From positions 5,766,001 to 5,830,000 of the forward strand of contig NZ_AP018920.1 of assembly GCF_003945385.1 (NCBI RefSeq): DNA of 64,000 nucleotides, read 5' to 3'. This DNA is from Pseudonocardia autotrophica. GTDB lineage: Bacteria > Actinomycetota > Actinomycetes > Mycobacteriales > Pseudonocardiaceae. This document shows, piece by piece, positions 1 through 64,000 of this stretch (the stretch's first letter is position 1; each line of letters begins with the position of its first letter). The notes beneath the pieces are model-generated. The model ran no database searches and was not told where the DNA came from. It saw only the letters and a list, made by a program, of their open reading frames with translations. The translations under genes were made by a program, and so were the position numbers.

Positions 1-336
1 GAGGTGGTCACCGAGGCGAGCGGGGCGAGCCGGCAGGCCGGCGAGCTGCTCGACCTCTACGGCCCGCTGGCCCGGCAGGCGGCACCGCTGGCCACGAAGT
101 TCCTCGACGAGCTCTCCGAGGACGAGATCCGCGCCGCGATCAAGCTCGTCGACCAGCTCCCGGTGTTCACCGAGCACATGGAGAACGACATCCTGCCGAT
201 TCTCGCGACGCTCGACCGCGTCGGGCCGGACGTGCACGAGCTGCTCGACGTGCTGAAGGAGGTGCGGCAGGCGATCGTCGGCATCCCCGGCTTCCGGCTG
301 CTGAGCCGCCGGGGCAGCGAGAAGGCCGGGGACTGA
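1..336 (+). CDS. C-terminal part of a conserved actinobacterial helical protein (truncated by window edge)
   Basis: The reading frame is open from the first base, so the true start almost certainly lies upstream and the GTG at position 4 is probably internal. What is visible is about 110 residues of soluble, helical, Leu/Glu/Asp-rich sequence ending in a short basic tail. The pattern (a 'LVDQLPVF' helix, then 'ILPILATLDRVGPDVHELLDVLKE') resembles the C-terminal half of a widespread actinobacterial protein of unknown function; this is recalled, not searched. No catalytic motif or membrane segment is visible. It converges on the mutase gene, only 9 bases away, with no room for a separate terminator. 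Confidence 0.55.
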   Translation, partial: EVVTEASGASRQAGELLDLYGPLARQAAPLATKFLDELSEDEIRAAIKLVDQLPVFTEHMENDILPILATLDRVGPDVHELLDVLKEVRQAIVGIPGFRLLSRRGSEKAGD

Positions 337-345
337 CCCGGCCGC

Positions 346-2364
346 TCAGCCGAGTCCCTGCGCCTTCCGGATCAGCGACACGATCTCGTCCATCATCTCG
401 GTCATCCGGTAGTTCTTCGGCGTGAACACGGCGGCGATCCCGCCCTCGCGCAGCCGCTTCTCGTCGTCCGGCGGGATGATCCCGCCGACGACGACCGGAA
501 TCTCCCCGGCGCCCGCGTCGCGCAACCCGCGCACCACCGACGGGACGACCTCCAGGTGCGACCCGGACAGCACGGACAGCCCGACCGCGTGCACACCCTC
601 CTGCACCGCGGCCGCCACGATCTGCGACGGGGTCAGCCGGATGCCCTGGTAGACGACCTCGAAGCCGACGTCGCGAGCGCGCACGGCGACCTGCTCGGCG
701 CCGTTGGAGTGCCCGTCCAGGCCGGGCTTGCCGACCAGCATCCGCAGCCGCTGGCCCAGCTCGTCACCGGTCGCGCGGACCCGCTCGCGCACCTCGGCGA
801 TCTCGGTCGCGCTCTCGCCGGACGCGGTCGCGGCGGACACCCCGGTCGGGGCCCGGAACTCGCCGAACACCTCGCGCAGCGCGCCCGCCCACTCACCGGT
901 CGTGACGCCGGCCTTGGCGCAGTCGATGGAGACCTGCATCAGGTTCTGCTCGGTCTTGGCGGCGTCGCGCAACGCGCGCAGGCTCTCCTCGACCACGCCG
1001 GCGTCGCGCGCCTCGCGCCAGGCACCGATCGCCTCGATCGCGCCCCGCTCGGTCTCCGGGTCCACCGTGAAGATCGCCTCGGCGCCCTCGGCCTGCAGCG
1101 GGCTGGGCTCGGTGGTCTCGAACTTGTTCACCCCGACGACCACGCGCTCGCCGGACTCCAGCCGCCGGCGCTCCGCGGCGAGCGAGCTGACCAGCTCACC
1201 CTTCATGTAGCCGCTCTCCACGGCGGCGACCGCACCGCCCATCTCCTGGACCCGGTCGATCTCGGCGCGGGCCCCCTCGACCAGCTCGGTCACCTTCGCC
1301 TCGACGACGTGGCTGCCGTCGAAGATGTCCTCGTACTCGAGCAGGTCGGTCTCATAGGCCAGCACCTGCTGCATCCGCAGGGCCCACTGCTGGTCCCAGG
1401 GCCGGGGCAGGCCGAGCGCCTCGTTCCAGGCGGGCAGCTGCACCGCGCGGGCGCGGGCGTCCTTGGAGAGGGTTACCGCGAGCATCTCCAGGACGATCCG
1501 CTGGACGTTGTTCTCCGGCTGGGCCTCGGTCAGCCCCAGCGAGTTGACCTGCACGCCGTAGCGCAGCCGGCGTTGCTTGGGGTTCTCGACGCCGTAGCGC
1601 TCCCGGGTGATCTCGTCCCAGAGGCGGGCGAAGGCCCGCATCTTGCACATCTCCTCGACGAAGCGCAGGCCCGCGTTGACGAAGAACGAGATCCGCGCGA
1701 CGACGTCGCCGAACTTCTCCGGTGGCACCTGCCCGGAGTCGCGCACCGAGTCCAGCACCGCGATCGCGGTGCACAGGGCGTAGGACAGCTCCTGGGTGGG
1801 CGAGGCCCCGGCCTCCTGCAGGTGGTAGCTGCAGATGTTGATCGGGTTCCACTTGGGGATCTCGGTGACCGACCACGCGACCATGTCGGTGATCAGGCGC
1901 AGGCTCGGCGCCGGCGGGAACACGTAGGTGCCCCGGGACAGGTACTCCTTGACGATGTCGTTCTGCGTGGTGCCGGCGAGCTTCGCGCGGACCTCGGAGT
2001 AGTCCAGCCCGGACTCCTCGGCCTGCTCCTCGGCGACCGCGACGTAGAGCGCGAGCAACCACATGGCCGGCGCGTTGATCGTCATCGAGGTGTTGGCCTC
2101 GGCCATCGGGATGCCGTCGAACAGGGCCCGCATGTCGCCGATGTGGCTGACCGGCACGCCCACCTTGCCGACCTCGCCCTTGGCGAGCTCGTCGTCCGGG
2201 TCGTAGCCGGTCTGGGTGGGCAGGTCGAAGGCGACCGACAGGCCGGTCTGACCCTTGGCCAGGTTCCGCCGGTAGAGCTCGTTGGTCTTCGCAGCCGACG
2301 AGTGCCCGGCGTACGTGCGGATCACCCACGGGCGGTCGCGCTCACGATCGGTCGGGTAGGGCAC
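346..2364 (-). CDS. meaA: Ethylmalonyl-CoA mutase (MeaA/Ecm type), coenzyme B12-dependent
   Basis: This single 672-residue chain joins the methylmalonyl-CoA-mutase-type barrel with a C-terminal cobalamin-binding domain. The N-terminus carries the family block RTYAGHSSAAKTNELYRRNL and 'KGQTGLSVAFDLPTQTGYD'; the C-terminus has the B12 signature GLDGHSNG with the DxHxxG lower-ligand His. One-chain architecture, length and the run 'NSLGLTEAQPENNVQRI' match Ecm/MeaA, which converts ethylmalonyl-CoA to methylsuccinyl-CoA in the ethylmalonyl-CoA pathway, better than methylmalonyl-CoA or isobutyryl-CoA mutases. I place the start at GTG 2364 because GGAGG lies six bases upstream; the frame is open to 2400. 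Partner genes such as ccr are not here, but an adenosyltransferase able to supply its cofactor is at 38157. Confidence 0.85.
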   Translation of the reverse strand: MPYPTDRERDRPWVIRTYAGHSSAAKTNELYRRNLAKGQTGLSVAFDLPTQTGYDPDDELAKGEVGKVGVPVSHIGDMRALFDGIPMAEANTSMTINAPAMWLLALYVAVAEEQAEESGLDYSEVRAKLAGTTQNDIVKEYLSRGTYVFPPAPSLRLITDMVAWSVTEIPKWNPINICSYHLQEAGASPTQELSYALCTAIAVLDSVRDSGQVPPEKFGDVVARISFFVNAGLRFVEEMCKMRAFARLWDEITRERYGVENPKQRRLRYGVQVNSLGLTEAQPENNVQRIVLEMLAVTLSKDARARAVQLPAWNEALGLPRPWDQQWALRMQQVLAYETDLLEYEDIFDGSHVVEAKVTELVEGARAEIDRVQEMGGAVAAVESGYMKGELVSSLAAERRRLESGERVVVGVNKFETTEPSPLQAEGAEAIFTVDPETERGAIEAIGAWREARDAGVVEESLRALRDAAKTEQNLMQVSIDCAKAGVTTGEWAGALREVFGEFRAPTGVSAATASGESATEIAEVRERVRATGDELGQRLRMLVGKPGLDGHSNGAEQVAVRARDVGFEVVYQGIRLTPSQIVAAAVQEGVHAVGLSVLSGSHLEVVPSVVRGLRDAGAGEIPVVVGGIIPPDDEKRLREGGIAAVFTPKNYRMTEMMDEIVSLIRKAQGLG

Positions 2365-2410
2365 CGGACACCTCCGCGTCGTCATCGGCACAGTCGGCAC
2401 AGCCAGCCGG

Positions 2411-2433
2411 ATACTACTGGTGAGTAGCAGTAG
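2411..2433. promoter_or_regulatory. Candidate operator and -10 upstream of meaA
   Basis: A 5-bp inverted repeat CTACT-GGTG-AGTAG lies at 2414-2427, followed by a further CAGTAG. Read leftward, TAGTAT at 2411-2416 is a good -10 hexamer that would start the transcript near 2404. A repressor bound here would cover the promoter. Repeats of this shape are common TetR-type operators in actinobacterial acyl-CoA genes. No TetR gene is nearby, so the regulator is unknown. Confidence 0.4.
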
Positions 2434-2574
2434 AACCGCGCCGAGTCGACCCTTGTCACACCCCTATGCGCGGCAAACTACGCGATCCGCACGGGAAACC
2501 TAGCACTGGATCGGTTCATCACTGCCCGCCCGGCCAGGGGACGCACCCCCTCTCCGCCACGTCACCGGGATACG

Positions 2575-5500
2575 ATGCCCCGTATGCAGGACGGCGTCGT
2601 CCGCGTTGAGCTCGTCGGCACGCTCACCGTGACCGGCGACATCACCGAACCGTTGCCCGGCGGCCGGGCCCGGAGTCTGCTCGGCATGCTCGCCGTCCGG
2701 CACGGCCGGTTCGTCCCGGCTGCGACCCTCGCCGACCGGCTGTGGCCGGCCGAGCCCCCGAGCCTGCCGTTGCGCAACCTCGCCGCCCTGGTGAGCCGGC
2801 TGCGACGCTCGATCGGCCGGGACCGGGTCGAGGGCGGTCCCCGGGCGTACCGGCTGGTGCTGGATCCGTGGACCACCGTCGATCTGTCCGAGGCCGTCGC
2901 ACTGGTCGGGATGGCCGAGAACGAGCTGGCCCAGGGCCGGCCGGGGCTGGCGCTGCGCAACTCCGGGCGAGGCGTCGCCCTGCTCGACGCGGGGATCGCG
3001 CTGGCCGACGAACCGGACGGACTCTGGGTCGACGGCGCCCGCAGCGAGGTGGCCACCCTGCTCGCCCGTGCGCGGCGCTGCCGGTGGGCAGCCGCACTCA
3101 CGGTGGGCGACCACGAGACCGCGCTGGCCGAGAGCACCCGGGCACTGGCCGTGGACCCGCTCGACGAGGACGCTGCGCGCGCGACGATGCGGGCCCACGA
3201 GGCCCGCAGCGCACCGGCCGACGCGCTCGCCGCCTACGAACGGCTCCGGCGGGAGCTGACCACCCGCCTGGGCGTCGACCCGTCCACCGAGTCCGAACAG
3301 CTCTACCTGCGGATCCTGCGCGGCACCACCGGCCCCGCCCCGGCCGCCCGGACCTCGTCCACCGCGGCCCCGGTCGGGCGGGAACGTGAGCACGCCGTGC
3401 TGGAGCAGATGTGGGACGACGCCGTCCGCGGGCGCGGGCGGCTCGCCGTCCTGCGCGGCGAGCCGGGCATCGGCAAGAGCACGCTCGCGACCGAGATCGG
3501 GCACCGGGCGGAGCGCTCCGGCGGCGTCACGGTGCACGTCCGGTGCGCCGAGGCCGAACGATCGCTCTATCTGCAACCCTTCGCCGAGGTCGTCCGGGAC
3601 CTGCTCGTGCACGGTGACCCGGACGACGCGGGCAGGCTCCCGCCGTCGGACCGTGCCGCGCTGGCGACGCTGGTTCCCGAGCTGGACCGGGGGCGTGCCA
3701 CCGCCGACGTCTCGGAGCTGCGGCACCGCCGCACCGTCGACGCACTCGCCGGCCTGCTGCACCGGGTCGCCGAGGAACACCCGCTGATGATCGGCATCGA
3801 CGACATCGAGAACGCCGGTCAGAGCACGATCGAGGTCCTCCACTACCTCGCGGGCCGGCTGGCGGACAGCGCGACCCTGATCGTCGTCACCGAGAACGAC
3901 ACCGAGGACCACCGCGCCACCAGCACGATCGAGGACGTCGCCCGGATCGTCGACGTCGGTCCGCTCAGCCGGGAGGCCGTCCAGACGCTGCTGACCCGGG
4001 CCGGCTCCCGGCACGATCCGGAGCACTTCTTCACCTGGACCGGCGGCTCCCCGCTACTGATCAGTGAGCTGCTGCGGCACCCGCCGCCGGACGGCGAACG
4101 GCTCGACGCCGCCCCGGTCCCGGCGACGCTGCACGACGCGCTGGTACACCGGCTGGAGTCGACCACCGAGGACGTGCGGGACCTGCTCGCGCAGGCGTCG
4201 GTTCTGGGCCGCTCGTTCTCCGTCGACGACGTCGCCGCGCTGACCGGCATCCCGATCGAGGTGTGCGCCCAACGCTGCGAGCGCGCGCAGCGGGCCGGCC
4301 TGGTGGGCGCCTCGCAGGACGGCGGCGAGTTCCGGTTCGCCAGCGAGATCCTGCGCCGGACCGTCTACGCCGAGTCCCCGCGCCCGGTCCGGGTGAGCCG
4401 GCACCGCCGCGCCGCCGCGCTCCACCCGGACCGCCCCGAGGCCGCCGCCGGTCATCTGACCGCCGCCGGGGACCATCTCGGCGCGGCGCGGGCCTGGCTG
4501 CACGCCGCAGACGTCGCACATCTGGTCTTCGCGCACGTGGAGAGCGAGCGGATGCTCACCCACGCCGTCGAGCAGGCCGAGCTGGGCGCCGATCCGGTGC
4601 TGGCCGCGCAGGCCCGGCTGCGGCGCGGTGCGGTGCGGTGCGACCTGGCCCGGCACGACGACGCGCGGCACGACCACGAGCACGCGCTGGCCGTCGCCCG
4701 TGAGCTCGCTGACGAGCAACTGGAGGCGCGGGCAGTCGAGGCACTGGGCTGGACGGCGCTGCACGCCCGGGATGCGCTGACCGCGGTCGATCTCGCCGAA
4801 CAGGCCGGGCACCTCGCCGAGTCCGCCGCGGCGGCACCCGGCGCCCAGCGCAGCTCGATCCTGCTGCTGGGCCGGGTCCGGCACTGGGACGGGGACTACC
4901 GGGGCGCCGAGCGCGCCTACGACGACGTCCTCGCCCTCGGTACCGGTGACGCCCTGTCCGCCACCGCGACCGCGTACCGCGGGGCGCTGCTGCAACACCT
5001 GGACCGGTTCGACGAGGCCCGCTCCACCCTGGAACGGGCCGTCGAGCTGTCCACCAGCACCGGCGAGTTCCGCACGCTGCTGCAGAGCCTGTTCTTCTGT
5101 GCGTTGTCCCGCGGCGACATGGGTGACTTCGCGGGCGCGCTGCGGGCGCTGCGGCGGGCCCGCCGGCTGATCGACGAGGCCGGGGTCGACTACTACCGCG
5201 CCGGGATCGAGACGACCACGTCGTGGCTGTTCCAGGAGCTCGGTCAGATCGACCGCGCCAGGGAGCACGCCGAGCAGGCGGTGGACCTGGCCCGCCGGGG
5301 CGGCGGTGCCCTGGAGCTGGAGCAGGAGCTGCACGCGCTGCTCGCGCTGGCCGACTGCGACCTGCTCGACGGCCGCGAGGACGACGCCGGCCGGCGGGTC
5401 GACGAGGCCGCGCCGCTGCTGAGCCTGCCGCTGCCCTACCGGCCGCGCGCCGAGATGCGGCTGTTGCAGATGCAGGCCCGCTGGGACCTCGATCCCGCGG

Positions 5501-5754
5501 AGCGGCTGCTCGACCACGCCCGCCGGTTCCGCTCGGCGAAGTACGAGGCGCTCGCGCTGGCCCGGCTCGGACGGCCGGCGGAAGCCTTCGCCGCGGCCGG
5601 GCGCACCGGGTCCGACCTGATCGTGGCGCTGGTCGGGCCGGATGCCGTGCGCACCCAGGCGCTGGACCGCATCCGGGCCGGCCTGCCGCCCGATCTGCGC
5701 TCGGACTTCGCCAGCCGGGGCAAGCTGATCAGGCCGGCTCCGGTCCCGCGGTGA
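2575..5754 (+). CDS. SARP/BTAD-family STAND transcriptional regulator
   Basis: This 1059-residue protein has the AfsR/SARP layout: an OmpR-type winged helix (about residues 10-95, with 'LADRLWPAEPPSLPLRNLAALVSRLRR'), a BTAD helical domain (about 100-245), an AAA/STAND ATPase with Walker A GEPGIGKS at residues 295-302, then TPR-like helical repeats to the end. No LuxR-type helix-turn-helix is visible at the C-terminus, so DNA binding should be N-terminal. Such proteins act as ATP-switched activators of specialised or catabolic genes. It diverges from meaA and its end overlaps the end of the acetyltransferase gene by 26 bases, so it borders the accessory island. Its targets are unknown. Start ATG 2575; ATG 2584 is an alternative. 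Confidence 0.8.
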   Translation: MPRMQDGVVRVELVGTLTVTGDITEPLPGGRARSLLGMLAVRHGRFVPAATLADRLWPAEPPSLPLRNLAALVSRLRRSIGRDRVEGGPRAYRLVLDPWTTVDLSEAVALVGMAENELAQGRPGLALRNSGRGVALLDAGIALADEPDGLWVDGARSEVATLLARARRCRWAAALTVGDHETALAESTRALAVDPLDEDAARATMRAHEARSAPADALAAYERLRRELTTRLGVDPSTESEQLYLRILRGTTGPAPAARTSSTAAPVGREREHAVLEQMWDDAVRGRGRLAVLRGEPGIGKSTLATEIGHRAERSGGVTVHVRCAEAERSLYLQPFAEVVRDLLVHGDPDDAGRLPPSDRAALATLVPELDRGRATADVSELRHRRTVDALAGLLHRVAEEHPLMIGIDDIENAGQSTIEVLHYLAGRLADSATLIVVTENDTEDHRATSTIEDVARIVDVGPLSREAVQTLLTRAGSRHDPEHFFTWTGGSPLLISELLRHPPPDGERLDAAPVPATLHDALVHRLESTTEDVRDLLAQASVLGRSFSVDDVAALTGIPIEVCAQRCERAQRAGLVGASQDGGEFRFASEILRRTVYAESPRPVRVSRHRRAAALHPDRPEAAAGHLTAAGDHLGAARAWLHAADVAHLVFAHVESERMLTHAVEQAELGADPVLAAQARLRRGAVRCDLARHDDARHDHEHALAVARELADEQLEARAVEALGWTALHARDALTAVDLAEQAGHLAESAAAAPGAQRSSILLLGRVRHWDGDYRGAERAYDDVLALGTGDALSATATAYRGALLQHLDRFDEARSTLERAVELSTSTGEFRTLLQSLFFCALSRGDMGDFAGALRALRRARRLIDEAGVDYYRAGIETTTSWLFQELGQIDRAREHAEQAVDLARRGGGALELEQELHALLALADCDLLDGREDDAGRRVDEAAPLLSLPLPYRPRAEMRLLQMQARWDLDPAERLLDHARRFRSAKYEALALARLGRPAEAFAAAGRTGSDLIVALVGPDAVRTQALDRIRAGLPPDLRSDFASRGKLIRPAPVPR

Positions 5755-6211
5755 GCGGGATGCTCATCGCGACGTGGGTGAAGCCCGCGTAGTCCTCCAG
5801 CCCCTCGGTGGTCCAGCCGAGCCGCTCGAAGAAGGCCCGGTTCGGCGGCTGCACGTGCGCGACCATCCGCGTCCCGCCGCGCTCGCCAGCGGTCGCCACC
5901 GCGAACCGGACCAGCGGACCACCCGCCCCGACCACCCGGCGTCCGGGCAACACGGCGAGCCGGTCCCCGCGCCAGCAGCCCGCCCCCACCGGGTAGAGGC
6001 GCACGGTCCCGACCGGCTCGCCGCCCGCGATGGCGAGCACGTGCAGGGTGTCCGGATCCGCGTCGTGCCGGTCGAGATCGTCGCCGGTGAAGATCTCCTG
6101 CTCGACGACGAACACGGCGTGCCGGATCCGGTGGTGCTCGGCGAGCTCGGCGCCGGTGACGATCCGGACCTCGACCGCCTGCCGGGTGCCGACCGGCCGG
6201 GCGGCGGTCAC
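5729..6211 (-). CDS. GNAT N-acetyltransferase, MSMEG_0567/Sll0786 family
   Basis: This 160-residue GNAT-fold protein has the family start 'IRHAVFVVEQEIFTGDD', a 'RLAVLPGRR' strand ahead of the acetyl-CoA loop, and 'NRAFFERLGW' near the end. These features match the MSMEG_0567/Sll0786 acetyltransferases of Nit1C (nitrilase) clusters. The acyl acceptor is not known for the family. GTG 6211 overlaps the stop of the radical SAM gene (GTGA), showing translational coupling and a shared transcript. It is the last gene of the leftward unit that starts at the 8015-8040 operator. Assignment rests on recalled motifs plus the diagnostic neighbour, a MSMEG_0568-type radical SAM gene. Confidence 0.8.
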   Translation of the reverse strand: MTAARPVGTRQAVEVRIVTGAELAEHHRIRHAVFVVEQEIFTGDDLDRHDADPDTLHVLAIAGGEPVGTVRLYPVGAGCWRGDRLAVLPGRRVVGAGGPLVRFAVATAGERGGTRMVAHVQPPNRAFFERLGWTTEGLEDYAGFTHVAMSIPLTAGPEPA

Positions 6212-7383
6212 GCCGGGTCCGGTGGGCGCGGTCCGATCTGCAGCAGCGGTGGCGTGCGCTGCACGGCGTCGATCGCGGAGCAGGCCTGGCACCGGGCGCA
6301 GCCGGCGACCGCGTCGTCGGCACTCATCCCGCGCAGGCTCATGTGCGCGGCGACCCGGCGGTAGATCCGCGAGCTGTACTCCGACGACGGCGGCCGCTGG
6401 TCGGCCATCAGGCTGCCCGCCACCGGGCGCAGCGGCACCACGAACGGATAGACACCGATGTCGATCGCCCGCCGGCACCCCTCGACCGTCACCTCCGGGT
6501 CCTCCCCCATCCCGAGGATGACGTAGGTGGAGACCCGGCCCCGCCCCCACAGCTCGACGGCGCGTTCCCAGGTCCGGAAGTAGGTCTCGATCCCGGTGCG
6601 GAACTTGCCCGGCGCCACCCGGGCGAGCACCTGCGGATCGAAGCTCTCGACATGGATGCCGACCGCGTCCGCGCCGCCGATCCGGTGCACCTCGTCGAGG
6701 ATGCCGAGATCCCGCGGCGGCTCGAACTGGATCTCCACCGGCAGCCCGCTGGCGTCCTTCACGGCCCGGCCGCAACGCGCCACGTACCGGGCGCCGCGGT
6801 CCGGCGCGGTCGAGCTGCCGGTCGTCAGCGTCACGTCCACGACGCCGTCGAGGTCGCGCGCGGCGACCGACACCTCGGCGAGCTGCTCGGGCGTCTTGCG
6901 GGCGATCGTCGCGCCGGAGTCGAGCGACACCCCGATCCCGCAGAACGTGCACTGGTCGGCGGTGTTCCAGTAGTTGCAGGCCTGCACGACCGTGCTGGCC
7001 AGCGAGTCCAGGTGCAGCAGCGCGATCTTCTCGTAGGGCACGCCGTCGGCGGTGCTCAGATCGTAGAACCGCGGGCGCCGCGATCTCGACACCCCGGCGA
7101 GCCGCCGGCCGTCCCGGTAGATCCCGTTGCCGCCACCGTCCTCGGGCACCAGCACGTAGGGCGTCGGCGCGTCCGGGTCGGTGACGGTCGGGACGGTCAC
7201 CGGACGGCCCTCCAGCCAGAGCATCCCGGAGTCGCTGGGGCCGGCACCGCCGGTGCGACGCTCGACGGGCGCCTCGACCCGCACCCCGTGACTCTGCAAT
7301 GCCGAGATCAGCTCGCCCAGATCGGGCGGCGCCGGGCCGTCACCCGGCGTCCGGCCGGTGTGCGTATCGGGTACTGCCGTCAT
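6208..7383 (-). CDS. Radical SAM protein, MSMEG_0568 family
   Basis: This 391-residue protein has a Cys triad C136, C145, C148 in CNYWNTADQCTFCGIG, i.e. CX8CX2C rather than the usual CX3CX2C. It is followed by barrel strands such as 'VDVTLTTGSSTAPDRG' and 'VEIQFEPPRDL'. A second triad CARCQAC (C362, C365, C368) near the C-terminus could hold an auxiliary Fe-S cluster. Overall it resembles the MSMEG_0568/Sll0785 family found in Nit1C clusters; substrate unknown. ATG 7383 overlaps the upstream stop (ATGA), and its own stop overlaps the acetyltransferase start, so the three leftward genes are coupled. The odd triad spacing may be normal for the family; I cannot check that here. Confidence 0.85.
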   Translation of the reverse strand: MTAVPDTHTGRTPGDGPAPPDLGELISALQSHGVRVEAPVERRTGGAGPSDSGMLWLEGRPVTVPTVTDPDAPTPYVLVPEDGGGNGIYRDGRRLAGVSRSRRPRFYDLSTADGVPYEKIALLHLDSLASTVVQACNYWNTADQCTFCGIGVSLDSGATIARKTPEQLAEVSVAARDLDGVVDVTLTTGSSTAPDRGARYVARCGRAVKDASGLPVEIQFEPPRDLGILDEVHRIGGADAVGIHVESFDPQVLARVAPGKFRTGIETYFRTWERAVELWGRGRVSTYVILGMGEDPEVTVEGCRRAIDIGVYPFVVPLRPVAGSLMADQRPPSSEYSSRIYRRVAAHMSLRGMSADDAVAGCARCQACSAIDAVQRTPPLLQIGPRPPDPA

Positions 7384-8015
7384 CTGCCCTCCATCGGGTC
7401 GGTGCCGTCGCTGCCCACCGGACCGGGATGCCCACCGATCAGGTCCCGGAGCCGCTCCTGCTCGGTCAGCCATCGGTCGACGTCATGACACGGGGTGCCG
7501 TCGTCGGCCGCACCGGCGAACCGTCCGGTCCGCAGATCGACCGTCGCCTCGGCGACCCGGTAGGGCGGGTCACCGAGGTACGGGTCGGCGGTGGCGACCA
7601 CGGCCCGGCCACTCGCCAGGTGCACCTCGACGACCCGGGTCGGCTCGCGCACCAGCACGGCCCACTCCAGCCCGGTCTCCCGGGCCGACTCGATCGCCTC
7701 GCGGCGGTCGCGGCCGGCGCGCTCGGCGACCAGTTCATCGGCACGCACCGCGCACGCCGCGGCCAGCACGTCCGGCGGGGCGGAACCGGTGCGCTCGGCG
7801 GCCAGCAGCTCGTCGAGGCTGTGCGCCTGCTCGCGCAACGTCGTCAGCACGGCGCCGACGGCGTCGGTCAGCTGCCGGTACCGCTCGCCGTCGGCGAGAG
7901 CCATCGGCCAGAGCCGGTCGGCCGCCGCCTGCCAGCGGCGTCGCGCCTCGGTGACGCCGTCGGTTCCCGGATCCGCCACGGCCCGTCTCGTTCCCGAGCG
8001 ATTCCCCACACTCAC
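7380..8015 (-). CDS. Unrecognised 211-aa protein, first gene of the radical SAM operon
   Basis: I do not recognise this protein. It is soluble and Arg/Asp/Ala-rich. The N-terminal 110 residues look helical ('RWQAAADRLWPMALADGERYRQLTD'), and the second half looks beta-rich ('VHLASGRAVVATADPYLGDPPY', 'EATVDLRTGRFAG'). One Cys sits in 'DDGTPCHDVDRW'. GTG 8015 directly abuts the palindromic operator at 8015-8040. The predicted leftward -10 ends about eight bases upstream, so the mRNA would be leaderless or nearly so. Coupling to the radical SAM gene (ATGA overlap) suggests an accessory or partner protein for it, which is inference only. Confidence 0.65.
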   Translation of the reverse strand: MSVGNRSGTRRAVADPGTDGVTEARRRWQAAADRLWPMALADGERYRQLTDAVGAVLTTLREQAHSLDELLAAERTGSAPPDVLAAACAVRADELVAERAGRDRREAIESARETGLEWAVLVREPTRVVEVHLASGRAVVATADPYLGDPPYRVAEATVDLRTGRFAGAADDGTPCHDVDRWLTEQERLRDLIGGHPGPVGSDGTDPMEGR

Positions 8016-8040
8016 GAACGTACACTATAGTAGATGTTCG
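8015..8040. promoter_or_regulatory. Palindromic operator/divergent promoter A of the island
   Basis: A 26-bp imperfect palindrome centred between 8027 and 8028: outer arms CGAAC...GTTCG and core ACTATAGTAGAT. It contains -10-like hexamers in both directions (TATAGT at 8026-8031 rightward; its mirror at 8024-8029 leftward). The leftward transcript would begin at about the GTG of the 211-aa gene. The rightward one would have a leader of about 50 bases before carbamate kinase. The core matches 12 of 16 positions of the element at 22640-22655. Confidence 0.75.
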
Positions 8041-8089
8041 TAGCGGATCGAAGGTGCCGGTGCGCACGTCGAGGATCGGGAGGGTGCAG

Positions 8090-9052
8090 ATGCCCAAGAC
8101 GGCAGTCGTCGCGCTGGGCGGGAACGCCATCACGCGCAACGGCGAGGCGGGGACCCATGCCGAGCAGGCGGCCAACGCCCGCCGGATGGCCCGGGCGGTC
8201 TGCACGTTGCGCGACGCCGGCTGGAACGTCGTGCTGGTGCACGGGAACGGCCCGCAGGTCGGCAACCTGGCGATCCAGCAGGAGGACGCGGCCGGCCGGG
8301 TCCCGGCCCAGCCGCTGTTCGTGACGAACGCGATGACCCAGGGCCAGCTCGGCAGCCTGCTCGAACTGGCACTGCTCGCGGAGGGCCGGGGACGGCTGGC
8401 CGGGGTGGTCTCGATGGTGACCCACGTGATCGTCGAACCGGACGATCCGGCGTTCGAGAACCCCACCAAACCGGTCGGACCGTTCTTCACCGAACAGGAG
8501 GCCGCCGAGCTCGCCGAGGCCCGCGGCTGGGCGATCGTGCGCGACGGTGCGCGCGGACACCGGCGGGTCGTCCCCTCCCCGCGACCGATCGGGATCGTCG
8601 AGGCCGATGCGATCCGGGCACTGATCGATCAACACATGATCGTCGTCGCCGGCGGGGGCGGTGGCATCCCGGTGATCGCGGGCGACCGGGGTCTGGAGGG
8701 CATCGACGCGGTCGTCGACAAGGACTACACCGCCCAGCGGATCGCCGTCTCGGTCAACGCCGACGCACTGGTACTGGTCACCGACACCGAGAAGGTGCAG
8801 CTGGACTTCGGCACCGACCACCAGCGCCCGATCACCGAGATGAGCGTGGAGGAGGCCCTCAAGCATCTCGACGACGGCCAGTTCCCGGAGGGCTCGATGG
8901 GACCGAAGGTGCGGGCCGCGGTGCGGTTCCTGCGTGAGGGCGGCGGCACGGCGGTGATCACCACGGCGGAGCGGGCCGGCCCGTCCCTGGACACCGGCGA
9001 GGACCGGGCCGACGACGCCGTCGGCACCCGGATCGTCGGGAGCCGGACGTGA
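8090..9052 (+). CDS. Carbamate kinase (catabolic)
   Basis: This is a 320-residue amino-acid-kinase-fold enzyme with VALGGNAI at the N-terminus, HGNGPQVG, the 'VVAGGGGGIPV' nucleotide loop, 'VVDKDYTAQRIA' and 'LVLVTDTEKV'. All are standard carbamate kinase motifs. Length is typical. It transfers phosphate between carbamoyl phosphate and ADP, giving ATP, CO2 and NH3 in the catabolic direction. I chose ATG 8090 because GGGAGG lies just upstream and the protein then begins MPKTAVVALGGN; the frame is open to GTG 8054. The gene overlaps fdrA (GTGA), the arrangement seen in oxamate/allantoin catabolism, where AllK uses the carbamoyl phosphate released by the AllFGH enzyme. Confidence 0.93.
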   Translation: MPKTAVVALGGNAITRNGEAGTHAEQAANARRMARAVCTLRDAGWNVVLVHGNGPQVGNLAIQQEDAAGRVPAQPLFVTNAMTQGQLGSLLELALLAEGRGRLAGVVSMVTHVIVEPDDPAFENPTKPVGPFFTEQEAAELAEARGWAIVRDGARGHRRVVPSPRPIGIVEADAIRALIDQHMIVVAGGGGGIPVIAGDRGLEGIDAVVDKDYTAQRIAVSVNADALVLVTDTEKVQLDFGTDHQRPITEMSVEEALKHLDDGQFPEGSMGPKVRAAVRFLREGGGTAVITTAERAGPSLDTGEDRADDAVGTRIVGSRT

Positions 9053-10608
9053 CCGCGCGGGTGACGGTGCTGGCCGACACCTACCTGGACTCCGTGGTGC
9101 AGCTGACCGGGACCCGGGCGATGCGGGCCGTCGAGGGCGTCGAGTGGGCGAGCGCGGCGATGGCGACCGCGGCCAACCTGGCCACCCTGGCCGAGCTCGG
9201 CTTCGCGCCGGCGAGCTGGGACGGCGCCGGGCCGGGCGACCTGGTACTCGCCGTCCGGGCGCGCGACGAGCAGACCGCCGGTGCCGCCGAGGACGCCGGC
9301 CGGGCCGCGCTGTTCCCCGCGGGCGCCGACGATCCCGGCCACACCCACGACGACTCCCCGCGGACGCTGGCCGGAGCGCTGGACCGGCAGCCGGGGAGCA
9401 CCGTCGCGGTGATCTCCGTCGGCGGCGACTACGCCGCGCTGGAGACCACCAAGGCCCTGACCGCCGGATTGCACGTGCTGCTGTTCAGCGACAACGTGTC
9501 GGTCGCCGAGGAGATCGAGCTGAAGGCCATGGCCACCGAGCTGGGGCTGCTGGTGATGGGCCCCGGTGCCGGGACCGCGATGCTCGACCGGACCTGCCTC
9601 GGTTTCGCCAACGTGGTGGGCCGGGCCGAGGAGCGGACCGGCTCGGTCGCCGTCGTCGCGGCGGCGGGCACCGGGGCGCAGGAGGCGGCGAGCCTGCTCG
9701 ACCGCGCCGGCGTCGGCGTCCGGCACGTCATCGGGCTCGGCGGGCGGGATCTCTCCGCCGCGGTGGGCGGGCCGATGGGCCGGCTCGCCGTGCGCTCGCT
9801 CGCCGCCGACCCGGATGTCCAGGCGATCCTGCTGGTCTCCAAACCGCCGGATCCCGAGGTCGCCGCCGCGGTGCTCGCCGAGGCCGGGGACACCCCGCTG
9901 GTCGCCACCCTGATCGGGCTCGACGAGGCCGCCGGAGCACACGATCCGCCCGGGACCATCCGCTCCTCGACCCTGGAGGGCGGGGTCGCCGCCACCCTGC
10001 GACTGCTGGGCCACGAGGTCCCGGACACCACGACCGGGCTGCGCGCCCGGGTCGAGGAGGCCGTGCGCGACCTGCCGGCCGACCGGCGCCTGGTCCGCGG
10101 GCTGTTCTCCGGCGGGACGCTCTGTTACGAGTCGCTGGTCCTGCTCGAGGCCGAGCTCGGCCCGGTGCACTCCAACACCCCCCTCGACGCGGCCCGGGGC
10201 CTGCCAGCGCCGTCCGGTGCGCACGTCTGCCTCGACCTCGGCGAGGAGGAGTTCACCCGCGGCCGCCCGCACCCGATGATCGACCCGGAGGCCCGGGTCG
10301 AGCACCTGCGGGAGACCGGCCGGGAGGACGACGTCGCGGTGATCCTGCTCGACGTCGTGCTCGGGCACGGCGCGCATCCGGACCCGGCGGCCGAGCTGGG
10401 TCCGGTCTGCGCGGACATCCTGCATGCCGGCGGGCCGGCGATCGTCGTCTACGTACTGGGCACCGAGCAGGATCCGCAGGGCTTCGAACGCCAGCGGGCC
10501 GCCTTCGCCGGAATCGGCTGCGTGGTGGCCGAGACCGCCGCCCGGGCCTCGCTCGCCGCGGCGGCGATCGCCGCCCGGACCCCGGGGATCGTGGAGCGGG
10601 CGCTGTGA
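9049..10608 (+). CDS. fdrA: FdrA/AllF-type acyl-CoA-synthetase-like subunit of oxamate carbamoyltransferase
   Basis: This 519-residue protein has the FdrA start ('YLDSVVQLTGTRAMRAVEGVEWASAAM'), a succinyl-CoA-synthetase-like nucleotide fold ('VISVGGDYAALETTKAL', 'LGLLVMGPGAGTAMLD') and the FdrA-specific 'GLFSGGTLCYESL' followed by 'LGEEEFTRGRPHPMIDP'. E. coli FdrA with YlbE and YlbF forms oxamic transcarbamylase (AllFGH), which turns oxalurate plus phosphate into oxamate and carbamoyl phosphate. Homologues of the other two subunits are at 15643 and 14780, in a separate operon. GTG 9049 overlaps the carbamate kinase stop, and its stop overlaps the glycosyltransferase start. The substrate here could differ from oxalurate. 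Confidence 0.85.
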   Translation: MTARVTVLADTYLDSVVQLTGTRAMRAVEGVEWASAAMATAANLATLAELGFAPASWDGAGPGDLVLAVRARDEQTAGAAEDAGRAALFPAGADDPGHTHDDSPRTLAGALDRQPGSTVAVISVGGDYAALETTKALTAGLHVLLFSDNVSVAEEIELKAMATELGLLVMGPGAGTAMLDRTCLGFANVVGRAEERTGSVAVVAAAGTGAQEAASLLDRAGVGVRHVIGLGGRDLSAAVGGPMGRLAVRSLAADPDVQAILLVSKPPDPEVAAAVLAEAGDTPLVATLIGLDEAAGAHDPPGTIRSSTLEGGVAATLRLLGHEVPDTTTGLRARVEEAVRDLPADRRLVRGLFSGGTLCYESLVLLEAELGPVHSNTPLDAARGLPAPSGAHVCLDLGEEEFTRGRPHPMIDPEARVEHLRETGREDDVAVILLDVVLGHGAHPDPAAELGPVCADILHAGGPAIVVYVLGTEQDPQGFERQRAAFAGIGCVVAETAARASLAAAAIAARTPGIVERAL

Positions 10609-11762
10609 CCGGCCTGGCGCTGGTCACCCACTCGACGTCCCCGCGCGGCGGGATGGTGCACACCCTCGCCCTGGCCGAGGCGTTGCAGGCCGCCGGGACC
10701 CCGGTCCACCTCGTCACCCAGGGCGATCCGGCCGCCGGGCTGCACCGGCACACGACGGTGCCCTTCACCGTGCTGCCGGCCCCGGACCGCTCCGGCACGC
10801 TCACCGACCGGGTGTACGCCTCGATCGACGCGCTCACCGCGGCGTTGCACGACCTGAGCGGCGCGTTCGACGTGCTGCACGCCCAGGACTGCATCGCCGC
10901 CCGGGCCGCCGCGCGGGTACGCGACGCGGGTGCCCGGGTGTCGGTGGTCCGCACCGTGCACCACGTCGACGACTTCACCACTCCCGCGCTGGTGGCCTGC
11001 CAGCAGGCGGCGATCGTCGAGCCCGACCGGGTGCTCGTGGTCAGCCGCCAGTGGGAGCGGATCCTGCGCGACGAGTACGGGGTACCGGCGACCGTGGTCC
11101 CCAACGGTGTCGACGCCGGCCGGTTCGGGCCGGTCGCGGACGGGTACCGGGAGCAGCTGCGCCGGTCGATCGGCGCCGGGGACCGCTTCGTCCTGCTCGG
11201 GGTCGGCGGGATCGAGCCGCGCAAGGGGACCCGGCACGCGTTCGAGGCGCTGTCCCGGCTGTACCGCTCCGGCACGCGGCCGGTGCTGGCGATCGTCGGC
11301 GGCCACTCGTTCCAGGACTACGCCGCCTACCGCGAGGAGGCGCTGGCCGCGCTGCCGGGGCTAGGGCTCGAGCTCGGGCGCGACGTCGTGCTGCTCGGCA
11401 CCGTCGACGACCGGACGCTGTCCGGCTGGTACCGCAGTGCCGACGCGCTGCTGTTCCCGTCGGTCAAGGAGGGCTGGGGGCTGGCGGTGCTCGAGGCGAT
11501 GGCCGCCGACCTGCCGGTGATCGCCTCGGACCTGCCGGTCTTCCGGGAGTACCTGGTCGACGGGCGGAACGCGCTGCTCCCCGCCGTCGGGGACGCGTCC
11601 GCGATCGCGGACGCGGTCGCGGCCGTCGTCGCCGACCCGGAACTGCGGGAGCGGCTCCGCGACGGCGGGCGGCGCACCGTGCCCGGCTACACCTGGCAGC
11701 GCAGTGCCGCTGCGCACCGGGCCGTCTACGACCGGCTCCGTGCCGGGGAGCCGGTGTCCTGA
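10605..11762 (+). CDS. Glycosyltransferase family 4, MSMEG_0565 family
   Basis: This 385-residue GT-B-fold enzyme has 'THSTSPRGGMVHTLALAEAL' at the N-terminus, 'FDVLHAQDCIAA', 'TVHHVDDFTTPAL', 'VVPNGVDAGRFGP' and the EX7E motif in 'EGWGLAVLEAMAADLPV'. The first block and 'VHHVDDF' are diagnostic of the MSMEG_0565 glycosyltransferases of Nit1C clusters. Sugar donor and acceptor are unknown. GTG 10605 overlaps the fdrA stop by four bases, so carbamate kinase, FdrA and this enzyme share one transcript, which ends at a perfect 17-bp hairpin. Confidence 0.88.
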   Translation: MTGLALVTHSTSPRGGMVHTLALAEALQAAGTPVHLVTQGDPAAGLHRHTTVPFTVLPAPDRSGTLTDRVYASIDALTAALHDLSGAFDVLHAQDCIAARAAARVRDAGARVSVVRTVHHVDDFTTPALVACQQAAIVEPDRVLVVSRQWERILRDEYGVPATVVPNGVDAGRFGPVADGYREQLRRSIGAGDRFVLLGVGGIEPRKGTRHAFEALSRLYRSGTRPVLAIVGGHSFQDYAAYREEALAALPGLGLELGRDVVLLGTVDDRTLSGWYRSADALLFPSVKEGWGLAVLEAMAADLPVIASDLPVFREYLVDGRNALLPAVGDASAIADAVAAVVADPELRERLRDGGRRTVPGYTWQRSAAAHRAVYDRLRAGEPVS

Positions 11763-11857
11763 CCGGTGCCCGGCCGACGTGGCCGGGCACCGGAGCCGGG
11801 CCCCGGCGACGGGGCAGATCGGCACCCGGGCCCGGTACCCCACCCCGGCCGACGACG

Positions 11858-11899
11858 ACGGCGGCCCCCGCGAGCCGGAACACTCGCGGGGGCCGCCGT
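11858..11899. terminator. Bidirectional hairpin between convergent operons
   Basis: Perfect 17-bp inverted repeat: arms 11858-11874 and 11883-11899 (3' arm CTCGCGGGGGCCGCCGT) with an 8-base loop CCGGAACA. It lies between the end of the glycosyltransferase gene and the end of the MSMEG_0572-type gene. It has no U-tract, as is common for actinobacterial terminators. Confidence 0.8.
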
Positions 11900-11936
11900 C
11901 CGGGGCCGGGGTGGGCACCGGGCACATCGGGACCGG

Positions 11937-12422
11937 TCAGACCGTCCACGTCTGCATGATCAGGGCGCCCTCGCGGCGGGCCGTCAGCTGGGCGTCCAGG
12001 ACGTCCAGCGGGTTGATCGGCTTCACGCCCTCCATCATGTCGATCTCGCGCATGCCGTACAGCGCGGCGGCCGAGAAGCGACAGGCATAGATCTTCCCGC
12101 CCTCGTCCATGAACGTCTGCAGCTGCTTGTTGTAGCCGAGGGCACCCGGGAACGCCTCGTCCCCGACCTTCGGGTAGCCGCGCGATGCCGACACCATCAG
12201 CGACGCGGGCCCGAACATCACGATGCTGGTGTCGAAGCCCTTCCGCCCGATCCTGGTCGCGGTCAGCATGTTCACCAGACCGACCGAGCCCTCGAACGGC
12301 ACGGTGTGCATGAAGATGTAGGCCTTCTCGCCCTCGCCGGCCTGGATGTCCTCGAAGACCTTGTCCTCGTAGTCGACGATCGCATCCCCGGGCCGTACCC
12401 GCTCGCCCACGATCTGTGCCAC
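11937..12422 (-). CDS. MSMEG_0572/Sll0783-family nitrogen-starvation protein
   Basis: This 161-residue protein has 'GDAIVDYEDKVFEDIQAGEGEKAYIFMHTVPFEGSVGLVNMLTATRIGRKG', 'VMFGPASLMVSASRGYPKVGDEAFPG' and 'KIYACRFSAAALYGM', which match the Sll0783/MSMEG_0572 family. The fold looks DsrE/F-like, with one Cys in 'YACRFS'. Its biochemical role is unknown; the family is a constant part of Nit1C clusters and is induced by nitrogen starvation in cyanobacteria (established knowledge). GTG 12422 has AAGGAG upstream. It is the last gene of the leftward unit starting at the operator near 14172, after the flavoprotein and the 88-aa gene. Confidence 0.9.
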   Translation of the reverse strand: MAQIVGERVRPGDAIVDYEDKVFEDIQAGEGEKAYIFMHTVPFEGSVGLVNMLTATRIGRKGFDTSIVMFGPASLMVSASRGYPKVGDEAFPGALGYNKQLQTFMDEGGKIYACRFSAAALYGMREIDMMEGVKPINPLDVLDAQLTARREGALIMQTWTV

Positions 12423-12476
12423 GGTGCTCTCCTTCTCATCGATGCCCCGGCGGGCGGTCGCCCGCCGGGATCGTCG

Positions 12477-12743
12477 TCAGACCGCAGGCCCGGACGGCCG
12501 TGGCGGCGTCGCCCACGGCCGGCGGTGACTCCCGGGCATCGCCCGCAGGATGCGGTGCCGCAACGGCCACGGCAGCGCGCGGTAGACCGGCGCGAACACC
12601 CGCAGCCAGAACAGCTCGACCGGTCCGTGCGGCGGTCGCGGCGCGCGGGTTCCGGGACGGGTACGGGCCAGCTGCTCGTGCGCGCCCATCAGCAGGTAGT
12701 GCTGGGAGTTCTCGCGCAACCACCGGGAGAAGCCCATCGTCAC
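12477..12743 (-). CDS. Unrecognised 88-aa protein between flavoprotein and MSMEG_0572-type gene
   Basis: I do not recognise this small basic protein. It starts MTMGFSRWLRENSQHYLL, has a hydrophobic middle 'VELFWLRVFAPVYRALPWPL' followed by Arg/Pro-rich sequence, and lacks Cys. GTG 12743 overlaps the flavoprotein stop (GTGA), which supports it as a real, translationally coupled gene. It does not look like the small MSMEG_0570 protein that occupies Nit1C clusters elsewhere. A membrane-associated helix around residues 43-65 is possible. Confidence 0.6.
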   Translation of the reverse strand: MTMGFSRWLRENSQHYLLMGAHEQLARTRPGTRAPRPPHGPVELFWLRVFAPVYRALPWPLRHRILRAMPGSHRRPWATPPRPSGPAV

Positions 12744-14086
12744 AGCTTCCCGGCCCTGCGGAGCTCGTCGAGGCCGTTGTTGGCGGCCATCGCGATCGGC
12801 TCGTTGAGCGCGCCGATCGCCGGCGAGTAGACGTTCTCCATGGTGCCCAGGTCGTGCAGGGTCAATCCGAACCGGACCGCGGTCGCGAGGAAGTCCGCGC
12901 GCTCCTTGATCCCTTCCTGCCCGACCATCTGGGCCCCGATCAGGCGCAGCGATCCCGGTTCGGCGAGCAGTTTGACCTTCACCGGTTTCACACCCGGGTA
13001 GTACCGGGCCCGGGATATCCCCTGGGCCTGGCCGAGCACGTACGGGATACCGAGCGCGGTCGCCGTCGTCTCACCGAAGGACGCACCGCCGATCACCCAC
13101 TTGCCGGCCGGGGTGCCCCACGGCACGTACACGGCGCGGTAGGTCCGCGATCCACCGCCGGCGTTGGTGCCGCCCGCCTTGCCCTGGGCGTACGCGTGGC
13201 TGCCGGTCAGCCCCTGCAGGGGGACCCTGGTCAGCCCGTGCGGGATCTCGGTGCAGTCGCCCACCGCGAACACACCGGGCGCCGAGGTGGCCATCCGCTC
13301 GTCGACGACGATGCCGCCGGTCGAGCCGATCTCCAGGCCGGCGGCCGCGGCGAGCCCGGCGTTGGGCACCTTGTGCGTCGCGACGACCACCAGGTCGCAC
13401 GGGATCTCGCCGTCGGAGGTGTCGACGGCCGACACCCGGCCCTGCCCGATGAACCGCTTGAGCGTGGTGTTGAAGTGCGCGTGCACCCCGAGCTCGCGCC
13501 AGGACTCCTCGACCGGCGCCATGATGTCCGGGTCCGCCATCTCGGCGAGCGGCCACGGGTGCGGGTCGATCAGGTGGGTCTCGATCCCCCGGTGCGCCAG
13601 CGATGTGGTCATCTCGACACCGAGCGGTGTCGCGTGCACGACGACGGCGCGCTCGACCGAGTCGAGGACCTTGTCCCACTCCATCGCCGCCCGGATGTTC
13701 TTCACGTAGTACAGGCCCTCGAGATCGCCACCCGGGACCCCGGGATCGGCATAGTCGAAGCCGGTCGCCAGCACGAGCGTGTCGTAGGAGACGGCTCCCC
13801 GGCCCTCCACGGTCACGGTGCGGGCCTTCGGGTCGATCGCGCTGACCCGGCTCTGATAGTGGACGTCGATCCCGGCCTCGACGTACGCCTCCTTGGTCGC
13901 CAGGAAGAGCTTCTCGAAGGCGTCGATCTCCTTGCCGTGCACGTACGGGATCCCGCAGGGGCTGTACGCGACGTCCTCGAACTCGGTGTAGACGACGACC
14001 TCGGCGTCGGGCCGTGCGGCCTTCACCCCACCCGCAGCACCGAGGCCCCCGGCGCCACCTCCCACGATCACCGTCTTGTGCGGCAC
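12740..14086 (-). CDS. FAD-dependent pyridine nucleotide-disulfide oxidoreductase (CoA-disulfide reductase/NADH oxidase-like)
   Basis: This 448-residue two-dinucleotide-fold flavoprotein has an FAD motif VIVGGGAGGLGAAGG at the N-terminus, 'LVLATGFDYADPG', and 'GIVVDERMATSAPGVFAVGDC' closing the FAD site. It has a single active-site Cys (C44) in SPCGIPYV, the position of the CoA-disulfide reductase catalytic Cys, so a CoA- or thiol-linked redox reaction is plausible. Start GTG 14086 is chosen for GAAGGGG five bases upstream; the frame is open to 14170. It differs from the MSMEG_0569 flavoprotein of canonical Nit1C clusters. It heads a leftward operon with the 88-aa and MSMEG_0572-type genes and diverges from the XRE-cupin regulator. 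Confidence 0.82.
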   Translation of the reverse strand: MPHKTVIVGGGAGGLGAAGGVKAARPDAEVVVYTEFEDVAYSPCGIPYVHGKEIDAFEKLFLATKEAYVEAGIDVHYQSRVSAIDPKARTVTVEGRGAVSYDTLVLATGFDYADPGVPGGDLEGLYYVKNIRAAMEWDKVLDSVERAVVVHATPLGVEMTTSLAHRGIETHLIDPHPWPLAEMADPDIMAPVEESWRELGVHAHFNTTLKRFIGQGRVSAVDTSDGEIPCDLVVVATHKVPNAGLAAAAGLEIGSTGGIVVDERMATSAPGVFAVGDCTEIPHGLTRVPLQGLTGSHAYAQGKAGGTNAGGGSRTYRAVYVPWGTPAGKWVIGGASFGETTATALGIPYVLGQAQGISRARYYPGVKPVKVKLLAEPGSLRLIGAQMVGQEGIKERADFLATAVRFGLTLHDLGTMENVYSPAIGALNEPIAMAANNGLDELRRAGKL

Positions 14087-14164
14087 GAGGACCCCTTCGT
14101 CGCTGACTACGATGGACCGGCCCGGCCGCCGGAGCGAGCACGGGCCGACCGGAACTACACAACC

Positions 14165-14200
14165 ATCCACAATGATGGATATACGTCTACGATACTAATC
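14165..14200. promoter_or_regulatory. Operator/divergent promoter D at the regulator gene
   Basis: ATCCACAATGATGGAT (14165-14180) is an imperfect inverted repeat sharing 10 of 16 positions with the element at 22640-22655. To its right lie GTCTAC and GATACT (14191-14196), the latter a -10 candidate for the rightward regulator gene. The position between the regulator and the flavoprotein operon suggests autoregulation. It is the weakest of the four sites. Confidence 0.5.
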
Positions 14201-14225
14201 GACAGTGCCCTGTCAAGGAGCCCAC

Positions 14226-14849
14226 ATGACGCGACCAGCTACCGCGGCGGACGCCCCCGACGACCGGAACGCCCCGGCCGGGGCGGAGGCCGAGCGGGAG
14301 GCGATCGTGCGCTCCATCGGGCCCAAGGTCCGGCGGCTGCGGCACCAGGCCGGACTGTCGCTGCAGCAGCTCGCCCGGCTGGCCGAGGTGTCGTCGGCGG
14401 CCATCCACAAGGTCGAGAAGGGCGACATGGTCCCGACGGTGACGACGCTGCTGAAGCTGGCCGCCGCGCTGCACCGGCCGATCGGCTACTTCGTCGACGC
14501 CGACGGCGAGCCGACAGCCGTGGCGCACGTGGTGCGGGCCGACCGGCGGCCCGAGGTGGGCCCCCCGCTTCCCGGTGCGGTCCGGCACGGGATCACCGGC
14601 CCGACCGGCCGGTTCACGCTGCACGGCACCGTGACCGAGGTGTCGCCCGGCGGCACGCTGGAGATCCCCCCGCGGTCCGGGGAGGACCTGGTGACGGTGC
14701 TCGAGGGCTCCGTCGAGTTCGAGGTCGTCCCGGAGCGGCACCTGCTCGACGAGGGCGACGCGGTGCACTTCCCGGCCGATCACGAGGTCCGCTGCCACAA
14801 CCCCGCCGGCTCGCCGGCGCGGCTGCTCTGGGTGTCCACCGGCAGCTGA
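14226..14849 (+). CDS. XRE-family transcriptional regulator with cupin sensor domain
   Basis: This 207-residue protein has an N-terminal Cro/CI helix-turn-helix (about residues 30-90: 'VRRLRHQAGLSLQQLARLAEVSSAAIHKVEKG') and a C-terminal cupin (about 130-205: 'VTVLEGSVEFEVVPERHLLDEGDAVHFPADHEV'). This PuuR/SutR-like layout is typical of local regulators of nitrogen or amine catabolism that bind a pathway metabolite in the cupin. ATG 14226 has AAGGAG five bases upstream. The gene sits in the middle of the island beside a repeat element shared with three other promoters, so it is the best candidate for the island's regulator. Its 3' end overlaps the converging DUF2877 gene by 70 bases. Confidence 0.9.
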   Translation: MTRPATAADAPDDRNAPAGAEAEREAIVRSIGPKVRRLRHQAGLSLQQLARLAEVSSAAIHKVEKGDMVPTVTTLLKLAAALHRPIGYFVDADGEPTAVAHVVRADRRPEVGPPLPGAVRHGITGPTGRFTLHGTVTEVSPGGTLEIPPRSGEDLVTVLEGSVEFEVVPERHLLDEGDAVHFPADHEVRCHNPAGSPARLLWVSTGS

Positions 14850-15646
14850 GCGATCCCGAGCCGGAGACCGGCGAGCAGGCAACGCCCGGAGCTCGCCCCG
14901 ATCCGGGCCAGCCGGCGCCGGGCGGGCTCCGGGTCCGTGCCCGCGGCCACGGCGGCCATCCAGTCGTGCACCGACCGCAGCCCCTGCCCGCGTGCCGCCC
15001 AGCGCAGGAACGCCGCGGCGTGCACGGTCGTCCGCACCTCGGTGGCGACCGCGGTCAGCCACGCCTCGGCGGCCGGACCGCGCAGCGCGCGAGCCGCCAG
15101 CAACAGCCCGGCCAGCACGTCGTCTCCGGCCGGGGTCAGGCCGGGGCCGCGCCCGCCGAGCAACCCGGCCGCGGCGCCCAGGTCACCGGCCCGGACCGCC
15201 GCGACGATCTCGGCCGCCGGCACCGGCACCTCCGGTGGGAACTGCACGTCCCGGCGCAGCGGCGGTGACGCTGCCGGCGGCAGCTGCCCGGCCCGGGCTG
15301 CGAGCAGCGCCGACGACTCGGGCAGGACACCGATCCGGTCGGGCACGTCGCACCGCACCGCCCAGCGCCGCGCCGTCACCCGGATGCCGTCGATCCGGAC
15401 CGGCTCCCCCGGCCGGGCCGGCGGCAACGCCGTGCTCCCGGCGGCCAGGTGCAGCGGGCCGGCCTCGACGCCCGGCCCGACCAGCGCCATCAGCTCGTCG
15501 TCGAAACGCAGATAGATCGCCCGGCGGTGCACCGAGAGCACCGTTCCGCACCGCGTCCCGCTCCACCGGACCAGCTCCCGTACGGCGGCACCCCGCCCCA
15601 CCGGGCCCGCCCCCGGCACGCACGGATCCCGGCCCGCCGGGGTCAT
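14780..15646 (-). CDS. DUF2877 protein, AllH-like oxamate carbamoyltransferase subunit
   Basis: This 288-residue protein has the DUF2877 signature 'GGRGPGLTPAGDDVLAGLLLAAR' near residues 165-185 and 'RIGASSGRCLLAGLRLG' near the end. The E. coli homologue YlbF (AllH) is a subunit of oxamic transcarbamylase. ATG 15646 overlaps the stop of the DUF1116 gene (ATGA), and the two adjacent genes mirror ylbE-ylbF order. It is the last of seven leftward genes starting at the 22640-22655 operator. Its 3' end runs 70 bases into the antisense of the XRE-cupin gene. Confidence 0.85.
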   Translation of the reverse strand: MTPAGRDPCVPGAGPVGRGAAVRELVRWSGTRCGTVLSVHRRAIYLRFDDELMALVGPGVEAGPLHLAAGSTALPPARPGEPVRIDGIRVTARRWAVRCDVPDRIGVLPESSALLAARAGQLPPAASPPLRRDVQFPPEVPVPAAEIVAAVRAGDLGAAAGLLGGRGPGLTPAGDDVLAGLLLAARALRGPAAEAWLTAVATEVRTTVHAAAFLRWAARGQGLRSVHDWMAAVAAGTDPEPARRRLARIGASSGRCLLAGLRLGIAQLPVDTQSSRAGEPAGLWQRTS

Positions 15647-17064
15647 CCGCGCTCGGCCGCCAGCGCGAGCACGGCGTCCACGAAGCAGGACAGCGGTGCC
15701 GTCGCCACACCGGCCCCGATCTGCCCGACCCCCGCATGCGCGTGCAGGATCCCGGTCGTCACCTTCGGGGTCACCCCGGTCTCGACCACCAGCCGCGCGT
15801 CCACCCCGATCGGGGTGCCCGCGAAGCCCATCGCGGGCAGGATGAACCGGCTGCTGGTCCCGGCGCAGATCCGCCGGAACGCCTCGGTCGCCGCGGCCGC
15901 GTCCGCCATCCGGCCGCCGAGGAACGCGGCCACCGACGGCGAGTTGCCGGCCGCCGGGCCACCCAGCCCGGTCAGCTCCAGGACGGCGCTGTCACCGATG
16001 TCCGGCGCCGCGTCCTCGGGTCCGTAGCCGGAGTAGTACAGCGCCTCGCCGACCGGGGGTGCGGCGGCCGACTGCCGGCTGCTCGCCCCCGCCGTCCGGA
16101 CCGCGTAGTCGGTCCCGTTGCGCGACATCGACGTCACGATCGTCGAACCGGGCACCTCGTCGGCCCACATCTGCAGCGACTTGGCCGCCGCCATCGCCAG
16201 GGTGAGACAGAACAGGTGGTTGCCGGCCAGGTAACCGGCGAACGGCTCGCGGAGCCCGTCCGGCAGCGCGGCGATGTGCGCGAGCCAGGTGCGGGTCAGC
16301 AGGTTGGTGGTCGCCTGGACGCGCATGTGCACGTCGTCGCCCATCGCGACGCCCTGCGCGGCGAGCGCGAGGACGTCCAGCGGGCCGGCCTCGTGCAGCA
16401 CCGCCGCCACCGCCGGGCCGCCGACGTCGCGCAGCAACCGCAGCCGCTCGATCGCCGCGTCGGTGTCCCGGCCGAACCAGGGGGTCTCCCCCGGGCCCTG
16501 GTTCAGCGGGGCGAACGCGCGCCAGGTCCGGCCGTCGCCGTCACCGCGGTGCTCGACGACCAGGACCGGCGTGCCCGGCCCGATCGCGCTCGCCATCGGG
16601 ACGACGGTGTCGTGGTCGTTCGCCGGGGACAGCGCGATCGCACCGGTGGCCAGCAGCTCGTCCGCCCCGGCGACGTCGGACGCCCATCCCTCGGCCACGA
16701 CGGCGGCCCGCATGGACCGGCGCAGCGGATCGCAGACCCGGTCCCAGGTGATCGCCGGCCCGCAGTGCAGCAGCATCCGACCGGTCAGGCCGGGCACCAC
16801 CGCACCGGCCGGTGACACCGTGCGCAGCTGCGGCACCCCGGTGTCCAGCCGGCGCACCACCTCGGCGTTGGCCCGCTCGATCGACGGGTCCGCGTACAGC
16901 ACACGGAGCGCCCGCACGACGTCGAGCCGCCCGTCGGCCGGTGGCCGCCAGTCCACGCCGACGACGGGCACGCCCTGCTCCCGCACGGCGTCGGTGAACA
17001 TCGGCAGCCCGATGTTCACCACCTCGATCCGCTCGGGCAGCTCGACGGTCGGGTTCGTGGTCAC
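15643..17064 (-). CDS. DUF1116 protein, AllG-like oxamate carbamoyltransferase subunit
   Basis: This 473-residue protein has 'EVVNIGLPMFTDAVREQGVPVVGVDWRPPADG' at the N-terminus (the YlbE/DUF1116 start), 'ANAEVVRRLDTGVP', 'FAPLNQGPGETPWFGRD', 'GDDVHMRVQATTNLLTR' and 'MSRNGTDYAVR'. E. coli YlbE (AllG) is the central subunit of the oxamic transcarbamylase with FdrA and YlbF. GTG 17064 has GGAGGAG upstream and overlaps the preceding lyase stop (GTGA). Here the gene has moved away from fdrA/carbamate kinase into the seven-gene operon, which suggests that the lyases upstream feed the carbamoyl-transfer step. Confidence 0.87.
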   Translation of the reverse strand: MTTNPTVELPERIEVVNIGLPMFTDAVREQGVPVVGVDWRPPADGRLDVVRALRVLYADPSIERANAEVVRRLDTGVPQLRTVSPAGAVVPGLTGRMLLHCGPAITWDRVCDPLRRSMRAAVVAEGWASDVAGADELLATGAIALSPANDHDTVVPMASAIGPGTPVLVVEHRGDGDGRTWRAFAPLNQGPGETPWFGRDTDAAIERLRLLRDVGGPAVAAVLHEAGPLDVLALAAQGVAMGDDVHMRVQATTNLLTRTWLAHIAALPDGLREPFAGYLAGNHLFCLTLAMAAAKSLQMWADEVPGSTIVTSMSRNGTDYAVRTAGASSRQSAAAPPVGEALYYSGYGPEDAAPDIGDSAVLELTGLGGPAAGNSPSVAAFLGGRMADAAAATEAFRRICAGTSSRFILPAMGFAGTPIGVDARLVVETGVTPKVTTGILHAHAGVGQIGAGVATAPLSCFVDAVLALAAERG

Positions 17065-18572
17065 GGGTTCTCCTCCCGGGATGCGGTGGCCCGGGCGGTG
17101 GCGAGCACGCCCCGCTCGGTGCGGTCGAACACGGCCAGCCGGTCGGTGGCGGTCGTCGTCAGCTGTGCGCTGCGCGACGAGAGGTCGCCGGCCATCCGGC
17201 ACACCTCGTCCGGGGCCGCGCCGCCGGGGGCCGACCGGGACTGCACGATCCGCCACGGATCCAGCACCGCGGACAGGTCGGTGCCTGCCATGCCGAGCGT
17301 CCGGCCCAGCTGCTCGCGGGCCGCGGCGTCCACCCGCTCCCCGGTGATCCCGATTCCGGGGACCCCGTCGCGGGAGGCGTCGCGGACCGCCCGTCCGACG
17401 ATCAGGTAGGCCGACCGGTAGTCGATGTCGCAGCTCTGAACGAGGTGCTCGGCCAGGTCGGTCGCCTGGCTGTACCCGCGGTTGAGCTCCTCGGTCATCC
17501 GCTCCGGATGCACCTGCAGGGTGCGGACGACACCGGTGGCGAGCCGGGTGATCCGCAGCGCCAGGTCGAGCGCTCGGGGTACCTCGCCGTAGGCGTAGAT
17601 GAGGTTGTCGCTGCGGGCGGACGGGCTCTTCACCACGGCGAGGAACCCGCTGATCCGGCCGATCAGGACACCGCAGGCGCCCCGGATGATCGCCAGCGAG
17701 TACGGGTTGCGCTTCTGCGGCATGAGCACGCTGGCCCGGGTGAACCCGTCGGCGAGATCGACGAAGTCGAACTCGGCCGAGGACCAGATCTCCAGGTCCT
17801 CGGCCAGCTTGCTGAGCGTGGACACCAGGCTCGCCGCCGTCGCCAGGACGTGGATGAAGCCGTCGACCTGCCACATCGCGTCCCGGGTGTGCTCGATGAC
17901 GCCGGCGAAGCCCAGCAGGTCGGCGACGACGGTGCGATCGTCGAGCAGCCGAGTCCCGTTCACACAACCGGCGCCGCCCGGGCTGCAGTCGATCTCGTCG
18001 AGCTCGTCGAGCAACCGGCGCGCGTCCCGCAGCGCGGGATAGGCGAACGAGAGCAGGTAGTGCCCGAACGTCGACGGCTGGGCCTGCTGCAGGTAGGTCT
18101 GGTCGGGCATCAGGGTGTGCGCGTGCTCCCGCGAGCGGTCGGCGACCACCGAGGCGAACCGGCCCGCCTCGGCTGCCAGCTCGGCGATCTGCCGCCGGAC
18201 GTGTATCCGCAGCGCGATACGGACCGCCTCCCGGCGCGGGCGTCCGGCGTGCAGCCAGCCGGCGACGTCACCGACCCGGGAGACGAAGTAGGCCTCGCGG
18301 GAGTTGTAGGGCTCGCCGAACGCGGCGTCGTAGGGGAACTCCTCGGCCGGGGTCCGCTCGGCCTCCAGGATCAGGTCGAGCAGGGTGGCCGCGGCGGCGG
18401 CCGGGACCAGGTCGCGGTGGCGCAGGTCGAGCACGTGCGCCAGATCGGCGAGATTGAGCCCGTGATGCAGGAACGGGGCGTCGGCGTTCTCCAGGTGGAA
18501 GCCGGACTCCACCAGTTCCGGAGCCGCCCCGCCACGGGGTGCGGGACCGCCTCCGGGCGGTAGTTCGGTCAT
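17061..18572 (-). CDS. Argininosuccinate-lyase-like member of the fumarase/aspartase superfamily
   Basis: This 503-residue protein has 'LMPDQTYLQQAQPSTFGHYLLSF' (second conserved region) and the signature loop ASVLMPQKRNPYSL (third region), where one catalytic-loop Ser of the usual GSS is kept. These are argininosuccinate-lyase-type motifs, but the N-terminus lacks the canonical ASL start. The reaction should be a beta-elimination releasing a fumarate-like product from an N-linked or O-linked succinyl or related group. The genomic argH is not expected here, so a pathway-specific lyase is likely. ATG 18572 overlaps the PLP-lyase stop (ATGA). It is the fifth gene of the leftward operon. Confidence 0.8.
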   Translation of the reverse strand: MTELPPGGGPAPRGGAAPELVESGFHLENADAPFLHHGLNLADLAHVLDLRHRDLVPAAAAATLLDLILEAERTPAEEFPYDAAFGEPYNSREAYFVSRVGDVAGWLHAGRPRREAVRIALRIHVRRQIAELAAEAGRFASVVADRSREHAHTLMPDQTYLQQAQPSTFGHYLLSFAYPALRDARRLLDELDEIDCSPGGAGCVNGTRLLDDRTVVADLLGFAGVIEHTRDAMWQVDGFIHVLATAASLVSTLSKLAEDLEIWSSAEFDFVDLADGFTRASVLMPQKRNPYSLAIIRGACGVLIGRISGFLAVVKSPSARSDNLIYAYGEVPRALDLALRITRLATGVVRTLQVHPERMTEELNRGYSQATDLAEHLVQSCDIDYRSAYLIVGRAVRDASRDGVPGIGITGERVDAAAREQLGRTLGMAGTDLSAVLDPWRIVQSRSAPGGAAPDEVCRMAGDLSSRSAQLTTTATDRLAVFDRTERGVLATARATASREENP

Positions 18573-19546
18573 GATCGTTCCCCTCGGTTCTCGGCGGCCG
18601 GCAGATGGGCCAGCACGGATGCGACGCCGCCGGTGTGCCAGTACAGGACGGGCCCCTCGATTCCGGCGCGCAGCCGGCGCACGGCCTCGGCGAACGCCTT
18701 CGCCCCGTAGGTGTCGTCGAGCAGCAGGCCCTCGGTCCGGAGCCCGAGCCCGGCCGCTGCCCGCTCGGTGTCCGAGGCGATCCCGAAACCGGCGCCGCGG
18801 GCGTCGACCACCTCCCAGCGCTCAGGGCCGGGTGCCGGTCGCCCGGTACCGGCCGCACACTCCGCCGCCAGCCGGCGCACCACGGCATCGGCCTCCGCCG
18901 GGGGCCGGCTGACCGACACCCCGAGCAGCCGGGCACCCAGACCGGTCGCGGCCAGGCCGGCCAGCAGACCGGCCGCGCTGCCCCCGGAGCCGAGCGCGAT
19001 CACGATCAGCCCGGGGGCAGGCAGCAGACCGGCTCCGACCTGGTCGGCGAGTTCGGCGGCGGCCCGGGCGAACCCGCGGGCCCCGAGCGCGGTGGAACCG
19101 CCCCGCGGGATCGCGACCGGCCGTCGTCCCTCGACGGTCCGGCGGGCGGCCAGCTCGGCGACGGCGTCGTCGATCCGGTCCCGGCGCGGGCTGTCCAGCA
19201 GATGCACCCGGGCGCCTGCCGCCCGGGCCAGCCGCAGGTTCGTGCCGTCGCGTCCGGTGCCGGGCACGGTGACGATCTCGCAGTCCAGACCACAGACCCG
19301 CGCGGCCAGCGCCGCGGCCGGCACGAAGTTGGAGTCCGCTCCGCCGCCGGTCACCAGCAGGTCCCGCGAGCGGTCCAGCGCGTCACCGAGCAGGTACTCC
19401 AGCGGACGCGCCTTGTTCCCGGCGAGCGCGAAGCCGGTCAGGTCGTCCCGCTTGATCCAGACCGGGGCGCACCCGAGTGCGGCGCGCAGGCGGTCGGCCG
19501 GCAGCACCGGGGTGGGCAGTGCCGCGAGCTGCGGGCGGGTGCTCAC
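18569..19546 (-). CDS. PLP-dependent lyase/deaminase of the D-cysteine desulfhydrase / L-cysteate sulfo-lyase / ACC deaminase family
   Basis: This 325-residue fold-type II PLP enzyme has 'LPTPVLPADRLRAALG', 'VWIKRDDLTGFALAGNKARPLEYLLGDAL' with the Schiff-base Lys in GNKARPLE, 'GGGADSNFVPAAA', and the phosphate loop 'ALGSGGSAAGLLAGL'. This is the DcyD/CuyA/AcdS group; the exact substrate cannot be read from the sequence. D-cysteine, cysteate and diaminopropionate-type substrates are possible, each giving ammonia plus a keto acid. GTG 19546 lies seven bases after the stop of the second lyase gene. A ComA-like gene three positions upstream in the operon makes sulfonate chemistry worth considering, as inference. 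Confidence 0.82.
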   Translation of the reverse strand: MSTRPQLAALPTPVLPADRLRAALGCAPVWIKRDDLTGFALAGNKARPLEYLLGDALDRSRDLLVTGGGADSNFVPAAALAARVCGLDCEIVTVPGTGRDGTNLRLARAAGARVHLLDSPRRDRIDDAVAELAARRTVEGRRPVAIPRGGSTALGARGFARAAAELADQVGAGLLPAPGLIVIALGSGGSAAGLLAGLAATGLGARLLGVSVSRPPAEADAVVRRLAAECAAGTGRPAPGPERWEVVDARGAGFGIASDTERAAAGLGLRTEGLLLDDTYGAKAFAEAVRRLRAGIEGPVLYWHTGGVASVLAHLPAAENRGERS

Positions 19547-19553
19547 GGCTGCC

Positions 19554-20912
19554 TCACGACTCCCACCCGGCCCGCTGCAGCACGATGTCGACCATGGCCG
19601 TCGCGGCCCGGGTCGCCGGCCGCGCCGACCACTCGCGCACCTCCTCGGCGGTCGCCACCCCACGGGCCGCCACCGCGGTCGCGAGATCCACCGCGGCCTC
19701 TTCGCCGGGCGTGGTGGGGGCGAGCACCTCGTGCAGCAACTCCTGGGCGGCGTGCTTGCCCAGCCGGAGCGAGAGCATGCCCAGGATCCGTTCGGAGGCG
19801 AGCCGGTCGCCGTGCCGGGCGAGGTTGTCGCGCATCGCCTCCGGATACACCTCCAGGCCGTCGACCAGCTCGCGGGCCAGCCCGAGCGCGGTACCGGTGA
19901 GCAGGCAGACCTCGGGCAGCGCCGCCCACTCCGCCTTCCAGCCGCGCCCGTCCCGCTCGTGCAGCGCGACCGTGCCCTCCAGCAGCACCCCCGACGCCGC
20001 CCTGGCCAGCCGGGCGAGGGTGTCGAGGTGCTCCCCCAGCTCCGGGTTCCGCTTGTGCGGCATGGTGATACTGCCGACGGCCTCCGGACGGGTCGGTTCG
20101 GCGAGCTCACCGATCTCGGGCCGCTGCAAAGCGACGACCTCACCGCCGATCCGGGCCGTCGTCGCGCAGACCGCGGCCAGCACCCAGCCGAACTCGGCCA
20201 CTCGGTCCCGGCTGGTCAGCCAGGAGATCCCCGGATCGCCCAGGCCGAGCTCGGCGCAGAAGGCCGCGCGCAGCGCCAGCGGATCGCCCCCGGCCACGTC
20301 GTGGAACGCCAGTGCCCCGACCGCGCCGGCCAGCTGGCCGACCGCCCACCGGTCCCGGCCCTCGCGCAGCCGGTCGAGATGGCGGCCCAGCTCGTCGGCC
20401 CAGGAGGCCGCCTTGAGCCCGAAGGTGATCGGTGCGCCGGGCTGCGCGTGGGTACGTCCCGCCATCGGGGTGTTCCGGTACTCGTGGGCGAGCCTCAACG
20501 TGGTGTCCCGCACGGCCGTCACGTCCCGCACGGCCAGATCGCCGACGTCGCGCATGAGCAGGCCGAACCAGGTGTCGGTGAGGTCCTGGACAGTGGCGCC
20601 GACGTACACGTCCTCCCGGGCCTCGGGCGGCAGCACGGCGCGCAGGCCGCGGATCAGGCCGAGCGTCGAGTGCGACGTCCGCCGGGTCTGCTCGGTGATC
20701 AGGTCCCAGTCCAGCAGTTCCACCCGGGCCCGCTCGGCGATCACCTCGGCGGAGCGGACCGGCACGATGCCCGCGCGGGCCTGCACCCGGGCGAGGACCA
20801 CGAGCACGTCGAGCCAGGCCTGCCAGCGGGCCCGCTCGCCGAGCAGCCGGTCCAGTTCCGGGGTGGACCAGAGGTGGGCGTAGACCGGGGACTCGGTCAG
20901 GCGGGCGACCAT
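19554..20912 (-). CDS. Adenylosuccinate-lyase-like member of the fumarase/aspartase superfamily
   Basis: This 452-residue protein has 'RRTSHSTLGLIRGLRAVLP', 'VGATVQDLTDTW', 'NTPMAGRTHAQPGAPITFGLKAASW' (catalytic His region) and the signature loop GSITMPHKRNPELGEHL. These place it in the PurB/CMLE-like branch, distinct from the ASL-like paralogue two genes downstream. Housekeeping PurB would not normally sit here, so a pathway-specific elimination is likely. ATG 20912 overlaps the preceding gene's end by 16 bases, so the operon continues. Two different superfamily lyases in one operon suggests two successive elimination steps or a carrier cycle like the purine or arginine succinyl cycles. Confidence 0.82.
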   Translation of the reverse strand: MVARLTESPVYAHLWSTPELDRLLGERARWQAWLDVLVVLARVQARAGIVPVRSAEVIAERARVELLDWDLITEQTRRTSHSTLGLIRGLRAVLPPEAREDVYVGATVQDLTDTWFGLLMRDVGDLAVRDVTAVRDTTLRLAHEYRNTPMAGRTHAQPGAPITFGLKAASWADELGRHLDRLREGRDRWAVGQLAGAVGALAFHDVAGGDPLALRAAFCAELGLGDPGISWLTSRDRVAEFGWVLAAVCATTARIGGEVVALQRPEIGELAEPTRPEAVGSITMPHKRNPELGEHLDTLARLARAASGVLLEGTVALHERDGRGWKAEWAALPEVCLLTGTALGLARELVDGLEVYPEAMRDNLARHGDRLASERILGMLSLRLGKHAAQELLHEVLAPTTPGEEAAVDLATAVAARGVATAEEVREWSARPATRAATAMVDIVLQRAGWES

Positions 20913-21826
20913 TGCGGCTCCTCCCGCCCGGCGAGTGTCAGCAGTGCGTCCCGCACGGTCTCCAGCGACGACCCCCACGGCACCGACACCCACGGCAGAC
21001 CGTCGGTGGTGCCGCTGCGCATCTCCTCCTGCTGCAGGCAGCACTTGGTCAGCAGCGGGCCGGTCGGGGGTTGCACCAGCGGGCAGATGTCGACGCCCGG
21101 GGCGTCGTCGCCGTAGAACCACTTGTGGATCTGCCGGGTCCGCTCGCAGCCGAGCAGCGTCCAGTCCGCGCGCTCCGGACGTTCATCCAGATAGGACAAC
21201 CGCACGCCGGGGATCTCGGCGCCGCCACCCCGGCAGGGCAGCAGGTAGTGGCCTGCGGGATGCCGGGCGGCCAGCTCCGGCAGCTCGACGATCTCGGGAT
21301 CGAGCCGCACCGGGCGCAGCGTCTCGGTCACCGCGACCACCCGGTTCGCCTGGTCCAGCAGCTTCGGCGGGTACGGCGGGACGACCTCGCGCACCGTCAC
21401 CACCATCGGCTCGGGATCGAGCACGAAGTTGACGTGGGCGTAGCGGCCCAGCACGACGACCGCCCGCGCGCCGGGGGCACCCTCGGTCGCGGCCGCGACC
21501 AGCGCGGACGGGATCGCCGTGTCGCAGTCGGGGGCCGTCACCAGCGCGCACTCGTCCGGCCCGGCCAGCACCGTCACCCCGGTGATCGGGGCGAACAGCG
21601 ACTCGGGATCGTCGCGGGTGACCGCGACCAGGGCGACCGGTCCGGGCCCGAGGCCGGTCCGGCCGTGATGGACCACCACGAACCGGGTCTTCCAGTACGC
21701 CTCCCGGCCGAGGAGCAGCGACTGCAGGGCAGCCCCGTCGGTCAGCGGCACGTCGACCCGGGCCACCGCGACACCCCGGTACCGGCCGGGAATCGTGTTG
21801 GAGCGCCTCCGCTGCGGGACGGTCAC
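20897..21826 (-). CDS. Unrecognised 309-aa protein with conserved-looking cysteines
   Basis: I cannot assign a function. The protein is soluble, alpha/beta in appearance, starts 'GRYRGVAVARVDVP', has a repeated 'VLGRYAHVNFVLDPEPM' type strand-helix unit, and carries cysteines in 'HYLLPCRGGG', 'WTLLGCERTRQIHKWFYGDD', 'GVDICPLVQ' and 'LLTKCCLQQEE'. The last four Cys cluster in the C-terminal third, beside His and Asp, and could bind a metal or Fe-S cluster. GTG 21826 overlaps the ComA-like stop (GTGA) and its end overlaps the next lyase. Since nickel-cofactor genes lie in the same island and no LarA is present, it is worth testing as a metal-binding catalytic component. Confidence 0.65.
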   Translation of the reverse strand: MTVPQRRRSNTIPGRYRGVAVARVDVPLTDGAALQSLLLGREAYWKTRFVVVHHGRTGLGPGPVALVAVTRDDPESLFAPITGVTVLAGPDECALVTAPDCDTAIPSALVAAATEGAPGARAVVVLGRYAHVNFVLDPEPMVVTVREVVPPYPPKLLDQANRVVAVTETLRPVRLDPEIVELPELAARHPAGHYLLPCRGGGAEIPGVRLSYLDERPERADWTLLGCERTRQIHKWFYGDDAPGVDICPLVQPPTGPLLTKCCLQQEEMRSGTTDGLPWVSVPWGSSLETVRDALLTLAGREEPQWSPA

Positions 21827-22608
21827 GAGTCCCGTCCGGCGAGCGTCGGCCGCGCCGTGGCGTGCGCGGTGTCCGAGCGCAGCCCCAGCCGGAGGGTCTC
21901 GACCCCCAGCAGCTCGCCCGGGGCGATGTTCCCGAGATTGACCTCCGGCCCGAAGCGCCGCACGAACCAGGCCTGCTGGGCGGCGCGGGGGGCCTCGAAC
22001 ACGACGTCGCCGGCACCCACCGCGGCGACCAGTGCCTCGACGACCTCCGGCCGCACGGCGCCCGCGGCGTCATAGATTCCGACGGTGCCGCTCTGCCGCC
22101 CCTCGGCCACGACGAGGTCCGCGCCGGCGTCGAGATCACCCAGCGCCTCGTCCCGCCACGCGGACGGGACCGCCGCCTCCGCCGGATCCTTGGTCCCGAC
22201 CTCGGCGAGCACCGTGAAGCGGGTCGCGGCGTGGCGGATCAGCGCACGCTTGGCCGCGAGCGGCATGGCGACGGTGCCACGGGAGACCTCGACGTGGCTG
22301 AAGCCCGCCTCGGCCGCCCAGTCCAGGCACCGGTGGTCCGCGCCCTGGGCCCAGGCGATCTCGAGCAGGGTCCCGCCGAGGCAGGTCGCGACCTGCGCGC
22401 CGTGCAGCAGGGCGAGCTTCTCCCGCAGCGTCGGGTCGAGATAGGCGGTGCCCCAGCCGGCCTTCCAGATGTCGGCGGACCGGCCCGCCGAACGCAGCAG
22501 GTCGGCGAGCGCGGCGACGCCGGTCCCGGCGTCGAGCACGTGCGTGATCCCGACCCGCCGGGGCTTCGGGGGGCGCCGGGGGAGCTCGAGGAAGTCGGCT
22601 GCGGACAC
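21823..22608 (-). CDS. Phosphosulfolactate synthase (ComA)-like protein
   Basis: This 261-residue TIM-barrel protein has 'RRVGITHVLDAGTGVAALADLL', 'DIWKAGWGTAYLDP', 'GGTLLEIAW', 'GFSHVEVSRGTVAMPLAAKRALI', 'LVVAEGRQSGTVGIY' and 'EAPRAAQQAWFVRRFGPEVNLGNI'. This covers the whole ComA/HSA32 family pattern, including the Lys and acidic metal-binding positions. ComA adds sulfite to phosphoenolpyruvate to give phosphosulfolactate; bacterial homologues outside coenzyme M biosynthesis are mostly uncharacterised. GTG 22608 has AGGATG upstream and is the first gene of the seven-gene leftward operon. The -10 TACAAT lies inside the 22640-22655 operator, giving a leader of about 35-40 bases. Confidence 0.85.
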   Translation of the reverse strand: MSAADFLELPRRPPKPRRVGITHVLDAGTGVAALADLLRSAGRSADIWKAGWGTAYLDPTLREKLALLHGAQVATCLGGTLLEIAWAQGADHRCLDWAAEAGFSHVEVSRGTVAMPLAAKRALIRHAATRFTVLAEVGTKDPAEAAVPSAWRDEALGDLDAGADLVVAEGRQSGTVGIYDAAGAVRPEVVEALVAAVGAGDVVFEAPRAAQQAWFVRRFGPEVNLGNIAPGELLGVETLRLGLRSDTAHATARPTLAGRDS

Positions 22609-22639
22609 CCGCTCATCCTAGCCCGGATAGTGCACAAGC

Positions 22640-22655
22640 ATCTACTATTGTAGAT
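22640..22655. promoter_or_regulatory. Operator/divergent promoter B, near-perfect inverted repeat
   Basis: ATCTACTATTGTAGAT is a 16-bp inverted repeat with one mismatched pair beside its AT centre. It contains -10 hexamers for both directions: TACTAT (22643-22648) rightward and TACAAT leftward. The rightward ATG at 22656 directly follows the repeat, seven bases after the hexamer, so that mRNA should be leaderless. It is the best-formed copy of the element found at 8015-8040, 27332-27366 and 14165-14180. Confidence 0.8.
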
Positions 22656-23645
22656 ATGACTCGCATCCCGGCATCTGCCCCCGCGCCGCCCGGGCCCGAC
22701 GTCGCCGAGCTGGCACGCGTGGTCCGCGACCACCCCGGATGGACGGCGAAGGCGGCGATCGGCCTGGTGTCCGACGTCGTCGGCCCCACCGACTGGGAAG
22801 CCGGTCCCGGCGACGACGGCGCCGTGGTCCGCACCGCCGGTGGCCGGGTCGTGGCCTGCGGGGAGGCGGTGTGGCCACCGTTCGTGCAACGCGACCCGCG
22901 GGCCGCCGGTTTCGCCGCGGTCCTGACCAACGTCAACGACGTGGCCGCGATGGGCGCCCGGCCGCTGGGGATCGTCGACACGGTGGTCGCCCCCGCCGGC
23001 GTCGCCCGGGCCGTCCTGGAGGGGCTCCGCGAGGGCTGTGCGCTGTTCGGCATCCCGCTGCTCGGCGGCCACCTCACCCCGCACGACGGGACACCGGCGG
23101 TGTCCGCGTTCGCGCTCGGGGAGCTCGACGACCGGGCGCTGTCGGTGACCCGCTGCGCGCCCGGCCAGAGCCTGGTGGTCGCCGCCGCACTGGACGGCCG
23201 GATGCGCCCGGACTTCCCGTTCTTCCCTGCTTTCGAGAACCGGCGCGACCGGTGCGCCGGCGACGTCGCCGTCCTGGCCCGGCTCGCCGCCTCGGGCGCG
23301 GCGGCGGCCGCGAAGGACATCAGCATGGCCGGGCTGGTCGGCTCGCTGGCGATGCTGCTGGAGTGGGGGCCGTTCGGCGTCGAGCTCGACCTGGACGCGG
23401 TACCCCGGCCCGCCGGGGTCGGCCCGGCCGAGTGGCTGACCTGCTTCCCCAGCTTCGGGTTCCTGCTGACGACCCCGGCCGGCCGGGAACCGGAGGTGCT
23501 CGCCGCCTTCCACGAGCGCGATCTCGCCGCGGCGGTCGTCGGACGGCTCGACGACGGCGGGGTGCTGTCCCTGCGGCGCGGCGCGGACCGCGCGGTCGTC
23601 GCCGATCTTCGGACCGATCGGGTCACCGGACTGGTGCGGGCGTGA
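22656..23645 (+). CDS. AIR-synthase-like protein, Sll0787 family
   Basis: This 329-residue protein of the PurM/HypE/SelD/ThiL ATP-binding fold has 'DHPGWTAKAAIGLVSDVVGP', 'PGDDGAVV', 'PFVQRDPRAAGFAAVLTNVNDVAAMGARPLGIVDTVV', 'GIPLLGGHLTPHDG' and 'AAAKDISMAGLVGSLAMLLEWG'. The pattern matches the Sll0787 AIR-synthase-related family, a regular member of Nit1C clusters. Such enzymes phosphorylate an amide, carbamoyl or acid oxygen; the substrate is unknown. The ATG abuts the operator, so the message is predicted to be leaderless. It diverges from the seven-gene operon. Confidence 0.88.
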   Translation: MTRIPASAPAPPGPDVAELARVVRDHPGWTAKAAIGLVSDVVGPTDWEAGPGDDGAVVRTAGGRVVACGEAVWPPFVQRDPRAAGFAAVLTNVNDVAAMGARPLGIVDTVVAPAGVARAVLEGLREGCALFGIPLLGGHLTPHDGTPAVSAFALGELDDRALSVTRCAPGQSLVVAAALDGRMRPDFPFFPAFENRRDRCAGDVAVLARLAASGAAAAAKDISMAGLVGSLAMLLEWGPFGVELDLDAVPRPAGVGPAEWLTCFPSFGFLLTTPAGREPEVLAAFHERDLAAAVVGRLDDGGVLSLRRGADRAVVADLRTDRVTGLVRA

Positions 23646-23673
23646 CCGCGCCGGAGCCCGCTCGCGCCCGGCG

Positions 23674-24042
23674 TCACCAGCCCACGGCGTCGACGGCGCG
23701 TGCCGGGATCGGCCCCGCAGGGCGCAACGCGACGTCGGTGGCCAGCGCGAAGAGCCGCTCCGCCCACTCCGGGTCCCGCCAGGTGTGCTGCTCGGCGAAG
23801 TCGGACCACCGGCTCGGCGGCACCACCGCGGCCGCGCTCCAGTCGAGCTCGTGCCAGGTCACCGCCAGCTCCATCAGATCGAGCAGCTCACCGGGGTCGG
23901 TCTCGACCCGGCACAGCCGATCGTGGTGCTCGGCCCACCCGCCGTCCCGGTATCGGCACCCGATCGCGCGTACGACCGGCGGATCCGCACGCACCACCCG
24001 GATCGGGAGCACCGACGGGGACGGAACCGGCTGCACTGACAT
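23674..24042 (-). CDS. Unrecognised 122-aa protein
   Basis: I do not recognise this soluble acidic protein. It has an N-terminal beta-rich stretch 'PSVLPIRVVRADPPVVRAIGCRYRDGGW', then 'DPGELLDLMELAVTWHELDWSAAAVVPPSRWSDFAEQHTWRDPEWAERLF', rich in Trp/His/Asp. A single Cys lies in 'AIGCRYRD'. ATG 24042 has GGAGG nine bases upstream. It converges on the AIR-like gene with a 28-base gap and diverges from the OsmC gene, consistent with an island gene of its own. Confidence 0.55.
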   Translation of the reverse strand: MSVQPVPSPSVLPIRVVRADPPVVRAIGCRYRDGGWAEHHDRLCRVETDPGELLDLMELAVTWHELDWSAAAVVPPSRWSDFAEQHTWRDPEWAERLFALATDVALRPAGPIPARAVDAVGW

Positions 24043-24135
24043 TCCGACGCACCTCCAACGCCTGGATCATGTGACCCGGACCACCATGTCCGACGCTGTT
24101 GCAGCACCGTTGCGCAGCCACCGAGGGAGCAGCTC

Positions 24136-24549
24136 GTGGAACGACAGGTGACGGCGGTCCGTGAGGCCGGTCTGCGGTGCCGGGTGCGGGCGGGTGAGCA
24201 CGAGTTCGTCGTCGACGAACCGGCCTCGGTCGGCGGCACCGACCAGGGGCCGCAGCCGACCGACATGCTGCTCGGCGCCGTCGCCTCCTGCTTCACGATC
24301 GCGCTGTCCTACTGCGCGGCCCGGCGGGGCCTGGCCCCGGACCCGGTGCGGGTCGAGGTGACCGGCACCTACGACGGCCCGCGGTTCCGCTCGATCACGG
24401 TCTCCGCGGTCGTCGGCGGAGTGTCCCCCGACGAGCTGGCACGACTGACCGCCGAGGCCGAGCGGGTCTGCTACGTGACCAACACGCTGCGCGGCGGCCC
24501 GGAGATCGAGGTACGCACGTCGGTCGCCGATGGCGGCACGGGCCGGTGA
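24136..24549 (+). CDS. OsmC-family protein
   Basis: This 137-residue OsmC/Ohr-fold protein has 'VDEPASVGGTDQGPQPTDMLLGAVASCFTIALSYCAARRGL', where the first Cys of the family lies in ASCFT, a second Cys in SYCAA, and a later 'ERVCYVTNTLRG' region. The usual peroxidatic pair in Ohr/OsmC is one Cys after ASC and one near VCPY; here the second is in VCYV, so peroxidase activity is plausible but the subfamily is open (YhfA-like alternatives exist). GTG 24136 has GAGGGAGC upstream. Its end lies six bases from the converging larE stop. Confidence 0.8.
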   Translation: MERQVTAVREAGLRCRVRAGEHEFVVDEPASVGGTDQGPQPTDMLLGAVASCFTIALSYCAARRGLAPDPVRVEVTGTYDGPRFRSITVSAVVGGVSPDELARLTAEAERVCYVTNTLRGGPEIEVRTSVADGGTGR

Positions 24550-24555
24550 GGGCGC

Positions 24556-25431
24556 TCAGCGGCCGGGCGGCCGGAGCCGGACGAACGCGCGACCGGGGGC
24601 GTAGGGCAGCGCGTCCAGCTGCGCGGGTCCGAGCCCGGCCGAGTGCTCGCGCATCACCCGGCTCACCGCAGCGAGCACCGGCTCGGTGACCCGGTGCCGG
24701 TCGTCGTCACCCACCTCGATCCGCACCTGCTGCCCACGCACCCGGCACCGCACCGTCCGCATCCCGGTCAGCTCACGCAGGAGCTGCTCGCCCGCCTCCA
24801 CCGCGCGCAGCAGATCGGGCGTGACCCGGGTGCCGCTGTAGAGCCGGCTGGCCAGGCACGGTGCCGCGGGCAGGTCGTGCCACGCCCGGCCACGGGCGGC
24901 GGCCAGCTCCCGGATCGCGGCCTTGCCGGCGCCCGCCTCGACGAACGGGTGCCGCACCCGGTGCTCGGCGGCGGCGCGCAACCCGGGCCGGTACTCGCCC
25001 AGGTCGTCGAGGTTGGCGCCGCTGAGCAGCACCGCGTCCGCGACGTCGGACGCCGCGGCGACCCGGTCCAGCTCGTCGTAGAGGTGGGTCTTGCAGTGGA
25101 AGCACCGGTCGGTCGGGTTGGCCAGGTAGCGCTCGTCGCCGAACTCGCCGGAGCGGACCAGCCGCAGGCGCCAGCCGAGCCGGTGCGCGGTCGTCACCAC
25201 CCGGCGGGTGGCCTCGTCCGGCACCGCCGGGGTGACCGCGTGCACCACGAGTGTCGACGCCGGGTCCGCGGCATGTGCCAGGTCGGACAGCAGCAGGCTG
25301 TCGACACCCCCGCTGCACGCCACCACCCGGTGGCCCATCCCGGCCAGCAACCCGGTGACCGAGGCGTGCAGGTCCGGTGCGATGACCGGCTCGCCCCCCG
25401 GCCCGCACACCGCCATCACCCGCCCCCGCAT
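24556..25431 (-). CDS. larE: LarE, ATP-dependent sulfur-transferase of nickel-pincer nucleotide synthesis
   Basis: This 291-residue PP-loop ATPase has 'RVVACSGGVDSLLLSDLAH' (SGGxDS pyrophosphatase loop), 'NPTDRCFHCKTHLYDEL', 'VLLSGANLDDLGEYRPGL' and 'APCLASRLYSGTRV', the standard LarE order. LarE adds sulfur to pyridinium-3,5-biscarboxylic acid mononucleotide. Three cysteines are visible (C110, C113 and C192), as in LarE types thought to use a Fe-S-bound sulfide rather than sacrificing their own Cys. Start is uncertain: ATG 25431 is used, and ATG 25416 is possible. It diverges from larB-larC, 65 bases away, giving the three biosynthetic genes together. Confidence 0.9.
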   Translation of the reverse strand: MRGRVMAVCGPGGEPVIAPDLHASVTGLLAGMGHRVVACSGGVDSLLLSDLAHAADPASTLVVHAVTPAVPDEATRRVVTTAHRLGWRLRLVRSGEFGDERYLANPTDRCFHCKTHLYDELDRVAAASDVADAVLLSGANLDDLGEYRPGLRAAAEHRVRHPFVEAGAGKAAIRELAAARGRAWHDLPAAPCLASRLYSGTRVTPDLLRAVEAGEQLLRELTGMRTVRCRVRGQQVRIEVGDDDRHRVTEPVLAAVSRVMREHSAGLGPAQLDALPYAPGRAFVRLRPPGR

Positions 25432-25495
25432 CGTCGCGCAGCTCACGAGCCGACGACGATACTCGCGCCAGGACCACCCGAGGAGGGTGCGCACG

Positions 25496-26164
25496 ATGGA
25501 TCCGGAGCCAGCCGCACGGCTCGACCACGACCGGCTGCGACGCACCGGCGACCCCGAGGTGATCTTCGGCCAGGGCAAGACACCCGACCAGGTCGTCGAG
25601 CTGATGACCGAGCTGCACGCCACCCACCCGGAGCGGGCGGTGCTGGCCACCCGGCTCGACGACGCGATGTTCGACGCGCTCGCCGCGGCGCTGCCCGCGG
25701 CGGCACTGCACCGGGACGCGCGGGCGGCGACGCTGGGGCCGTTCCCCCCGTCGAACGGCTCGGTGCTGGTGGTGACCGGAGGGACCGCCGACATCCCGGT
25801 CGCCCGGGAGGCCGCGTTGAGCGTGCTCGTGCACGGTGCGCACGCACGGGTCATCGCCGACGTCGGGGTGGCCGGCGTGCACCGGGTGCTGGCGATCCGC
25901 GACGACCTCGGCCGGGCGGACTGCGTCGTCGTGGTCGCCGGCATGGAGGGGGCCCTCACCAGCGTCGTCGGTGGACTCACCGGGGTCCCGGTACTCGCCG
26001 TCCCGACTTCGACCGGCTACGGCGCGGCATTCGGTGGCCTGGCCGCCCTGCTCGGGATGCTCACCTCCTGCGCCCCCGGGACGGCGGTGGTCAACATCGA
26101 CAACGGCTACGGGGCCGGAGTACTCGCCGCCCGGATCGCCCGCCGCACGGCGGGACCGCGATGA
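25496..26164 (+). CDS. larB: LarB, nicotinic acid adenine dinucleotide carboxylase/hydrolase
   Basis: This 222-residue protein has 'DHDRLRRTGDPEVIFGQGKTPDQVVELM' at the N-terminus and a PurE-like C-terminal domain: 'VLVVTGGTADIPVAREAALSVL', 'DVGVAGVHRVLA', 'VVVAGMEGALTSVVGGLTGVPVLAVPTSTGYGAAFGGLAALLGML'. LarB carboxylates and hydrolyses NaAD to pyridinium-3,5-biscarboxylic acid mononucleotide, the first step to the nickel-pincer cofactor. GAGGAGG precedes ATG 25496. Its stop overlaps the larC start (ATGA). Confidence 0.93.
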   Translation: MDPEPAARLDHDRLRRTGDPEVIFGQGKTPDQVVELMTELHATHPERAVLATRLDDAMFDALAAALPAAALHRDARAATLGPFPPSNGSVLVVTGGTADIPVAREAALSVLVHGAHARVIADVGVAGVHRVLAIRDDLGRADCVVVVAGMEGALTSVVGGLTGVPVLAVPTSTGYGAAFGGLAALLGMLTSCAPGTAVVNIDNGYGAGVLAARIARRTAGPR

Positions 26165-27342
26165 TCGGCTGGATCGACGCGACCGCGGGCGCCTCCGGCG
26201 ACATGCTGCTCGGCGCGCTGCTCGGCGCGGGAGTACCACTGGACGTCCTGCAGGACGCGGTGGACGCACTGGCCCCCGGCGAGGTCCGGCTGGCGGCCGA
26301 GGAGGTCACCCGGGGCGGGTTGGCCGCCGTGCACTGCCGGGTGGCGGTGGCTGCCGCCCCGCACACCCACCGCAGATGGCGGGAGATCTCCGCGACGCTG
26401 GACACCGCGCCGCTCGACGACGCCGTCCGCGAGCGTGCCCGTGCGGCGTTCGCCCGGCTCGCCGCGGCCGAGGCCACGGTGCACCGCTCCCCGGTGGACG
26501 AGGTCGCGTTCCACGAGGTCGGCGCCCTCGACTCGATCGCCGACGTCGTGGGCACCTGCGCCGGGCTCACCCACCTCGGCCTGGAGCGGCTCACCGTGTC
26601 GACGATCGCCGTCGGATCCGGCCGCGTCCGCGGGGCGCACGGATCGCTGCCGGTGCCGGTGCCGGCCGTGGTCGAGCTGCTGCGCGGGGTCCCGACGACG
26701 AGCGGACCGGGCAGCACCGAGTCCTGCACCCCGACCGGTGCGGCGCTGCTGCGGACCTGGTCGCAGGGATACGGCCCGCAACCCCCGATGGTCGTGGAGG
26801 CGGTCGGCGTCGGCGCAGGCGGCCGGGACCCGTCCGGGCACGCGAACGTCCTGCGCCTGCTGGCGGGGCATCCGGTCCCGGACGGAGCCGGCACCGGCCA
26901 GGTCGTCCTGGTGGAGACGAACGTCGACGACATGGACCCGCGGTTGTGGCCGTCGGTACTCGCCGATCTGCTGTCCGCGGGCGCCCTGGACGCCTGGCTG
27001 ACCCCGATTCTGATGAAGAAGGGACGGCCGGCGCACGTCCTCAGCGCGCTCGTGCCACCGGACCTGCTGACCGCCGCAGCGGCGGTGATCTTCGCGACCA
27101 CCTCGGCGATCGGCTTGCGGCACACCACCTGGGAGCGGGACGTGCTGGAGCGCGAGATCCGCTCGGTGACCGTGCACGGCCATCCGGTGCGGGTCAAGAT
27201 CGCCCGCCGGGACGGACGGGTGCTGAACGCCCAGCCGGAGTACGACGACGTCGAGGCCGTCGCCCGGGCGTCCGGGCGCTCACCGGCCGGGGTGCTCGCC
27301 GCGGCGCTCGCGGCGCTTCCCGCGGACTGGCGATCGCTATAG
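26161..27342 (+). CDS. larC: LarC, nickel insertion enzyme of nickel-pincer nucleotide synthesis (undivided)
   Basis: This 393-residue protein has 'GWIDATAGASGDMLLGALLGAGVPL', 'VHRSPVDEVAFHEVGALDSIADVVG' with the conserved His/Glu, 'VETNVDDMDPRLWPSVLADLL', 'LMKKGRPAHVL' and 'SAIGLRHTTWERDVLEREI'. These are the complete LarC pattern. In Lactobacillus the gene is split into larC1/larC2 and needs a frameshift; here it is one continuous frame. It inserts nickel using CTP (established). Its last bases overlap the operator of the amidohydrolase gene. Confidence 0.94.
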   Translation: MIGWIDATAGASGDMLLGALLGAGVPLDVLQDAVDALAPGEVRLAAEEVTRGGLAAVHCRVAVAAAPHTHRRWREISATLDTAPLDDAVRERARAAFARLAAAEATVHRSPVDEVAFHEVGALDSIADVVGTCAGLTHLGLERLTVSTIAVGSGRVRGAHGSLPVPVPAVVELLRGVPTTSGPGSTESCTPTGAALLRTWSQGYGPQPPMVVEAVGVGAGGRDPSGHANVLRLLAGHPVPDGAGTGQVVLVETNVDDMDPRLWPSVLADLLSAGALDAWLTPILMKKGRPAHVLSALVPPDLLTAAAAVIFATTSAIGLRHTTWERDVLEREIRSVTVHGHPVRVKIARRDGRVLNAQPEYDDVEAVARASGRSPAGVLAAALAALPADWRSL

Positions 27343-27366
27343 TAGGCGTGATCTACTATACGACAT
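27332..27366. promoter_or_regulatory. Operator/promoter C, double element before the amidohydrolase
   Basis: TATAGTAG (27338-27345) and CTACTATA (27353-27360) form a perfect 8-bp inverted repeat with a 7-base spacer. Each half also lies in a copy of the island element, centred near 27339 and 27358. TACTAT at 27354-27359 is a -10 hexamer, and the amidohydrolase ATG at 27365 is where the transcript would start. The left half overlaps the final codons of larC. Confidence 0.75.
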
Positions 27367-28192
27367 GACTGTCCTCACGCCGCACGACGCGCACCGGCAC
27401 CTGGGCGTCCTGCCCTCCTACCCCTTCTACGGCGGGCCGCCGGTCAATCCGGACATCGCCGCCCGCGAGACGATCCGCCAGCTGCAGGACGACCTCGACG
27501 CCGAGGGCACCGAGCTCACCCTCGCCATCCCGAACTACGGGGTGCCGGACGTCTCGGCGTCGTTCGCGCTCAACCCGCTCTGCCTCGAGGCCGCCGCGGC
27601 CGACTCCCGGATCCGCGCGGGCATCTGGGCCTCCCCCCGCCCGCAGGACGCCGAGCTGACCGCCGAGGCGCTCAAGCTCGCCGGCGAGCCCGGTGTCCGG
27701 GTCATCAAGATCAGCTTCCTGCTCGGCGGGCGGGCGTCGGACCCGGAGTGCCGCCCCGCGCTGGACCGGATCTTCGCCACCGCCCGCGAGCACGATCTGA
27801 CCGTGCACGTGCACACCTCGCCCGGTGGCGCCTCGGACGTGGACGAGATCGGGAACCTCGTCGACTGGTACGCCGACGACGTCCGGCTGCACATGGTGCA
27901 CCTCGGCGGGGGGATGAGCGGACACATCAAGCTGATCGGCAGCCGGTTCTTCGACTGGATCTCGGCCGGGAAGAAGGTCTACACCGACACCAGCTGGGCG
28001 ATCGGGTTCGCGCCGCGCTGGATGGCGGCGGAGATCGAGAAGCGCGGGATCGGCGCCGACCGCGTGCTGTTCGCCAGCGACGAGCCGTGGGGCGACCGCG
28101 CCGGTGAGCTCGCCCGGCTGAGCGCCGCGACCGGCGACGGGGAGCTGGCCCGGCTCGTGCTGCGCGGTAACGCCGAAGCGCTCTACGGCTGA
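27365..28192 (+). CDS. Amidohydrolase-2 family metal-dependent hydrolase/decarboxylase
   Basis: This 275-residue TIM-barrel protein keeps the metal ligands of the family: HxH in 'TPHDAHRHLG', His in 'LTVHVHTSPGG', His in 'VRLHMVHLGGG', and Asp in 'RVLFASDEPWGD'. It resembles amidohydrolase-2 members, which hydrolyse or decarboxylate small cyclic or carboxylated substrates. The substrate cannot be read. The predicted message is leaderless and shares the island operator, so it probably acts in the same pathway, perhaps opening or decarboxylating a ring compound; this is inference. It is the rightmost gene with the operator. Confidence 0.82.
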   Translation: MTVLTPHDAHRHLGVLPSYPFYGGPPVNPDIAARETIRQLQDDLDAEGTELTLAIPNYGVPDVSASFALNPLCLEAAAADSRIRAGIWASPRPQDAELTAEALKLAGEPGVRVIKISFLLGGRASDPECRPALDRIFATAREHDLTVHVHTSPGGASDVDEIGNLVDWYADDVRLHMVHLGGGMSGHIKLIGSRFFDWISAGKKVYTDTSWAIGFAPRWMAAEIEKRGIGADRVLFASDEPWGDRAGELARLSAATGDGELARLVLRGNAEALYG

Positions 28193-28306
28193 TCGGCGCG
28201 GACCGGGCTGCCCGCACCGCTGCGCGCCGGCTCGCGGCGGTATCGGTGCCGGGCCGCCTCGCCCCGCCGTGCGGCGGACGGGCTCCTCCGGTGCGACCAT
28301 CGACCC

Positions 28307-28642
28307 ATGAATCTGGACCTCGTCCCCAGGCTGGGCACGGTGATCGGCCTGGTCACGACACTGGTCCTGATCGGGTTGCTGCTGCGCTGGACGTTCGGCC
28401 ACCAGCGGAACGTGAAACTGCCCACCGACGACCCGGACGACCCGGTGGCGACCGGCCTGCTCACCGAGGTGTCCCGGGTCCCCGGCCCGGACGCCGCCCG
28501 GGTGCTGCGCGACCGGTTGCGTGCGGCCGGCATCCGGGCGACCGTCTCCCGCGACGAGACCGGAGCCGGTTACGCGCTGCTGGTCTTCCCACGCGACGTC
28601 AAGGACGCGAAGGTCGTGCTGTCCCGCGGCTCGTTCGAGTAG
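28307..28642 (+). CDS. Small membrane-anchored protein of unknown function
   Basis: This 111-residue protein starts MNLDLVPRLG and has one transmembrane helix at about residues 8-27 ('TVIGLVTTLVLIGLLLRWTF'), a short polar linker, then a cytoplasmic or extracellular ACT/DUF2007-like fold: 'VSRVPGPDAARVLRDRLRAAGIRATVSRDETGAGYALLVFPRDVKDAKVVL'. The second half resembles the small 'signal-transducing' DUF2007 shape by pattern only. It stands alone between the amidohydrolase and the fatty acyl-CoA ligase, which converges on it. Confidence 0.6.
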   Translation: MNLDLVPRLGTVIGLVTTLVLIGLLLRWTFGHQRNVKLPTDDPDDPVATGLLTEVSRVPGPDAARVLRDRLRAAGIRATVSRDETGAGYALLVFPRDVKDAKVVLSRGSFE

Positions 28643-28651
28643 CGCGCGGGA

Positions 28652-30184
28652 TCAGGTGTGCCGGTCCCGCAGCACGGTCTTGAGCACCTTGCCGCTCGGG
28701 TTGCGGGGCAGCGAGTCCACCAGCTGCAGGTGCCGGGGGCGCTTGTAGGCGGCCAGCCGCTCCCTGGCGTACGCCTCGATCTCGGCCTCGGTCGGCGGAT
28801 CGGCCGGATCCCGGGGTGCGACGACGGCCAGCGGCGTCTCCCCCCACTTCGGGTCCGGGACGCCGATCAGCGCCACCTCGGCGATCTTCGGATGCCCGGC
28901 GAGGACGTTCTCCACCTCGGCGCAGTAGATGTTCTCCCCGCCGGAGATGATCATGTCCTTCTTGCGGTCGACGACGTAGAGATAGCCGTCCGGGTCCGCG
29001 CGCACCAGGTCACCGGAGTGGAACCAGCCGCCGCGGAACGCCTCGGCGGTTTCCGCGGGCTTGTTCCAGTAGCCGGTCATCACCATCGGGCTGCGGTAGA
29101 CGATCTCGCCGACCTCCCCGGGCAGGACGTCGTTCATGTCCTCGTCGACGATCCGGACCTCCACCCCGACCATCGGCGTGCCGATCGACCCGATCTTGCG
29201 GATCGCGTCCTCGCCGCGCAGGTTCGTGGTGACCGGACTGCACTCGGTCTGCCCGAAAGCGGTGCAGACCTCGGCCTGCGGGAACGCATCGATCATGGTG
29301 CGGAGCAGGGTGGTCGACGCCGGGGCGGCGCCCCAGGAGATCCGGCGCAGCCGGGACAGGTCGTGGGCGGCCAGATCGACCGCGCAGACGGCCTGCCACT
29401 GGGCCGGGACCATGAAGCACGACGTGACGCCCTCGTCGACGAGTGTGCGCACGGTCTGCACCGGGTCGAAGCCGCCCGAGGGCGGGATCACGACCTTCCC
29501 CCCGGTGATCAGCACCGGCAGCATCCCGGACAGTCCGGCGATGTGGAACAGCGGCGCCGCCGACATCCACACCCGGTCGTCGCCGGTGAGCCCCAGGGTC
29601 GCCATCGAGCAGAAGGCGTGCAGGTACAGGTTGCGGTGGGTGAGCACCGCGCCCTTCGGGAAGCCGGTCGTCCCGGAGGTGTACATGATGTAGGCCGGTG
29701 CCTCGTCGGACACCGCCGGCACCTCGGGCAGGTCGGGGCCGTCCGCGAGCAGCGCCTCGTACTCCTCGCCGAAGGTGATGACCGACCCGACGGACGGGGC
29801 TCCCGCGCGGGCCTTCTCGACGGCCGGGGCCAGCGCCGGATCGGCGACGACCAGGCTCGATCCGCTGTCGTCGAGGACATAGCGGATCTCGTCGGGCGCG
29901 AGCCGGAAGTTCACCGGCACCGCGATCGCCCCGAGCCGCAGGACCGCGAGCCAGGACTCGACGACCTCGATGCTGTTCAGCCCGAGCACGGCGACCCGGT
30001 CGCCGGCCCCGATCCCGCGGCCGGCGAGTACGCCGGCGAGCCGGTCGACCCTGGCGTCGAGCTCGCGGTAGGTCCGCCGGCCCGCCGGATCGGCGAGCGC
30101 CACGACGTCCGGGGAGATGCGGGCGTGCCGGGCGACGAGATCGCTCATCGTCATCCCCCGGCCGGGGATCGCGGTAGCGGACAT
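28652..30184 (-). CDS. Acyl-CoA synthetase (AMP-forming ligase)
   Basis: This 510-residue adenylate-forming enzyme has the P-loop-like motif YTSGTTGFPKGA, 'GQTECSPVT' (A5-type), 'YRSPMVMTGYWNKPAETAEAF', 'GGWFHSGDLVRADPDGYLYVVDRKKDMIISGGENIY' and the C-terminal 'PRNPSGKVLKTVLR' Lys. It activates a carboxylic acid, probably a fatty or steroid-side-chain acid, as acyl-AMP then acyl-CoA. The ATG at 30184 gives the standard length. Two acyl-CoA dehydrogenase genes precede it, 43 bases upstream, in one leftward operon, so its product is probably oxidised by that pair. Confidence 0.9.
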   Translation of the reverse strand: MSATAIPGRGMTMSDLVARHARISPDVVALADPAGRRTYRELDARVDRLAGVLAGRGIGAGDRVAVLGLNSIEVVESWLAVLRLGAIAVPVNFRLAPDEIRYVLDDSGSSLVVADPALAPAVEKARAGAPSVGSVITFGEEYEALLADGPDLPEVPAVSDEAPAYIMYTSGTTGFPKGAVLTHRNLYLHAFCSMATLGLTGDDRVWMSAAPLFHIAGLSGMLPVLITGGKVVIPPSGGFDPVQTVRTLVDEGVTSCFMVPAQWQAVCAVDLAAHDLSRLRRISWGAAPASTTLLRTMIDAFPQAEVCTAFGQTECSPVTTNLRGEDAIRKIGSIGTPMVGVEVRIVDEDMNDVLPGEVGEIVYRSPMVMTGYWNKPAETAEAFRGGWFHSGDLVRADPDGYLYVVDRKKDMIISGGENIYCAEVENVLAGHPKIAEVALIGVPDPKWGETPLAVVAPRDPADPPTEAEIEAYARERLAAYKRPRHLQLVDSLPRNPSGKVLKTVLRDRHT

Positions 30185-30227
30185 CGGTGTCCTCACTTCG
30201 GTCACGGTGCTCGGTCCGGCTCCGGCG

Positions 30228-31337
30228 CTACAGCCCGAGCCGCTCGGCGAGCCGGGCCCGGTGCCCGGCAGGGGACCCCAGGAGCTGCTCGGCGCTCTTG
30301 GCCCGCTTGTAGAACAGGTGCGCGTCGTGCTCCCAGGTGTAGCCGACTCCACCGTGGTACTGCACCATCGCGGTCGCCGCGGTGAACGCCGCCGGGCCGG
30401 TGTAGGTCTGGGCGAGTGCCGCCGCCACCGGCAGCTCGGCGCGATCGTGGTCGGCCGCCCATGCGGCGTGCCGCACCACCGAGACGGCGTGCTCCCATGC
30501 GCTGTACACGTCGGCACAGCCGTGCTTCACCGCCTGGTAGGAGCCGATCGGACGGCCGAACTGCACCCGCAGCGTCGCGTACTCGACGGTCAGCTCCAGC
30601 GCCCGCTGCATCAGCCCGGTCTGCTCGGCGGCGAGCGCCACCGCGGCGAGATCGGCGACCGTGCCGAGCGCGGCGGCCGGATCGGCGGACGCGAGGTGGC
30701 GCGCCGGGGTCGCGTCGAACCTCAGCGCGGCGAGCCGCCGCGTCGGGTCCAGCGTGCTCAGCCGTTCACGGGTCAGCCCGGGCGCGGCTCCGTCGACGGC
30801 GAACCAGCCCGGCCCGTCGGCCGTGCGGGCCAGCACCAGCACCAGCCCGGCGGTGTCCCCGGCGAGTACCGGTGTCTTGACGCCGGTCAGCTCCCACCGG
30901 CCGTCCGCGGCGGTCGCGGTGGTTCGCCCGCCGGTGCGATCCCACTCCCCGCCACACTCGGCGACCGCCACGGTGCCGACCAGCTCGCCGGTGGCGAGGC
31001 GCGGCAGGAACTCGGCGCGCGCCGGCTCGTCGTCGAGTGCCAGCAGCGCGTCGGTGGCGAGCACGGCCGACGCCAGGAACGGTGCCGGGGTGAGCGCACG
31101 CCCCAGCTCCTCCGCGACGACGGCGCGTTCCACGTGCCCGGCTCCGCCGCCGCCCAGCTCCTCGGGCACCACCAGCCCGAGTACGCCCTGGGCCGCGAGG
31201 CCGGACCAGACGGCCGGGTCGTGACCGGGATCGCCGTCCAGTACCGCGCGGACCCGCTCCGAGGGCGCCTTGTCGCCGAGGAACCGGCGGACCGCGGCGC
31301 GCAGCTCCTCCACCTCGCTGTCCGGAACGAGCGTCAC
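30228..31337 (-). CDS. Acyl-CoA dehydrogenase (short subunit of a probable heteromeric pair)
   Basis: This 369-residue acyl-CoA dehydrogenase-fold protein has 'QGVLGLVVPEELGGGGAGHVERAVVAEELGRALTPAPF', 'TGLMQRALELTVEYATLRVQFGRPIGSYQAVKHGCADVYSAWEHA' and 'MVQYHGGVGYTWEHDAHLFYKRAK'. The shorter length and C-terminal 'HGGVGYTWEH' resemble the partner subunits of mycobacterial alpha2beta2 dehydrogenases (FadE28/FadE29-type) acting on bulky acyl-CoAs. GTG 31337 overlaps the stop of the larger dehydrogenase gene (GTGA), which supports a complex. Confidence 0.85.
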   Translation of the reverse strand: MTLVPDSEVEELRAAVRRFLGDKAPSERVRAVLDGDPGHDPAVWSGLAAQGVLGLVVPEELGGGGAGHVERAVVAEELGRALTPAPFLASAVLATDALLALDDEPARAEFLPRLATGELVGTVAVAECGGEWDRTGGRTTATAADGRWELTGVKTPVLAGDTAGLVLVLARTADGPGWFAVDGAAPGLTRERLSTLDPTRRLAALRFDATPARHLASADPAAALGTVADLAAVALAAEQTGLMQRALELTVEYATLRVQFGRPIGSYQAVKHGCADVYSAWEHAVSVVRHAAWAADHDRAELPVAAALAQTYTGPAAFTAATAMVQYHGGVGYTWEHDAHLFYKRAKSAEQLLGSPAGHRARLAERLGL

Positions 31338-32569
31338 CGGGTCCCCTCCCGCCGCTGGGTCCCGACCGCCAGCTCGCGGAACGGGACGTCCCGATCGACC
31401 TGCGGCTCCTTCGGCAGTCCGAGGATCCGCTCACCGATGATGTTGCGCTGCACCTCGTTGGTGCCGCCCGCGATGCTCGACGACGGCGCCGCGTTGATCG
31501 CCAGCGCGAGTTCGTCGCCGCTCGTGTCGGACGGGTCCCAGGCGATCGCGTCGGCGCCCGAGACCAGACCCGCCACCTCGATCGCGCGCCGCAGCTGGAG
31601 TGCCCCGGCGAGCTTGAGGACCGAGCCGCGCGCACCCGGCGGCCGACCGGCCGCGGTCTCCTGCCGGATCCGGGAGTTGAGCAACGCGAGCGCACGCTCG
31701 TGGGCGTAGAGCTCGGCGAGCCGGTCGCGCACCACCGGGTCGGTGTCGACGCCCGCCGCCCGGGCGCGCTCGGCGAGCGAGGTGAACTCCAGCGGGCTCC
31801 GGCGCGGCCTGCGGGCCGAGCCGATCGACACCCGCTCGTGCCCGAGCATCGTCACCGCGGCGTGCCAGCCGCCGCCGATCTCGCCGAGCACGTTCTCGAC
31901 CGGGATCTCGACGTCGTCGAAGTAGACCTCGTTGAACGGCGACCGCCCCGTCATGTCCTTGAGCGGGCGGACCGTGACCCCGGGTGCGTGCATGTCGACG
32001 ATGAACATCGTCAGCCCGGCGTGCTTCGGCCGGTCCGGATCGGTGCGGGCCAGGACCGCGCCGAAGTCGGCGAACTGGGCGTTGGTCGTCCACACCTTCT
32101 GGCCGTTGAGGATCCAGCGGTCACCGTCGAGCACCGCGCGCGACTGCAGGCTGGCGACGTCGGATCCGGCGCCCGGCTCGGAGAACAGCTGGCACCAGAT
32201 CTCCTCGCCGCGCAGCAGCGGCCGCAGGTACCGGTCCCGCTGGGCGTCGGTCCCCAGGTCGACGACCGTGGGCCCGCACATCCCCATACCGATCATGAAG
32301 GGGTACAGCGGCAGCTCGTGCTCGGCCGCCTCGTCGGAGAACGCCTGCTGCTCGGCCTGCCCGAGGCCCTGCCCGCCGACGCTCTCGGGCCAGGTGATGC
32401 CCGCGTACCCGGCGTCGTAGAGGGCTGCCTGGAACTCCCGGGACCGCCGCAGCTGCTCGTCGGCGGGCAGCCCGGCGAGCGAACCGGGGGCGTGCGCCGC
32501 GAGCCAGGCACGCACCGCCCTGCGGTACTCCGGTGTCGGGGTCTCCTGGGTCTCGTCGACCACGGTCAT
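31334..32569 (-). CDS. Acyl-CoA dehydrogenase (larger subunit)
   Basis: This 411-residue flavoprotein has 'GITWPESVGGQGLGQAEQQAFSDEA', 'WCQLFSEPGAGSDVASLQSRAVLDGDRWILNGQKVWTT' (FAD/substrate loop), 'HAGLTMFIVDM', 'FNEVYFDDVEIPVENVLGEIGGGWHAAVTMLGHER' and 'GGTNEVQRNIIGERILGLPKEP'. These are full-length, FAD-binding dehydrogenase motifs. I chose ATG 32569 because GGAGGG lies upstream; 32584 is an in-frame alternative. It leads the three-gene leftward unit of two dehydrogenases and a ligase, a beta-oxidation entry module; substrate unknown. Confidence 0.88.
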   Translation of the reverse strand: MTVVDETQETPTPEYRRAVRAWLAAHAPGSLAGLPADEQLRRSREFQAALYDAGYAGITWPESVGGQGLGQAEQQAFSDEAAEHELPLYPFMIGMGMCGPTVVDLGTDAQRDRYLRPLLRGEEIWCQLFSEPGAGSDVASLQSRAVLDGDRWILNGQKVWTTNAQFADFGAVLARTDPDRPKHAGLTMFIVDMHAPGVTVRPLKDMTGRSPFNEVYFDDVEIPVENVLGEIGGGWHAAVTMLGHERVSIGSARRPRRSPLEFTSLAERARAAGVDTDPVVRDRLAELYAHERALALLNSRIRQETAAGRPPGARGSVLKLAGALQLRRAIEVAGLVSGADAIAWDPSDTSGDELALAINAAPSSSIAGGTNEVQRNIIGERILGLPKEPQVDRDVPFRELAVGTQRREGTR

Positions 32570-32722
32570 GCGGGTTCCCTCCACGTCGAGGCGGTATCGG
32601 GAACCTACTGATCAATCGTTAAGAACGCAATGGCCGAGCCTGCGGTGACGAGTCGGTCGAATCCACTCCGGACGGTGCCCGCCGGCGTTAGCCTGGGACC
32701 TCCCAGCGACCCGGAGGATCCC

Positions 32723-33268
32723 GTGGCGAGAGCGTCCCGCGGCCGCACGACCGTCCTGCTCGTCGCGATCGCGGCGCTCCTCACCGGCTGCGGCGCCGAC
32801 GTCCCCGCCGGACCCTTCCCGCCCCGGCCCGCCGACATCGACACCACCTCGGTCGATATCTGTGCCGGTCTGACACCGCACCAACAGGCCGCACTCGGGG
32901 TCGAGCCCGGTGTGCCCGGAACCGCCGAACTCAGCGAAGGCCCTACCCGGACCTGCCGGTGGAGCAGCTTCGACGACGGCTACAACTACAGCATCCAGAC
33001 CCTTCCGGTCCCCGCCGCGGTCACCGTGGGCAGCCCGGACTCGACCGTCCAGGAAATCAGCGGCTACGGGGTCGTCCAGGTCCCCGCCCACGCGACCTCG
33101 GTCCCGCAATGCATGACCTACGTCGACACCTCCGACACCGTGGGAATCCGGACGCTGACCCAGGCAACCCGACCCGACAAGCGCGACCCCACCCTCATCG
33201 AGGAAGTCTGCCGACGCGCGGAGGTCTTCACGTCACAGGTGATCGAGAACCTCCGGTCCGCCCGTTGA
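32723..33268 (+). CDS. Putative DUF3558-type lipoprotein, copy 1
   Basis: This 181-residue exported protein has a signal peptide (residues 1-22, 'TTVLLVAIAALLTGC') with lipobox LTGC, so the mature protein starts at the Cys and is anchored to the outer face of the membrane. The domain has 'DICAGLTPHQQAALGVEPG', a Cys in 'TRTCRWSSFDDGYNYSI' and a Cys in 'VEEVCRRAEVFTSQVIENL', the DUF3558 pattern common in Pseudonocardiaceae. Function unknown. GTG 32723 is chosen for GGAGG upstream and because it makes the signal peptide sensible. It is paired with the 97-aa gene downstream and duplicated as copy 2. Confidence 0.75.
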   Translation: MARASRGRTTVLLVAIAALLTGCGADVPAGPFPPRPADIDTTSVDICAGLTPHQQAALGVEPGVPGTAELSEGPTRTCRWSSFDDGYNYSIQTLPVPAAVTVGSPDSTVQEISGYGVVQVPAHATSVPQCMTYVDTSDTVGIRTLTQATRPDKRDPTLIEEVCRRAEVFTSQVIENLRSAR

Positions 33269-33387
33269 TACGCGGTCACATCTGCGAATCTCTCCGTCGA
33301 AAACCGCGTCTACCGACATCCGCTTTCGTACGGTCGACGAATGGATATCGAGGCACGACTCCCCGTGGAACTTCCTCCGACTCGCTC

Positions 33388-33681
33388 ATGACACAGATCA
33401 ACATCACGAACGTCCTGCAAGCACGCGCGGCACTCATGGAACAGGTCGATTCCATTCAGTTCGCGCTCAACAATGCGTCGCTCGACCTCACAGCGATCCC
33501 ACGGTGCGGAGACGATCCGGTCTCCAGGGACGCACAGAAGATATTCCAGGCCAAGATCAACCACATCCTCGATACACACGGCGCGTACCTGGTCGAACTG
33601 TACGAGGCCTGCGCACGCCTCGACGAAGCCGCTGTCCAGTACGGCCTCGTCGAGGGCGACAACACCGAGTCGTTCAGGTGA
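33388..33681 (+). CDS. Small helical PE/WXG100-like protein, copy 1
   Basis: This 97-residue protein MTQINITNVLQ is predicted to be two helices around a 'GDDPVSRDAQKIFQAKINHILD' turn, ending 'EAAVQYGLVEGDNTESF'. The layout and 'DPVS' turn resemble the PE-like or WXG100-like substrates of type VII secretion found in Pseudonocardiales; this is inference and no secretion signal can be proved. No clear ribosome site precedes the ATG. The longer upstream frame seen in copy 2 (from 34426) is broken here by one base, which supports the MTQINIT start. Confidence 0.5.
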   Translation: MTQINITNVLQARAALMEQVDSIQFALNNASLDLTAIPRCGDDPVSRDAQKIFQAKINHILDTHGAYLVELYEACARLDEAAVQYGLVEGDNTESFR

Positions 33682-33804
33682 CCCGGTGATAACAGGCGCC
33701 GAATCACCCCGCCACCGATTCCGACCCTGACGACGCGGTCGAATCCACTCCGGACAGTGATCATCGACGCTAGCCTGAGATCTCCCAGCACCCCGGAGGA
33801 TTCC

Positions 33805-34353
33805 ATGGCGAAAGCGACCCACGGCCGCACGACCGTCCTGCTCGTCGCGATCGCGGCGCTCCTCACCGGCTGCAGCCCCGACGCCCCCGCCGGCCCCTTC
33901 CCACCCCGACCCGCCGACATCGACACCACCTCGGTCGACCTCTGTGCAGCCCTCACCACCGAGCAGCAGGACGAACTGGGTGTGGAGGCGGGCGAGCCCG
34001 ACTCCGCCGAACTCGGTGACGGCCCGACCCGGCTCTGCGGATGGAGCAACTACCGCAACGGCTACAACTACAGCGTCCAGACCACCCCCGTCCCGGCCGC
34101 GGTCGCAGTGGGAACTCCGGACTCGACCGTCCAGGAGATCGACGGCTACGGAGTCGTCCAGGTCACCGCCAACGAAACATCGGCCCCCCTGTGCACGTAC
34201 TACGTCGACACTTCCGACAACCTGGGCCTGCGGACGCTGACCCAGTTGACCGGGCGCGACATGAGGAACGAAAGCGGCGCCATCGAGGAAGTGTGCCAAC
34301 GGGCGAAGGCATTCACCACACAGGTGATCCAGAATCTCCGGCCCGCCGAATGA
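33805..34353 (+). CDS. Putative DUF3558-type lipoprotein, copy 2
   Basis: This 182-residue lipoprotein is closely related to copy 1 at 32723: signal peptide with 'TTVLLVAIAALLTGC' (lipobox LTGC), 'DIDTTSVDLCAALTTEQQDELGVEAG', 'TRLCGWSNYRNGYNYSVQT' and 'IEEVCQRAKAFTTQVIQNL'. ATG 33805 with GGAGGATT upstream. Differences are spread across the protein, so the duplication is not very recent. Cys positions are conserved with copy 1, pointing to a disulfide-bonded extracellular domain. Confidence 0.75.
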   Translation: MAKATHGRTTVLLVAIAALLTGCSPDAPAGPFPPRPADIDTTSVDLCAALTTEQQDELGVEAGEPDSAELGDGPTRLCGWSNYRNGYNYSVQTTPVPAAVAVGTPDSTVQEIDGYGVVQVTANETSAPLCTYYVDTSDNLGLRTLTQLTGRDMRNESGAIEEVCQRAKAFTTQVIQNLRPAE

Positions 34354-34473
34354 GGCGTCGTCACGATCGCGAACCATCTCCGCAGAAACCCGATCGCCGG
34401 TGACCTGCATCCCTACGGTCGACGGATGGCCATCGACGCGTTTCGTCCACGCGGGACAGCCTCCGACTCCCTC

Positions 34474-34764
34474 ATGACACAGATCAACATCACGAACGTT
34501 CAGCAGGTACGCGCTGCTCTCGCAACACAGGCCGGCTCGATACAGGAAGCGCTCCGCACAGCATCCGGACTCACGGCGATCCCACGCTGCGGAGACGATC
34601 CGATCTCCAGGGACGCGCAGAAGATGTTCCAGGCCAAGATCAACCACATCATCGATACGCACACCGCGCACCTGGCCGAACTACTCGAGGCCTGCAGACG
34701 CCTCGACGAAGCCGCCGTCCAGTACGGCCTCGTCGAGGCCGACAACACCGAGTCGTTCAGGTGA
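34474..34764 (+). CDS. Small helical PE/WXG100-like protein, copy 2
   Basis: This 96-residue paralogue of the 33388 gene has the same MTQINITNV start, 'CGDDPISRDAQKMFQAKINHII' turn and 'YGLVEADNTESF' end. The frame is open back to ATG 34426 (MAIDAF...), but only copy 2 has that extension in frame. Its 3' end overlaps the converging DUF1206 gene by eight bases. Confidence 0.5.
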   Translation: MTQINITNVQQVRAALATQAGSIQEALRTASGLTAIPRCGDDPISRDAQKMFQAKINHIIDTHTAHLAELLEACRRLDEAAVQYGLVEADNTESFR

Positions 34765-35596
34765 CCCGGTGGTACCGGGCGTCGAGGAAGCAGAAGATCC
34801 CGTAGCAGGCGATACCCAGCCCCACCGCGATCAGCAGGAACACCCCGTAGGGCTGCTCGCGCAGCGCCTTCAGCGCCGAGTCCAGGCCGTTCGCCCGCTG
34901 CGGGTCGAAGGTCAGCGCCGCGACCCCGAGCAGCATCCCCAGCACCCCGACCGCGATCCCCTTGGCGATGAACCCCACCTGGCCGGTGCGCGCGTTGAGC
35001 CGCCGAATCCGGGTGTCGGCACCGGCGAGGTCCTGGTCCTCCATGAACCGCTTCGTCCAGCCGTTCCAGATCATCACCCCGCCGCCGATCACGACACCGA
35101 CCCCGACGAGGGCGGTGATGATCTGTCCGCCCGGCAGGCCGAGCAGCCCGGCGGTGGCTTCCCCGCCGCTGCCCGACGACGCCCGCCCGCGGATCGCCGT
35201 CGTCGCCGCCGCGACCGCCAGCACCAGATAGACGACCGCCAGCCCGGCCGAGACGACCCGCTTCGCCAGCTGCTTCTTGCGGTCGCCCAGGTAGCCGAAC
35301 CCCCACACCGCCGAGACCGACCGCCACAGCACGACGGCGGCGAACCCGATCACCAGCACCCACAGGAACGCCCGGCCGAGCGGCTCGGCGGCAATGGCGC
35401 CCAACGCGCCGTTCTGGTCGGCCTGCCCGCCCGAGCCGAGTGCGACCTGCACGGCCAGCCAGCCGATCATCAGGTGCAGGACACCGTTCGCGGCGATCCC
35501 GATCCGCGCCGCGATCCGGACCGGTGTCGAATGGGCCACGTCCCGCGCTCCGCGGCCGGCCCTGGCCACGTCGGCCGTATCGGGGGTTCGCACCAT
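34757..35596 (-). CDS. DUF1206 multi-spanning membrane protein
   Basis: This 279-residue protein has an N-terminal polar region and six predicted helices arranged as three repeats, e.g. 'RIGIAANGVLHLMIGWLAVQVAL', 'AFLWVLVIGFAAVVLWR', 'VVSAGLAVVYLVLAVAA', 'IITALVGVGVVIGGGVMIWNGW', 'GFIAKGIAVGVLGMLLG' and 'YGVFLLIAVGLGIACYGIFCFLDARY'. The three-times-two repeat and the 'IARxGIxANGVLHLMIG' pattern match DUF1206, an actinobacterial membrane family with unknown role. It is monocistronic by appearance. Confidence 0.8.
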   Translation of the reverse strand: MVRTPDTADVARAGRGARDVAHSTPVRIAARIGIAANGVLHLMIGWLAVQVALGSGGQADQNGALGAIAAEPLGRAFLWVLVIGFAAVVLWRSVSAVWGFGYLGDRKKQLAKRVVSAGLAVVYLVLAVAAATTAIRGRASSGSGGEATAGLLGLPGGQIITALVGVGVVIGGGVMIWNGWTKRFMEDQDLAGADTRIRRLNARTGQVGFIAKGIAVGVLGMLLGVAALTFDPQRANGLDSALKALREQPYGVFLLIAVGLGIACYGIFCFLDARYHRVT

Positions 35597-35711
35597 GCCG
35601 ACCTCCTGTCACTGTGACGGGAAGACTGCCACGAACGGGCGACCCCCGCAGTGCACGGCATCCGTGTTCGCACGGAGTCCGCGGCGGGCCCGTCCGGCTA
35701 CGGTCCGGGTC

Positions 35712-36728
35712 ATGCGTCGAGGGGTGGTCGTGCTCGTGGTCGTCGGGATCGTCGCGGCCGCCGCGGTGGCCGGCGGTGTCCTGCTCACCGGCCGGTCGGA
35801 GCGGGTCGCGCAGGGCATCGCCGACGACGCGGTGCCGGGCGGGTTGCGGATCCTGCGGATCGACGACCCGGTCGGCGACGCCCCGCGGACCGCGCTGGCC
35901 GGACTGGTCGACGATCCGGACGCCGCCCTGCGCTTCGAGATCGATCGGGACTGCGACACGGACTGCCTGCGCCGGATCGCGGAGCGGACCGACGAGGCAC
36001 GAGCCGCCGCCGCGGTGGTGCGCGAGCTGGGTGCGGGGCCCTGCGGGCCCGCGCTCGGCGGCGTCACCGGAGTCTCCTGGGAGGAGCGGGGCCGGCCGGT
36101 TCCGCTGGATCTCGCGTCGCGGGTGCGGATCGTGCTCACCGTGCTCGCCGACGTCGAGAGCGACGCCGGCGCCGATCTGTTCCCGCTGCTGGACCGCTGC
36201 GCCGCCGCACTGGTCACCGATCGACACGAGGTCGACCTGCGGGTCTCGGTCGTCCCGGCGTCGGCTCGGCCGGCCGAGCCCGTGGATCCGGGGCTGCCGG
36301 CGGTCCTCCGGTCGGCCGAGCAGGCCGACGCACTCGACGCCGAGGTCCGGCACGTCGCCCGGGTCCTCGCGAGCACCGACGGGATCGAGCTGCCCGCCGA
36401 TCGGGAGTTCGGGCCGGCGCTCACCGACGATCTGCGGGACACCCTGGAGCCGGTGCTCGATCGCGCGGTGCGCGATCACGTCGTGGCCGGGACGGGTGCC
36501 GCGCTGGAACGCGGGCCGTCGCTCCGCTCGGCGGTCTACCTGCCGGGCTCGGTGGACCGGTTGCGCGCCTACCTGTCGTTCACCCCGCCGGACGCCACCG
36601 AGCGGACTACCCGGATCGCGGCCGTCGACGTCGGCCGCGACGGCACCGATCCGGTCGTGGCCCGCCTGTTCGACGGGTCCCGGTTCGGGGCCCCCTACGA
36701 GCCCGGTCTCCGCACACCCGCCGGGTAG
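35712..36728 (+). CDS. Exported or membrane-anchored hypothetical protein
   Basis: I do not recognise this 338-residue protein. It has an N-terminal hydrophobic helix (residues 4-24, 'GVVVLVVVGIVAAAAVAGGVLL') after MRR, so it is secreted or anchored, and a large soluble domain with two Cys pairs: 'DRDCDTDCLRRI' and later 'GPCGP' / 'DRCAAAL'. No lipobox is present. The domain looks alpha/beta and has 'ALRFEIDRDCDTDCLRRIAERTDE', which recalls no family I know. It converges on murA with only a few bases between the stops. Confidence 0.55.
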   Translation: MRRGVVVLVVVGIVAAAAVAGGVLLTGRSERVAQGIADDAVPGGLRILRIDDPVGDAPRTALAGLVDDPDAALRFEIDRDCDTDCLRRIAERTDEARAAAAVVRELGAGPCGPALGGVTGVSWEERGRPVPLDLASRVRIVLTVLADVESDAGADLFPLLDRCAAALVTDRHEVDLRVSVVPASARPAEPVDPGLPAVLRSAEQADALDAEVRHVARVLASTDGIELPADREFGPALTDDLRDTLEPVLDRAVRDHVVAGTGAALERGPSLRSAVYLPGSVDRLRAYLSFTPPDATERTTRIAAVDVGRDGTDPVVARLFDGSRFGAPYEPGLRTPAG

Positions 36729-36731
36729 TTC

Positions 36732-38000
36732 TTAGCGCTCCGGCTCGCCGGCGACCCGCGCGATGTCCGCACCGAGCGCGCTGAGGTTCTCCACGAACCG
36801 CGGGTAGCCGCGGTCGATGTGCGCGACGTCCCACACCTCGGTCGAGCCGCGCGCGCACAGCCCGGCCAGCACCAGCCCGGCACCGGCCCGGATGTCGCTC
36901 GCCCACACCGGGGCGCTGGACAGCTCCGGCCGCCCGCGGACGACGGCGTGGTGGCCGTCGGTGCGCGCGTCGGCCCCGAGCCGCACCATCTCGTCGACGA
37001 ACCGGAACCGGGCCTCGAACACATTCTCGGTGATCATGGACGTACCGTCGGCGACCGCGGACAGCGCGATCGCCATCGGCTGCAGGTCGGTCGCGAAGCC
37101 CGGGTAGGGCAGCGTCACGAAGTCGACCGCCTGGGGGCGCTCCGCCTGCACGATCGTGAACTCGTGCTCGCCGACGGTGATCTCGGCGCCCGCGCTGCGC
37201 AGCTTGTCCAGCACCAGGTCGATGTGGTGCGGGTCCACGCCGCGCACGGTCACCTCGCCGCGCGTCATCGCCGTGGCGAACGCCCAGGTCGCGCCCACGA
37301 TCCGGTCTCCGATCACCCGGTGCGTGGTCGGCTGGAGCCCGGTGACGCCGTGCACGGACAGCGTGGACGAGCCCACCCCCTCCAGCTTCGCGCCCATCTG
37401 CTGCAACATCACGCAGAGATCGACGATCTCGGGCTCGCGGGCCGCGTTGTCGATGACCGTGGTGCCCTCGGCGAGCACCGCCGCCATCAGGATGTTCTCG
37501 GTCGCGCCGACGCTGGGGAAGTCCAGCCAGATCTGCGCGCCGTGCAGGTCCCCGGCGGACGCGGTGACGCTGCCGTGCACGATGTCGGTCGTCGCCCCGA
37601 GCTTGCGCAGGCCGTTCTGGTGCATGTCCAGCGGGCGGGAGCCGATCGCGTCGCCCCCGGGCAGCGGGACGACCGCGCGCCGGCAGCGGGCCACCAGCGG
37701 GCCGAGCACGCAGACCGAGGCCCGCAGCTTGGACACCGACCGGTAGTCGGCCTCCGCACCGGGATCGGCCGGGACGTCGATGTGCACCGTCGGGCCCTCG
37801 ATCGTCACCGTGCAGCCCAGGCTGCGCAGGACGTCCGCCATCAGCGGCACGTCCAGGATCTCCGGGCAGTTCTCCAGCGTCGTCCGGCCCTCGGCGAGCA
37901 ACGCCGCCGCCATCAGTTTGAGCACGCTGTTCTTCGCCCCGACGACGTCGACGGACCCACTCAGCCGGGCCCCGCCACGGACCGCGAAATGCTCCACCAC
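36732..38000 (-). CDS. murA: UDP-N-acetylglucosamine 1-carboxyvinyltransferase
   Basis: This 422-residue MurA catalyses the first committed step of peptidoglycan synthesis, moving enolpyruvate from PEP to UDP-GlcNAc. '[27 protein letters not shown]' (Lys/Asn substrate residues), '[37 protein letters not shown]', '[16 protein letters not shown]' and '[15 protein letters not shown]' are all present. The catalytic loop residue that is Cys115 in E. coli is Asp117 here (PGGDAIG, codon 37650-37652), as in Mycobacterium tuberculosis. That change is known to give intrinsic fosfomycin resistance. GTG 38000 has no evident ribosome site. It diverges from the adenosyltransferase. Confidence 0.96.
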
Positions 38001-38156
38001 GTTCTGAACGGTAACGGGACGGCTACCGGCGCCGGGGCTCGCCCCGACGTGTCGGCCGAAGGTTGGACCGTCCGGCGCAACACACCGAACGGTTGCCGCG
38101 GCCGCGCCGTCCGGTCCGGCCTGGTCGGCGTGTCACCGCACGCATAGCCTGTCGGT

Positions 38157-38744
38157 GTGGCGGTACACCTGACTCGGATCTACACGAAGACCGGCGACGA
38201 CGGCACGACGGCTCTCGGTGACTTCAGCCGGGTCCGCAAGACCGACCCGCGGCTGGCGGCCTACGCCGACACCGACGAGGCGAACGCCGCGATCGGCGTC
38301 GCGGTGACGCTCGGCGGGCTCGCCGAGCGGATCGCCGATCCGCTGCGGCAGATCCAGAACGACCTGTTCGACGTCGGGGCCGACCTGTGCGCGCCGATCG
38401 TCGAGAACCCGGAGTACCCGCCGCTGCGGGTCACCGAGGGGTACGTGACCAGGCTCGAGGGCTGGTGCGACGAGTTCAACCCGGAACTGCCGAAGCTGAG
38501 CTCGTTCATCCTGCCCGGCGGCACCCCCGGGGGGGCCTACCTGCACGTCGCCCGGACCGTCACCCGGCGCGCCGAGCGGTCGGTGTGGGCGCTGCTGGAG
38601 GACGACGCCGAGCGCACCAACCCGCTGACCGCGCAGTACCTGAACCGGCTGTCGGATCTGCTGTTCATCCTCGGCCGGGTCGCGAACCCGGACGGCGACG
38701 TGCTCTGGCAGCCGGGCGGGCCGCACGGCGCTCCGCGGTCCTGA
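38157..38744 (+). CDS. Cob(I)alamin adenosyltransferase (PduO type)
   Basis: This 195-residue PduO-type enzyme has 'HLTRIYTKTGDDGTTALGDFSRVRKTD' (ATP-binding N-terminus), 'AYADTDEANAAIGVA', 'IQNDLFDVGADLCAP' and 'NRLSDLLFILGRVAN'. It transfers adenosyl from ATP to cob(I)alamin, giving coenzyme B12 for mutases such as MeaA (346). GTG 38157 follows TAGCCT (38145-38150) by six bases, a good -10-to-start distance, so the mRNA is probably leaderless. The gene's position between murA and DUF2550/atpC is conserved in actinobacteria. A terminator follows. Confidence 0.93.
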   Translation: MAVHLTRIYTKTGDDGTTALGDFSRVRKTDPRLAAYADTDEANAAIGVAVTLGGLAERIADPLRQIQNDLFDVGADLCAPIVENPEYPPLRVTEGYVTRLEGWCDEFNPELPKLSSFILPGGTPGGAYLHVARTVTRRAERSVWALLEDDAERTNPLTAQYLNRLSDLLFILGRVANPDGDVLWQPGGPHGAPRS

Positions 38745-38750
38745 CACACC

Positions 38751-38791
38751 GAAGGCGCCTCCCCGAAAGAGGGGGGCGCCTTCACTTTTCT
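38751..38791 (+). terminator. Rho-independent terminator of the adenosyltransferase gene
   Basis: GAAGGCGCCTCCCC and GGGGGGCGCCTTC pair around a GAAAGA loop (38751-38783, one bulge), followed by a T-rich ACTTTTCT. It is one of the few clear intrinsic terminators with a T-tract in the window. Confidence 0.85.
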
Positions 38792-38833
38792 CCCGGCCGA
38801 TCCGAACCGGCCCCGACCAGGCTCTACCAGGCC

Positions 38834-39280
38834 CTACGAGGCCTCGCGGTAGTGGTTGCGGCCCGGCGGCGTCGACTCCAGCCATGCCATGAAGCCGGTC
38901 CGGACGTCCGACGACATCGCGAGCTCGACGTCGATCCCGCGGCCGCCCGCGTCCCGGCCCCGGCATCGGAGCACCTCGATCGCCATCGGGATCGCGAACT
39001 CCTCTGAGCGGTGCGGCGGGCGCCGGTCCACGATCTCCAGCTCACCGCGCTCCACCACGACCGTCGGGCCGATCCGGAAGCTGGTGAGCCGGTACCAGGC
39101 GAACCGCTCGCCCTCGTAACGACCGACCCCGAAGTGCCAGTCCGTGACAGCGAAACGGCGGCGCAGACACAGGTCCACACCGCCGTTGCGCATGAGCCGT
39201 ACCCGCCGCACGGCGAGCCAGACGAGAGGGACGACCAGACACAGCAGCAGAACTCCGACGATCGCCGCAATGAGCTCCAC
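38834..39280 (-). CDS. DUF2550 membrane-anchored protein
   Basis: This 148-residue protein has one N-terminal transmembrane helix (residues 4-24, 'IAAIVGVLLLCLVVPLVWLAV') and a conserved soluble domain 'WHFGVGRYEGERFAWYRLTSFRIGPTVVVERGELEIVDRR'. It is the actinobacterial DUF2550 family. The gene follows atpC, 21 bases downstream, a conserved actinobacterial arrangement, and is probably cotranscribed with the ATP synthase operon. Function unknown. Confidence 0.88.
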   Translation of the reverse strand: MELIAAIVGVLLLCLVVPLVWLAVRRVRLMRNGGVDLCLRRRFAVTDWHFGVGRYEGERFAWYRLTSFRIGPTVVVERGELEIVDRRPPHRSEEFAIPMAIEVLRCRGRDAGGRGIDVELAMSSDVRTGFMAWLESTPPGRNHYREAS

Positions 39281-39301
39281 TGCCGTGTGTCTCCCCCGCC
39301 C

Positions 39302-39682
39302 CTAGTTGGCCTCGGCTGCGCGGAGACGGGCCTCCGCACGGGCCTTCGCGGCCGTGCCCTCGTCGGAGTCGTCGGCCCGGTCCAGTGCACGCCTGGCGCG
39401 GTCGACGTCGATCTCGTCGGACTGCTCGGCGAACTCGGCCAGGATCGACACCCGCTTCGCCGACACCGAGAGGAACCCGCCGTGCACCGCGATGGTGCGC
39501 TTCGAGCCGTCGGTCGAGTCGATGCGGACGACTCCGGCCTCCTCCAGCTGGGCCAGCATCGGCTGGTGTCCAGGCAGGATACCGACCTCACCGACGGTGG
39601 TCCGGGCGAGCACGAAGCGTGCATCGCCCGACCACAGCCGGCGCTCGACGGACACCAGTTCAACAGTCATCTCAGCAGGCAT
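39302..39682 (-). CDS. atpC: ATP synthase epsilon subunit
   Basis: This 126-residue epsilon subunit has '[40 protein letters not shown]' and a C-terminal helical tail '[15 protein letters not shown]'. It is the central-stalk subunit that moderates ATPase activity. ATG 39682 has GGAGG upstream. It is the last atp gene, 38 bases after atpD. Confidence 0.96.
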
Positions 39683-39720
39683 TGTGAGCCTCCGCTGTCT
39701 GTTCGCTCAGCAAGCGTCGC

Positions 39721-42137
<2,417 letters not shown>

Positions 42138-42149
42138 CGGGTATCAGCC

Positions 42150-43790
42150 TCAGTTCTTCTTGTTGACCTTGACGGTCTCCTGCTCGACTTCGTCCTCGTC
42201 GAGCGCCTTCGCGGGCTTCTCGTTCGGGACGACGGACGAGCCGTCGGAGGCGGTGAACTCGTTACGCTTGAACTCGTCGACGGCCTTGGTCAGGGTCTCG
42301 ACCGCGTCGTCCGAGAGCAGTCCGGTGTCGCTGATCTCGTTCAGCGGCCCCGAGGCGTGCCGGCGGGTGTACTCGCGGAATTCCGACTCGAAGCGCTGCA
42401 CGTCGGCGACCGGCACCGAGTCGAGCTTGCCGCTGGTGCCCAGCCAGATCGAGACGACCTGGTCCTGCACCGCGACCGGCGCGTACTGCGCCTGCTTGAG
42501 CAGCTCCACCAGGCGCTCACCGCGGCCCAGCGTGGCGGCCGAGGCGGCGTCGAGGTCGGAACCGAAGGCGGCGAACGCCTCCAGCTCGCGGTACTGCGAG
42601 AGGTCCAGACGCAACGAGCCGGACACCTTGCGCATGCCCTTGATCTGCGCCGAGCCACCGACCCGGGAGACCGAGATACCGACGTTGATCGCCGGCCGGA
42701 CACCCTGGTTGAACAGGTCCGACTCGAGGAAGACCTGGCCGTCGGTGATCGAGATGACGTTGGTCGGGATGTAGGCCGACACGTCGTTCGCCTTGGTCTC
42801 GATGATCGGCAGACCGGTCATCGAGCCGGCGCCGAGGCCGTCCGAGAGCTTCGCGCAACGCTCGAGCAGCCGCGAGTGCAAGTAGAAGACGTCACCCGGG
42901 TAGGCCTCACGGCCCGGCGGGCGGCGCAGCAGCAGCGAGATCGCGCGGTAGGCCTCGGCCTGCTTGGACAGGTCGTCGAAGACGATCAGGACGTGCTTGC
43001 CCTGGTACATCCAGTGCTGGCCGATGGCCGAACCGGTGTACGGGGCGAGCCACTTGAAGCCGGCCGGGTCGGACGCCGGGGAGGCGACGATCGTCGTGTA
43101 CTCCAGCGCACCGGCGTCCTCGAGGGACTGCCGGACACCGGCGATCGTGGAGCCCTTCTGGCCCACGGCGACGTAGATGCAGCGAACCTGCTTCTTCGGG
43201 TCGCCGGAGTCCCAGTTCTCCTTCTGGTTGATGATCGTGTCGACGCAGACCGCGGTCTTACCGGTCTTGCGGTCACCGATCACCAGCTGCCGCTGGCCAC
43301 GGCCGATCGGCGTCATCGCGTCGATCGCCTTGATGCCGGTCTGCAGCGGCTCGCGGACCTCCTGGCGGTCCATCACGCCGGCAGCCTGGAGCTCCAGCAC
43401 GCGGCGGCTGTCGGCCTCGATGTCGCCGAGGCCGTCGATGGCGTTGCCCAGCGGGTCGACGACCCGGCCGAGGTAGCCGTCGCCGACCGGGACCGAGAGG
43501 ACCTCGCCGGTGCGGGTGACCTGCTGGCCCTCTTCGATACCGGTGTAGTCGCCGAGGACGACGGCGCCGATCTCGTTCGGCTCCAGGTTCAGCGCGACGC
43601 CACGGACGCCACCGTCGAACTCGAGCAGCTCGTTGGTCATGGCCGAGGGCAGGCCCTCGATGTGGGCGATGCCGTCACCGGTGTCGGACACGGTCCCGAC
43701 CTCGCGGCGGGTGGTGTCGTTCTCCAGCGACGAGACGTAGCTGGAGATCGCACTCCGGATCTCCTCGGAGGAGATCGTCAGCTCTGTCAT
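42150..43790 (-). CDS. atpA: ATP synthase alpha subunit
   Basis: This 546-residue non-catalytic subunit has P-loop [10 protein letters not shown], '[22 protein letters not shown]' and the usual beta-barrel start ('[28 protein letters not shown]'). It carries an acidic C-terminal tail (about 35 residues, '[25 protein letters not shown]'), as in other actinobacteria. ATG 43790 follows a purine-rich ribosome site; the frame is open further upstream but the standard start fits. Confidence 0.98.
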
Positions 43791-43866
43791 GGCTGCGTCG
43801 TTCCTTCTCTCGAACGGGGGACCTGAGATCGTGCCGCCGGCGACCGGCGGTGCGCCCTCGGGCAGG

Positions 43867-44697
43867 TCAGCTGGGCAGGGAACGGCGTGCGGCGGCGAGT
43901 CTTCCCGCCACGCTACCGTCGATGACCTCGCCGCCGACCTGCACGACCAGACCTCCGAGGAGGTCCCGGTCGAGCTCAACCTGCAGGGAGATCGTGCGGC
44001 CGTAGATACGGCCGAGGCGATCGGCGAGCGCCGACTCCTGCTCCGGGGTCAGCGCGACGGAGGTGCGCACCTTCGCCACCGAACGCTCCCGCAGTGCTGC
44101 TGCGAGATCGGCGAGCTCCTCGGCGAGGACGTCGAGGTGCCTGCCGCGCGGCAGCCGCACGGTCTGGCGGAGCAGGGCGGCGGTGGTCGGGTAGGTCCGG
44201 TCACCGAGTACCCCGTCGAGCAGCTGGAGGCGCCCCTCGACGGGCCGGGTGGTGTCGGCGAGCAACGCGTTCAGCTCGGGCTCGCGGGCGAGGATCCGGC
44301 CGAAGCGGAACAGCTGGTCCTCGACGTCGTCGAGGGAGCCGTTGCGGGCGGCCGTCGACAGCGTGGCCCGGCGGGCCATCGCCTCGGCCGCGAGCACGAT
44401 GTCGCGCGGCTTCGACCAGCGCTTGCGCACCAGTTCGCCGACCAGGTCCAGGACGGGCTGCGAGAGCTTCCCGCCGAACAGGCGCTGCACCAGGTCGGCC
44501 CGCGTCTGCTCGGGCGTGCTCGCGTCGGCCAGCAGCCTCCGCACCTGTCGCTCGCCCTCGAGGAAGCGGGCCACCGAGAACAGCTCGTCGGCGGTCGTGG
44601 TCAGCTCGCGGGCGGGGGCGCCGTCGGTGTAGGCGTCCAGCCGCTCGGTGAGCGCGGCCAGCGCTTCCCGGGTGGCGGCCTGCAGGACCGGGGTCAT
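43867..44697 (-). CDS. atpH: ATP synthase delta subunit
   Basis: This 276-residue peripheral-stalk subunit has an N-terminal helical domain and the C-terminal '[49 protein letters not shown]' signature. It is about 100 residues longer than E. coli delta, typical of actinobacteria. Its start shares one base with the atpF stop. Confidence 0.95.
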
Positions 44698-45245
44698 CAG
44701 TTCGCCCCGCTCCGCTGGCCCGTCTCGCCGAGGTCGGCGAGGAACGAGTCGATGGTCGCGGAGCGCCGGGAGTCGTCGGCCAACTGTTCACGCAGCAGGC
44801 GCTCGGCCAGCTGCACCGACAGTCCGCCGACCTCTCCGCGCAGCGACCGCTCGGCGGCGGCGCGGGCTGCGGCGATCTGCTCGTCGCCCCGTGCCTTGAT
44901 GCGCGCGGCCTCCTGCTCGGCTTCCGCCCGGAGCTCGGCCTTGATCTGCTGGCCCTCGGCGCGCGCGTCATCGCGGATGCGCGCGGCCTCGGCCCGCAGG
45001 CCCGCCACCTGCTCCTCGTACTCCTTCTTCAGCCGGTCCGCCTGCTCCTGCGCCTCCTGGGCGCGCTTGAGGCCGCCCTCGATGGCGTCGGTCCGCTCCT
45101 CGTAGAGCTTCTCGAAGCGCGGTACCGCGAACTTCCAGAGGACGAAAAACAGGATGGCGAAGGAGACCAGGCCGAGCACGAGCTCTGCCGGGTAGACGGC
45201 GATCGGTGAGGGTTCCTCGGCGGCGAGGATCAGTCGTTCCACCAT
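44697..45245 (-). CDS. atpF: ATP synthase b subunit
   Basis: This 182-residue subunit has one transmembrane helix ('LVLGLVSFAILFFVLWKFAVPRFEKLYEERT') followed by a long charged coiled coil rich in Glu, Arg and Ala ending near 'RRSATIDSFLADLGE'. It links the a/c rotor to F1. ATG 45245 is chosen for AAGGAC upstream; the frame is open to 45269. Confidence 0.96.
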   Translation of the reverse strand: MVERLILAAEEPSPIAVYPAELVLGLVSFAILFFVLWKFAVPRFEKLYEERTDAIEGGLKRAQEAQEQADRLKKEYEEQVAGLRAEAARIRDDARAEGQQIKAELRAEAEQEAARIKARGDEQIAAARAAAERSLRGEVGGLSVQLAERLLREQLADDSRRSATIDSFLADLGETGQRSGAN

Positions 45246-45303
45246 ATGTCCTTCCGTGACGTGTCCCACGCCGCCGGCAGCGGGCCGGGATCAGGGACGA
45301 CGA

Positions 45304-45624
<321 letters not shown>

Positions 45625-45659
45625 TCAGGCCGGCGCCGGGGCGCCGGGATCGGGTACTC

Positions 45660-46433
45660 CTAGTGCTCCTCGGCCACGGCCGCGCCGATGAACACCGACG
45701 CCAGCAGCGCGAAGATGTAGGCCTGGATCGTCATGACCAGTGCCTCCAGGAAGGTGAAGGCGATACCGGCGACGACCACCAGCCCGGCCGGGATGACCAG
45801 GAAACCACCGGCGAACAGCATGAACTCGGCGCCGACGGCCACCAGCACCAGCATGAGGTGACCGGCGAACATCGCCGCGAACAGTCGCAGCGCCAGCGAT
45901 GCGGGCTGGACCAGGAACTTCTGCAGCAGCTCGATGACGATGATCAGTGGTGCGATCGCCATCGGGACACCCTTGGGGAGGGTGGCGTGCTTGATGTACC
46001 CGACGAAGCCGTGCTTCCGGAATCCCGCGTAGTGGTAGGCCACGTAGACCACCAGCGCCAGCGCGATCGGGAAGCTGATCTTCGACATGGTCGGGATCTG
46101 GAAGAACGGAATGATCCCGAAGTAGTTGTTGACCAGCACGAAGCTGAACAGACCGAGGATCAGCGGGATGAACGGCTTGAAGTCGTCCTTGCCGATCTGG
46201 TCTCGGGCCATGCCGTTGCGCGCGACGTTGTAGAACGACTCGAGCGCGAACTGACCCTTCCCCGGCACGATCGCCATCCGGCGGGTCGCCACCGCGAAGT
46301 ACACCGCGATGATGACCGCCGACAGCACGATCAACACCATCGGCTTGGTGACGCCGCCGAAGATCGCGGGGTAGTTGAAGACACTGGGACCGGGCGGGGT
46401 GAACTCTTCAGCCGCCAGTACGAGCTCGCCCAA
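45660..46433 (-). CDS. atpB: ATP synthase a subunit
   Basis: This 257-residue membrane subunit has the essential Arg in 'LRLFAAMFAGHLML' (helix 4) and 'FALLASVFIGAAVAEEH' at the C-terminus. The start is TTG 46433, read as MGELVLAAEEFTPPGPSVF, with GGAAGGACC upstream; this matches the usual actinobacterial N-terminus. A longer frame to 46490 is less likely. Confidence 0.95.
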   Translation of the reverse strand: MGELVLAAEEFTPPGPSVFNYPAIFGGVTKPMVLIVLSAVIIAVYFAVATRRMAIVPGKGQFALESFYNVARNGMARDQIGKDDFKPFIPLILGLFSFVLVNNYFGIIPFFQIPTMSKISFPIALALVVYVAYHYAGFRKHGFVGYIKHATLPKGVPMAIAPLIIVIELLQKFLVQPASLALRLFAAMFAGHLMLVLVAVGAEFMLFAGGFLVIPAGLVVVAGIAFTFLEALVMTIQAYIFALLASVFIGAAVAEEH

Positions 46434-46770
46434 TGGGGGTCCTTCCGGTGCTCCCGTCCCACGACTCACACGGACGGGGATCGCCTGCAAGGTGCCTCTG
46501 GGGCGATGCGCCAGGGCGCTCGGAACACATCACCGAAAATCACCCACATCGCCTACGAAGCGGGATGTTAGCAGTCGTACTTCTACGCTCTGTCGGGGGC
46601 CGACGTGCAGCTCACCAGCACCTTCGCAGCGCGTAACGATCTTGACCCGGATCCCGGTGGGTCGCCGTGTAATCGATGGTTAACACCACCGACTCGACAT
46701 CTCCCGGTCACCGACCGGCCAACCGCCTGCGGCGCGGGGCAGGGCGACAAACCGGACGAATAGGCCCTGG
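46434..46770. other. Intergenic region between atpI-like gene and atpB
   Basis: This 337-base gap is less GC-rich than the flanking genes and should hold a promoter for atpB and the rest of the ATP synthase operon, since the atpI-like gene upstream is separated by it. A TAACAT hexamer (leftward, near 46563-46568) is a possible -10. No convincing ORF, RNA gene or repeat was seen. Confidence 0.5.
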
Positions 46771-47229
46771 TCAAGCGGACGGACCTGCCGGAACCTCGCC
46801 CACCAGGATCCGCATCCGGTACGCGGCCCACGCCTCACCCGCCGCCGTCGCGATCATGCCCAGCAACAGGGTGACGACGAGTGCGTCGCGGTCCAGCCAG
46901 GGCGCCCTGCCGAGTGCGAACAGCACCCCGAACAGGATCAGCGACTTGGTGAGCCAACCGGTGACTGAGGCCAGCATCACAAACCGGGGAGGCATCTCAG
47001 CGGTGCCTCTGACCAGCACCGATGTGAGGAGACCGAACACCGTGCAGGTCAGCGCACCGACCCCGGCGCCGGAGAGGCCCGGCCGGCCGGCCAGCAGGGT
47101 GAAGGCGATCACACAACCGGCCCCCACCAGGACGGCGAGCAGGGCCGCGTTGCGCGCCATGGAGGCGGACAGCCTGCGCATCGCCTGCTCGTGACCGACC
47201 ACGAGCTCCGGCCTCTTCAACCGCCACAT
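46771..47229 (-). CDS. atpI: AtpI-like membrane protein upstream of ATP synthase
   Basis: This 152-residue protein has four predicted transmembrane helices ('MARNAALLAVLVGAGCVIAFTLL', 'GLSGAGVGALTCTVFGLLTSVLV', 'FVMLASVTGWLTKSLILFGVLFAL', 'LVVTLLLGMIATAAGEAWAAY'). The layout and the place directly upstream of atpB fit the ATP synthase assembly protein I family. ATG 47229 is used; ATG 47181 is an alternative. Confidence 0.75.
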   Translation of the reverse strand: MWRLKRPELVVGHEQAMRRLSASMARNAALLAVLVGAGCVIAFTLLAGRPGLSGAGVGALTCTVFGLLTSVLVRGTAEMPPRFVMLASVTGWLTKSLILFGVLFALGRAPWLDRDALVVTLLLGMIATAAGEAWAAYRMRILVGEVPAGPSA

Positions 47230-47406
47230 GGCCCGTCGCCTCCTCGTCGGTGGTCCGCACCGCTGACCGGGCGCCGTCCCACGGTAACGACGGCCGCTCC
47301 GCCACCGGGCGGGGGCCGCCGAGCCGGCCCGGCGTGACCATCGACACCCGGGGCCACCTGGCCGCTGGTCGAGGTCGGGGCCCGTCCGGTGCCGGTCCTG
47401 GCGCGA

Positions 47407-49266
47407 TCAGCCGCCGGCGGACGGGTCCCGCCGGACCGGGTTCGGCAGGGTCGGCTGGTCGGTGCGGGCCGGGCCGGGCGGCGGCTGCTCGTCATCGGGG
47501 GCCGGGTGCTCACCGTCGGAACGCGACACCGGTGGCCGGCCGTTCCGCCGGGAGTCGCGGGTGCCGGACGGCGGGGTCGAATCCGGCTGGTGCGGCGGCG
47601 GGCGCTCCCCCGGACCGCGCAGGGCACGTGCGGGTGGCCCGCCCGGACCGCGCGGCGGCTCGGTCCACGGGGGACGGGGCGCCGCGGCGGACCCCTCCGG
47701 CCGGTAGCCGGGTGTCTCCCCCGTGCGGTGCGGCGGCGGGACGACCGCCCGGTGTGCCGGGGCCCCGTTCGCGCGGTGCGGCGGCGGGACCGGGGTCTCC
47801 CTCGGCCGGTGCGCGGGCGCACCCGGGGCTCCGGACCGGTGTGCGGGGGGGTCCGGGGCTACGGGCGGGGGCGCGGGGGTGTCCGCCCCCGGGCCGGTGG
47901 ACCACCCACCCGTCCGGCCCGGCGGGGTGCCGTCGGCCGGCCGCCGACGCACCGGTTCCCCGGCGGCCCGGACCGGCGGGGCCGTGCCCGGTTCGGCCGG
48001 CTTCCGCGGCCACCCGCCGTCGTCGCCCGCGGCAGACGGGCGCCGGGGCGCGGCGTCGTCGGCCGACCCGGTCGGCGAAGCGGAGGCGGCCGCCGACGCC
48101 GCGCTGCGCGCGCGGGACAGGTGCGGCACCGCGGACGCGACGAAGGCGATCACCAGTGCGATCCCGATCGCCGCCAGCACCAGGCCGGTCTCGTCCACCA
48201 GCGCGAGCGCCACCGCACCGAAGGCGAGCACCGCGGCCCACAGGTAGACCAGCAGCACCGCGCGCCGGTGGCTGTGCCCGAGCTGCAGCAGCCGGTGGTG
48301 CAGATGCATCTTGTCCGGGCTGAACGGGCTGGTCCCGGCACGGGTCCGGCGGATCACCGCCATCAGCAGGTCGAGCACCGGGATGAAGACGATCCCGACG
48401 AGCACGACCAACGGCGCGACCAGCGCGAGGAAGTCGGTCGCCGAGGTCGCCTCGCCCGGGATGACCCGGCCGGACGCCGCGGTGATCGCCGCGGACAGCA
48501 TCACCCCGACCATCATCGATCCGGTGTCGCCCATGAAGATCCGGGCCGGATGGAAGTTGTGCGGCAGGAAGCCCAGGCAGGCTCCGGCCAGCACGACGGC
48601 GATCAGGGCCGGCCCGAACGCGGCGGGGGCGTTGCCGTTCTCGCTGATCAGGCCGATGCAGAAGACCGCGGTGGCGAGGGTGGTGATCAGCCCGATCCCG
48701 CCGGCGAGCCCGTCCAGGCCGTCCACGAAGTTCATCGCGTTCACCAGCGCGACGGTCAGCAGCACGGTGAGCAGCACCGACTGTCCCTGACCGAGGATCA
48801 GCGTCGAGCCGGAGATCCCGGTGCCGCCACCGCCGAGCGGGATCCAGAGCGTCGTCCACTGCACGCCGTAGAGCACCAGCACGCCGCCCGCGGTCACCTG
48901 GGCCGCGAACTTGGTGATCGCGTCGAGATCGAAGCGGTCGTCCAGCAGGCCGACCCCGACCAGCAGCCCGGTCGCGACGACGACGCCCATCACCTCGGAG
49001 CTGCCCTCGAAGTAGGCCAGGCGCAGCGCGGGCAGCGACAGTGCCAGCAGCAGCCCGGCGAGCACCCCGCCGAACATCGCGAGGCCGCCCCACCGCGGGG
49101 TCGGGGTGACGTGCACGTCCCGTCCCCGCGGCCAGGCGACGGCGCCGGCCTTCAGCGCCAGCATCCGGACCGGACCGGTCAGCAGCAGTGTGACGACCGC
49201 GGAGACCAGACCCACGAGCAGGAACTCCCGGATCGGGAGTCCATAGCTCAGCTGGTCCACCGGCAC
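47407..49266 (-). CDS. wecA: Undecaprenyl-phosphate GlcNAc-1-phosphate transferase (WecA/MraY family) with long Pro-rich tail
   Basis: This 619-residue protein has about 11 helices and the polyprenyl-phosphate transferase motifs: 'GVGLLDDRFDLDAITKF' (DD), 'ALVNAMNFVDGLDGLAGG' (NxxNxxDGxDG), 'FMGDTGSMMVG' (catalytic Asp) and 'DKMHLHHRLLQLGHSHR' (His-rich loop), as in Mycobacterium Rfe/WecA. It starts linkage-unit or glycolipid synthesis on the cytoplasmic face. A disordered tail of about 240 residues, mostly Pro/Gly/Ala/Arg, follows the last helix; most homologues lack so long a tail. GTG 49266 is inferred. Confidence 0.88.
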   Translation of the reverse strand: MPVDQLSYGLPIREFLLVGLVSAVVTLLLTGPVRMLALKAGAVAWPRGRDVHVTPTPRWGGLAMFGGVLAGLLLALSLPALRLAYFEGSSEVMGVVVATGLLVGVGLLDDRFDLDAITKFAAQVTAGGVLVLYGVQWTTLWIPLGGGGTGISGSTLILGQGQSVLLTVLLTVALVNAMNFVDGLDGLAGGIGLITTLATAVFCIGLISENGNAPAAFGPALIAVVLAGACLGFLPHNFHPARIFMGDTGSMMVGVMLSAAITAASGRVIPGEATSATDFLALVAPLVVLVGIVFIPVLDLLMAVIRRTRAGTSPFSPDKMHLHHRLLQLGHSHRRAVLLVYLWAAVLAFGAVALALVDETGLVLAAIGIALVIAFVASAVPHLSRARSAASAAASASPTGSADDAAPRRPSAAGDDGGWPRKPAEPGTAPPVRAAGEPVRRRPADGTPPGRTGGWSTGPGADTPAPPPVAPDPPAHRSGAPGAPAHRPRETPVPPPHRANGAPAHRAVVPPPHRTGETPGYRPEGSAAAPRPPWTEPPRGPGGPPARALRGPGERPPPHQPDSTPPSGTRDSRRNGRPPVSRSDGEHPAPDDEQPPPGPARTDQPTLPNPVRRDPSAGG

Positions 49267-49303
49267 GTCGGGTACGCCTCTCCGGTCCGCCTGGGGGCTC
49301 GGG

Positions 49304-50587
49304 TCACCCCCGAGGGTAGGCCGGTGCCCGGGAGACGAGCGCGGTGACCGCCCCGGCGACGTCACGCAGCTCGGCGTCGCCGGCCGGGGTGTCGTGCTCG
49401 GCCTTCACCGCGCGCGCCAGCAGGGTGCCGACCTCGGCCATGTCGGCCTCGGTCATCCCCTGGGTGGTGACGCTGGGCGACCCGACCCGGATGCCCGAGG
49501 GCTTCATCGGCGGCGCCGGGTCGTACGGGATCGCATTCTTGTTCAGGGTGATCCCGGCGCGGTCGCAGCGGGTCTCGGCCTCGCCGCCGGTGACGCCGAT
49601 CGGCCGCAGGTCGAGCAGCGCCAGGTGGGTGTCGGTGCCGCCGGAGACGGCCCGCATCCCCTCGGACTCCAGGCTCTTGGCGAGCGCCTGGGCGTTCGCG
49701 ATGACCTGCCGCGCGTACGCCTTGTACTCGGGCTGCGCGGCCTCCTTCATCGCGACGGCCTTGGCGGCGACGGCGTGCATCAGCGGTCCGCCCTGGGAGA
49801 ACGGGAACACCGCCTTGTCGATCGCCTTGGCGTGCTCCTCGCGGCACAGCACCATGCCGCCCCGCGGGCCGCGCAGCACCTTGTGCGTGGTGGCGGTCAC
49901 GACGTCGGCGTAGGGCACCGGCGACGGGATCGCCTGCCCGGCGACCAGGCCGATGAAGTGCGCGGCGTCGACCATGAGCTTGGCGCCGACCTCGTCGGCG
50001 ATCTCGCGGAAGATCTTGAAGTCGATCAGCCGCGGGTACGCGGTCGCGCCTGCGATGATGATCTTCGGCTGGTGCTGCTTCGCCAGGTCGCGGACCTGGT
50101 CGTAGTCGATGACCTCGGTGTCCTCGCGGACCAGGTAGGACACCGCGTTGAACCAGAGGCCGGAGAAGTTGACCTTGCTGCCGTGCGTGAGGTGGCCGCC
50201 CTGCTTGAGGTCCATGGCCAGCACGGTGTCGCCGGGCTTGGCGAACGCGGCGTAGGCGGCGAGGTTCGCGCTCGCACCGGAGTGCGGCTGCAGGTTGACG
50301 TACTCGGCGCCGAAGAGCTCCTTGGCGCGCGCGTTGCCGATGTTCTCCGCCTGGTCGACCACGCCGCAGCCGCCGTAGTACCGGCGGCCGGGGTATCCCT
50401 CGGCGTACTTGTTCGACAGCGTCGACCCGAGTGCCGCCAGCACCGCCGGGCTGGTCAGGTTCTCGCTCGCGATGAGCTGGAGGCCGCCGCGCAGGCGGTC
50501 CAGCTCGTCCAGCACGACTCCGGCGATCTCGGGATCCTGCTGCTGCAGTGCGGAGAAGTCCGGGCCCCAGAAGGTCTGCTCACTCAC
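49304..50587 (-). CDS. glyA: Serine hydroxymethyltransferase
   Basis: This 427-residue PLP enzyme has '[15 protein letters not shown]', '[12 protein letters not shown]', '[14 protein letters not shown]', '[13 protein letters not shown]' and the Lys-bearing '[14 protein letters not shown]'. It converts serine and tetrahydrofolate into glycine and methylene-tetrahydrofolate. GTG 50587 is chosen for the normal [11 protein letters not shown] start. Confidence 0.96.
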
Positions 50588-50656
50588 CCGCAGCACGCTA
50601 CCGGTACCCGTCGTCCCTGGCTGCGCCCCTGATGGAGCGATCACATCTTCAGCTCG

Positions 50657-51319
50657 TCAGGGCCGGTCGATCTCCTGGCCGACGACCTCCTCGACCTGCT
50701 CGGCCGAGACGCCGCCCTCGCGCAGCACCCGCGGACGGGCGCCGGTGAGGTCCACGATGGTCGAGGCGACCGGAGCGCCGGACGGGCCGCCGTCGAGATA
50801 GACCTGGACGTTCCCGGCGAGCTGGGTGATCGCCTCGGTCACGTTCGCCGCCGGCGGGTTGCCCGAGGTGTTCGCGCTCGACACCGCCATCGGGCCGACC
50901 TCGCGCAGCAGCTCCAGGGCCACCGGGTGCAACGGCATCCGCAGCATGACGGTGCCCCGCGTGCTGCCGAGATCCCAGGCCAGCGACGGCGCGTGCTCCA
51001 GCACCAGGGACACCTCCCCCGGCCAGAACGCCTCGATCAGCGCCCTCGCGGCCTGCGGCACGCTGGTGACCAGGCCGTCGATCGTCGTCCAGGATCCGAC
51101 GAGCACCCCGACCGGCATGTCCGGGCCGCGCCGCTTGGCGGCGAGCAGGCTCTGCACGCCGGTGCCGTTGAAGGCGTCGCAGCCGATCCCGTACACCGTG
51201 TCGGTCGGCATGACGACCAGCTCACCGGCGCGGACGGCACGGGCGGCGGCGGCCAGGCCCCGGCGGCGCTCGGTCGGGTCGCTGCAGTCGAACAGCGGCT
51301 GGGTCTGCGGTGCGCTCAC
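50657..51319 (-). CDS. L-threonylcarbamoyladenylate synthase (Sua5/YrdC)
   Basis: This 220-residue protein has 'VVMPTDTVYGIGCDAFN', 'AAKRRGPDMPVGVLV' (Lys/Arg ligands), 'MLRMPLHPVALELLREVGPMAVSSANTSGNPPA' and 'STIVDLTG'. It makes threonylcarbamoyl-AMP for tRNA t6A37 modification. The gene follows prmC, with a 15-bp repeat between them, and precedes glyA. GTG 51319 is used. Confidence 0.94.
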   Translation of the reverse strand: MSAPQTQPLFDCSDPTERRRGLAAAARAVRAGELVVMPTDTVYGIGCDAFNGTGVQSLLAAKRRGPDMPVGVLVGSWTTIDGLVTSVPQAARALIEAFWPGEVSLVLEHAPSLAWDLGSTRGTVMLRMPLHPVALELLREVGPMAVSSANTSGNPPAANVTEAITQLAGNVQVYLDGGPSGAPVASTIVDLTGARPRVLREGGVSAEQVEEVVGQEIDRP

Positions 51320-51443
51320 GGTTCGCGACAATACGACCGTCCCCGTCGCGGACCGGGGCCGGGCCCGCCGCGGGCGGGCCACGATGCAGCTCAGCGCACC
51401 GCGAAGATCGACAATTCCGGCTCGTCGGTGTCCCGGTGGGCGC

Positions 51444-51533
51444 TTCGGGGCCCAGCGGTTCGGGGCCCAGCGGTTCGGGGCCCAGCGGTTCGGGGCTCAG
51501 CGGTTCGGGACTCAGCGGCTCGGGACCCGGCGG
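51444..51533. repeat. 15-bp tandem repeat, six units, across the prmC 3' end
   Basis: Units at 51444, 51459, 51474 (identical, TTCGGGGCCCAGCGG), then 51489, 51504 and 51519 with two to four changes. The prmC stop (51512-51514) falls inside the fifth unit. Each unit has a GGGCCC palindrome, so the array may fold; three identical units suggest recent slippage. Confidence 0.9.
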
Positions 51534-52384
51534 GCCGTCACGAAGCGCGGCCGGCCGGTGAGGTCGGTGTGCTCGGTGACCTCGGCGAGGGTGCGACGCC
51601 GGCGCAGCAGCGCGGGAACCGATTCGCCGTGGGTGTCGTCGTGCTCGATCGCCAGCGAGCCGCCGTGCCGCAGCCAGCCGGTCGCGCCGCGCACCACCGC
51701 CTGGATGATCTCGGTGCCGTCCGGGCCGCCGAAGACCGCACCGGGCGGGTCCCAGCGCTCGACCTCCGGGGGCACCGGCGTGCCGTCCGGGACGTAGGGC
51801 GGGTTGCAGACGACCAGGTCCACCCCGGCCTCCAGCTCGATCAGCAGATCCGGCCAGCGGACGTCCGCGACGTGCAGCGTGACCGGTCGCCCGCCCGCGC
51901 CGACGTGCGCGTCGAGATTGCGCCGGGTCCAGGACAACGCGGCCGGATCGGCCTCCAGCGCGTGCACATCGGCGTCCGGGCGGGACACCGCGAAGGCCAG
52001 CGCGAGTGCCCCGGAGCCGGTGCACAGATCGAGCACGACCGGACGTCGCACGTCCCGCAGCGCCCCGAGCCCCCATTCCAGCAGCAGCTCGGTCTCCGGG
52101 CGGGGCGTGAACACCCCGGGCCCGACCGCCACCTCGACCGGCCCGAGCACGGCGGTGCCGAGGATGTGCTGCAACGGTTCCCGGGTGGCCCGGCGGGTCG
52201 CGAGTTCCTGTAGCCGCGCCACCACGTCCGGATCGACCAGCGGGATCATCGGCAACGTGGTGCGCTGCGCACCGAGCACGTGCGCGGCGAGCAGCTCGGC
52301 GTCGACCCGCGGGGACGCCACGCCGGCGGCGGCCAGGGTCCGTTCGGCCTCGGCGATCGCCACCCGAAGCGGCTGCCTGCTCAC
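51512..52384 (-). CDS. prmC: Release factor glutamine methyltransferase
   Basis: This 290-residue SAM-dependent enzyme has 'PLQHILGTAVLGPVEVAVGPGVFTPRPETELL', 'VLDLCTGSGALALA' (motif I) and 'DLVVCNPPYVP' (NPPY catalytic motif). It methylates the GGQ glutamine of release factors. It lies 121 bases downstream of prfA. The last residues are read through repeat unit 5-6 of the array. Confidence 0.94.
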   Translation of the reverse strand: MSRQPLRVAIAEAERTLAAAGVASPRVDAELLAAHVLGAQRTTLPMIPLVDPDVVARLQELATRRATREPLQHILGTAVLGPVEVAVGPGVFTPRPETELLLEWGLGALRDVRRPVVLDLCTGSGALALAFAVSRPDADVHALEADPAALSWTRRNLDAHVGAGGRPVTLHVADVRWPDLLIELEAGVDLVVCNPPYVPDGTPVPPEVERWDPPGAVFGGPDGTEIIQAVVRGATGWLRHGGSLAIEHDDTHGESVPALLRRRRTLAEVTEHTDLTGRPRFVTARRVPSR

Positions 52385-52505
52385 CGGAGTCCCCTGGTCA
52401 CGGTCCCAGTCTCCCGGTCGGAGCGGCGCACGGGGCGCGACGCGACGGCGGGATCACACGGGCGGGGGATCACAGTGCGGCTCACAGCGCGGGTCACCGG
52501 ACGGG

Positions 52506-53606
52506 TCACGCCGCTCCGTCGCCCTCCGGAACGGCGCCGGACGAGGTGCCGGCCATGGCGTCGGCCCGCTCCGCGGCCACCAGTGCGGCGACGACGTCGG
52601 CGAGGTTGCCGTCGAGCACCGACGACAGGTTGTGCGCCTTGAACCCGACCCGGTGGTCGGAGATCCGGTTCTCCGGGAAGTTGTAGGTGCGGATCCGCTC
52701 CGAACGGTCGACGGTGCGGACCTGCGAGCGCCTCGACTCCGACGCCGCGGCCGCCGCCTCGGCCTCGGCCTTCGCCTGCAGCCGGACCCGCAGCACGTCC
52801 ATCGCACGGGCCTTGTTCTGCAGCTGGGAGCGCTCGTTCTGGCAGGTCACGACGATGCCGGTGGGCAGGTGGGTGATCCGGACCGCGGAGTCGGTGGTGT
52901 TGACGCTCTGCCCGCCGTGCCCGGACGCCCGGTACACGTCGACCCGGATGTCCTTCTCCTCGATCTCGACGTCCGGGGTCTCGTCGGTGTCCGGGAACAC
53001 CAGGACACCGGCCGCCGAGGTGTGGATGCGCCCCTGCGACTCGGTGACCGGGACCCGCTGCACGCGGTGCACCCCGCCCTCGAACTTCAGCGACGCCCAG
53101 ACCCCCTCGGCCGGGTTCCGCCCGCGCACCGACAGCGTGACGTCCTTGAACCCGCCCAGGTCGGACGGGGTGGAGCCGAGCAGCTCGACCTTCCAGCCGC
53201 GTGCCTCGGCGTAGCGGGTGTACATCCGGACCAGGTCCCCGGCGAACAGCGCGGACTCCTCGCCGCCCTCGCCGGACTTGACCTCCATCAGGACGTCGTC
53301 CGAGTCGTGCGGGTCGCGCGGCACCAGCAGCTCGGTCAGAGCGGTCTCCAGCTCGACGACCCGGACGTCGAGGGTGTCCGCCTCGGCGGCGAACGCCCGG
53401 TCCTCGGCGGCGAGCTCGCGGGCCGCGTCCCGGTCGGCCCGGACCCGCGCCAGCTCGTTCGCGGTGCTCACGATCGGGCCGAGCTGAGCGTAGCGGCGGC
53501 CGAGCTTGCGGGCCTGGGTCTGGTCGGCGAGCACCCCGGGGTCGGCGAGTCGCTGCTCCAGCTCGGCGTGCTCGTCGAGCAGCGCGTCGACCGACTGGCT
53601 GGTCAT
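52506..53606 (-). CDS. prfA: Peptide chain release factor 1
   Basis: This 366-residue RF1 has '[15 protein letters not shown]', a [13 protein letters not shown] region (PxT anticodon-like tripeptide), '[19 protein letters not shown]' with GGQ, and '[11 protein letters not shown]' at the end. The order prfA-prmC is conserved. ATG 53606 gives the usual length. Confidence 0.95.
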
Positions 53607-53644
53607 GAGGTCCTCCGTCGCGGGAGCGGGCTGGGAACGCGAAA

Positions 53645-53684
53645 CGGCGCCCGCCTCCTCGCGTGAGCGAGAGGACGGGCGCCG
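53645..53684 (-). terminator. Hairpin after rpmE
   Basis: CGGCGCCCG...TCGC pairs with GCGA...CGGGCGCCG around a GTGA loop (53645-53684, stem of about 18 bp with two to three mismatches). It lies about ten bases after the rpmE stop and before prfA. No U-tract. Confidence 0.65.
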
Positions 53685-53693
53685 TGGCGGTAG

Positions 53694-53915
53694 CTACTGG
53701 TTGGCGCGCTGGCGCTTCCCGTAACGGGCCTCGAAGCGGGCCACGCGGCCGCCGGAGTCCAGGATCTTCTGCTTACCCGTGTAGAACGGGTGGCAGGCCG
53801 AGCAGACCTCGACGGTGATCGCACCGCTCGACTTCGTGCTGCGGGTGCTGAACTGGTTGCCGCAACCACAGGTGACCTGGGTGTCGACGTACTGAGGGTG
53901 AATGCCCTCGCGCAT
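53694..53915 (-). CDS. rpmE: 50S ribosomal protein L31 (zinc form)
   Basis: This 73-residue protein has Cys ligands C16, C18, C38 and C41 in 'TCGCGNQF' and '[15 protein letters not shown]', the C+ form that binds zinc and is used under zinc-replete conditions. ATG 53915 has GAGGAGA upstream. Confidence 0.97.
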
Positions 53916-53997
53916 GGGAATCTCCTCTCGGTGGCCGCCGGGTCCCTGCTGTCGCAAGGTGAACCGGAGCCGGGAAGCTGACGTGCCATTCAACCAC

Positions 53998-54030
53998 CCG
54001 GGCCCCGGTGGAATTCCCACCGGGGCCCGG
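53998..54030 (-). terminator. Hairpin immediately after rho
   Basis: A 14-bp perfect inverted repeat, CCGGGCCCCGGTGG with CCACCGGGGCCCGG around AATTC, begins five bases after the rho stop. Lacks a clear U-tract. Confidence 0.7.
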
Positions 54031-54034
54031 AGGG

Positions 54035-56401
54035 TCAGTCGTCGTCCTTGCCGGGGGTGTTCTTCGCGACCTGCATCAGGAACTCGATGTTGGTCTTGGT
54101 CTTCTTCAACCGGTCGAGGACCAGGTCGATCGCCTGCTGGTCGTCCAGCGCGGCGAGGACGCGGCGGAGCTTCACCATCACGGCGTGCTCGTCCGGCGAC
54201 ATCAGCAGCTCTTCCTTACGGGTGCTGCTGTCGCCCACGTCGATCGCCGGGAAGACGCGCTTGTCGGCGATCTTGCGGTCGAGCTTGAGCTCGGCGTTGC
54301 CGGTGCCCTTGAACTCCTCGAAGATCACCGTGTCCATCGTGGACCCGGTCTCGACCAGTGCCGTGGCGAAGATCGTCAGCGAGCCGCCGTCCTCGATGTT
54401 GCGGGCCGCACCCAGGAACCGCTTCGGCGGGTACAGCGCGGTCGAGTCGACACCGCCGGAGAGGATCCGGCCGGACGCCGGCGCGGCCAGGTTGTAGGCC
54501 CGGCCGAGACGGGTGATGTTGTCCAGCAGGACGACCACGTCGTGGCCCATCTCGACGAGACGCTTGGCGCGCTCGATCGAGAGCTCCGCGACCGTGGTGT
54601 GGTCCGACGGCGGGCGGTCGAAGGTGGAGGCGATGACCTCACCCTTCACCGACCGCTGCATGTCGGTGACCTCCTCCGGCCGCTCGTCGACCAGCACGAC
54701 CATCAGGTGGCACTCGGGGTTGTTCGTGGTGATCGCGTTCGCGATCGCCTGCATGACCATGGTCTTGCCGGCCTTCGGCGGCGACACGATCAGCGCACGC
54801 TGCCCCTTGCCGACCGGCATGACCAGGTCAATGACCCGGGTGGTCAGCTGGGTCGGGTCGGTCTCCAGGCGGAGCCGCTCGTTGGGGTAGAGCGGGGTCA
54901 GCTTCATGAACTCGGGCCGGTTGCGCGCGGACTCCGGGTCCCGGCCGTTGATCGTGTCCACCCGCACCAGCGGGTTGAACTTCTGCCGCTGCTGCTCGCC
55001 CTCACGGGGCTGGCGGACGGCGCCGGTGATCGCGTCGCCGCGGCGGAGGCCGTTCTTGCGGACCATCGACATCGACACGTACACGTCGGTCGGACCGGAG
55101 AGGTATCCGGTGGTCCGGACGAACGCGTAGTTGTCGAGGATGTCGACGATCCCGGCGACCGGCAGCAGGACGTCGTCGTCACGGATCTCGGTGTCGACGT
55201 TGCCGCCACCGCCGCCGCTTCCGCCACGCTCGCGGTCCCGGCCGCGCCTGCGGTCCCGGAACCGGCGGCCGCGACGGCCGCGGCCGTCACCGTCGTCATC
55301 GTCGTCGTCGTTGAAGGCACCGGCGTTCGCCGCGTTGCCCAGGTTGCTGGCGTTCCCGCCGTTGTTGCGACCCGGGTTGTTGCGGCCGTTGCGGCCCCCG
55401 TCGTCACCCCTGCCGTCACCCCGGTTGCTCTCGCCCCGGTTGCCGTCACCCCGGCCGTCGCTGTTGCGGGTGTCGCCGTTGCGGGTGTCGCCGTTGCGGG
55501 TGTCACCGTTGCGGGTGTCACCGTTGCGGGTGTCACCGTTGCGGGTGTCACCGCCCCGGCCGTTGCGCCCGCCGCGACCACCGTTGTCGTTGTCCCGGTT
55601 GCGGCCGCCGCGGCCACCGTCACGGGAGTCGTCGCCGGAGTCGGGCTGGGCGTCGCGCTGGGCGTCCTTCTGGCCCGAGTCCTTCGCCGGAGCGTCGTCG
55701 CCCTGGCCACCGCGCCGCCGGGTGCGGGAACGGCGACCGCCGCCCTCCTGCCCGTCGTCGTTCCGGTCACCCTTGCGGTCGTCGCCGGAGGGCTTGAGGT
55801 CGGCCTTGTCCTGCTCCGGGCGGTCCTGCTGCGCGGAGTCCTCGGCCGGAGCGACCGGGGTCAGCTCGGCGACGGCCGCCGCGGCGGGCGACTCCGGCTC
55901 CGGAGCCGGGGCTGCGGGAGCCTCCGCGGCCGGCGTGCTCGTCGCCTCCGGACTGGCGGCCGGCTCGGCCACAGCCTCCGGGGCACCGGCCGGCCGGGTC
56001 GCCGCGCGACGGCGGCGGGCACGCGGCGCGGGCGCCTCGGCCTGCTCGGCGGCCCCGTTCGAGGCCGGCTCGGCGGCCGGCTTCGACGCCGGCTTCGCGG
56101 CCGGCTCGGGGGCCGCCTCGGATCCGGCGTCCCCGAGGGAGAGCTGCGGGGCGTCGGCGCCGTCGGAACCGGTCGCCGCAGGCTTCGCCTTCGGCTTCCG
56201 GGCCGGGGTGGCGGCACCGCCCTGACGCTCCTTGATGGCCGCGATCAGGTCGCCCTTACGCATGCCGGAGATGTCGGGAACGTTCAGCTCGGTGGCCAGC
56301 TGACGAAGTTCCGCCAGCACCATGCCGGACAGGCCGCCGCGACGGCGGGGAGCCGCCTCGTTCGATGCGGTCCCGGTTCCGGCGAGATCGGTCTCGCTCA
56401 C
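54035..56401 (-). CDS. rho: Transcription termination factor Rho with long N-terminal insertion
   Basis: This 788-residue Rho has an N-terminal Rho_N helix domain (about residues 20-60), a long disordered part (about 60-400), an RNA-binding OB domain (about 400-465) and the ATPase with P-loop [13 protein letters not shown] (about residue 535) and '[15 protein letters not shown]'. E. coli Rho has 419 residues. The insertion begins acidic/Ala/Pro-rich, then turns into Arg/Gly/Asn/Asp repeats such as NGDTR. Arg/Asn-rich insertions are known in actinobacterial Rho and increase RNA affinity. GTG 56401 has AAGGAA upstream. Confidence 0.95.
55461..55552. repeat. 15-bp tandem repeat encoding DTRNG in rho
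   Basis: Six consecutive DTRNG units are encoded by 15-base repeats in the disordered Rho insertion. Two of six copies differ at one synonymous base, so the array is nearly homogeneous. Confidence 0.85.
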
Positions 56402-56784
56402 AGAGTTCCTTCCTGACCGACCCGGTTGTCCTGTCCAGGTCAGGGGATGTCACGCGCTTGACCGGCGCGGGTGAGCCACACCGGCAGCATTCACAAAATG
56501 GAAGACCACGACGACGTCGCGGGTGTCAGGCCGCCCGTTCGGGATTCCGAGTCCAGTCAGAAAGGAGATCGGGCGAGCGGGCCCGGCTGCAGACTACGCG
56601 AATGTCGCGTGGATCGCCGTACAGCGCCGAGACTAGACGTATCGCTCGCGGGCGGCAACAACCCCCACCCGGCGAGTCCACCGAGCACGGTCGCGTTCGT
56701 CACGCCCGCCACCGCCGCCACCGCCCGCGCCGGCACCGGCGCCATTGCCGTCGGCGGATGCGGGGCCCGTGCGTCCGGCGCAGC
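56402..56784. other. Intergenic region upstream of rho
   Basis: This 383-base gap separates thrB from rho. It should hold the thrB transcript end and the rho promoter and leader. TAGTCT-like hexamers occur leftward near 56596 and 56630, but no strong -35 partner. No ORF, RNA gene or repeat is convincing. Confidence 0.45.
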
Positions 56785-57702
56785 TCAGGCGATGTCGACC
56801 TGGACGCCGGTGGTGTCCACCGGCAGCGGCAGCACCGCGAAGCCGCCGGTGTCGACGGCGTCCGGGACGGACCCGTCCGCGGTCAACGCCAGCACCGTGG
56901 GACCGGCACCGGAGATCGCCGCGGGTACGCCGTGCCCGCGCAGGTCCTCGACCAGCCCGAGCGACGCCGGGTACGCCGACCGCCGGTAGGGCTGGTGCAA
57001 CCGGTCCTCGGTCGCGTCGAGCAGCAGATCCGGCCGCCGGGTCATCGCCAGCACGGCGAGCGCGCACCGGCTGCCGGTGAAGGCCGCGTCGGCCAGCGGG
57101 ACCTCGTCGGGCAGCAGGCCGCGGGTGGTCTTCGTGGACGACTCGGTTCCCGCGACGAACGCGACCGGATGCACGTCCGGATGCACGTCGAGCTTCTCGG
57201 CGTGGAACCGGCGCGCCGCACCGGACGACTCCCACGCCACGACGAAACCGCCCATCAGGCTGGCCGCCGCGTTGTCCGCGTGCCCCTCCATGCCGGCCGA
57301 GAGCTGCAGCAGGGCGTCCCGCTCCAGTGCCACGTCGCGCCCGCAGAGCACCGCGGCGGCGGTCACCCCGGCGACCGCGGCGGCCGCCGAGCTGCCCAGC
57401 CCGCGCGAGTGCGGGATCGCGTTCGTGCAGCGCAACCGCAGACCCGCCGGGGTCGCCGCCGGATCGGACCCGCCGAACAGCTCGAACGCCTGCCGCATCG
57501 CCCGCAGCACGAGATGGCGCTCGTCCCGCGGGACGTGCCGGGAACCCTCGCCCGCGACGTCGACGAACAGCCCGGGGGTGTCGAACGTCTCGACCTCGAT
57601 CTCGTCGTAGAGCCCGAGCGCCATCCCCAGCGAGTCGAAGCCGGGCCCGAGATTGGCGGTCGAGCCCGGCACCCGGACGCGGACCCGTGTCGGACGACCC
57701 AT
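56785..57702 (-). CDS. thrB: Homoserine kinase
   Basis: This 305-residue GHMP kinase has 'VRVPGSTANLGPGFDSLGMALGLYDEIEV' (start motif), the ATP loop 'IPHSRGLGSSAAAAVAGVTAA' and 'AAISGAGPTVLAL' near the end. ATG 57702 shares its A with the thrC stop (TGATG), so thrC-thrB are coupled. Confidence 0.95.
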   Translation of the reverse strand: MGRPTRVRVRVPGSTANLGPGFDSLGMALGLYDEIEVETFDTPGLFVDVAGEGSRHVPRDERHLVLRAMRQAFELFGGSDPAATPAGLRLRCTNAIPHSRGLGSSAAAAVAGVTAAAVLCGRDVALERDALLQLSAGMEGHADNAAASLMGGFVVAWESSGAARRFHAEKLDVHPDVHPVAFVAGTESSTKTTRGLLPDEVPLADAAFTGSRCALAVLAMTRRPDLLLDATEDRLHQPYRRSAYPASLGLVEDLRGHGVPAAISGAGPTVLALTADGSVPDAVDTGGFAVLPLPVDTTGVQVDIA

Positions 57703-58850
57703 CAGGCCAGCTCGAGAGCCGCCGCGACGGCGCCGGGATCGATCGGCACGATCTCCGGGTCGGGCGCGGTGAGCAGCGCGGAGTCCGGGTCCTTCAGGCC
57801 GTGCCCGGTGACCGTGCAGACCACGAGCGAGCCCTTGGGCAGCGTGCCGTCCGCACAGGACTGCAGCAGCCCGGCGACGCTGGCCGCGGACGCGGGTTCC
57901 ACGAACACCGCCTCCTCGGCCGACAGCAGCCGGTAGGCGGCGAGGATCTCGTCGTCGGTGACGGCGGCGAACTTCCCGCCCGACTCGTCCCGGGCGGTGG
58001 TCGCGCCGCGCCAGGACGCCGGGGCGCCGATCCGGATCGCGGTGGCCACCGTCTCCGGGTCCTTCACCGGTGCGCCGTGCACCAGCGGTGCGGCACCCGC
58101 GGCCTGGTAGCCGAACATCCGCGGCAGCTCCGAGATCAGCCCGTCGGAGTGGTAGCCGCGGTAGCCCTTCCAGTACGCGGTGATGTTGCCGGCGTTGCCG
58201 ACCGGCAGGCAGTGGATGTCCGGGGCCTGCCCGAGCTGGTCGCAGATCTCGTAGGCCGCGGACGCCTGGCCGGCGATCCGGGTCGGGTTCACCGAGTTGA
58301 CCAGCGCGATCGCCGGGTAGTCGGCGGTGGTCTTGCGGGCCAGCTCCAGGCAGTCGTCGAAGTTGCCGTCGATCTGCAGGATCCGGGCACCGTGCGCGAC
58401 GGCCTGGGCCAGCTTGCCCAGCGCGATCTTGCCGCGCGGGACCAGCACCGCACACGTCATCCCGGCGCGGGTCGCGTACGCGGCCGCCGACGCCGAGGTG
58501 TTGCCGGTCGAGGCGCAGAGCACGCTCTGCTTACCGTCGGCGAGCGCGGCGGTGACCGCCATCGTCATCCCGCGGTCCTTGAAGGAGCCGGTCGGGTTGG
58601 CGCCGTCGACCTTGAGGAACACCTGGCAGCCGGTCCGCTCGGACAGCCGCGGAGCGGGCAGCAGCGGCGTCCCGCCCTCGCCGAGGGTGACGACCGTCCA
58701 GTCCGGCTGCACCGGCATCCGGTCCCGGTAGGCCTCGACGACCCCCGGCCAGTGTCCCGGTGGCGGGGGCGCCACCGCCCCGGTCGCCTGGACCCCTGGC
58801 ATCGGGCCGCCGGCGGCCGGGCCCCGGACGTTGTGCACGCTGCCGGTCAT
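57702..58850 (-). CDS. thrC: Threonine synthase
   Basis: This 382-residue PLP enzyme has '[19 protein letters not shown]', '[19 protein letters not shown]' with the PLP Lys, '[18 protein letters not shown]' and '[15 protein letters not shown]'. It converts O-phosphohomoserine to threonine. ATG 58850 has AGGAGG upstream. It follows hom by 82 bases. Confidence 0.95.
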
Positions 58851-58932
58851 CGCCGGTCGCCTCCTGTGTTGGACCGGCAACAGCCGGATCGCACCGTCTT
58901 CTCGTGCCGCACCGTCGTCCGGTGCCGCACCG

Positions 58933-60327
58933 TCATTCGCCCATGCCCAGCGCGCTGACCGCCCGGCCGAGGCCCTCCACCCGCAGCACACCGACCACCC
59001 CGATCACGTGATCGAGATCGGCGAGCGCGGCGACCGTCGCGGACAGCGCCGCCTCCCGCGCCGAGTGCGTGACGACGGTCAGCCGGGCCGGGCTGAGCCC
59101 GGAGCCGTCGCTGCGGTCGACGGAGCCGTTGACCCCGCCGGTCTGGCGCACGGCGGCGATCGAGACACCCTGGCGGGCGAACTCGCCGGCGATCGCGGCC
59201 AGCACGCCCTCGCGGTCGGCGACCTCCAGGTCGACGTGGTAACGGGTCGGGACGTCGCCGATCGGGCGCACCGGCAGGCTGGCGTACGCCGACTCGCGCG
59301 GGCCGCGGCCACCGCCGACCCGGTTGCGGGCCACCGCGACCAGGTCGCCGAGCACCGCCGACGCGGTCGGCGCGCCACCGGCGCCCTGGCCGTAGAACAT
59401 CAGCTGGCCGGCGGCCTCGGCCTCGACGAAGACCGCGTTGAACGCGCCGTCGACCCGGGCCAGCGGGTGCGCGTCGGGCACCATCGCCGGGTAGACGCGG
59501 GCCGAGACCGACGCCGCAGCCGTGCCGTCCGGGCGCTCGTCGGTCACCCGCTCGCAGATGGCGAGCAGCTTGATCGTGCAGCCGAGCCTGCGGGCCGCGG
59601 CGACGTCGGCCGAGCTGACCCCGCGCATCCCCTCGCGGTGCACGTCGGAGGCGGTGATCCGGGTGTGGAACGCGAGGGTGGCCAGGATCGCCGCCTTGGA
59701 CGCGGCGTCGTAACCGTCGACGTCGGCACTCGGGTCGGCCTCGGCGTAACCGAGCCGGGTGGCCTCCTCCAGCGCGTCGGCGTAGGAGGTGCCGTCGGAG
59801 GCCATCGCGGACAGGATGAAGTTCGACGTGCCGTTGACGATCCCGGCGACCCGGGTGATGCGGTCCCCGGCCAGCGACTCGCGCAGCGGGCGCAGCAACG
59901 GGATCGCCCCGGCGACGGCGGCCTCGTAGTAGAGGTCGGCACCGGAGGCATCGGCCGCCTCCGCCAGGGCCGGGCCGTCCTCGGCGAGCAGCGCCTTGTT
60001 CGCGGTGACCACCGACTTGCCGGCCTTCAGCGCCTCCAGCAGCCAGCCGCGGACCGGCTCGATGCCACCGATCACCTCGACTACGACGTCGACGTCGTCG
60101 CGCGCGACGAGCGCACCCGCGTCGGTCGTGACCAGGTGCGGGAAATTCTCGGTCAGCCACGGGTGCCGGTGCGGCCTGCGGACGGCGACGCCGACCAGCT
60201 CGACCGGCGTACCGACCCGCGCGGTCAGGTCCGCAGCCTGGTCGGTGATCAGCCGGACCACCTCGGTACCGACGGTGCCGCAGCCCAGCAACGCAACCCG
60301 GACGGCCCCGTTCTCGCCCCTCGCCAC
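58933..60327 (-). CDS. hom: Homoserine dehydrogenase with ACT domain
   Basis: This 464-residue enzyme has '[17 protein letters not shown]' (NAD(P) fold), '[15 protein letters not shown]', '[12 protein letters not shown]', '[17 protein letters not shown]' and a C-terminal ACT domain ('[28 protein letters not shown]') for threonine feedback. GTG 60327 has GAGGAGG upstream. It starts the hom-thrC-thrB series. Confidence 0.95.
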
Positions 60328-60439
60328 AAGCCCTCCTCGCGTACCGCACCCGCCCCAGCGGGCGCCGATCATTCCTGGTCAGGCCGATCCCGGACGCCCC
60401 GGGTGGCCGTTCTCACTCACCGCGGCCGGTCGTCAGGGA

Positions 60440-61897
60440 TCACACCTCGAACCGGAACTGGTCCTCCAGTGTCTCGCGGCGCAGCAGAGTGCGGTCGGCG
60501 CCCTCGCGCACCGCGACGACGGCGGGCCGCGGCAGCCGGTTGTACCCGGACGCCATCGCATAGCAGTACGCCCCCGTCGCGGCGACCGCGAGCAGGTCAC
60601 CCGGGGCGAGATCGGCCGGCAACCAGCAGTCCCGCACCACGATGTCCCCGGACTCGCAGTGCTTGCCGACGACCCGGCACAGCACGGGTTCGGCCCCGTC
60701 CGGGATGCTGTCGCGCTCGCTGGAGCGCGACACCAGCCGGACGTCGTACTCGGCGTCGTAGAGCGCGGTGCGGATGTTGTCGCTCATCCCGCCGTCGACG
60801 CTGACGTAGCGGCGGGAGTAGCCGCCGAGCGGCACGTCCTTGATCGTCCCGACCTCGTAGAGGGTGACGGTGCCCGGCCCCGCGATCGCGCGGCCCGGCT
60901 CGACGGCGATCCCCGGGACGTCCAGCCCGGCGGCCGCGCACTCCCGCTTGACGATCGACCGCAGTTCCTCCGCCAGCGCCGGCATCGACAGCGGGGTGTC
61001 GGCCGGCCGGTAGGCGATGCCGATGCCGCCGCCCAGGTCCAGCGTGCGCAGCGCGGTGAGGTTCGCCGAGCCGTGCTCGGTGTGCAGATCGGCGAGCACC
61101 CTCACCACCCGGCGGGCGGCCGCCTCGAAACCCTCGGTCTCGAAGATCTGGCTGCCGATGTGCGAGTGCAGCCCGACCAGCTCCAGGTGCCGGGCGGTGA
61201 CCACCCGGCGGGCGGCCTCCAGGGCGGCGGAGTCCTTGCCGTCGGAACCGGCACCGCTCGCGATGGAGAACCCGAACTTCTGGTCCTCGTGCGCGGTCGC
61301 GATGTACTCGTGGGTGTGCGCCTCGACCCCGACCGTCAGCCGGATCAGCACCCGGGCGGTGCGGCCGCGCTCGGCGGCGACGGCGTCGAGCCGGGCGATC
61401 TCGTCGAAGCTGTCCAGCACGATCCCGCCGACACCCGCGTCGACGGCGGCGACCAGCTCCTCGGTGGACTTGTTGTTGCCGTGCAAGGCGATCCGCTCCG
61501 GCGGGAACTCCGCACGGAGCGCGACGGCGAGCTCGCCACCGGAGCAGACGTCGAGCGACAGTCCCTCCTGGGCGACCCAGCGGGCGACCTCGGTGCACAG
61601 GAACGCCTTGGCCGCGTAGTGCACCGAACCCGCGCCGAACGCGGCGGCGAACTCGGCGCAGCGGGACCGGAAGTCGTCCTCGTCGAGCACGAACAGCGGG
61701 GTGCCGTGCTCCCGGGCCAGGTCGCGGACGTCGGCGCCGGCGACGCTCAGCGCCCCGTCCGCGCCGCGGGTGGCGTTGCGCGGCCAGACGGCGGGAGCCA
61801 GGTGATCCAGCTCGGCCGACGACCCGGGACGCGGTCCGGCGGACTCGGGTGCGGGGGTGAGGCCGGCGTGCAGCGGGCCTGCGGGGTGGGCTCTCAT
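60440..61897 (-). CDS. lysA: Diaminopimelate decarboxylase
   Basis: This 485-residue fold-III PLP enzyme has '[36 protein letters not shown]' (PLP Lys), '[12 protein letters not shown]', '[11 protein letters not shown]' and the catalytic-Cys block '[15 protein letters not shown]'. It makes lysine from meso-diaminopimelate. It lies four bases after argS. Confidence 0.95.
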
Positions 61898-61901
61898 CGG
61901 G

Positions 61902-63551
61902 CTACATCCGTTCCGGGGCGCCGACGCCGAGCAGGGCGAGGCCGGCCGCGAGCACCTGACGGGTGGCGGCGCACAGCGCCAGCCGGGCCCGGTGCAGGTC
62001 GGTGACGTCCTCGTCGCCCTGGGGCAGGACGCGGCAGGAGTCGTAGAACTTGTGGTACGCCCCGGCGAGCTGCTCCAGGTAGCGCGCGACCCGGTGCGGC
62101 TCGCGCAGCTCCGCGGCGGAGCGGACGACCTCGCCGAACTCGCCGAGGGTGCGGATCAGGTCGCCCTCGCGGGGGTGTTCGAGCAGGCCGTAGTCGTCAC
62201 CGGCGACGATGCCGAGATCAGCGGCGCCGCGGGCCAGCGACGCCAACCGGGCGTGCGCGTACTGCACGTAGAACACGGGGTTCTCGTTGGTGCGGCTGGA
62301 GACCAGGTCGAGATCGATGTCCAGGGTGGAGTCCACTGATGACCGGACGAGCGAGTAGCGGGCCGCGTCGACACCGACCGCGTCGACGAAGTCCTCCAGG
62401 GTGACGATCGTCCCGGCCCGCTTGCTCATCCGCACCGGCTCGCCGCCGCGGATAAGGTTCACCATCTGCCCGATCAGGACCTCGACGACCGACGGGTCGT
62501 CACCGAACGCGGCGGCGACCGCCTTCAGCCGGACCGTGTAGCCGTGGTGGTCGGCGCCGAGCATGTAGATGCAGCGGTCGAACCCGCGGGCCCGCTTGTC
62601 GCGCAGGTAGGCGATGTCACCGGCGACATAGGCCGGGGACCCGTCGGACTTGATGACGACCCGGTCCTTGTCGTCGCCCTGCTCGGTCGAACGCAGCCAC
62701 CACGCGCCGTCGGACTCGTAGAGGCTGCCGTTGTCCTTCAGCTGCCGGACCGAGTCCTCGACCGCGCCCGCCTCGTGCAGCGACAGCTCGCTGAACCACA
62801 CGTCGAAGTCGGTGCCGAACTCGTGCAGTGAGCTGCGCATCTCCTCCAGCATCAGGGCCACGCCGGCCCGGCGGAACGCCTGGTGCCGCTCGGCGTCGGA
62901 CAGGTCGAGGATGCCCGGCTCCGCGTCGACGACCCGCTTCGCGATCTCCCCGATGTAGGCGCCGCCGTAGCCGTTCTCCGGAGTCGGCCCGCCGGTCGCG
63001 GCGGCGATCAGGGACGCGGCGAAGTGGTCGATCTGCGCGCCGGCGTCGTTGATGTAGTACTCCCGCGTCACCTCCGCGCCACGGGCTTCGAGGACCCGGC
63101 CCAGTGCGTCGCCGACCGCTGCCCAGCGGGTCCCGCCGAGATGGATGGGCCCGGTCGGGTTCGCCGAGACGAATTCCAGGTTCATCCGTGTCCCGGCGAG
63201 CTCGTCGCCGGTGCCGTAGGACGCCCCCGCGGCGAGCACCTCGCCGACGATCGCGCCCTGCGCGTCGGCGGCCAGCTGCAGGTTGATGAACCCCGGCCCG
63301 GCGATCTCGGCGCTCGCGATGCCCTCGCGGGTCGCCAGCTCCTCGGCCAGCCAGGTGCCGAGCTCGCGCGGGTTCACCCCGGCCTTCTTGGCGGTGCGCA
63401 GCGCGATGTTGGTGGCGTAGTCGCCGTGCTCGGGATTACGGGGCCGCTCGACGACGCCGTCGGCGGGCAGCGCAGAGACGTCCAGGCCGCGTCGGGTCAG
63501 CACGTCCTGCGCGACGTCACGGACCAGGTCGGCGAGCACGTCGGGATTCAC
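61902..63551 (-). CDS. argS: Arginyl-tRNA synthetase
   Basis: This 549-residue class I synthetase has a HIGH-like '[24 protein letters not shown]', '[31 protein letters not shown]', KMSK-like '[21 protein letters not shown]' and the C-terminal anticodon domain. GTG 63551 is inferred from the N-terminal Add domain; the frame is open to 63923. Confidence 0.95.
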
Positions 63552-63618
63552 CGTCAGGATTCTAGGAGGTGCACGCGACCGACTTCCGGGCCGGTGGTGC
63601 ACCGGTCCCGGGGGCGCC

Positions 63619-64000
63619 TCAGCGCGCCGGGAAGTCGTCGGCGATGGTGGCCGCGATCCGCAGGAACGCCTCCCGGGTGGACTCGCGCAACAGATCCAGG
63701 TCGATCCGCCCACCGGCCGCCAGGTGCGGATCGGCCGGCACCGAGAGCACCGCCCGGCAACGCTGCGCGAAGTGATCATGGATCTTCTCCGCGTCGACCT
63801 CCTCACTGCTGCGATCGTGCGAGAGCACCACCACCGCGTTCTCCGCGTGCTCGCGATGACCGTGCGCGGCCAGCCAGTCCAGCGTCTTGCCCGCCCGGCT
63901 CGCCCCGTCCACCGTCGGCGCACCCACCACCACCATCGAATCGGCCAACTCCAGCGTCCCCTCCATCGCCGAATGCACCAGCCCCGTCCCCGAGTCGGTC
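63619..64000 (-). CDS. MinD/ParA-like ATPase, C-terminal part (truncated by window edge)
   Basis: About 127 residues are visible, open at the right edge. '[47 protein letters not shown]' and '[23 protein letters not shown]' match the C-terminal part of the actinobacterial MinD/ParA-like ATPases often linked to type VII secretion. The Walker A region is outside the window. Confidence 0.7.

Follow-up and report, generated by a model that had tools for sequence, protein, structure and literature searches.

A second, possibly coenzyme M-linked form of the Nit1C gene cluster in Pseudonocardia autotrophica

The window, that is the whole stretch of 64,000 nucleotides that was analysed, carries a gene set in which relatives of the Nit1C cluster stand together with genes for carbamoyl transfer, predicted genes for coenzyme M (CoM) synthesis and genes for a nickel cofactor (Table 1). 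Regarding the Nit1C core, the MSMEG_0565, 0567, 0568 and 0572 families named in a preliminary description of this DNA all scored above their NCBIfam cut-offs; the Sll0787-like protein has TIGR04049 as its best-matching family, but falls below the cut-off. The same description reported no nitrilase, MSMEG_0569 or MSMEG_0570 gene, and none occurred among the frames scanned, from 1 to 34 kb; the genome has eight PF00795 matches, none of them inside the window, no nitrilase is linked to the set from just outside, and the nitrilase profile TIGR04048 was above its cut-off nowhere in this genome or in 394 genomes of the class. The GT4 glycosyltransferase has a weak similarity to MshA/BshA.

Table 1. 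Positions (window numbering), strands and supporting matches of the features of the cluster
Feature	Position	Strand	Evidence
AfsR/SARP-type ATPase regulator adjoining cluster	2575..5754	+	Pfam BTAD, AAA_16; 24/80 loci
MSMEG_0567-type GNAT acyltransferase	5729..6250, start approximate	-	TIGR04045 89.5 bits, cut-off 68.45
MSMEG_0568-type radical SAM enzyme, variant group	6208..7473	-	TIGR04043 386.3 bits, cut-off 303.7
Conserved 211-aa protein (orf211)	7380..8015	-	no Pfam/NCBIfam match; tblastn matches in 27/80 loci
Operator-like palindrome, orf211/carbamate kinase gap	8020..8035	.	3 mismatches to ATCTACTATnGTAGAT
Carbamate kinase (ArcC/AllK)	8054..9052	+	NF009007 278.5 bits, cut-off 266; TIGR00746 338.5, cut-off 358.25
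FdrA/AllF-like carbamoyltransferase subunit	9049..10608	+	PRK06091 FdrA 355.5 bits, cut-off 433
MSMEG_0565-type GT4 glycosyltransferase	10605..11762, start approximate	+	TIGR04047 353.5 bits, cut-off 259.85
MSMEG_0572/Sll0783 protein, predicted DsrE fold	11937..12422	-	TIGR04044 219.2 bits, cut-off 109.85
Small conserved 88-aa helical protein	12477..12743	-	tblastn matches in 79/80 loci
CoA-disulfide-reductase-like flavoenzyme	12740..14170	-	single active-site Cys (YSPCGIPYVHG)
HTH-cupin transcriptional regulator	14205..14849	+	Pfam HTH_31, Cupin_2; 70/80 loci
AllH-like carbamoyltransferase subunit	14780..15646	-	PF11392 69.8 bits, cut-off 25
AllG-like carbamoyltransferase subunit	15643..17070, start approximate	-	PF06545 184.4 bits, cut-off 27
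XcbC-like CoM synthesis enzyme (predicted)	17061..18572	-	NF052535 420.3 bits, best family, cut-off 575
XcbE-like PLP enzyme, CoM synthesis (predicted)	18569..19560, start approximate	-	NF052537 214.2 bits, best family, cut-off 450
XcbD-like CoM synthesis enzyme (predicted)	19554..20915, start approximate	-	NF052536 553 bits, best family, cut-off 600
XcbA, CoM synthesis (predicted)	20897..21826	-	NF052538 301.9 bits, cut-off 150
ComA/XcbB phosphosulfolactate synthase (predicted)	21823..22608	-	TIGR03849 216.2 bits, best family, cut-off 280
Operator-like palindrome ATCTACTATTGTAGAT, ComA/AIRS gene gap	22640..22655	.	pattern source
Sll0787/methanogenesis-marker-2-like AIR-synthase-family protein	22656..23645	+	TIGR04049 249.6 (cut-off 321.3), TIGR03267 187.3 (cut-off 365)
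Conserved 122-aa protein	23674..24042	-	no Pfam match; tblastn matches in 27/80 loci
OsmC-family protein	24136..24549	+	PF02566 69.1 bits; 49/80 loci
LarE sacrificial sulfur transferase, peripheral	24556..25440, start approximate	-	TIGR00268 232.4 bits, cut-off 150
LarB-like AIR-carboxylase-family protein, peripheral	25496..26164	+	PF00731 42.4 bits, cut-off 30
LarC nickel insertion protein, peripheral	26161..27342, start approximate	+	TIGR00299 194.1, NF052512 138.5, PF01969 424.4
Operator-like site overlapping amidohydrolase start	27351..27366	.	3 mismatches
PF04909 amidohydrolase	27365..28192	+	stands where most relatives have nitrile hydratase

The main feature, overlooked in the preliminary description, is a colinear operon at 17061-22608, ComA-XcbA-XcbD-XcbE-XcbC, whose genes are predicted to direct CoM synthesis. 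Each of the five proteins has the respective CoM family as its best NCBIfam match; XcbA alone exceeds the curated cut-off, and the lower scores of ComA, XcbC, XcbD and XcbE count against the CoM reading. The same gene order occurs in four other loci of the class (L034-L037), and the window proteins have 38-66% identity to those of eight other loci; unlike other xcbABCDE operons, that of the window sits inside a nitrogen gene set, and no Meth_synt_2-type CoM transferase gene was found in the window or in 80 related loci. In one genome ComA and XcbC lie inside the cluster while a different contig holds XcbA-D-E, the two sets adding up to one pathway.

The flavoenzyme at 12740-14170, overlooked as well, belongs to the CoA-disulfide/persulfide reductase family. 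As for the MSMEG_0572 protein (ORF1), already tentatively assigned a YchN-like fold by Podar 2005, its model (pLDDT 83.4) had DsrEFH, DsrE-like, YchN and TusBCD proteins as top Foldseek matches (2hy5, 3mc3, 1jx7), and Cys114, invariant in 34 sequences, aligned with the Cys of 3mc3 (E 0.013); a DsrE/TusD sulfur carrier fold with a conserved Cys is predicted. The neighbouring 88-aa protein had no family or fold match.

Regarding carbamoyl transfer, the OXTCase-like set and carbamate kinase were recognized correctly: FdrA, AllG, AllH and the kinase are all present, with AllG and AllH above the Pfam cut-offs, the kinase above that of NF009007, and FdrA at 355.5 bits against 433. These homologues of three subunits and the kinase recall allFGHK of Escherichia coli, whose AllFGH is a proven oxamate carbamoyltransferase acting on an N-carbamoyl compound (PMC11326118). 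Unlike in E. coli, the AllG of the window falls in a divergent, low-scoring group (187.7-221.2 bits), present in all seven class genomes with a window-type cluster and matched in score by the AllG of two further genomes (G290, 197.9; G383, 226.2), and oxalurate is unlikely to be the carbamoyl donor. A second, classical AllG (299.7 bits) is found with FdrA in the same genome, at 0.29 Mb. FdrA adjoining carbamate kinase was not seen in the P. thermophila locus (L155).

The claim that these genes share operators agrees with the palindrome at 22640, ATCTACTATTGTAGAT, whose relatives lie at 8020 and 27351 with three mismatches each, against 0.02 chance matches expected in the window; the pattern was derived from the 22640 site, and the independent matches are these two only. 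Operator-like sites also occur near ArcC in 15 loci and near ComA in 8. The cupin half of the HTH-cupin regulator weakly matches ureidoglycine aminohydrolase.

When the Nit1C cluster was reported in 2005, its function was not known (PMC1199592); in Pseudomonas, nit1C is required for cyanide assimilation, to which its nitrilase is tied, and the available text of that paper assigns no function to the rest of the core (PMC11049912). With Nit1C (nitBCDEFGH; Podar 2005, Pseudomonas cyanotrophs) the window has in common MSMEG_0572, the radical SAM enzyme, GNAT and AIRS, as well as a glycosyltransferase, found in some Nit1C clusters; a nitrile-converting enzyme beside MSMEG_0572 and a pyridine-nucleotide flavoenzyme are further likenesses. 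Unlike Nit1C, the window-type set has a nitrile hydratase or an amidohydrolase in place of the nitrilase, lacks MSMEG_0569, has the CoA-disulfide-reductase-like enzyme, and adds CoM biosynthesis, AllFGH and carbamate kinase. A canonical Nit1C cluster with two CN-hydrolases and MSMEG_0569 (636.5 bits) is present in the same genome, 3.4 Mb away. The two forms also differ in their radical SAM enzymes: TIGR04043 scores are bimodal in the class, the variant group scoring 371-396 bits and the 48 canonical copies 480-524, and the variant occurs in exactly the 7 of 394 genomes that hold a window-type cluster.

As for conservation, XcbA was found in 15 of the 394 class genomes, and seven of the 15 carry the window-type cluster; these are the seven with the variant radical SAM enzyme (hypergeometric 2.3e-11, not corrected for kinship). 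Eighty loci were gathered with the flavoenzyme as query, so that its presence in 80/80 is by construction; among the whole genomes reached through them, 48 of 49 had XcbA, the exception being one MAG (G441), and all 19 tested had the variant radical SAM enzyme. Of the 42 loci that span 20 kb or more, 8 had one or more modules missing from view. Among unassigned ORFs common to at least five loci, only a Ni/Co transporter (11 loci) and the 122-aa protein emerged; neither an organic-substrate transporter nor an epoxide enzyme recurs across the loci, and the former absence agrees with a substrate that can diffuse, for instance HCN. The gene set, found in dozens of related genomes, is strongly co-conserved.

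The alpha subunit of a Co-type nitrile hydratase is encoded in 49/80 loci, in 38 of them directly downstream of the MSMEG_0572 gene, and the amidohydrolase in 14, the two never together (0/80); the replacement is not strict, since P. spinosispora (L163) has a 45% identical amidohydrolase beside a nitrile hydratase. The window has no nitrile hydratase, the genome holding the amidohydrolase form of the cluster. In one locus (L041) the alpha subunit scored 302.8 bits with TIGR01323 (cut-off 249.85), the accessory protein was above its cut-off, and the beta subunit reached 151.9 against 152.2; with the thiocyanate hydrolase profile this alpha subunit scored 191.4 bits, below the cut-off of 291.45. 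A CTLCSC or CSLCSC motif is present in 17 aligned cluster copies. Family, CTLCSC motif and accessory protein recall the Co-type nitrile hydratase of P. thermophila (PDB 1IRE/1UGP); unlike it, the cluster copies form one group of their own (support 94/99), and the solved enzyme matches the second P. thermophila paralogue, with 415.8 bits, better than it does the cluster copy, with 236.2. In the amidohydrolase, His/Asp residues are conserved in an alignment of 16 sequences, no PDB relative of the window protein was found by sequence, and that it hydrates nitriles is a guess.

LarE, LarB and LarC homologues of nickel-pincer cofactor synthesis adjoin the cluster, as the preliminary description had noted, but they lie outside the conserved core (8/80 loci); unlike in the Lar system, LarA (PF09861) was found in none of the nine searched genomes with linked LarBCE, that of P. 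autotrophica included, and these genes may lead to users of the cofactor other than LarA. The first reading holds for the Nit1C and carbamoyl set, with the nickel part peripheral and CoM missed. Its new pathway on the Nit1C core is supported as a separate pathway by the variant radical SAM enzyme and the co-conservation; its other substrate is doubtful, because a nitrile hydratase occupies the place of the nitrilase in most relatives, which still looks like nitrile chemistry.

We tentatively read the window as a second, CoM-linked form of Nit1C, which may assimilate C≡N nitrogen through a thiol-borne cyano group to carbamoyl phosphate; such a cluster would likely supply nitrogen and energy from cyanide-type compounds. 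The cyano group would be carried on a thiol, probably CoM, as CoM-S-CN. Cyanide would attack a CoM disulfide or persulfide to give CoM thiocyanate, the DsrE-like protein and the flavoenzyme handling the sulfur redox; the nitrile hydratase, or the amidohydrolase in P. autotrophica, would add water to give CoM-S-CONH2; the AllFGH-like enzyme would exchange CoM for Pi, yielding carbamoyl phosphate and free CoM; and carbamate kinase would form ATP, releasing ammonia and CO2. The radical SAM enzyme, GNAT, AIRS and glycosyltransferase may make a further factor for cyanide capture, as may hold in canonical Nit1C. It counts against the CoM scheme that these four and three small proteins have no step in it, that an AIRS of HypE-like action would work in the opposite direction, from amide to nitrile, that the AllH matches are weak, and that the E. 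coli substrate is N-carbamoyl and not S-carbamoyl. The wider proposition is doubtful: that CoM is the cyanide carrier in aerobic actinobacteria, S-carbamoyl-CoM giving carbamoyl phosphate so that cyanide yields nitrogen and ATP, by a general Nit1C logic in which the nitrilase forgoes ATP.

A rather unlikely alternative is a biosynthetic cluster, in which carbamate kinase and the AllFGH-like enzyme carbamoylate, a HypE-like AIRS removes water from the carbamoyl group, the Nit1C core, glycosyltransferase and GNAT build a CoM-containing cofactor or natural product, and the hydratase or amidohydrolase finishes it. AIRS, GNAT, radical SAM and the GT4, weakly similar to MshA/BshA, do resemble a cofactor or thiol assembly line, and no organic-substrate importer recurs; however, the unassigned ORFs include neither a recurrent exporter nor another recurrent consumer enzyme, a nitrile made by AIRS would be undone by the nitrile hydratase, and canonical Nit1C shares this core and is linked to cyanide assimilation (PMC11049912). 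It is unlikely, too, that nitrile or cyanide nitrogen goes to carbamoyl phosphate on an amine or other thiol made by the Nit1C core, with CoM serving another enzyme, say as the reductant of the flavoenzyme and the OsmC protein: canonical clusters have the core without CoM genes (L165), and the substrate of E. coli AllFGH is an N-carbamoyl compound (PMC11326118), but the presence of XcbA in nearly all flavoenzyme genomes makes the CoM role seem central. A plain ureide (oxalurate) degradation locus adjoining a degenerate Nit1C is very improbable; AllFGH, carbamate kinase and the cupin match of the regulator would suit it, but the classical AllG-FdrA pair lies elsewhere in the genome and the window AllG belongs to the low-scoring group of 7/7 cluster genomes, G290 and G383 scoring alike. 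Least credible is an ordinary CoM-dependent alkene/epoxide pathway with neighbours by chance, epoxides being the substrates of the known bacterial CoM clusters (PMC8727900, PMC11507031), against which stand the co-conservation of the set, the lack of matches to Nit1C, AllFGH, carbamate kinase and nitrile hydratase queries in the eight other XcbA loci, and a tblastn search with the Meth_synt_2-family gene beside an XcbA copy in L182, which found relatives neither in the window nor among the 80 loci; the control for this search is weak, as the same query and a sequence motif gave next to nothing in the eight other loci, only putatively epoxide loci, beyond one partial 35% match at the edge of L034.

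In conclusion, it would be new for CoM to act beyond methanogenesis and epoxide metabolism; if the CoM-linked reading of Nit1C is true, it would be the third biological role of this thiol and a new job for it in bacteria, the AllFGH family would gain a second substrate, and these bacteria would be candidate organisms for cyanide and nitrile clean-up. A second natural version of Nit1C would show what becomes of the nitrile, by way of hydratase, carbamoyltransferase and kinase, and would name the thiol, CoM, opening the function of Nit1C to direct assays.

Profile scans of the coding frames between 1 and 34 kb of the window (G000:C1:5766001-5830000, in a genome of 7.5 Mb) bore out the genes named in the preliminary description: the Nit1C-type genes, FdrA, AllG and AllH (AllFGH, resembling oxamate carbamoyltransferase subunits) with carbamate kinase, and LarE, LarB and LarC. 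That description had not mentioned XcbC, XcbE, XcbD, XcbA and ComA, which make up the bacterial pathway to coenzyme M (CoM), nor a flavoenzyme similar to CoA-disulfide reductases, with one active-site cysteine. XcbA was over its NCBIfam cut-off, and the other four CoM proteins were best matches to the right families, under the curated scores. As for the flavoenzyme, it was 92% identical in Pseudonocardia ammonioxydans, the nearest named cluster among the neighbourhoods compared; its best solved relatives were NADH oxidases, CoA-persulfide reductase and CoA-disulfide reductases, with 2-oxopropyl-CoM reductase far down the list. A fold search with the 88-aa protein gave no match. A 122-aa ORF, without a Pfam match, lies between the OsmC gene and that of the Sll0787-like AIR-synthase-family protein (AIRS), and the acyl-CoA genes downstream are not seen as part of the cluster.

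Positions of the features discussed (window positions unless a genome or locus is given)
Feature	Position	Remark
orf211	7380-8015	
Palindrome relative	8020	before carbamate kinase
MSMEG_0572	11937-12422	
88-aa protein	12477-12743	
Flavoenzyme	12740-14170	
XcbC, XcbE, XcbD, XcbA, ComA	17061-22608	CoM pathway
Palindrome	22640	between ComA and AIRS genes
AIRS	22656-23645	
122-aa ORF	23674-24042	
LarE, LarB, LarC	24556-27342	
Palindrome relative	27351	over amidohydrolase start
Amidohydrolase	27365-28192	PF04909
FadD5-like acyl-CoA ligase, two acyl-CoA dehydrogenases	28652-32584	downstream of cluster
Canonical Nit1C	G000:C1:2361606-2369244	at 2.36 Mb (L165)
Nit6803-like nitrilase, amidase, nitrile hydratase of another clade	G000:C1:6713752-6722414	about 0.9 Mb from window
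HoxN/NixA-type nickel/cobalt transporter	L090:7629-8675	also in 10 other cluster loci

When the neighbourhoods of related genomes were compared, the set proved to be a co-conserved system, in seven genomes of the class and, in whole or in part, among 80 loci found more widely. XcbA occurred in 15 of the 394 genomes of the class; the surroundings of each copy were examined over at most some 20-36 kb, and seven of the 15 (G000, G212, G068, G051, G027, G220 and G351, from five families) had the cluster, in some cases split across contigs. The other eight XcbA loci (two on contigs shorter than 8 kb) had no match to the Nit1C, AllFGH, carbamate kinase, OsmC and nitrile hydratase queries, and a distant relative of the flavoenzyme (28-30%) was present in five of them. 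The radical SAM protein TIGR04043 was over its cut-off in 54 of the 394 genomes with a bimodal distribution, 48 copies scoring 480-524 bits and seven 371-396 bits; the low seven were exactly the cluster genomes. AllG was found in 88 of the 394, with a low-scoring copy (187.7-221.2 bits) in all seven cluster genomes and also in G290 (197.9 bits) and G383 (226.2 bits).

Regarding the wider distribution, the flavoenzyme alignment, searched against 84,980 species genomes, gave 183 relatives, from which the 80 loci were kept. In tblastn searches with the window genes, and with contig ends cutting many of the loci, the counts out of 80 were 79 for the 88-aa protein, 74 for MSMEG_0572 and 70 for an HTH-cupin regulator; 49, 46, 45, 43 and 41 for XcbC, ComA, XcbD, XcbA and XcbE; 44, 42, 40 and 33 for AllG, FdrA, carbamate kinase and AllH; 49, 45, 42, 34 and 33 for OsmC, the MSMEG_0565-type glycosyltransferase, GNAT, AIRS and the radical SAM protein; and 27, 27 and 24 for orf211, the 122-aa ORF and AfsR. 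Among the 42 loci that reach 20 kb or more, 34 contain all modules (one or more CoM genes, a carbamoyltransferase subunit, nitrile hydratase or amidohydrolase, a Nit1C core gene, and MSMEG_0572), and the other eight are exceptions. Most gaps in the locus counts were settled, since whole-genome searches recovered XcbA over its cut-off in 48 of 49 genomes (19 of 19, then 29 of 30 further ones), the sole miss being a 2.5-Mb MAG; the variant radical SAM protein (360-402 bits) was in all 19 of the genomes searched whole for it. Almost every host belongs to the Actinobacteria (Pseudonocardia, Actinomycetospora, Nocardioides, Geodermatophilus, Nonomuraea and Acidimicrobiia MAGs), the others being one MAG each under the labels Dormiibacterota, Acidobacteria and Bacillota; some MAG records titled Bifidobacterium breve (L116, L117, L118, L120) hold cluster parts with nitrile hydratase, under names that look doubtful. 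Clustering of unassigned ORFs (at least 80 aa, common to at least five loci, 10-kb flanks) returned two families only, the 122-aa one (24 loci there) and the nickel/cobalt transporter (11 loci), and no recurrent organic-substrate transporter.

The original observation was sound, with a nickel part of lesser weight: LarBCE adjoins the cluster in only eight of the 80 loci, all from Pseudonocardia (L056, L063, L065 and L072-L076), in addition to the window, and is therefore peripheral and not part of the core. It is also found beside the P. dioxanivorans cluster (L184), farther out. LarA (PF09861) was absent from the nine genomes with linked LarBCE in which it was sought (G000 and those of the eight loci), and a 2024 paper reports LarBCE without LarA in about 15% of the genomes it analysed (PMC11796402). 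An orphan nickel-pincer cofactor with a client other than LarA is a lead that stands outside the core claim; CoM as the sulfur donor of LarE had no support among the matches listed, in open-licence titles and the beginnings of abstracts.

In two genomes the CoM genes are divided. P. hydrocarbonoxydans (G409, L073) and a Pseudonocardia MAG (G410, L072) have ComA and XcbC in the cluster, without XcbA, XcbD and XcbE in that stretch; their copies of these three lie at other sites and resemble more closely those of the other kind of XcbA locus. In G410, one such copy adjoins a gene that scores 84.9 bits for the Meth_synt_2 family, as an epoxyalkane:CoM transferase should. Because G409 has a single XcbA in its genome, the two gene groups there probably add up to one full CoM pathway, and this argues that the product needed is CoM itself. 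With the Meth_synt_2-family query, tblastn gave no match in the window or in the 80 loci. The eight XcbA loci lacking the cluster had been expected to be epoxide loci, which was unsupported: the query for Meth_synt_2-type CoM transferase gave one partial match only (L034), and a MetE-like motif had no match there, hence it was a poor control.

The hydration step appears in two forms. The nitrile hydratase alpha gene is present in 49 of the 80 loci, and in 38 of these it comes immediately after MSMEG_0572 in the same orientation; the PF04909 amidohydrolase takes its place in 14, 17 have neither, and none has both. Strict exclusion does not hold, as P. spinosispora (L163) has a 45% identical amidohydrolase adjoining the cluster nitrile hydratase. 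Nine other amidohydrolase-form genomes, searched whole, had no nitrile hydratase; G000, also of this form, has two, both of other clades. The two enzymes probably perform the same step; by sequence, the window amidohydrolase had no relative in the PDB. The alpha subunit of one locus (L041) scored above the cut-off for nitrile hydratase but below that for thiocyanate hydrolase, an identity rejected on these scores, and the cobalt-type CTLCSC motif was found in 17 aligned cluster copies, one as CSLCSC. In a tree of 57 rows (47 from cluster loci and 10 whole-genome matches, five of these in cluster context; five rows under 150 aligned residues and the L154 match were left out), the cluster enzymes grouped together (94/99), apart from both G000 nitrile hydratases and from the industrial enzyme of P. 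thermophila, which is another paralogue. This species, whose industrial enzyme has a solved structure, has a second nitrile hydratase inside the CoM-linked set (L155, L156).

The window cluster is an additional system and not a decayed Nit1C copy, because a canonical actinobacterial Nit1C stands elsewhere in G000, with MSMEG_0565, two CN-hydrolases, a fused 0567 (GNAT-AIRS), 0568, 0572 and 0569, all over the NCBIfam cut-offs except the CN-hydrolases. In the genome-wide search for an Sll0784-type nitrilase, the highest-scoring match reached 224.9 bits, where the cut-off is 502.6; this Nit6803-like protein, distant from the window and set among amidase and other-clade nitrile hydratase genes, is not part of the system.

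A 16-base palindrome, ATCTACTATTGTAGAT, has two relatives in the window with at most three mismatches, for 0.02 chance matches expected; as the pattern was derived from the site at 22640, these two are the only independent occurrences. Its symmetrised motif occurred 26 times in the 80 loci, against none when every locus was shuffled once by mononucleotides. Where a known gene began no more than 250 bases downstream of a site, this was mainly carbamate kinase (15 sites) or ComA (8); beyond the first dozen loci listed, most lack the motif. The palindrome is a putative operator shared across the cluster; its sequence is rich in AT although the genome is GC-rich, and part of it may be the -10 element of a promoter.

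Cyanide assimilation in Pseudomonas is reported to require Nit1C, via its nitrilase (PMC11049912); the window system replaces the nitrilase with a hydratase (or amidohydrolase), the carbamoyltransferase and carbamate kinase. The substrate nitrile is probably a thiocyanate or a cyanamide, because amide phosphorolysis is sensible only with the carbamoyl group on a hetero-atom, and CoM-S-CN is the simplest candidate, since CoM is made by the same gene set. Cyanide opens disulfides to give thiocyanates. We infer a scheme of four chemical steps: cyanide would open CoM disulfide to CoM-S-CN, nitrile hydratase or the amidohydrolase would hydrate this to S-carbamoyl-CoM, the AllFGH homologue would cleave the latter into carbamoyl phosphate and CoM, and carbamate kinase would use the carbamoyl phosphate last. 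AllFGH is described as active on oxalurate (PMC11326118). Among the matches listed, open-licence titles and abstract beginnings did not join CoM to Nit1C, nitrile hydratase or oxamate carbamoyltransferase. Regarding sulfur handling, MSMEG_0572 has a predicted DsrE/TusD fold (Foldseek best match 2hy5 chain B, E 1e-6), and a weak profile match (E 0.013) aligned its invariant cysteine to one in 3mc3; a YchN-like fold was tentatively proposed for Nit1C ORF1 by Podar et al. (PMC1199592).

The scheme gives no step to the radical SAM, GNAT, AIRS and glycosyltransferase proteins. Besides Sll0787, the AIRS protein matched methanogenesis marker 2 with 187.3 bits, which is under the cut-off, a possible link between its family and CoM. 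A HypE-like action of this protein, if real, would favour the rival reading that the cluster is biosynthetic instead of nitrogen-assimilating. In conclusion, CoM as the carrier is a tentative and rather unlikely proposal, and the balance leans towards a role of the cluster in nitrile or cyanide nitrogen.
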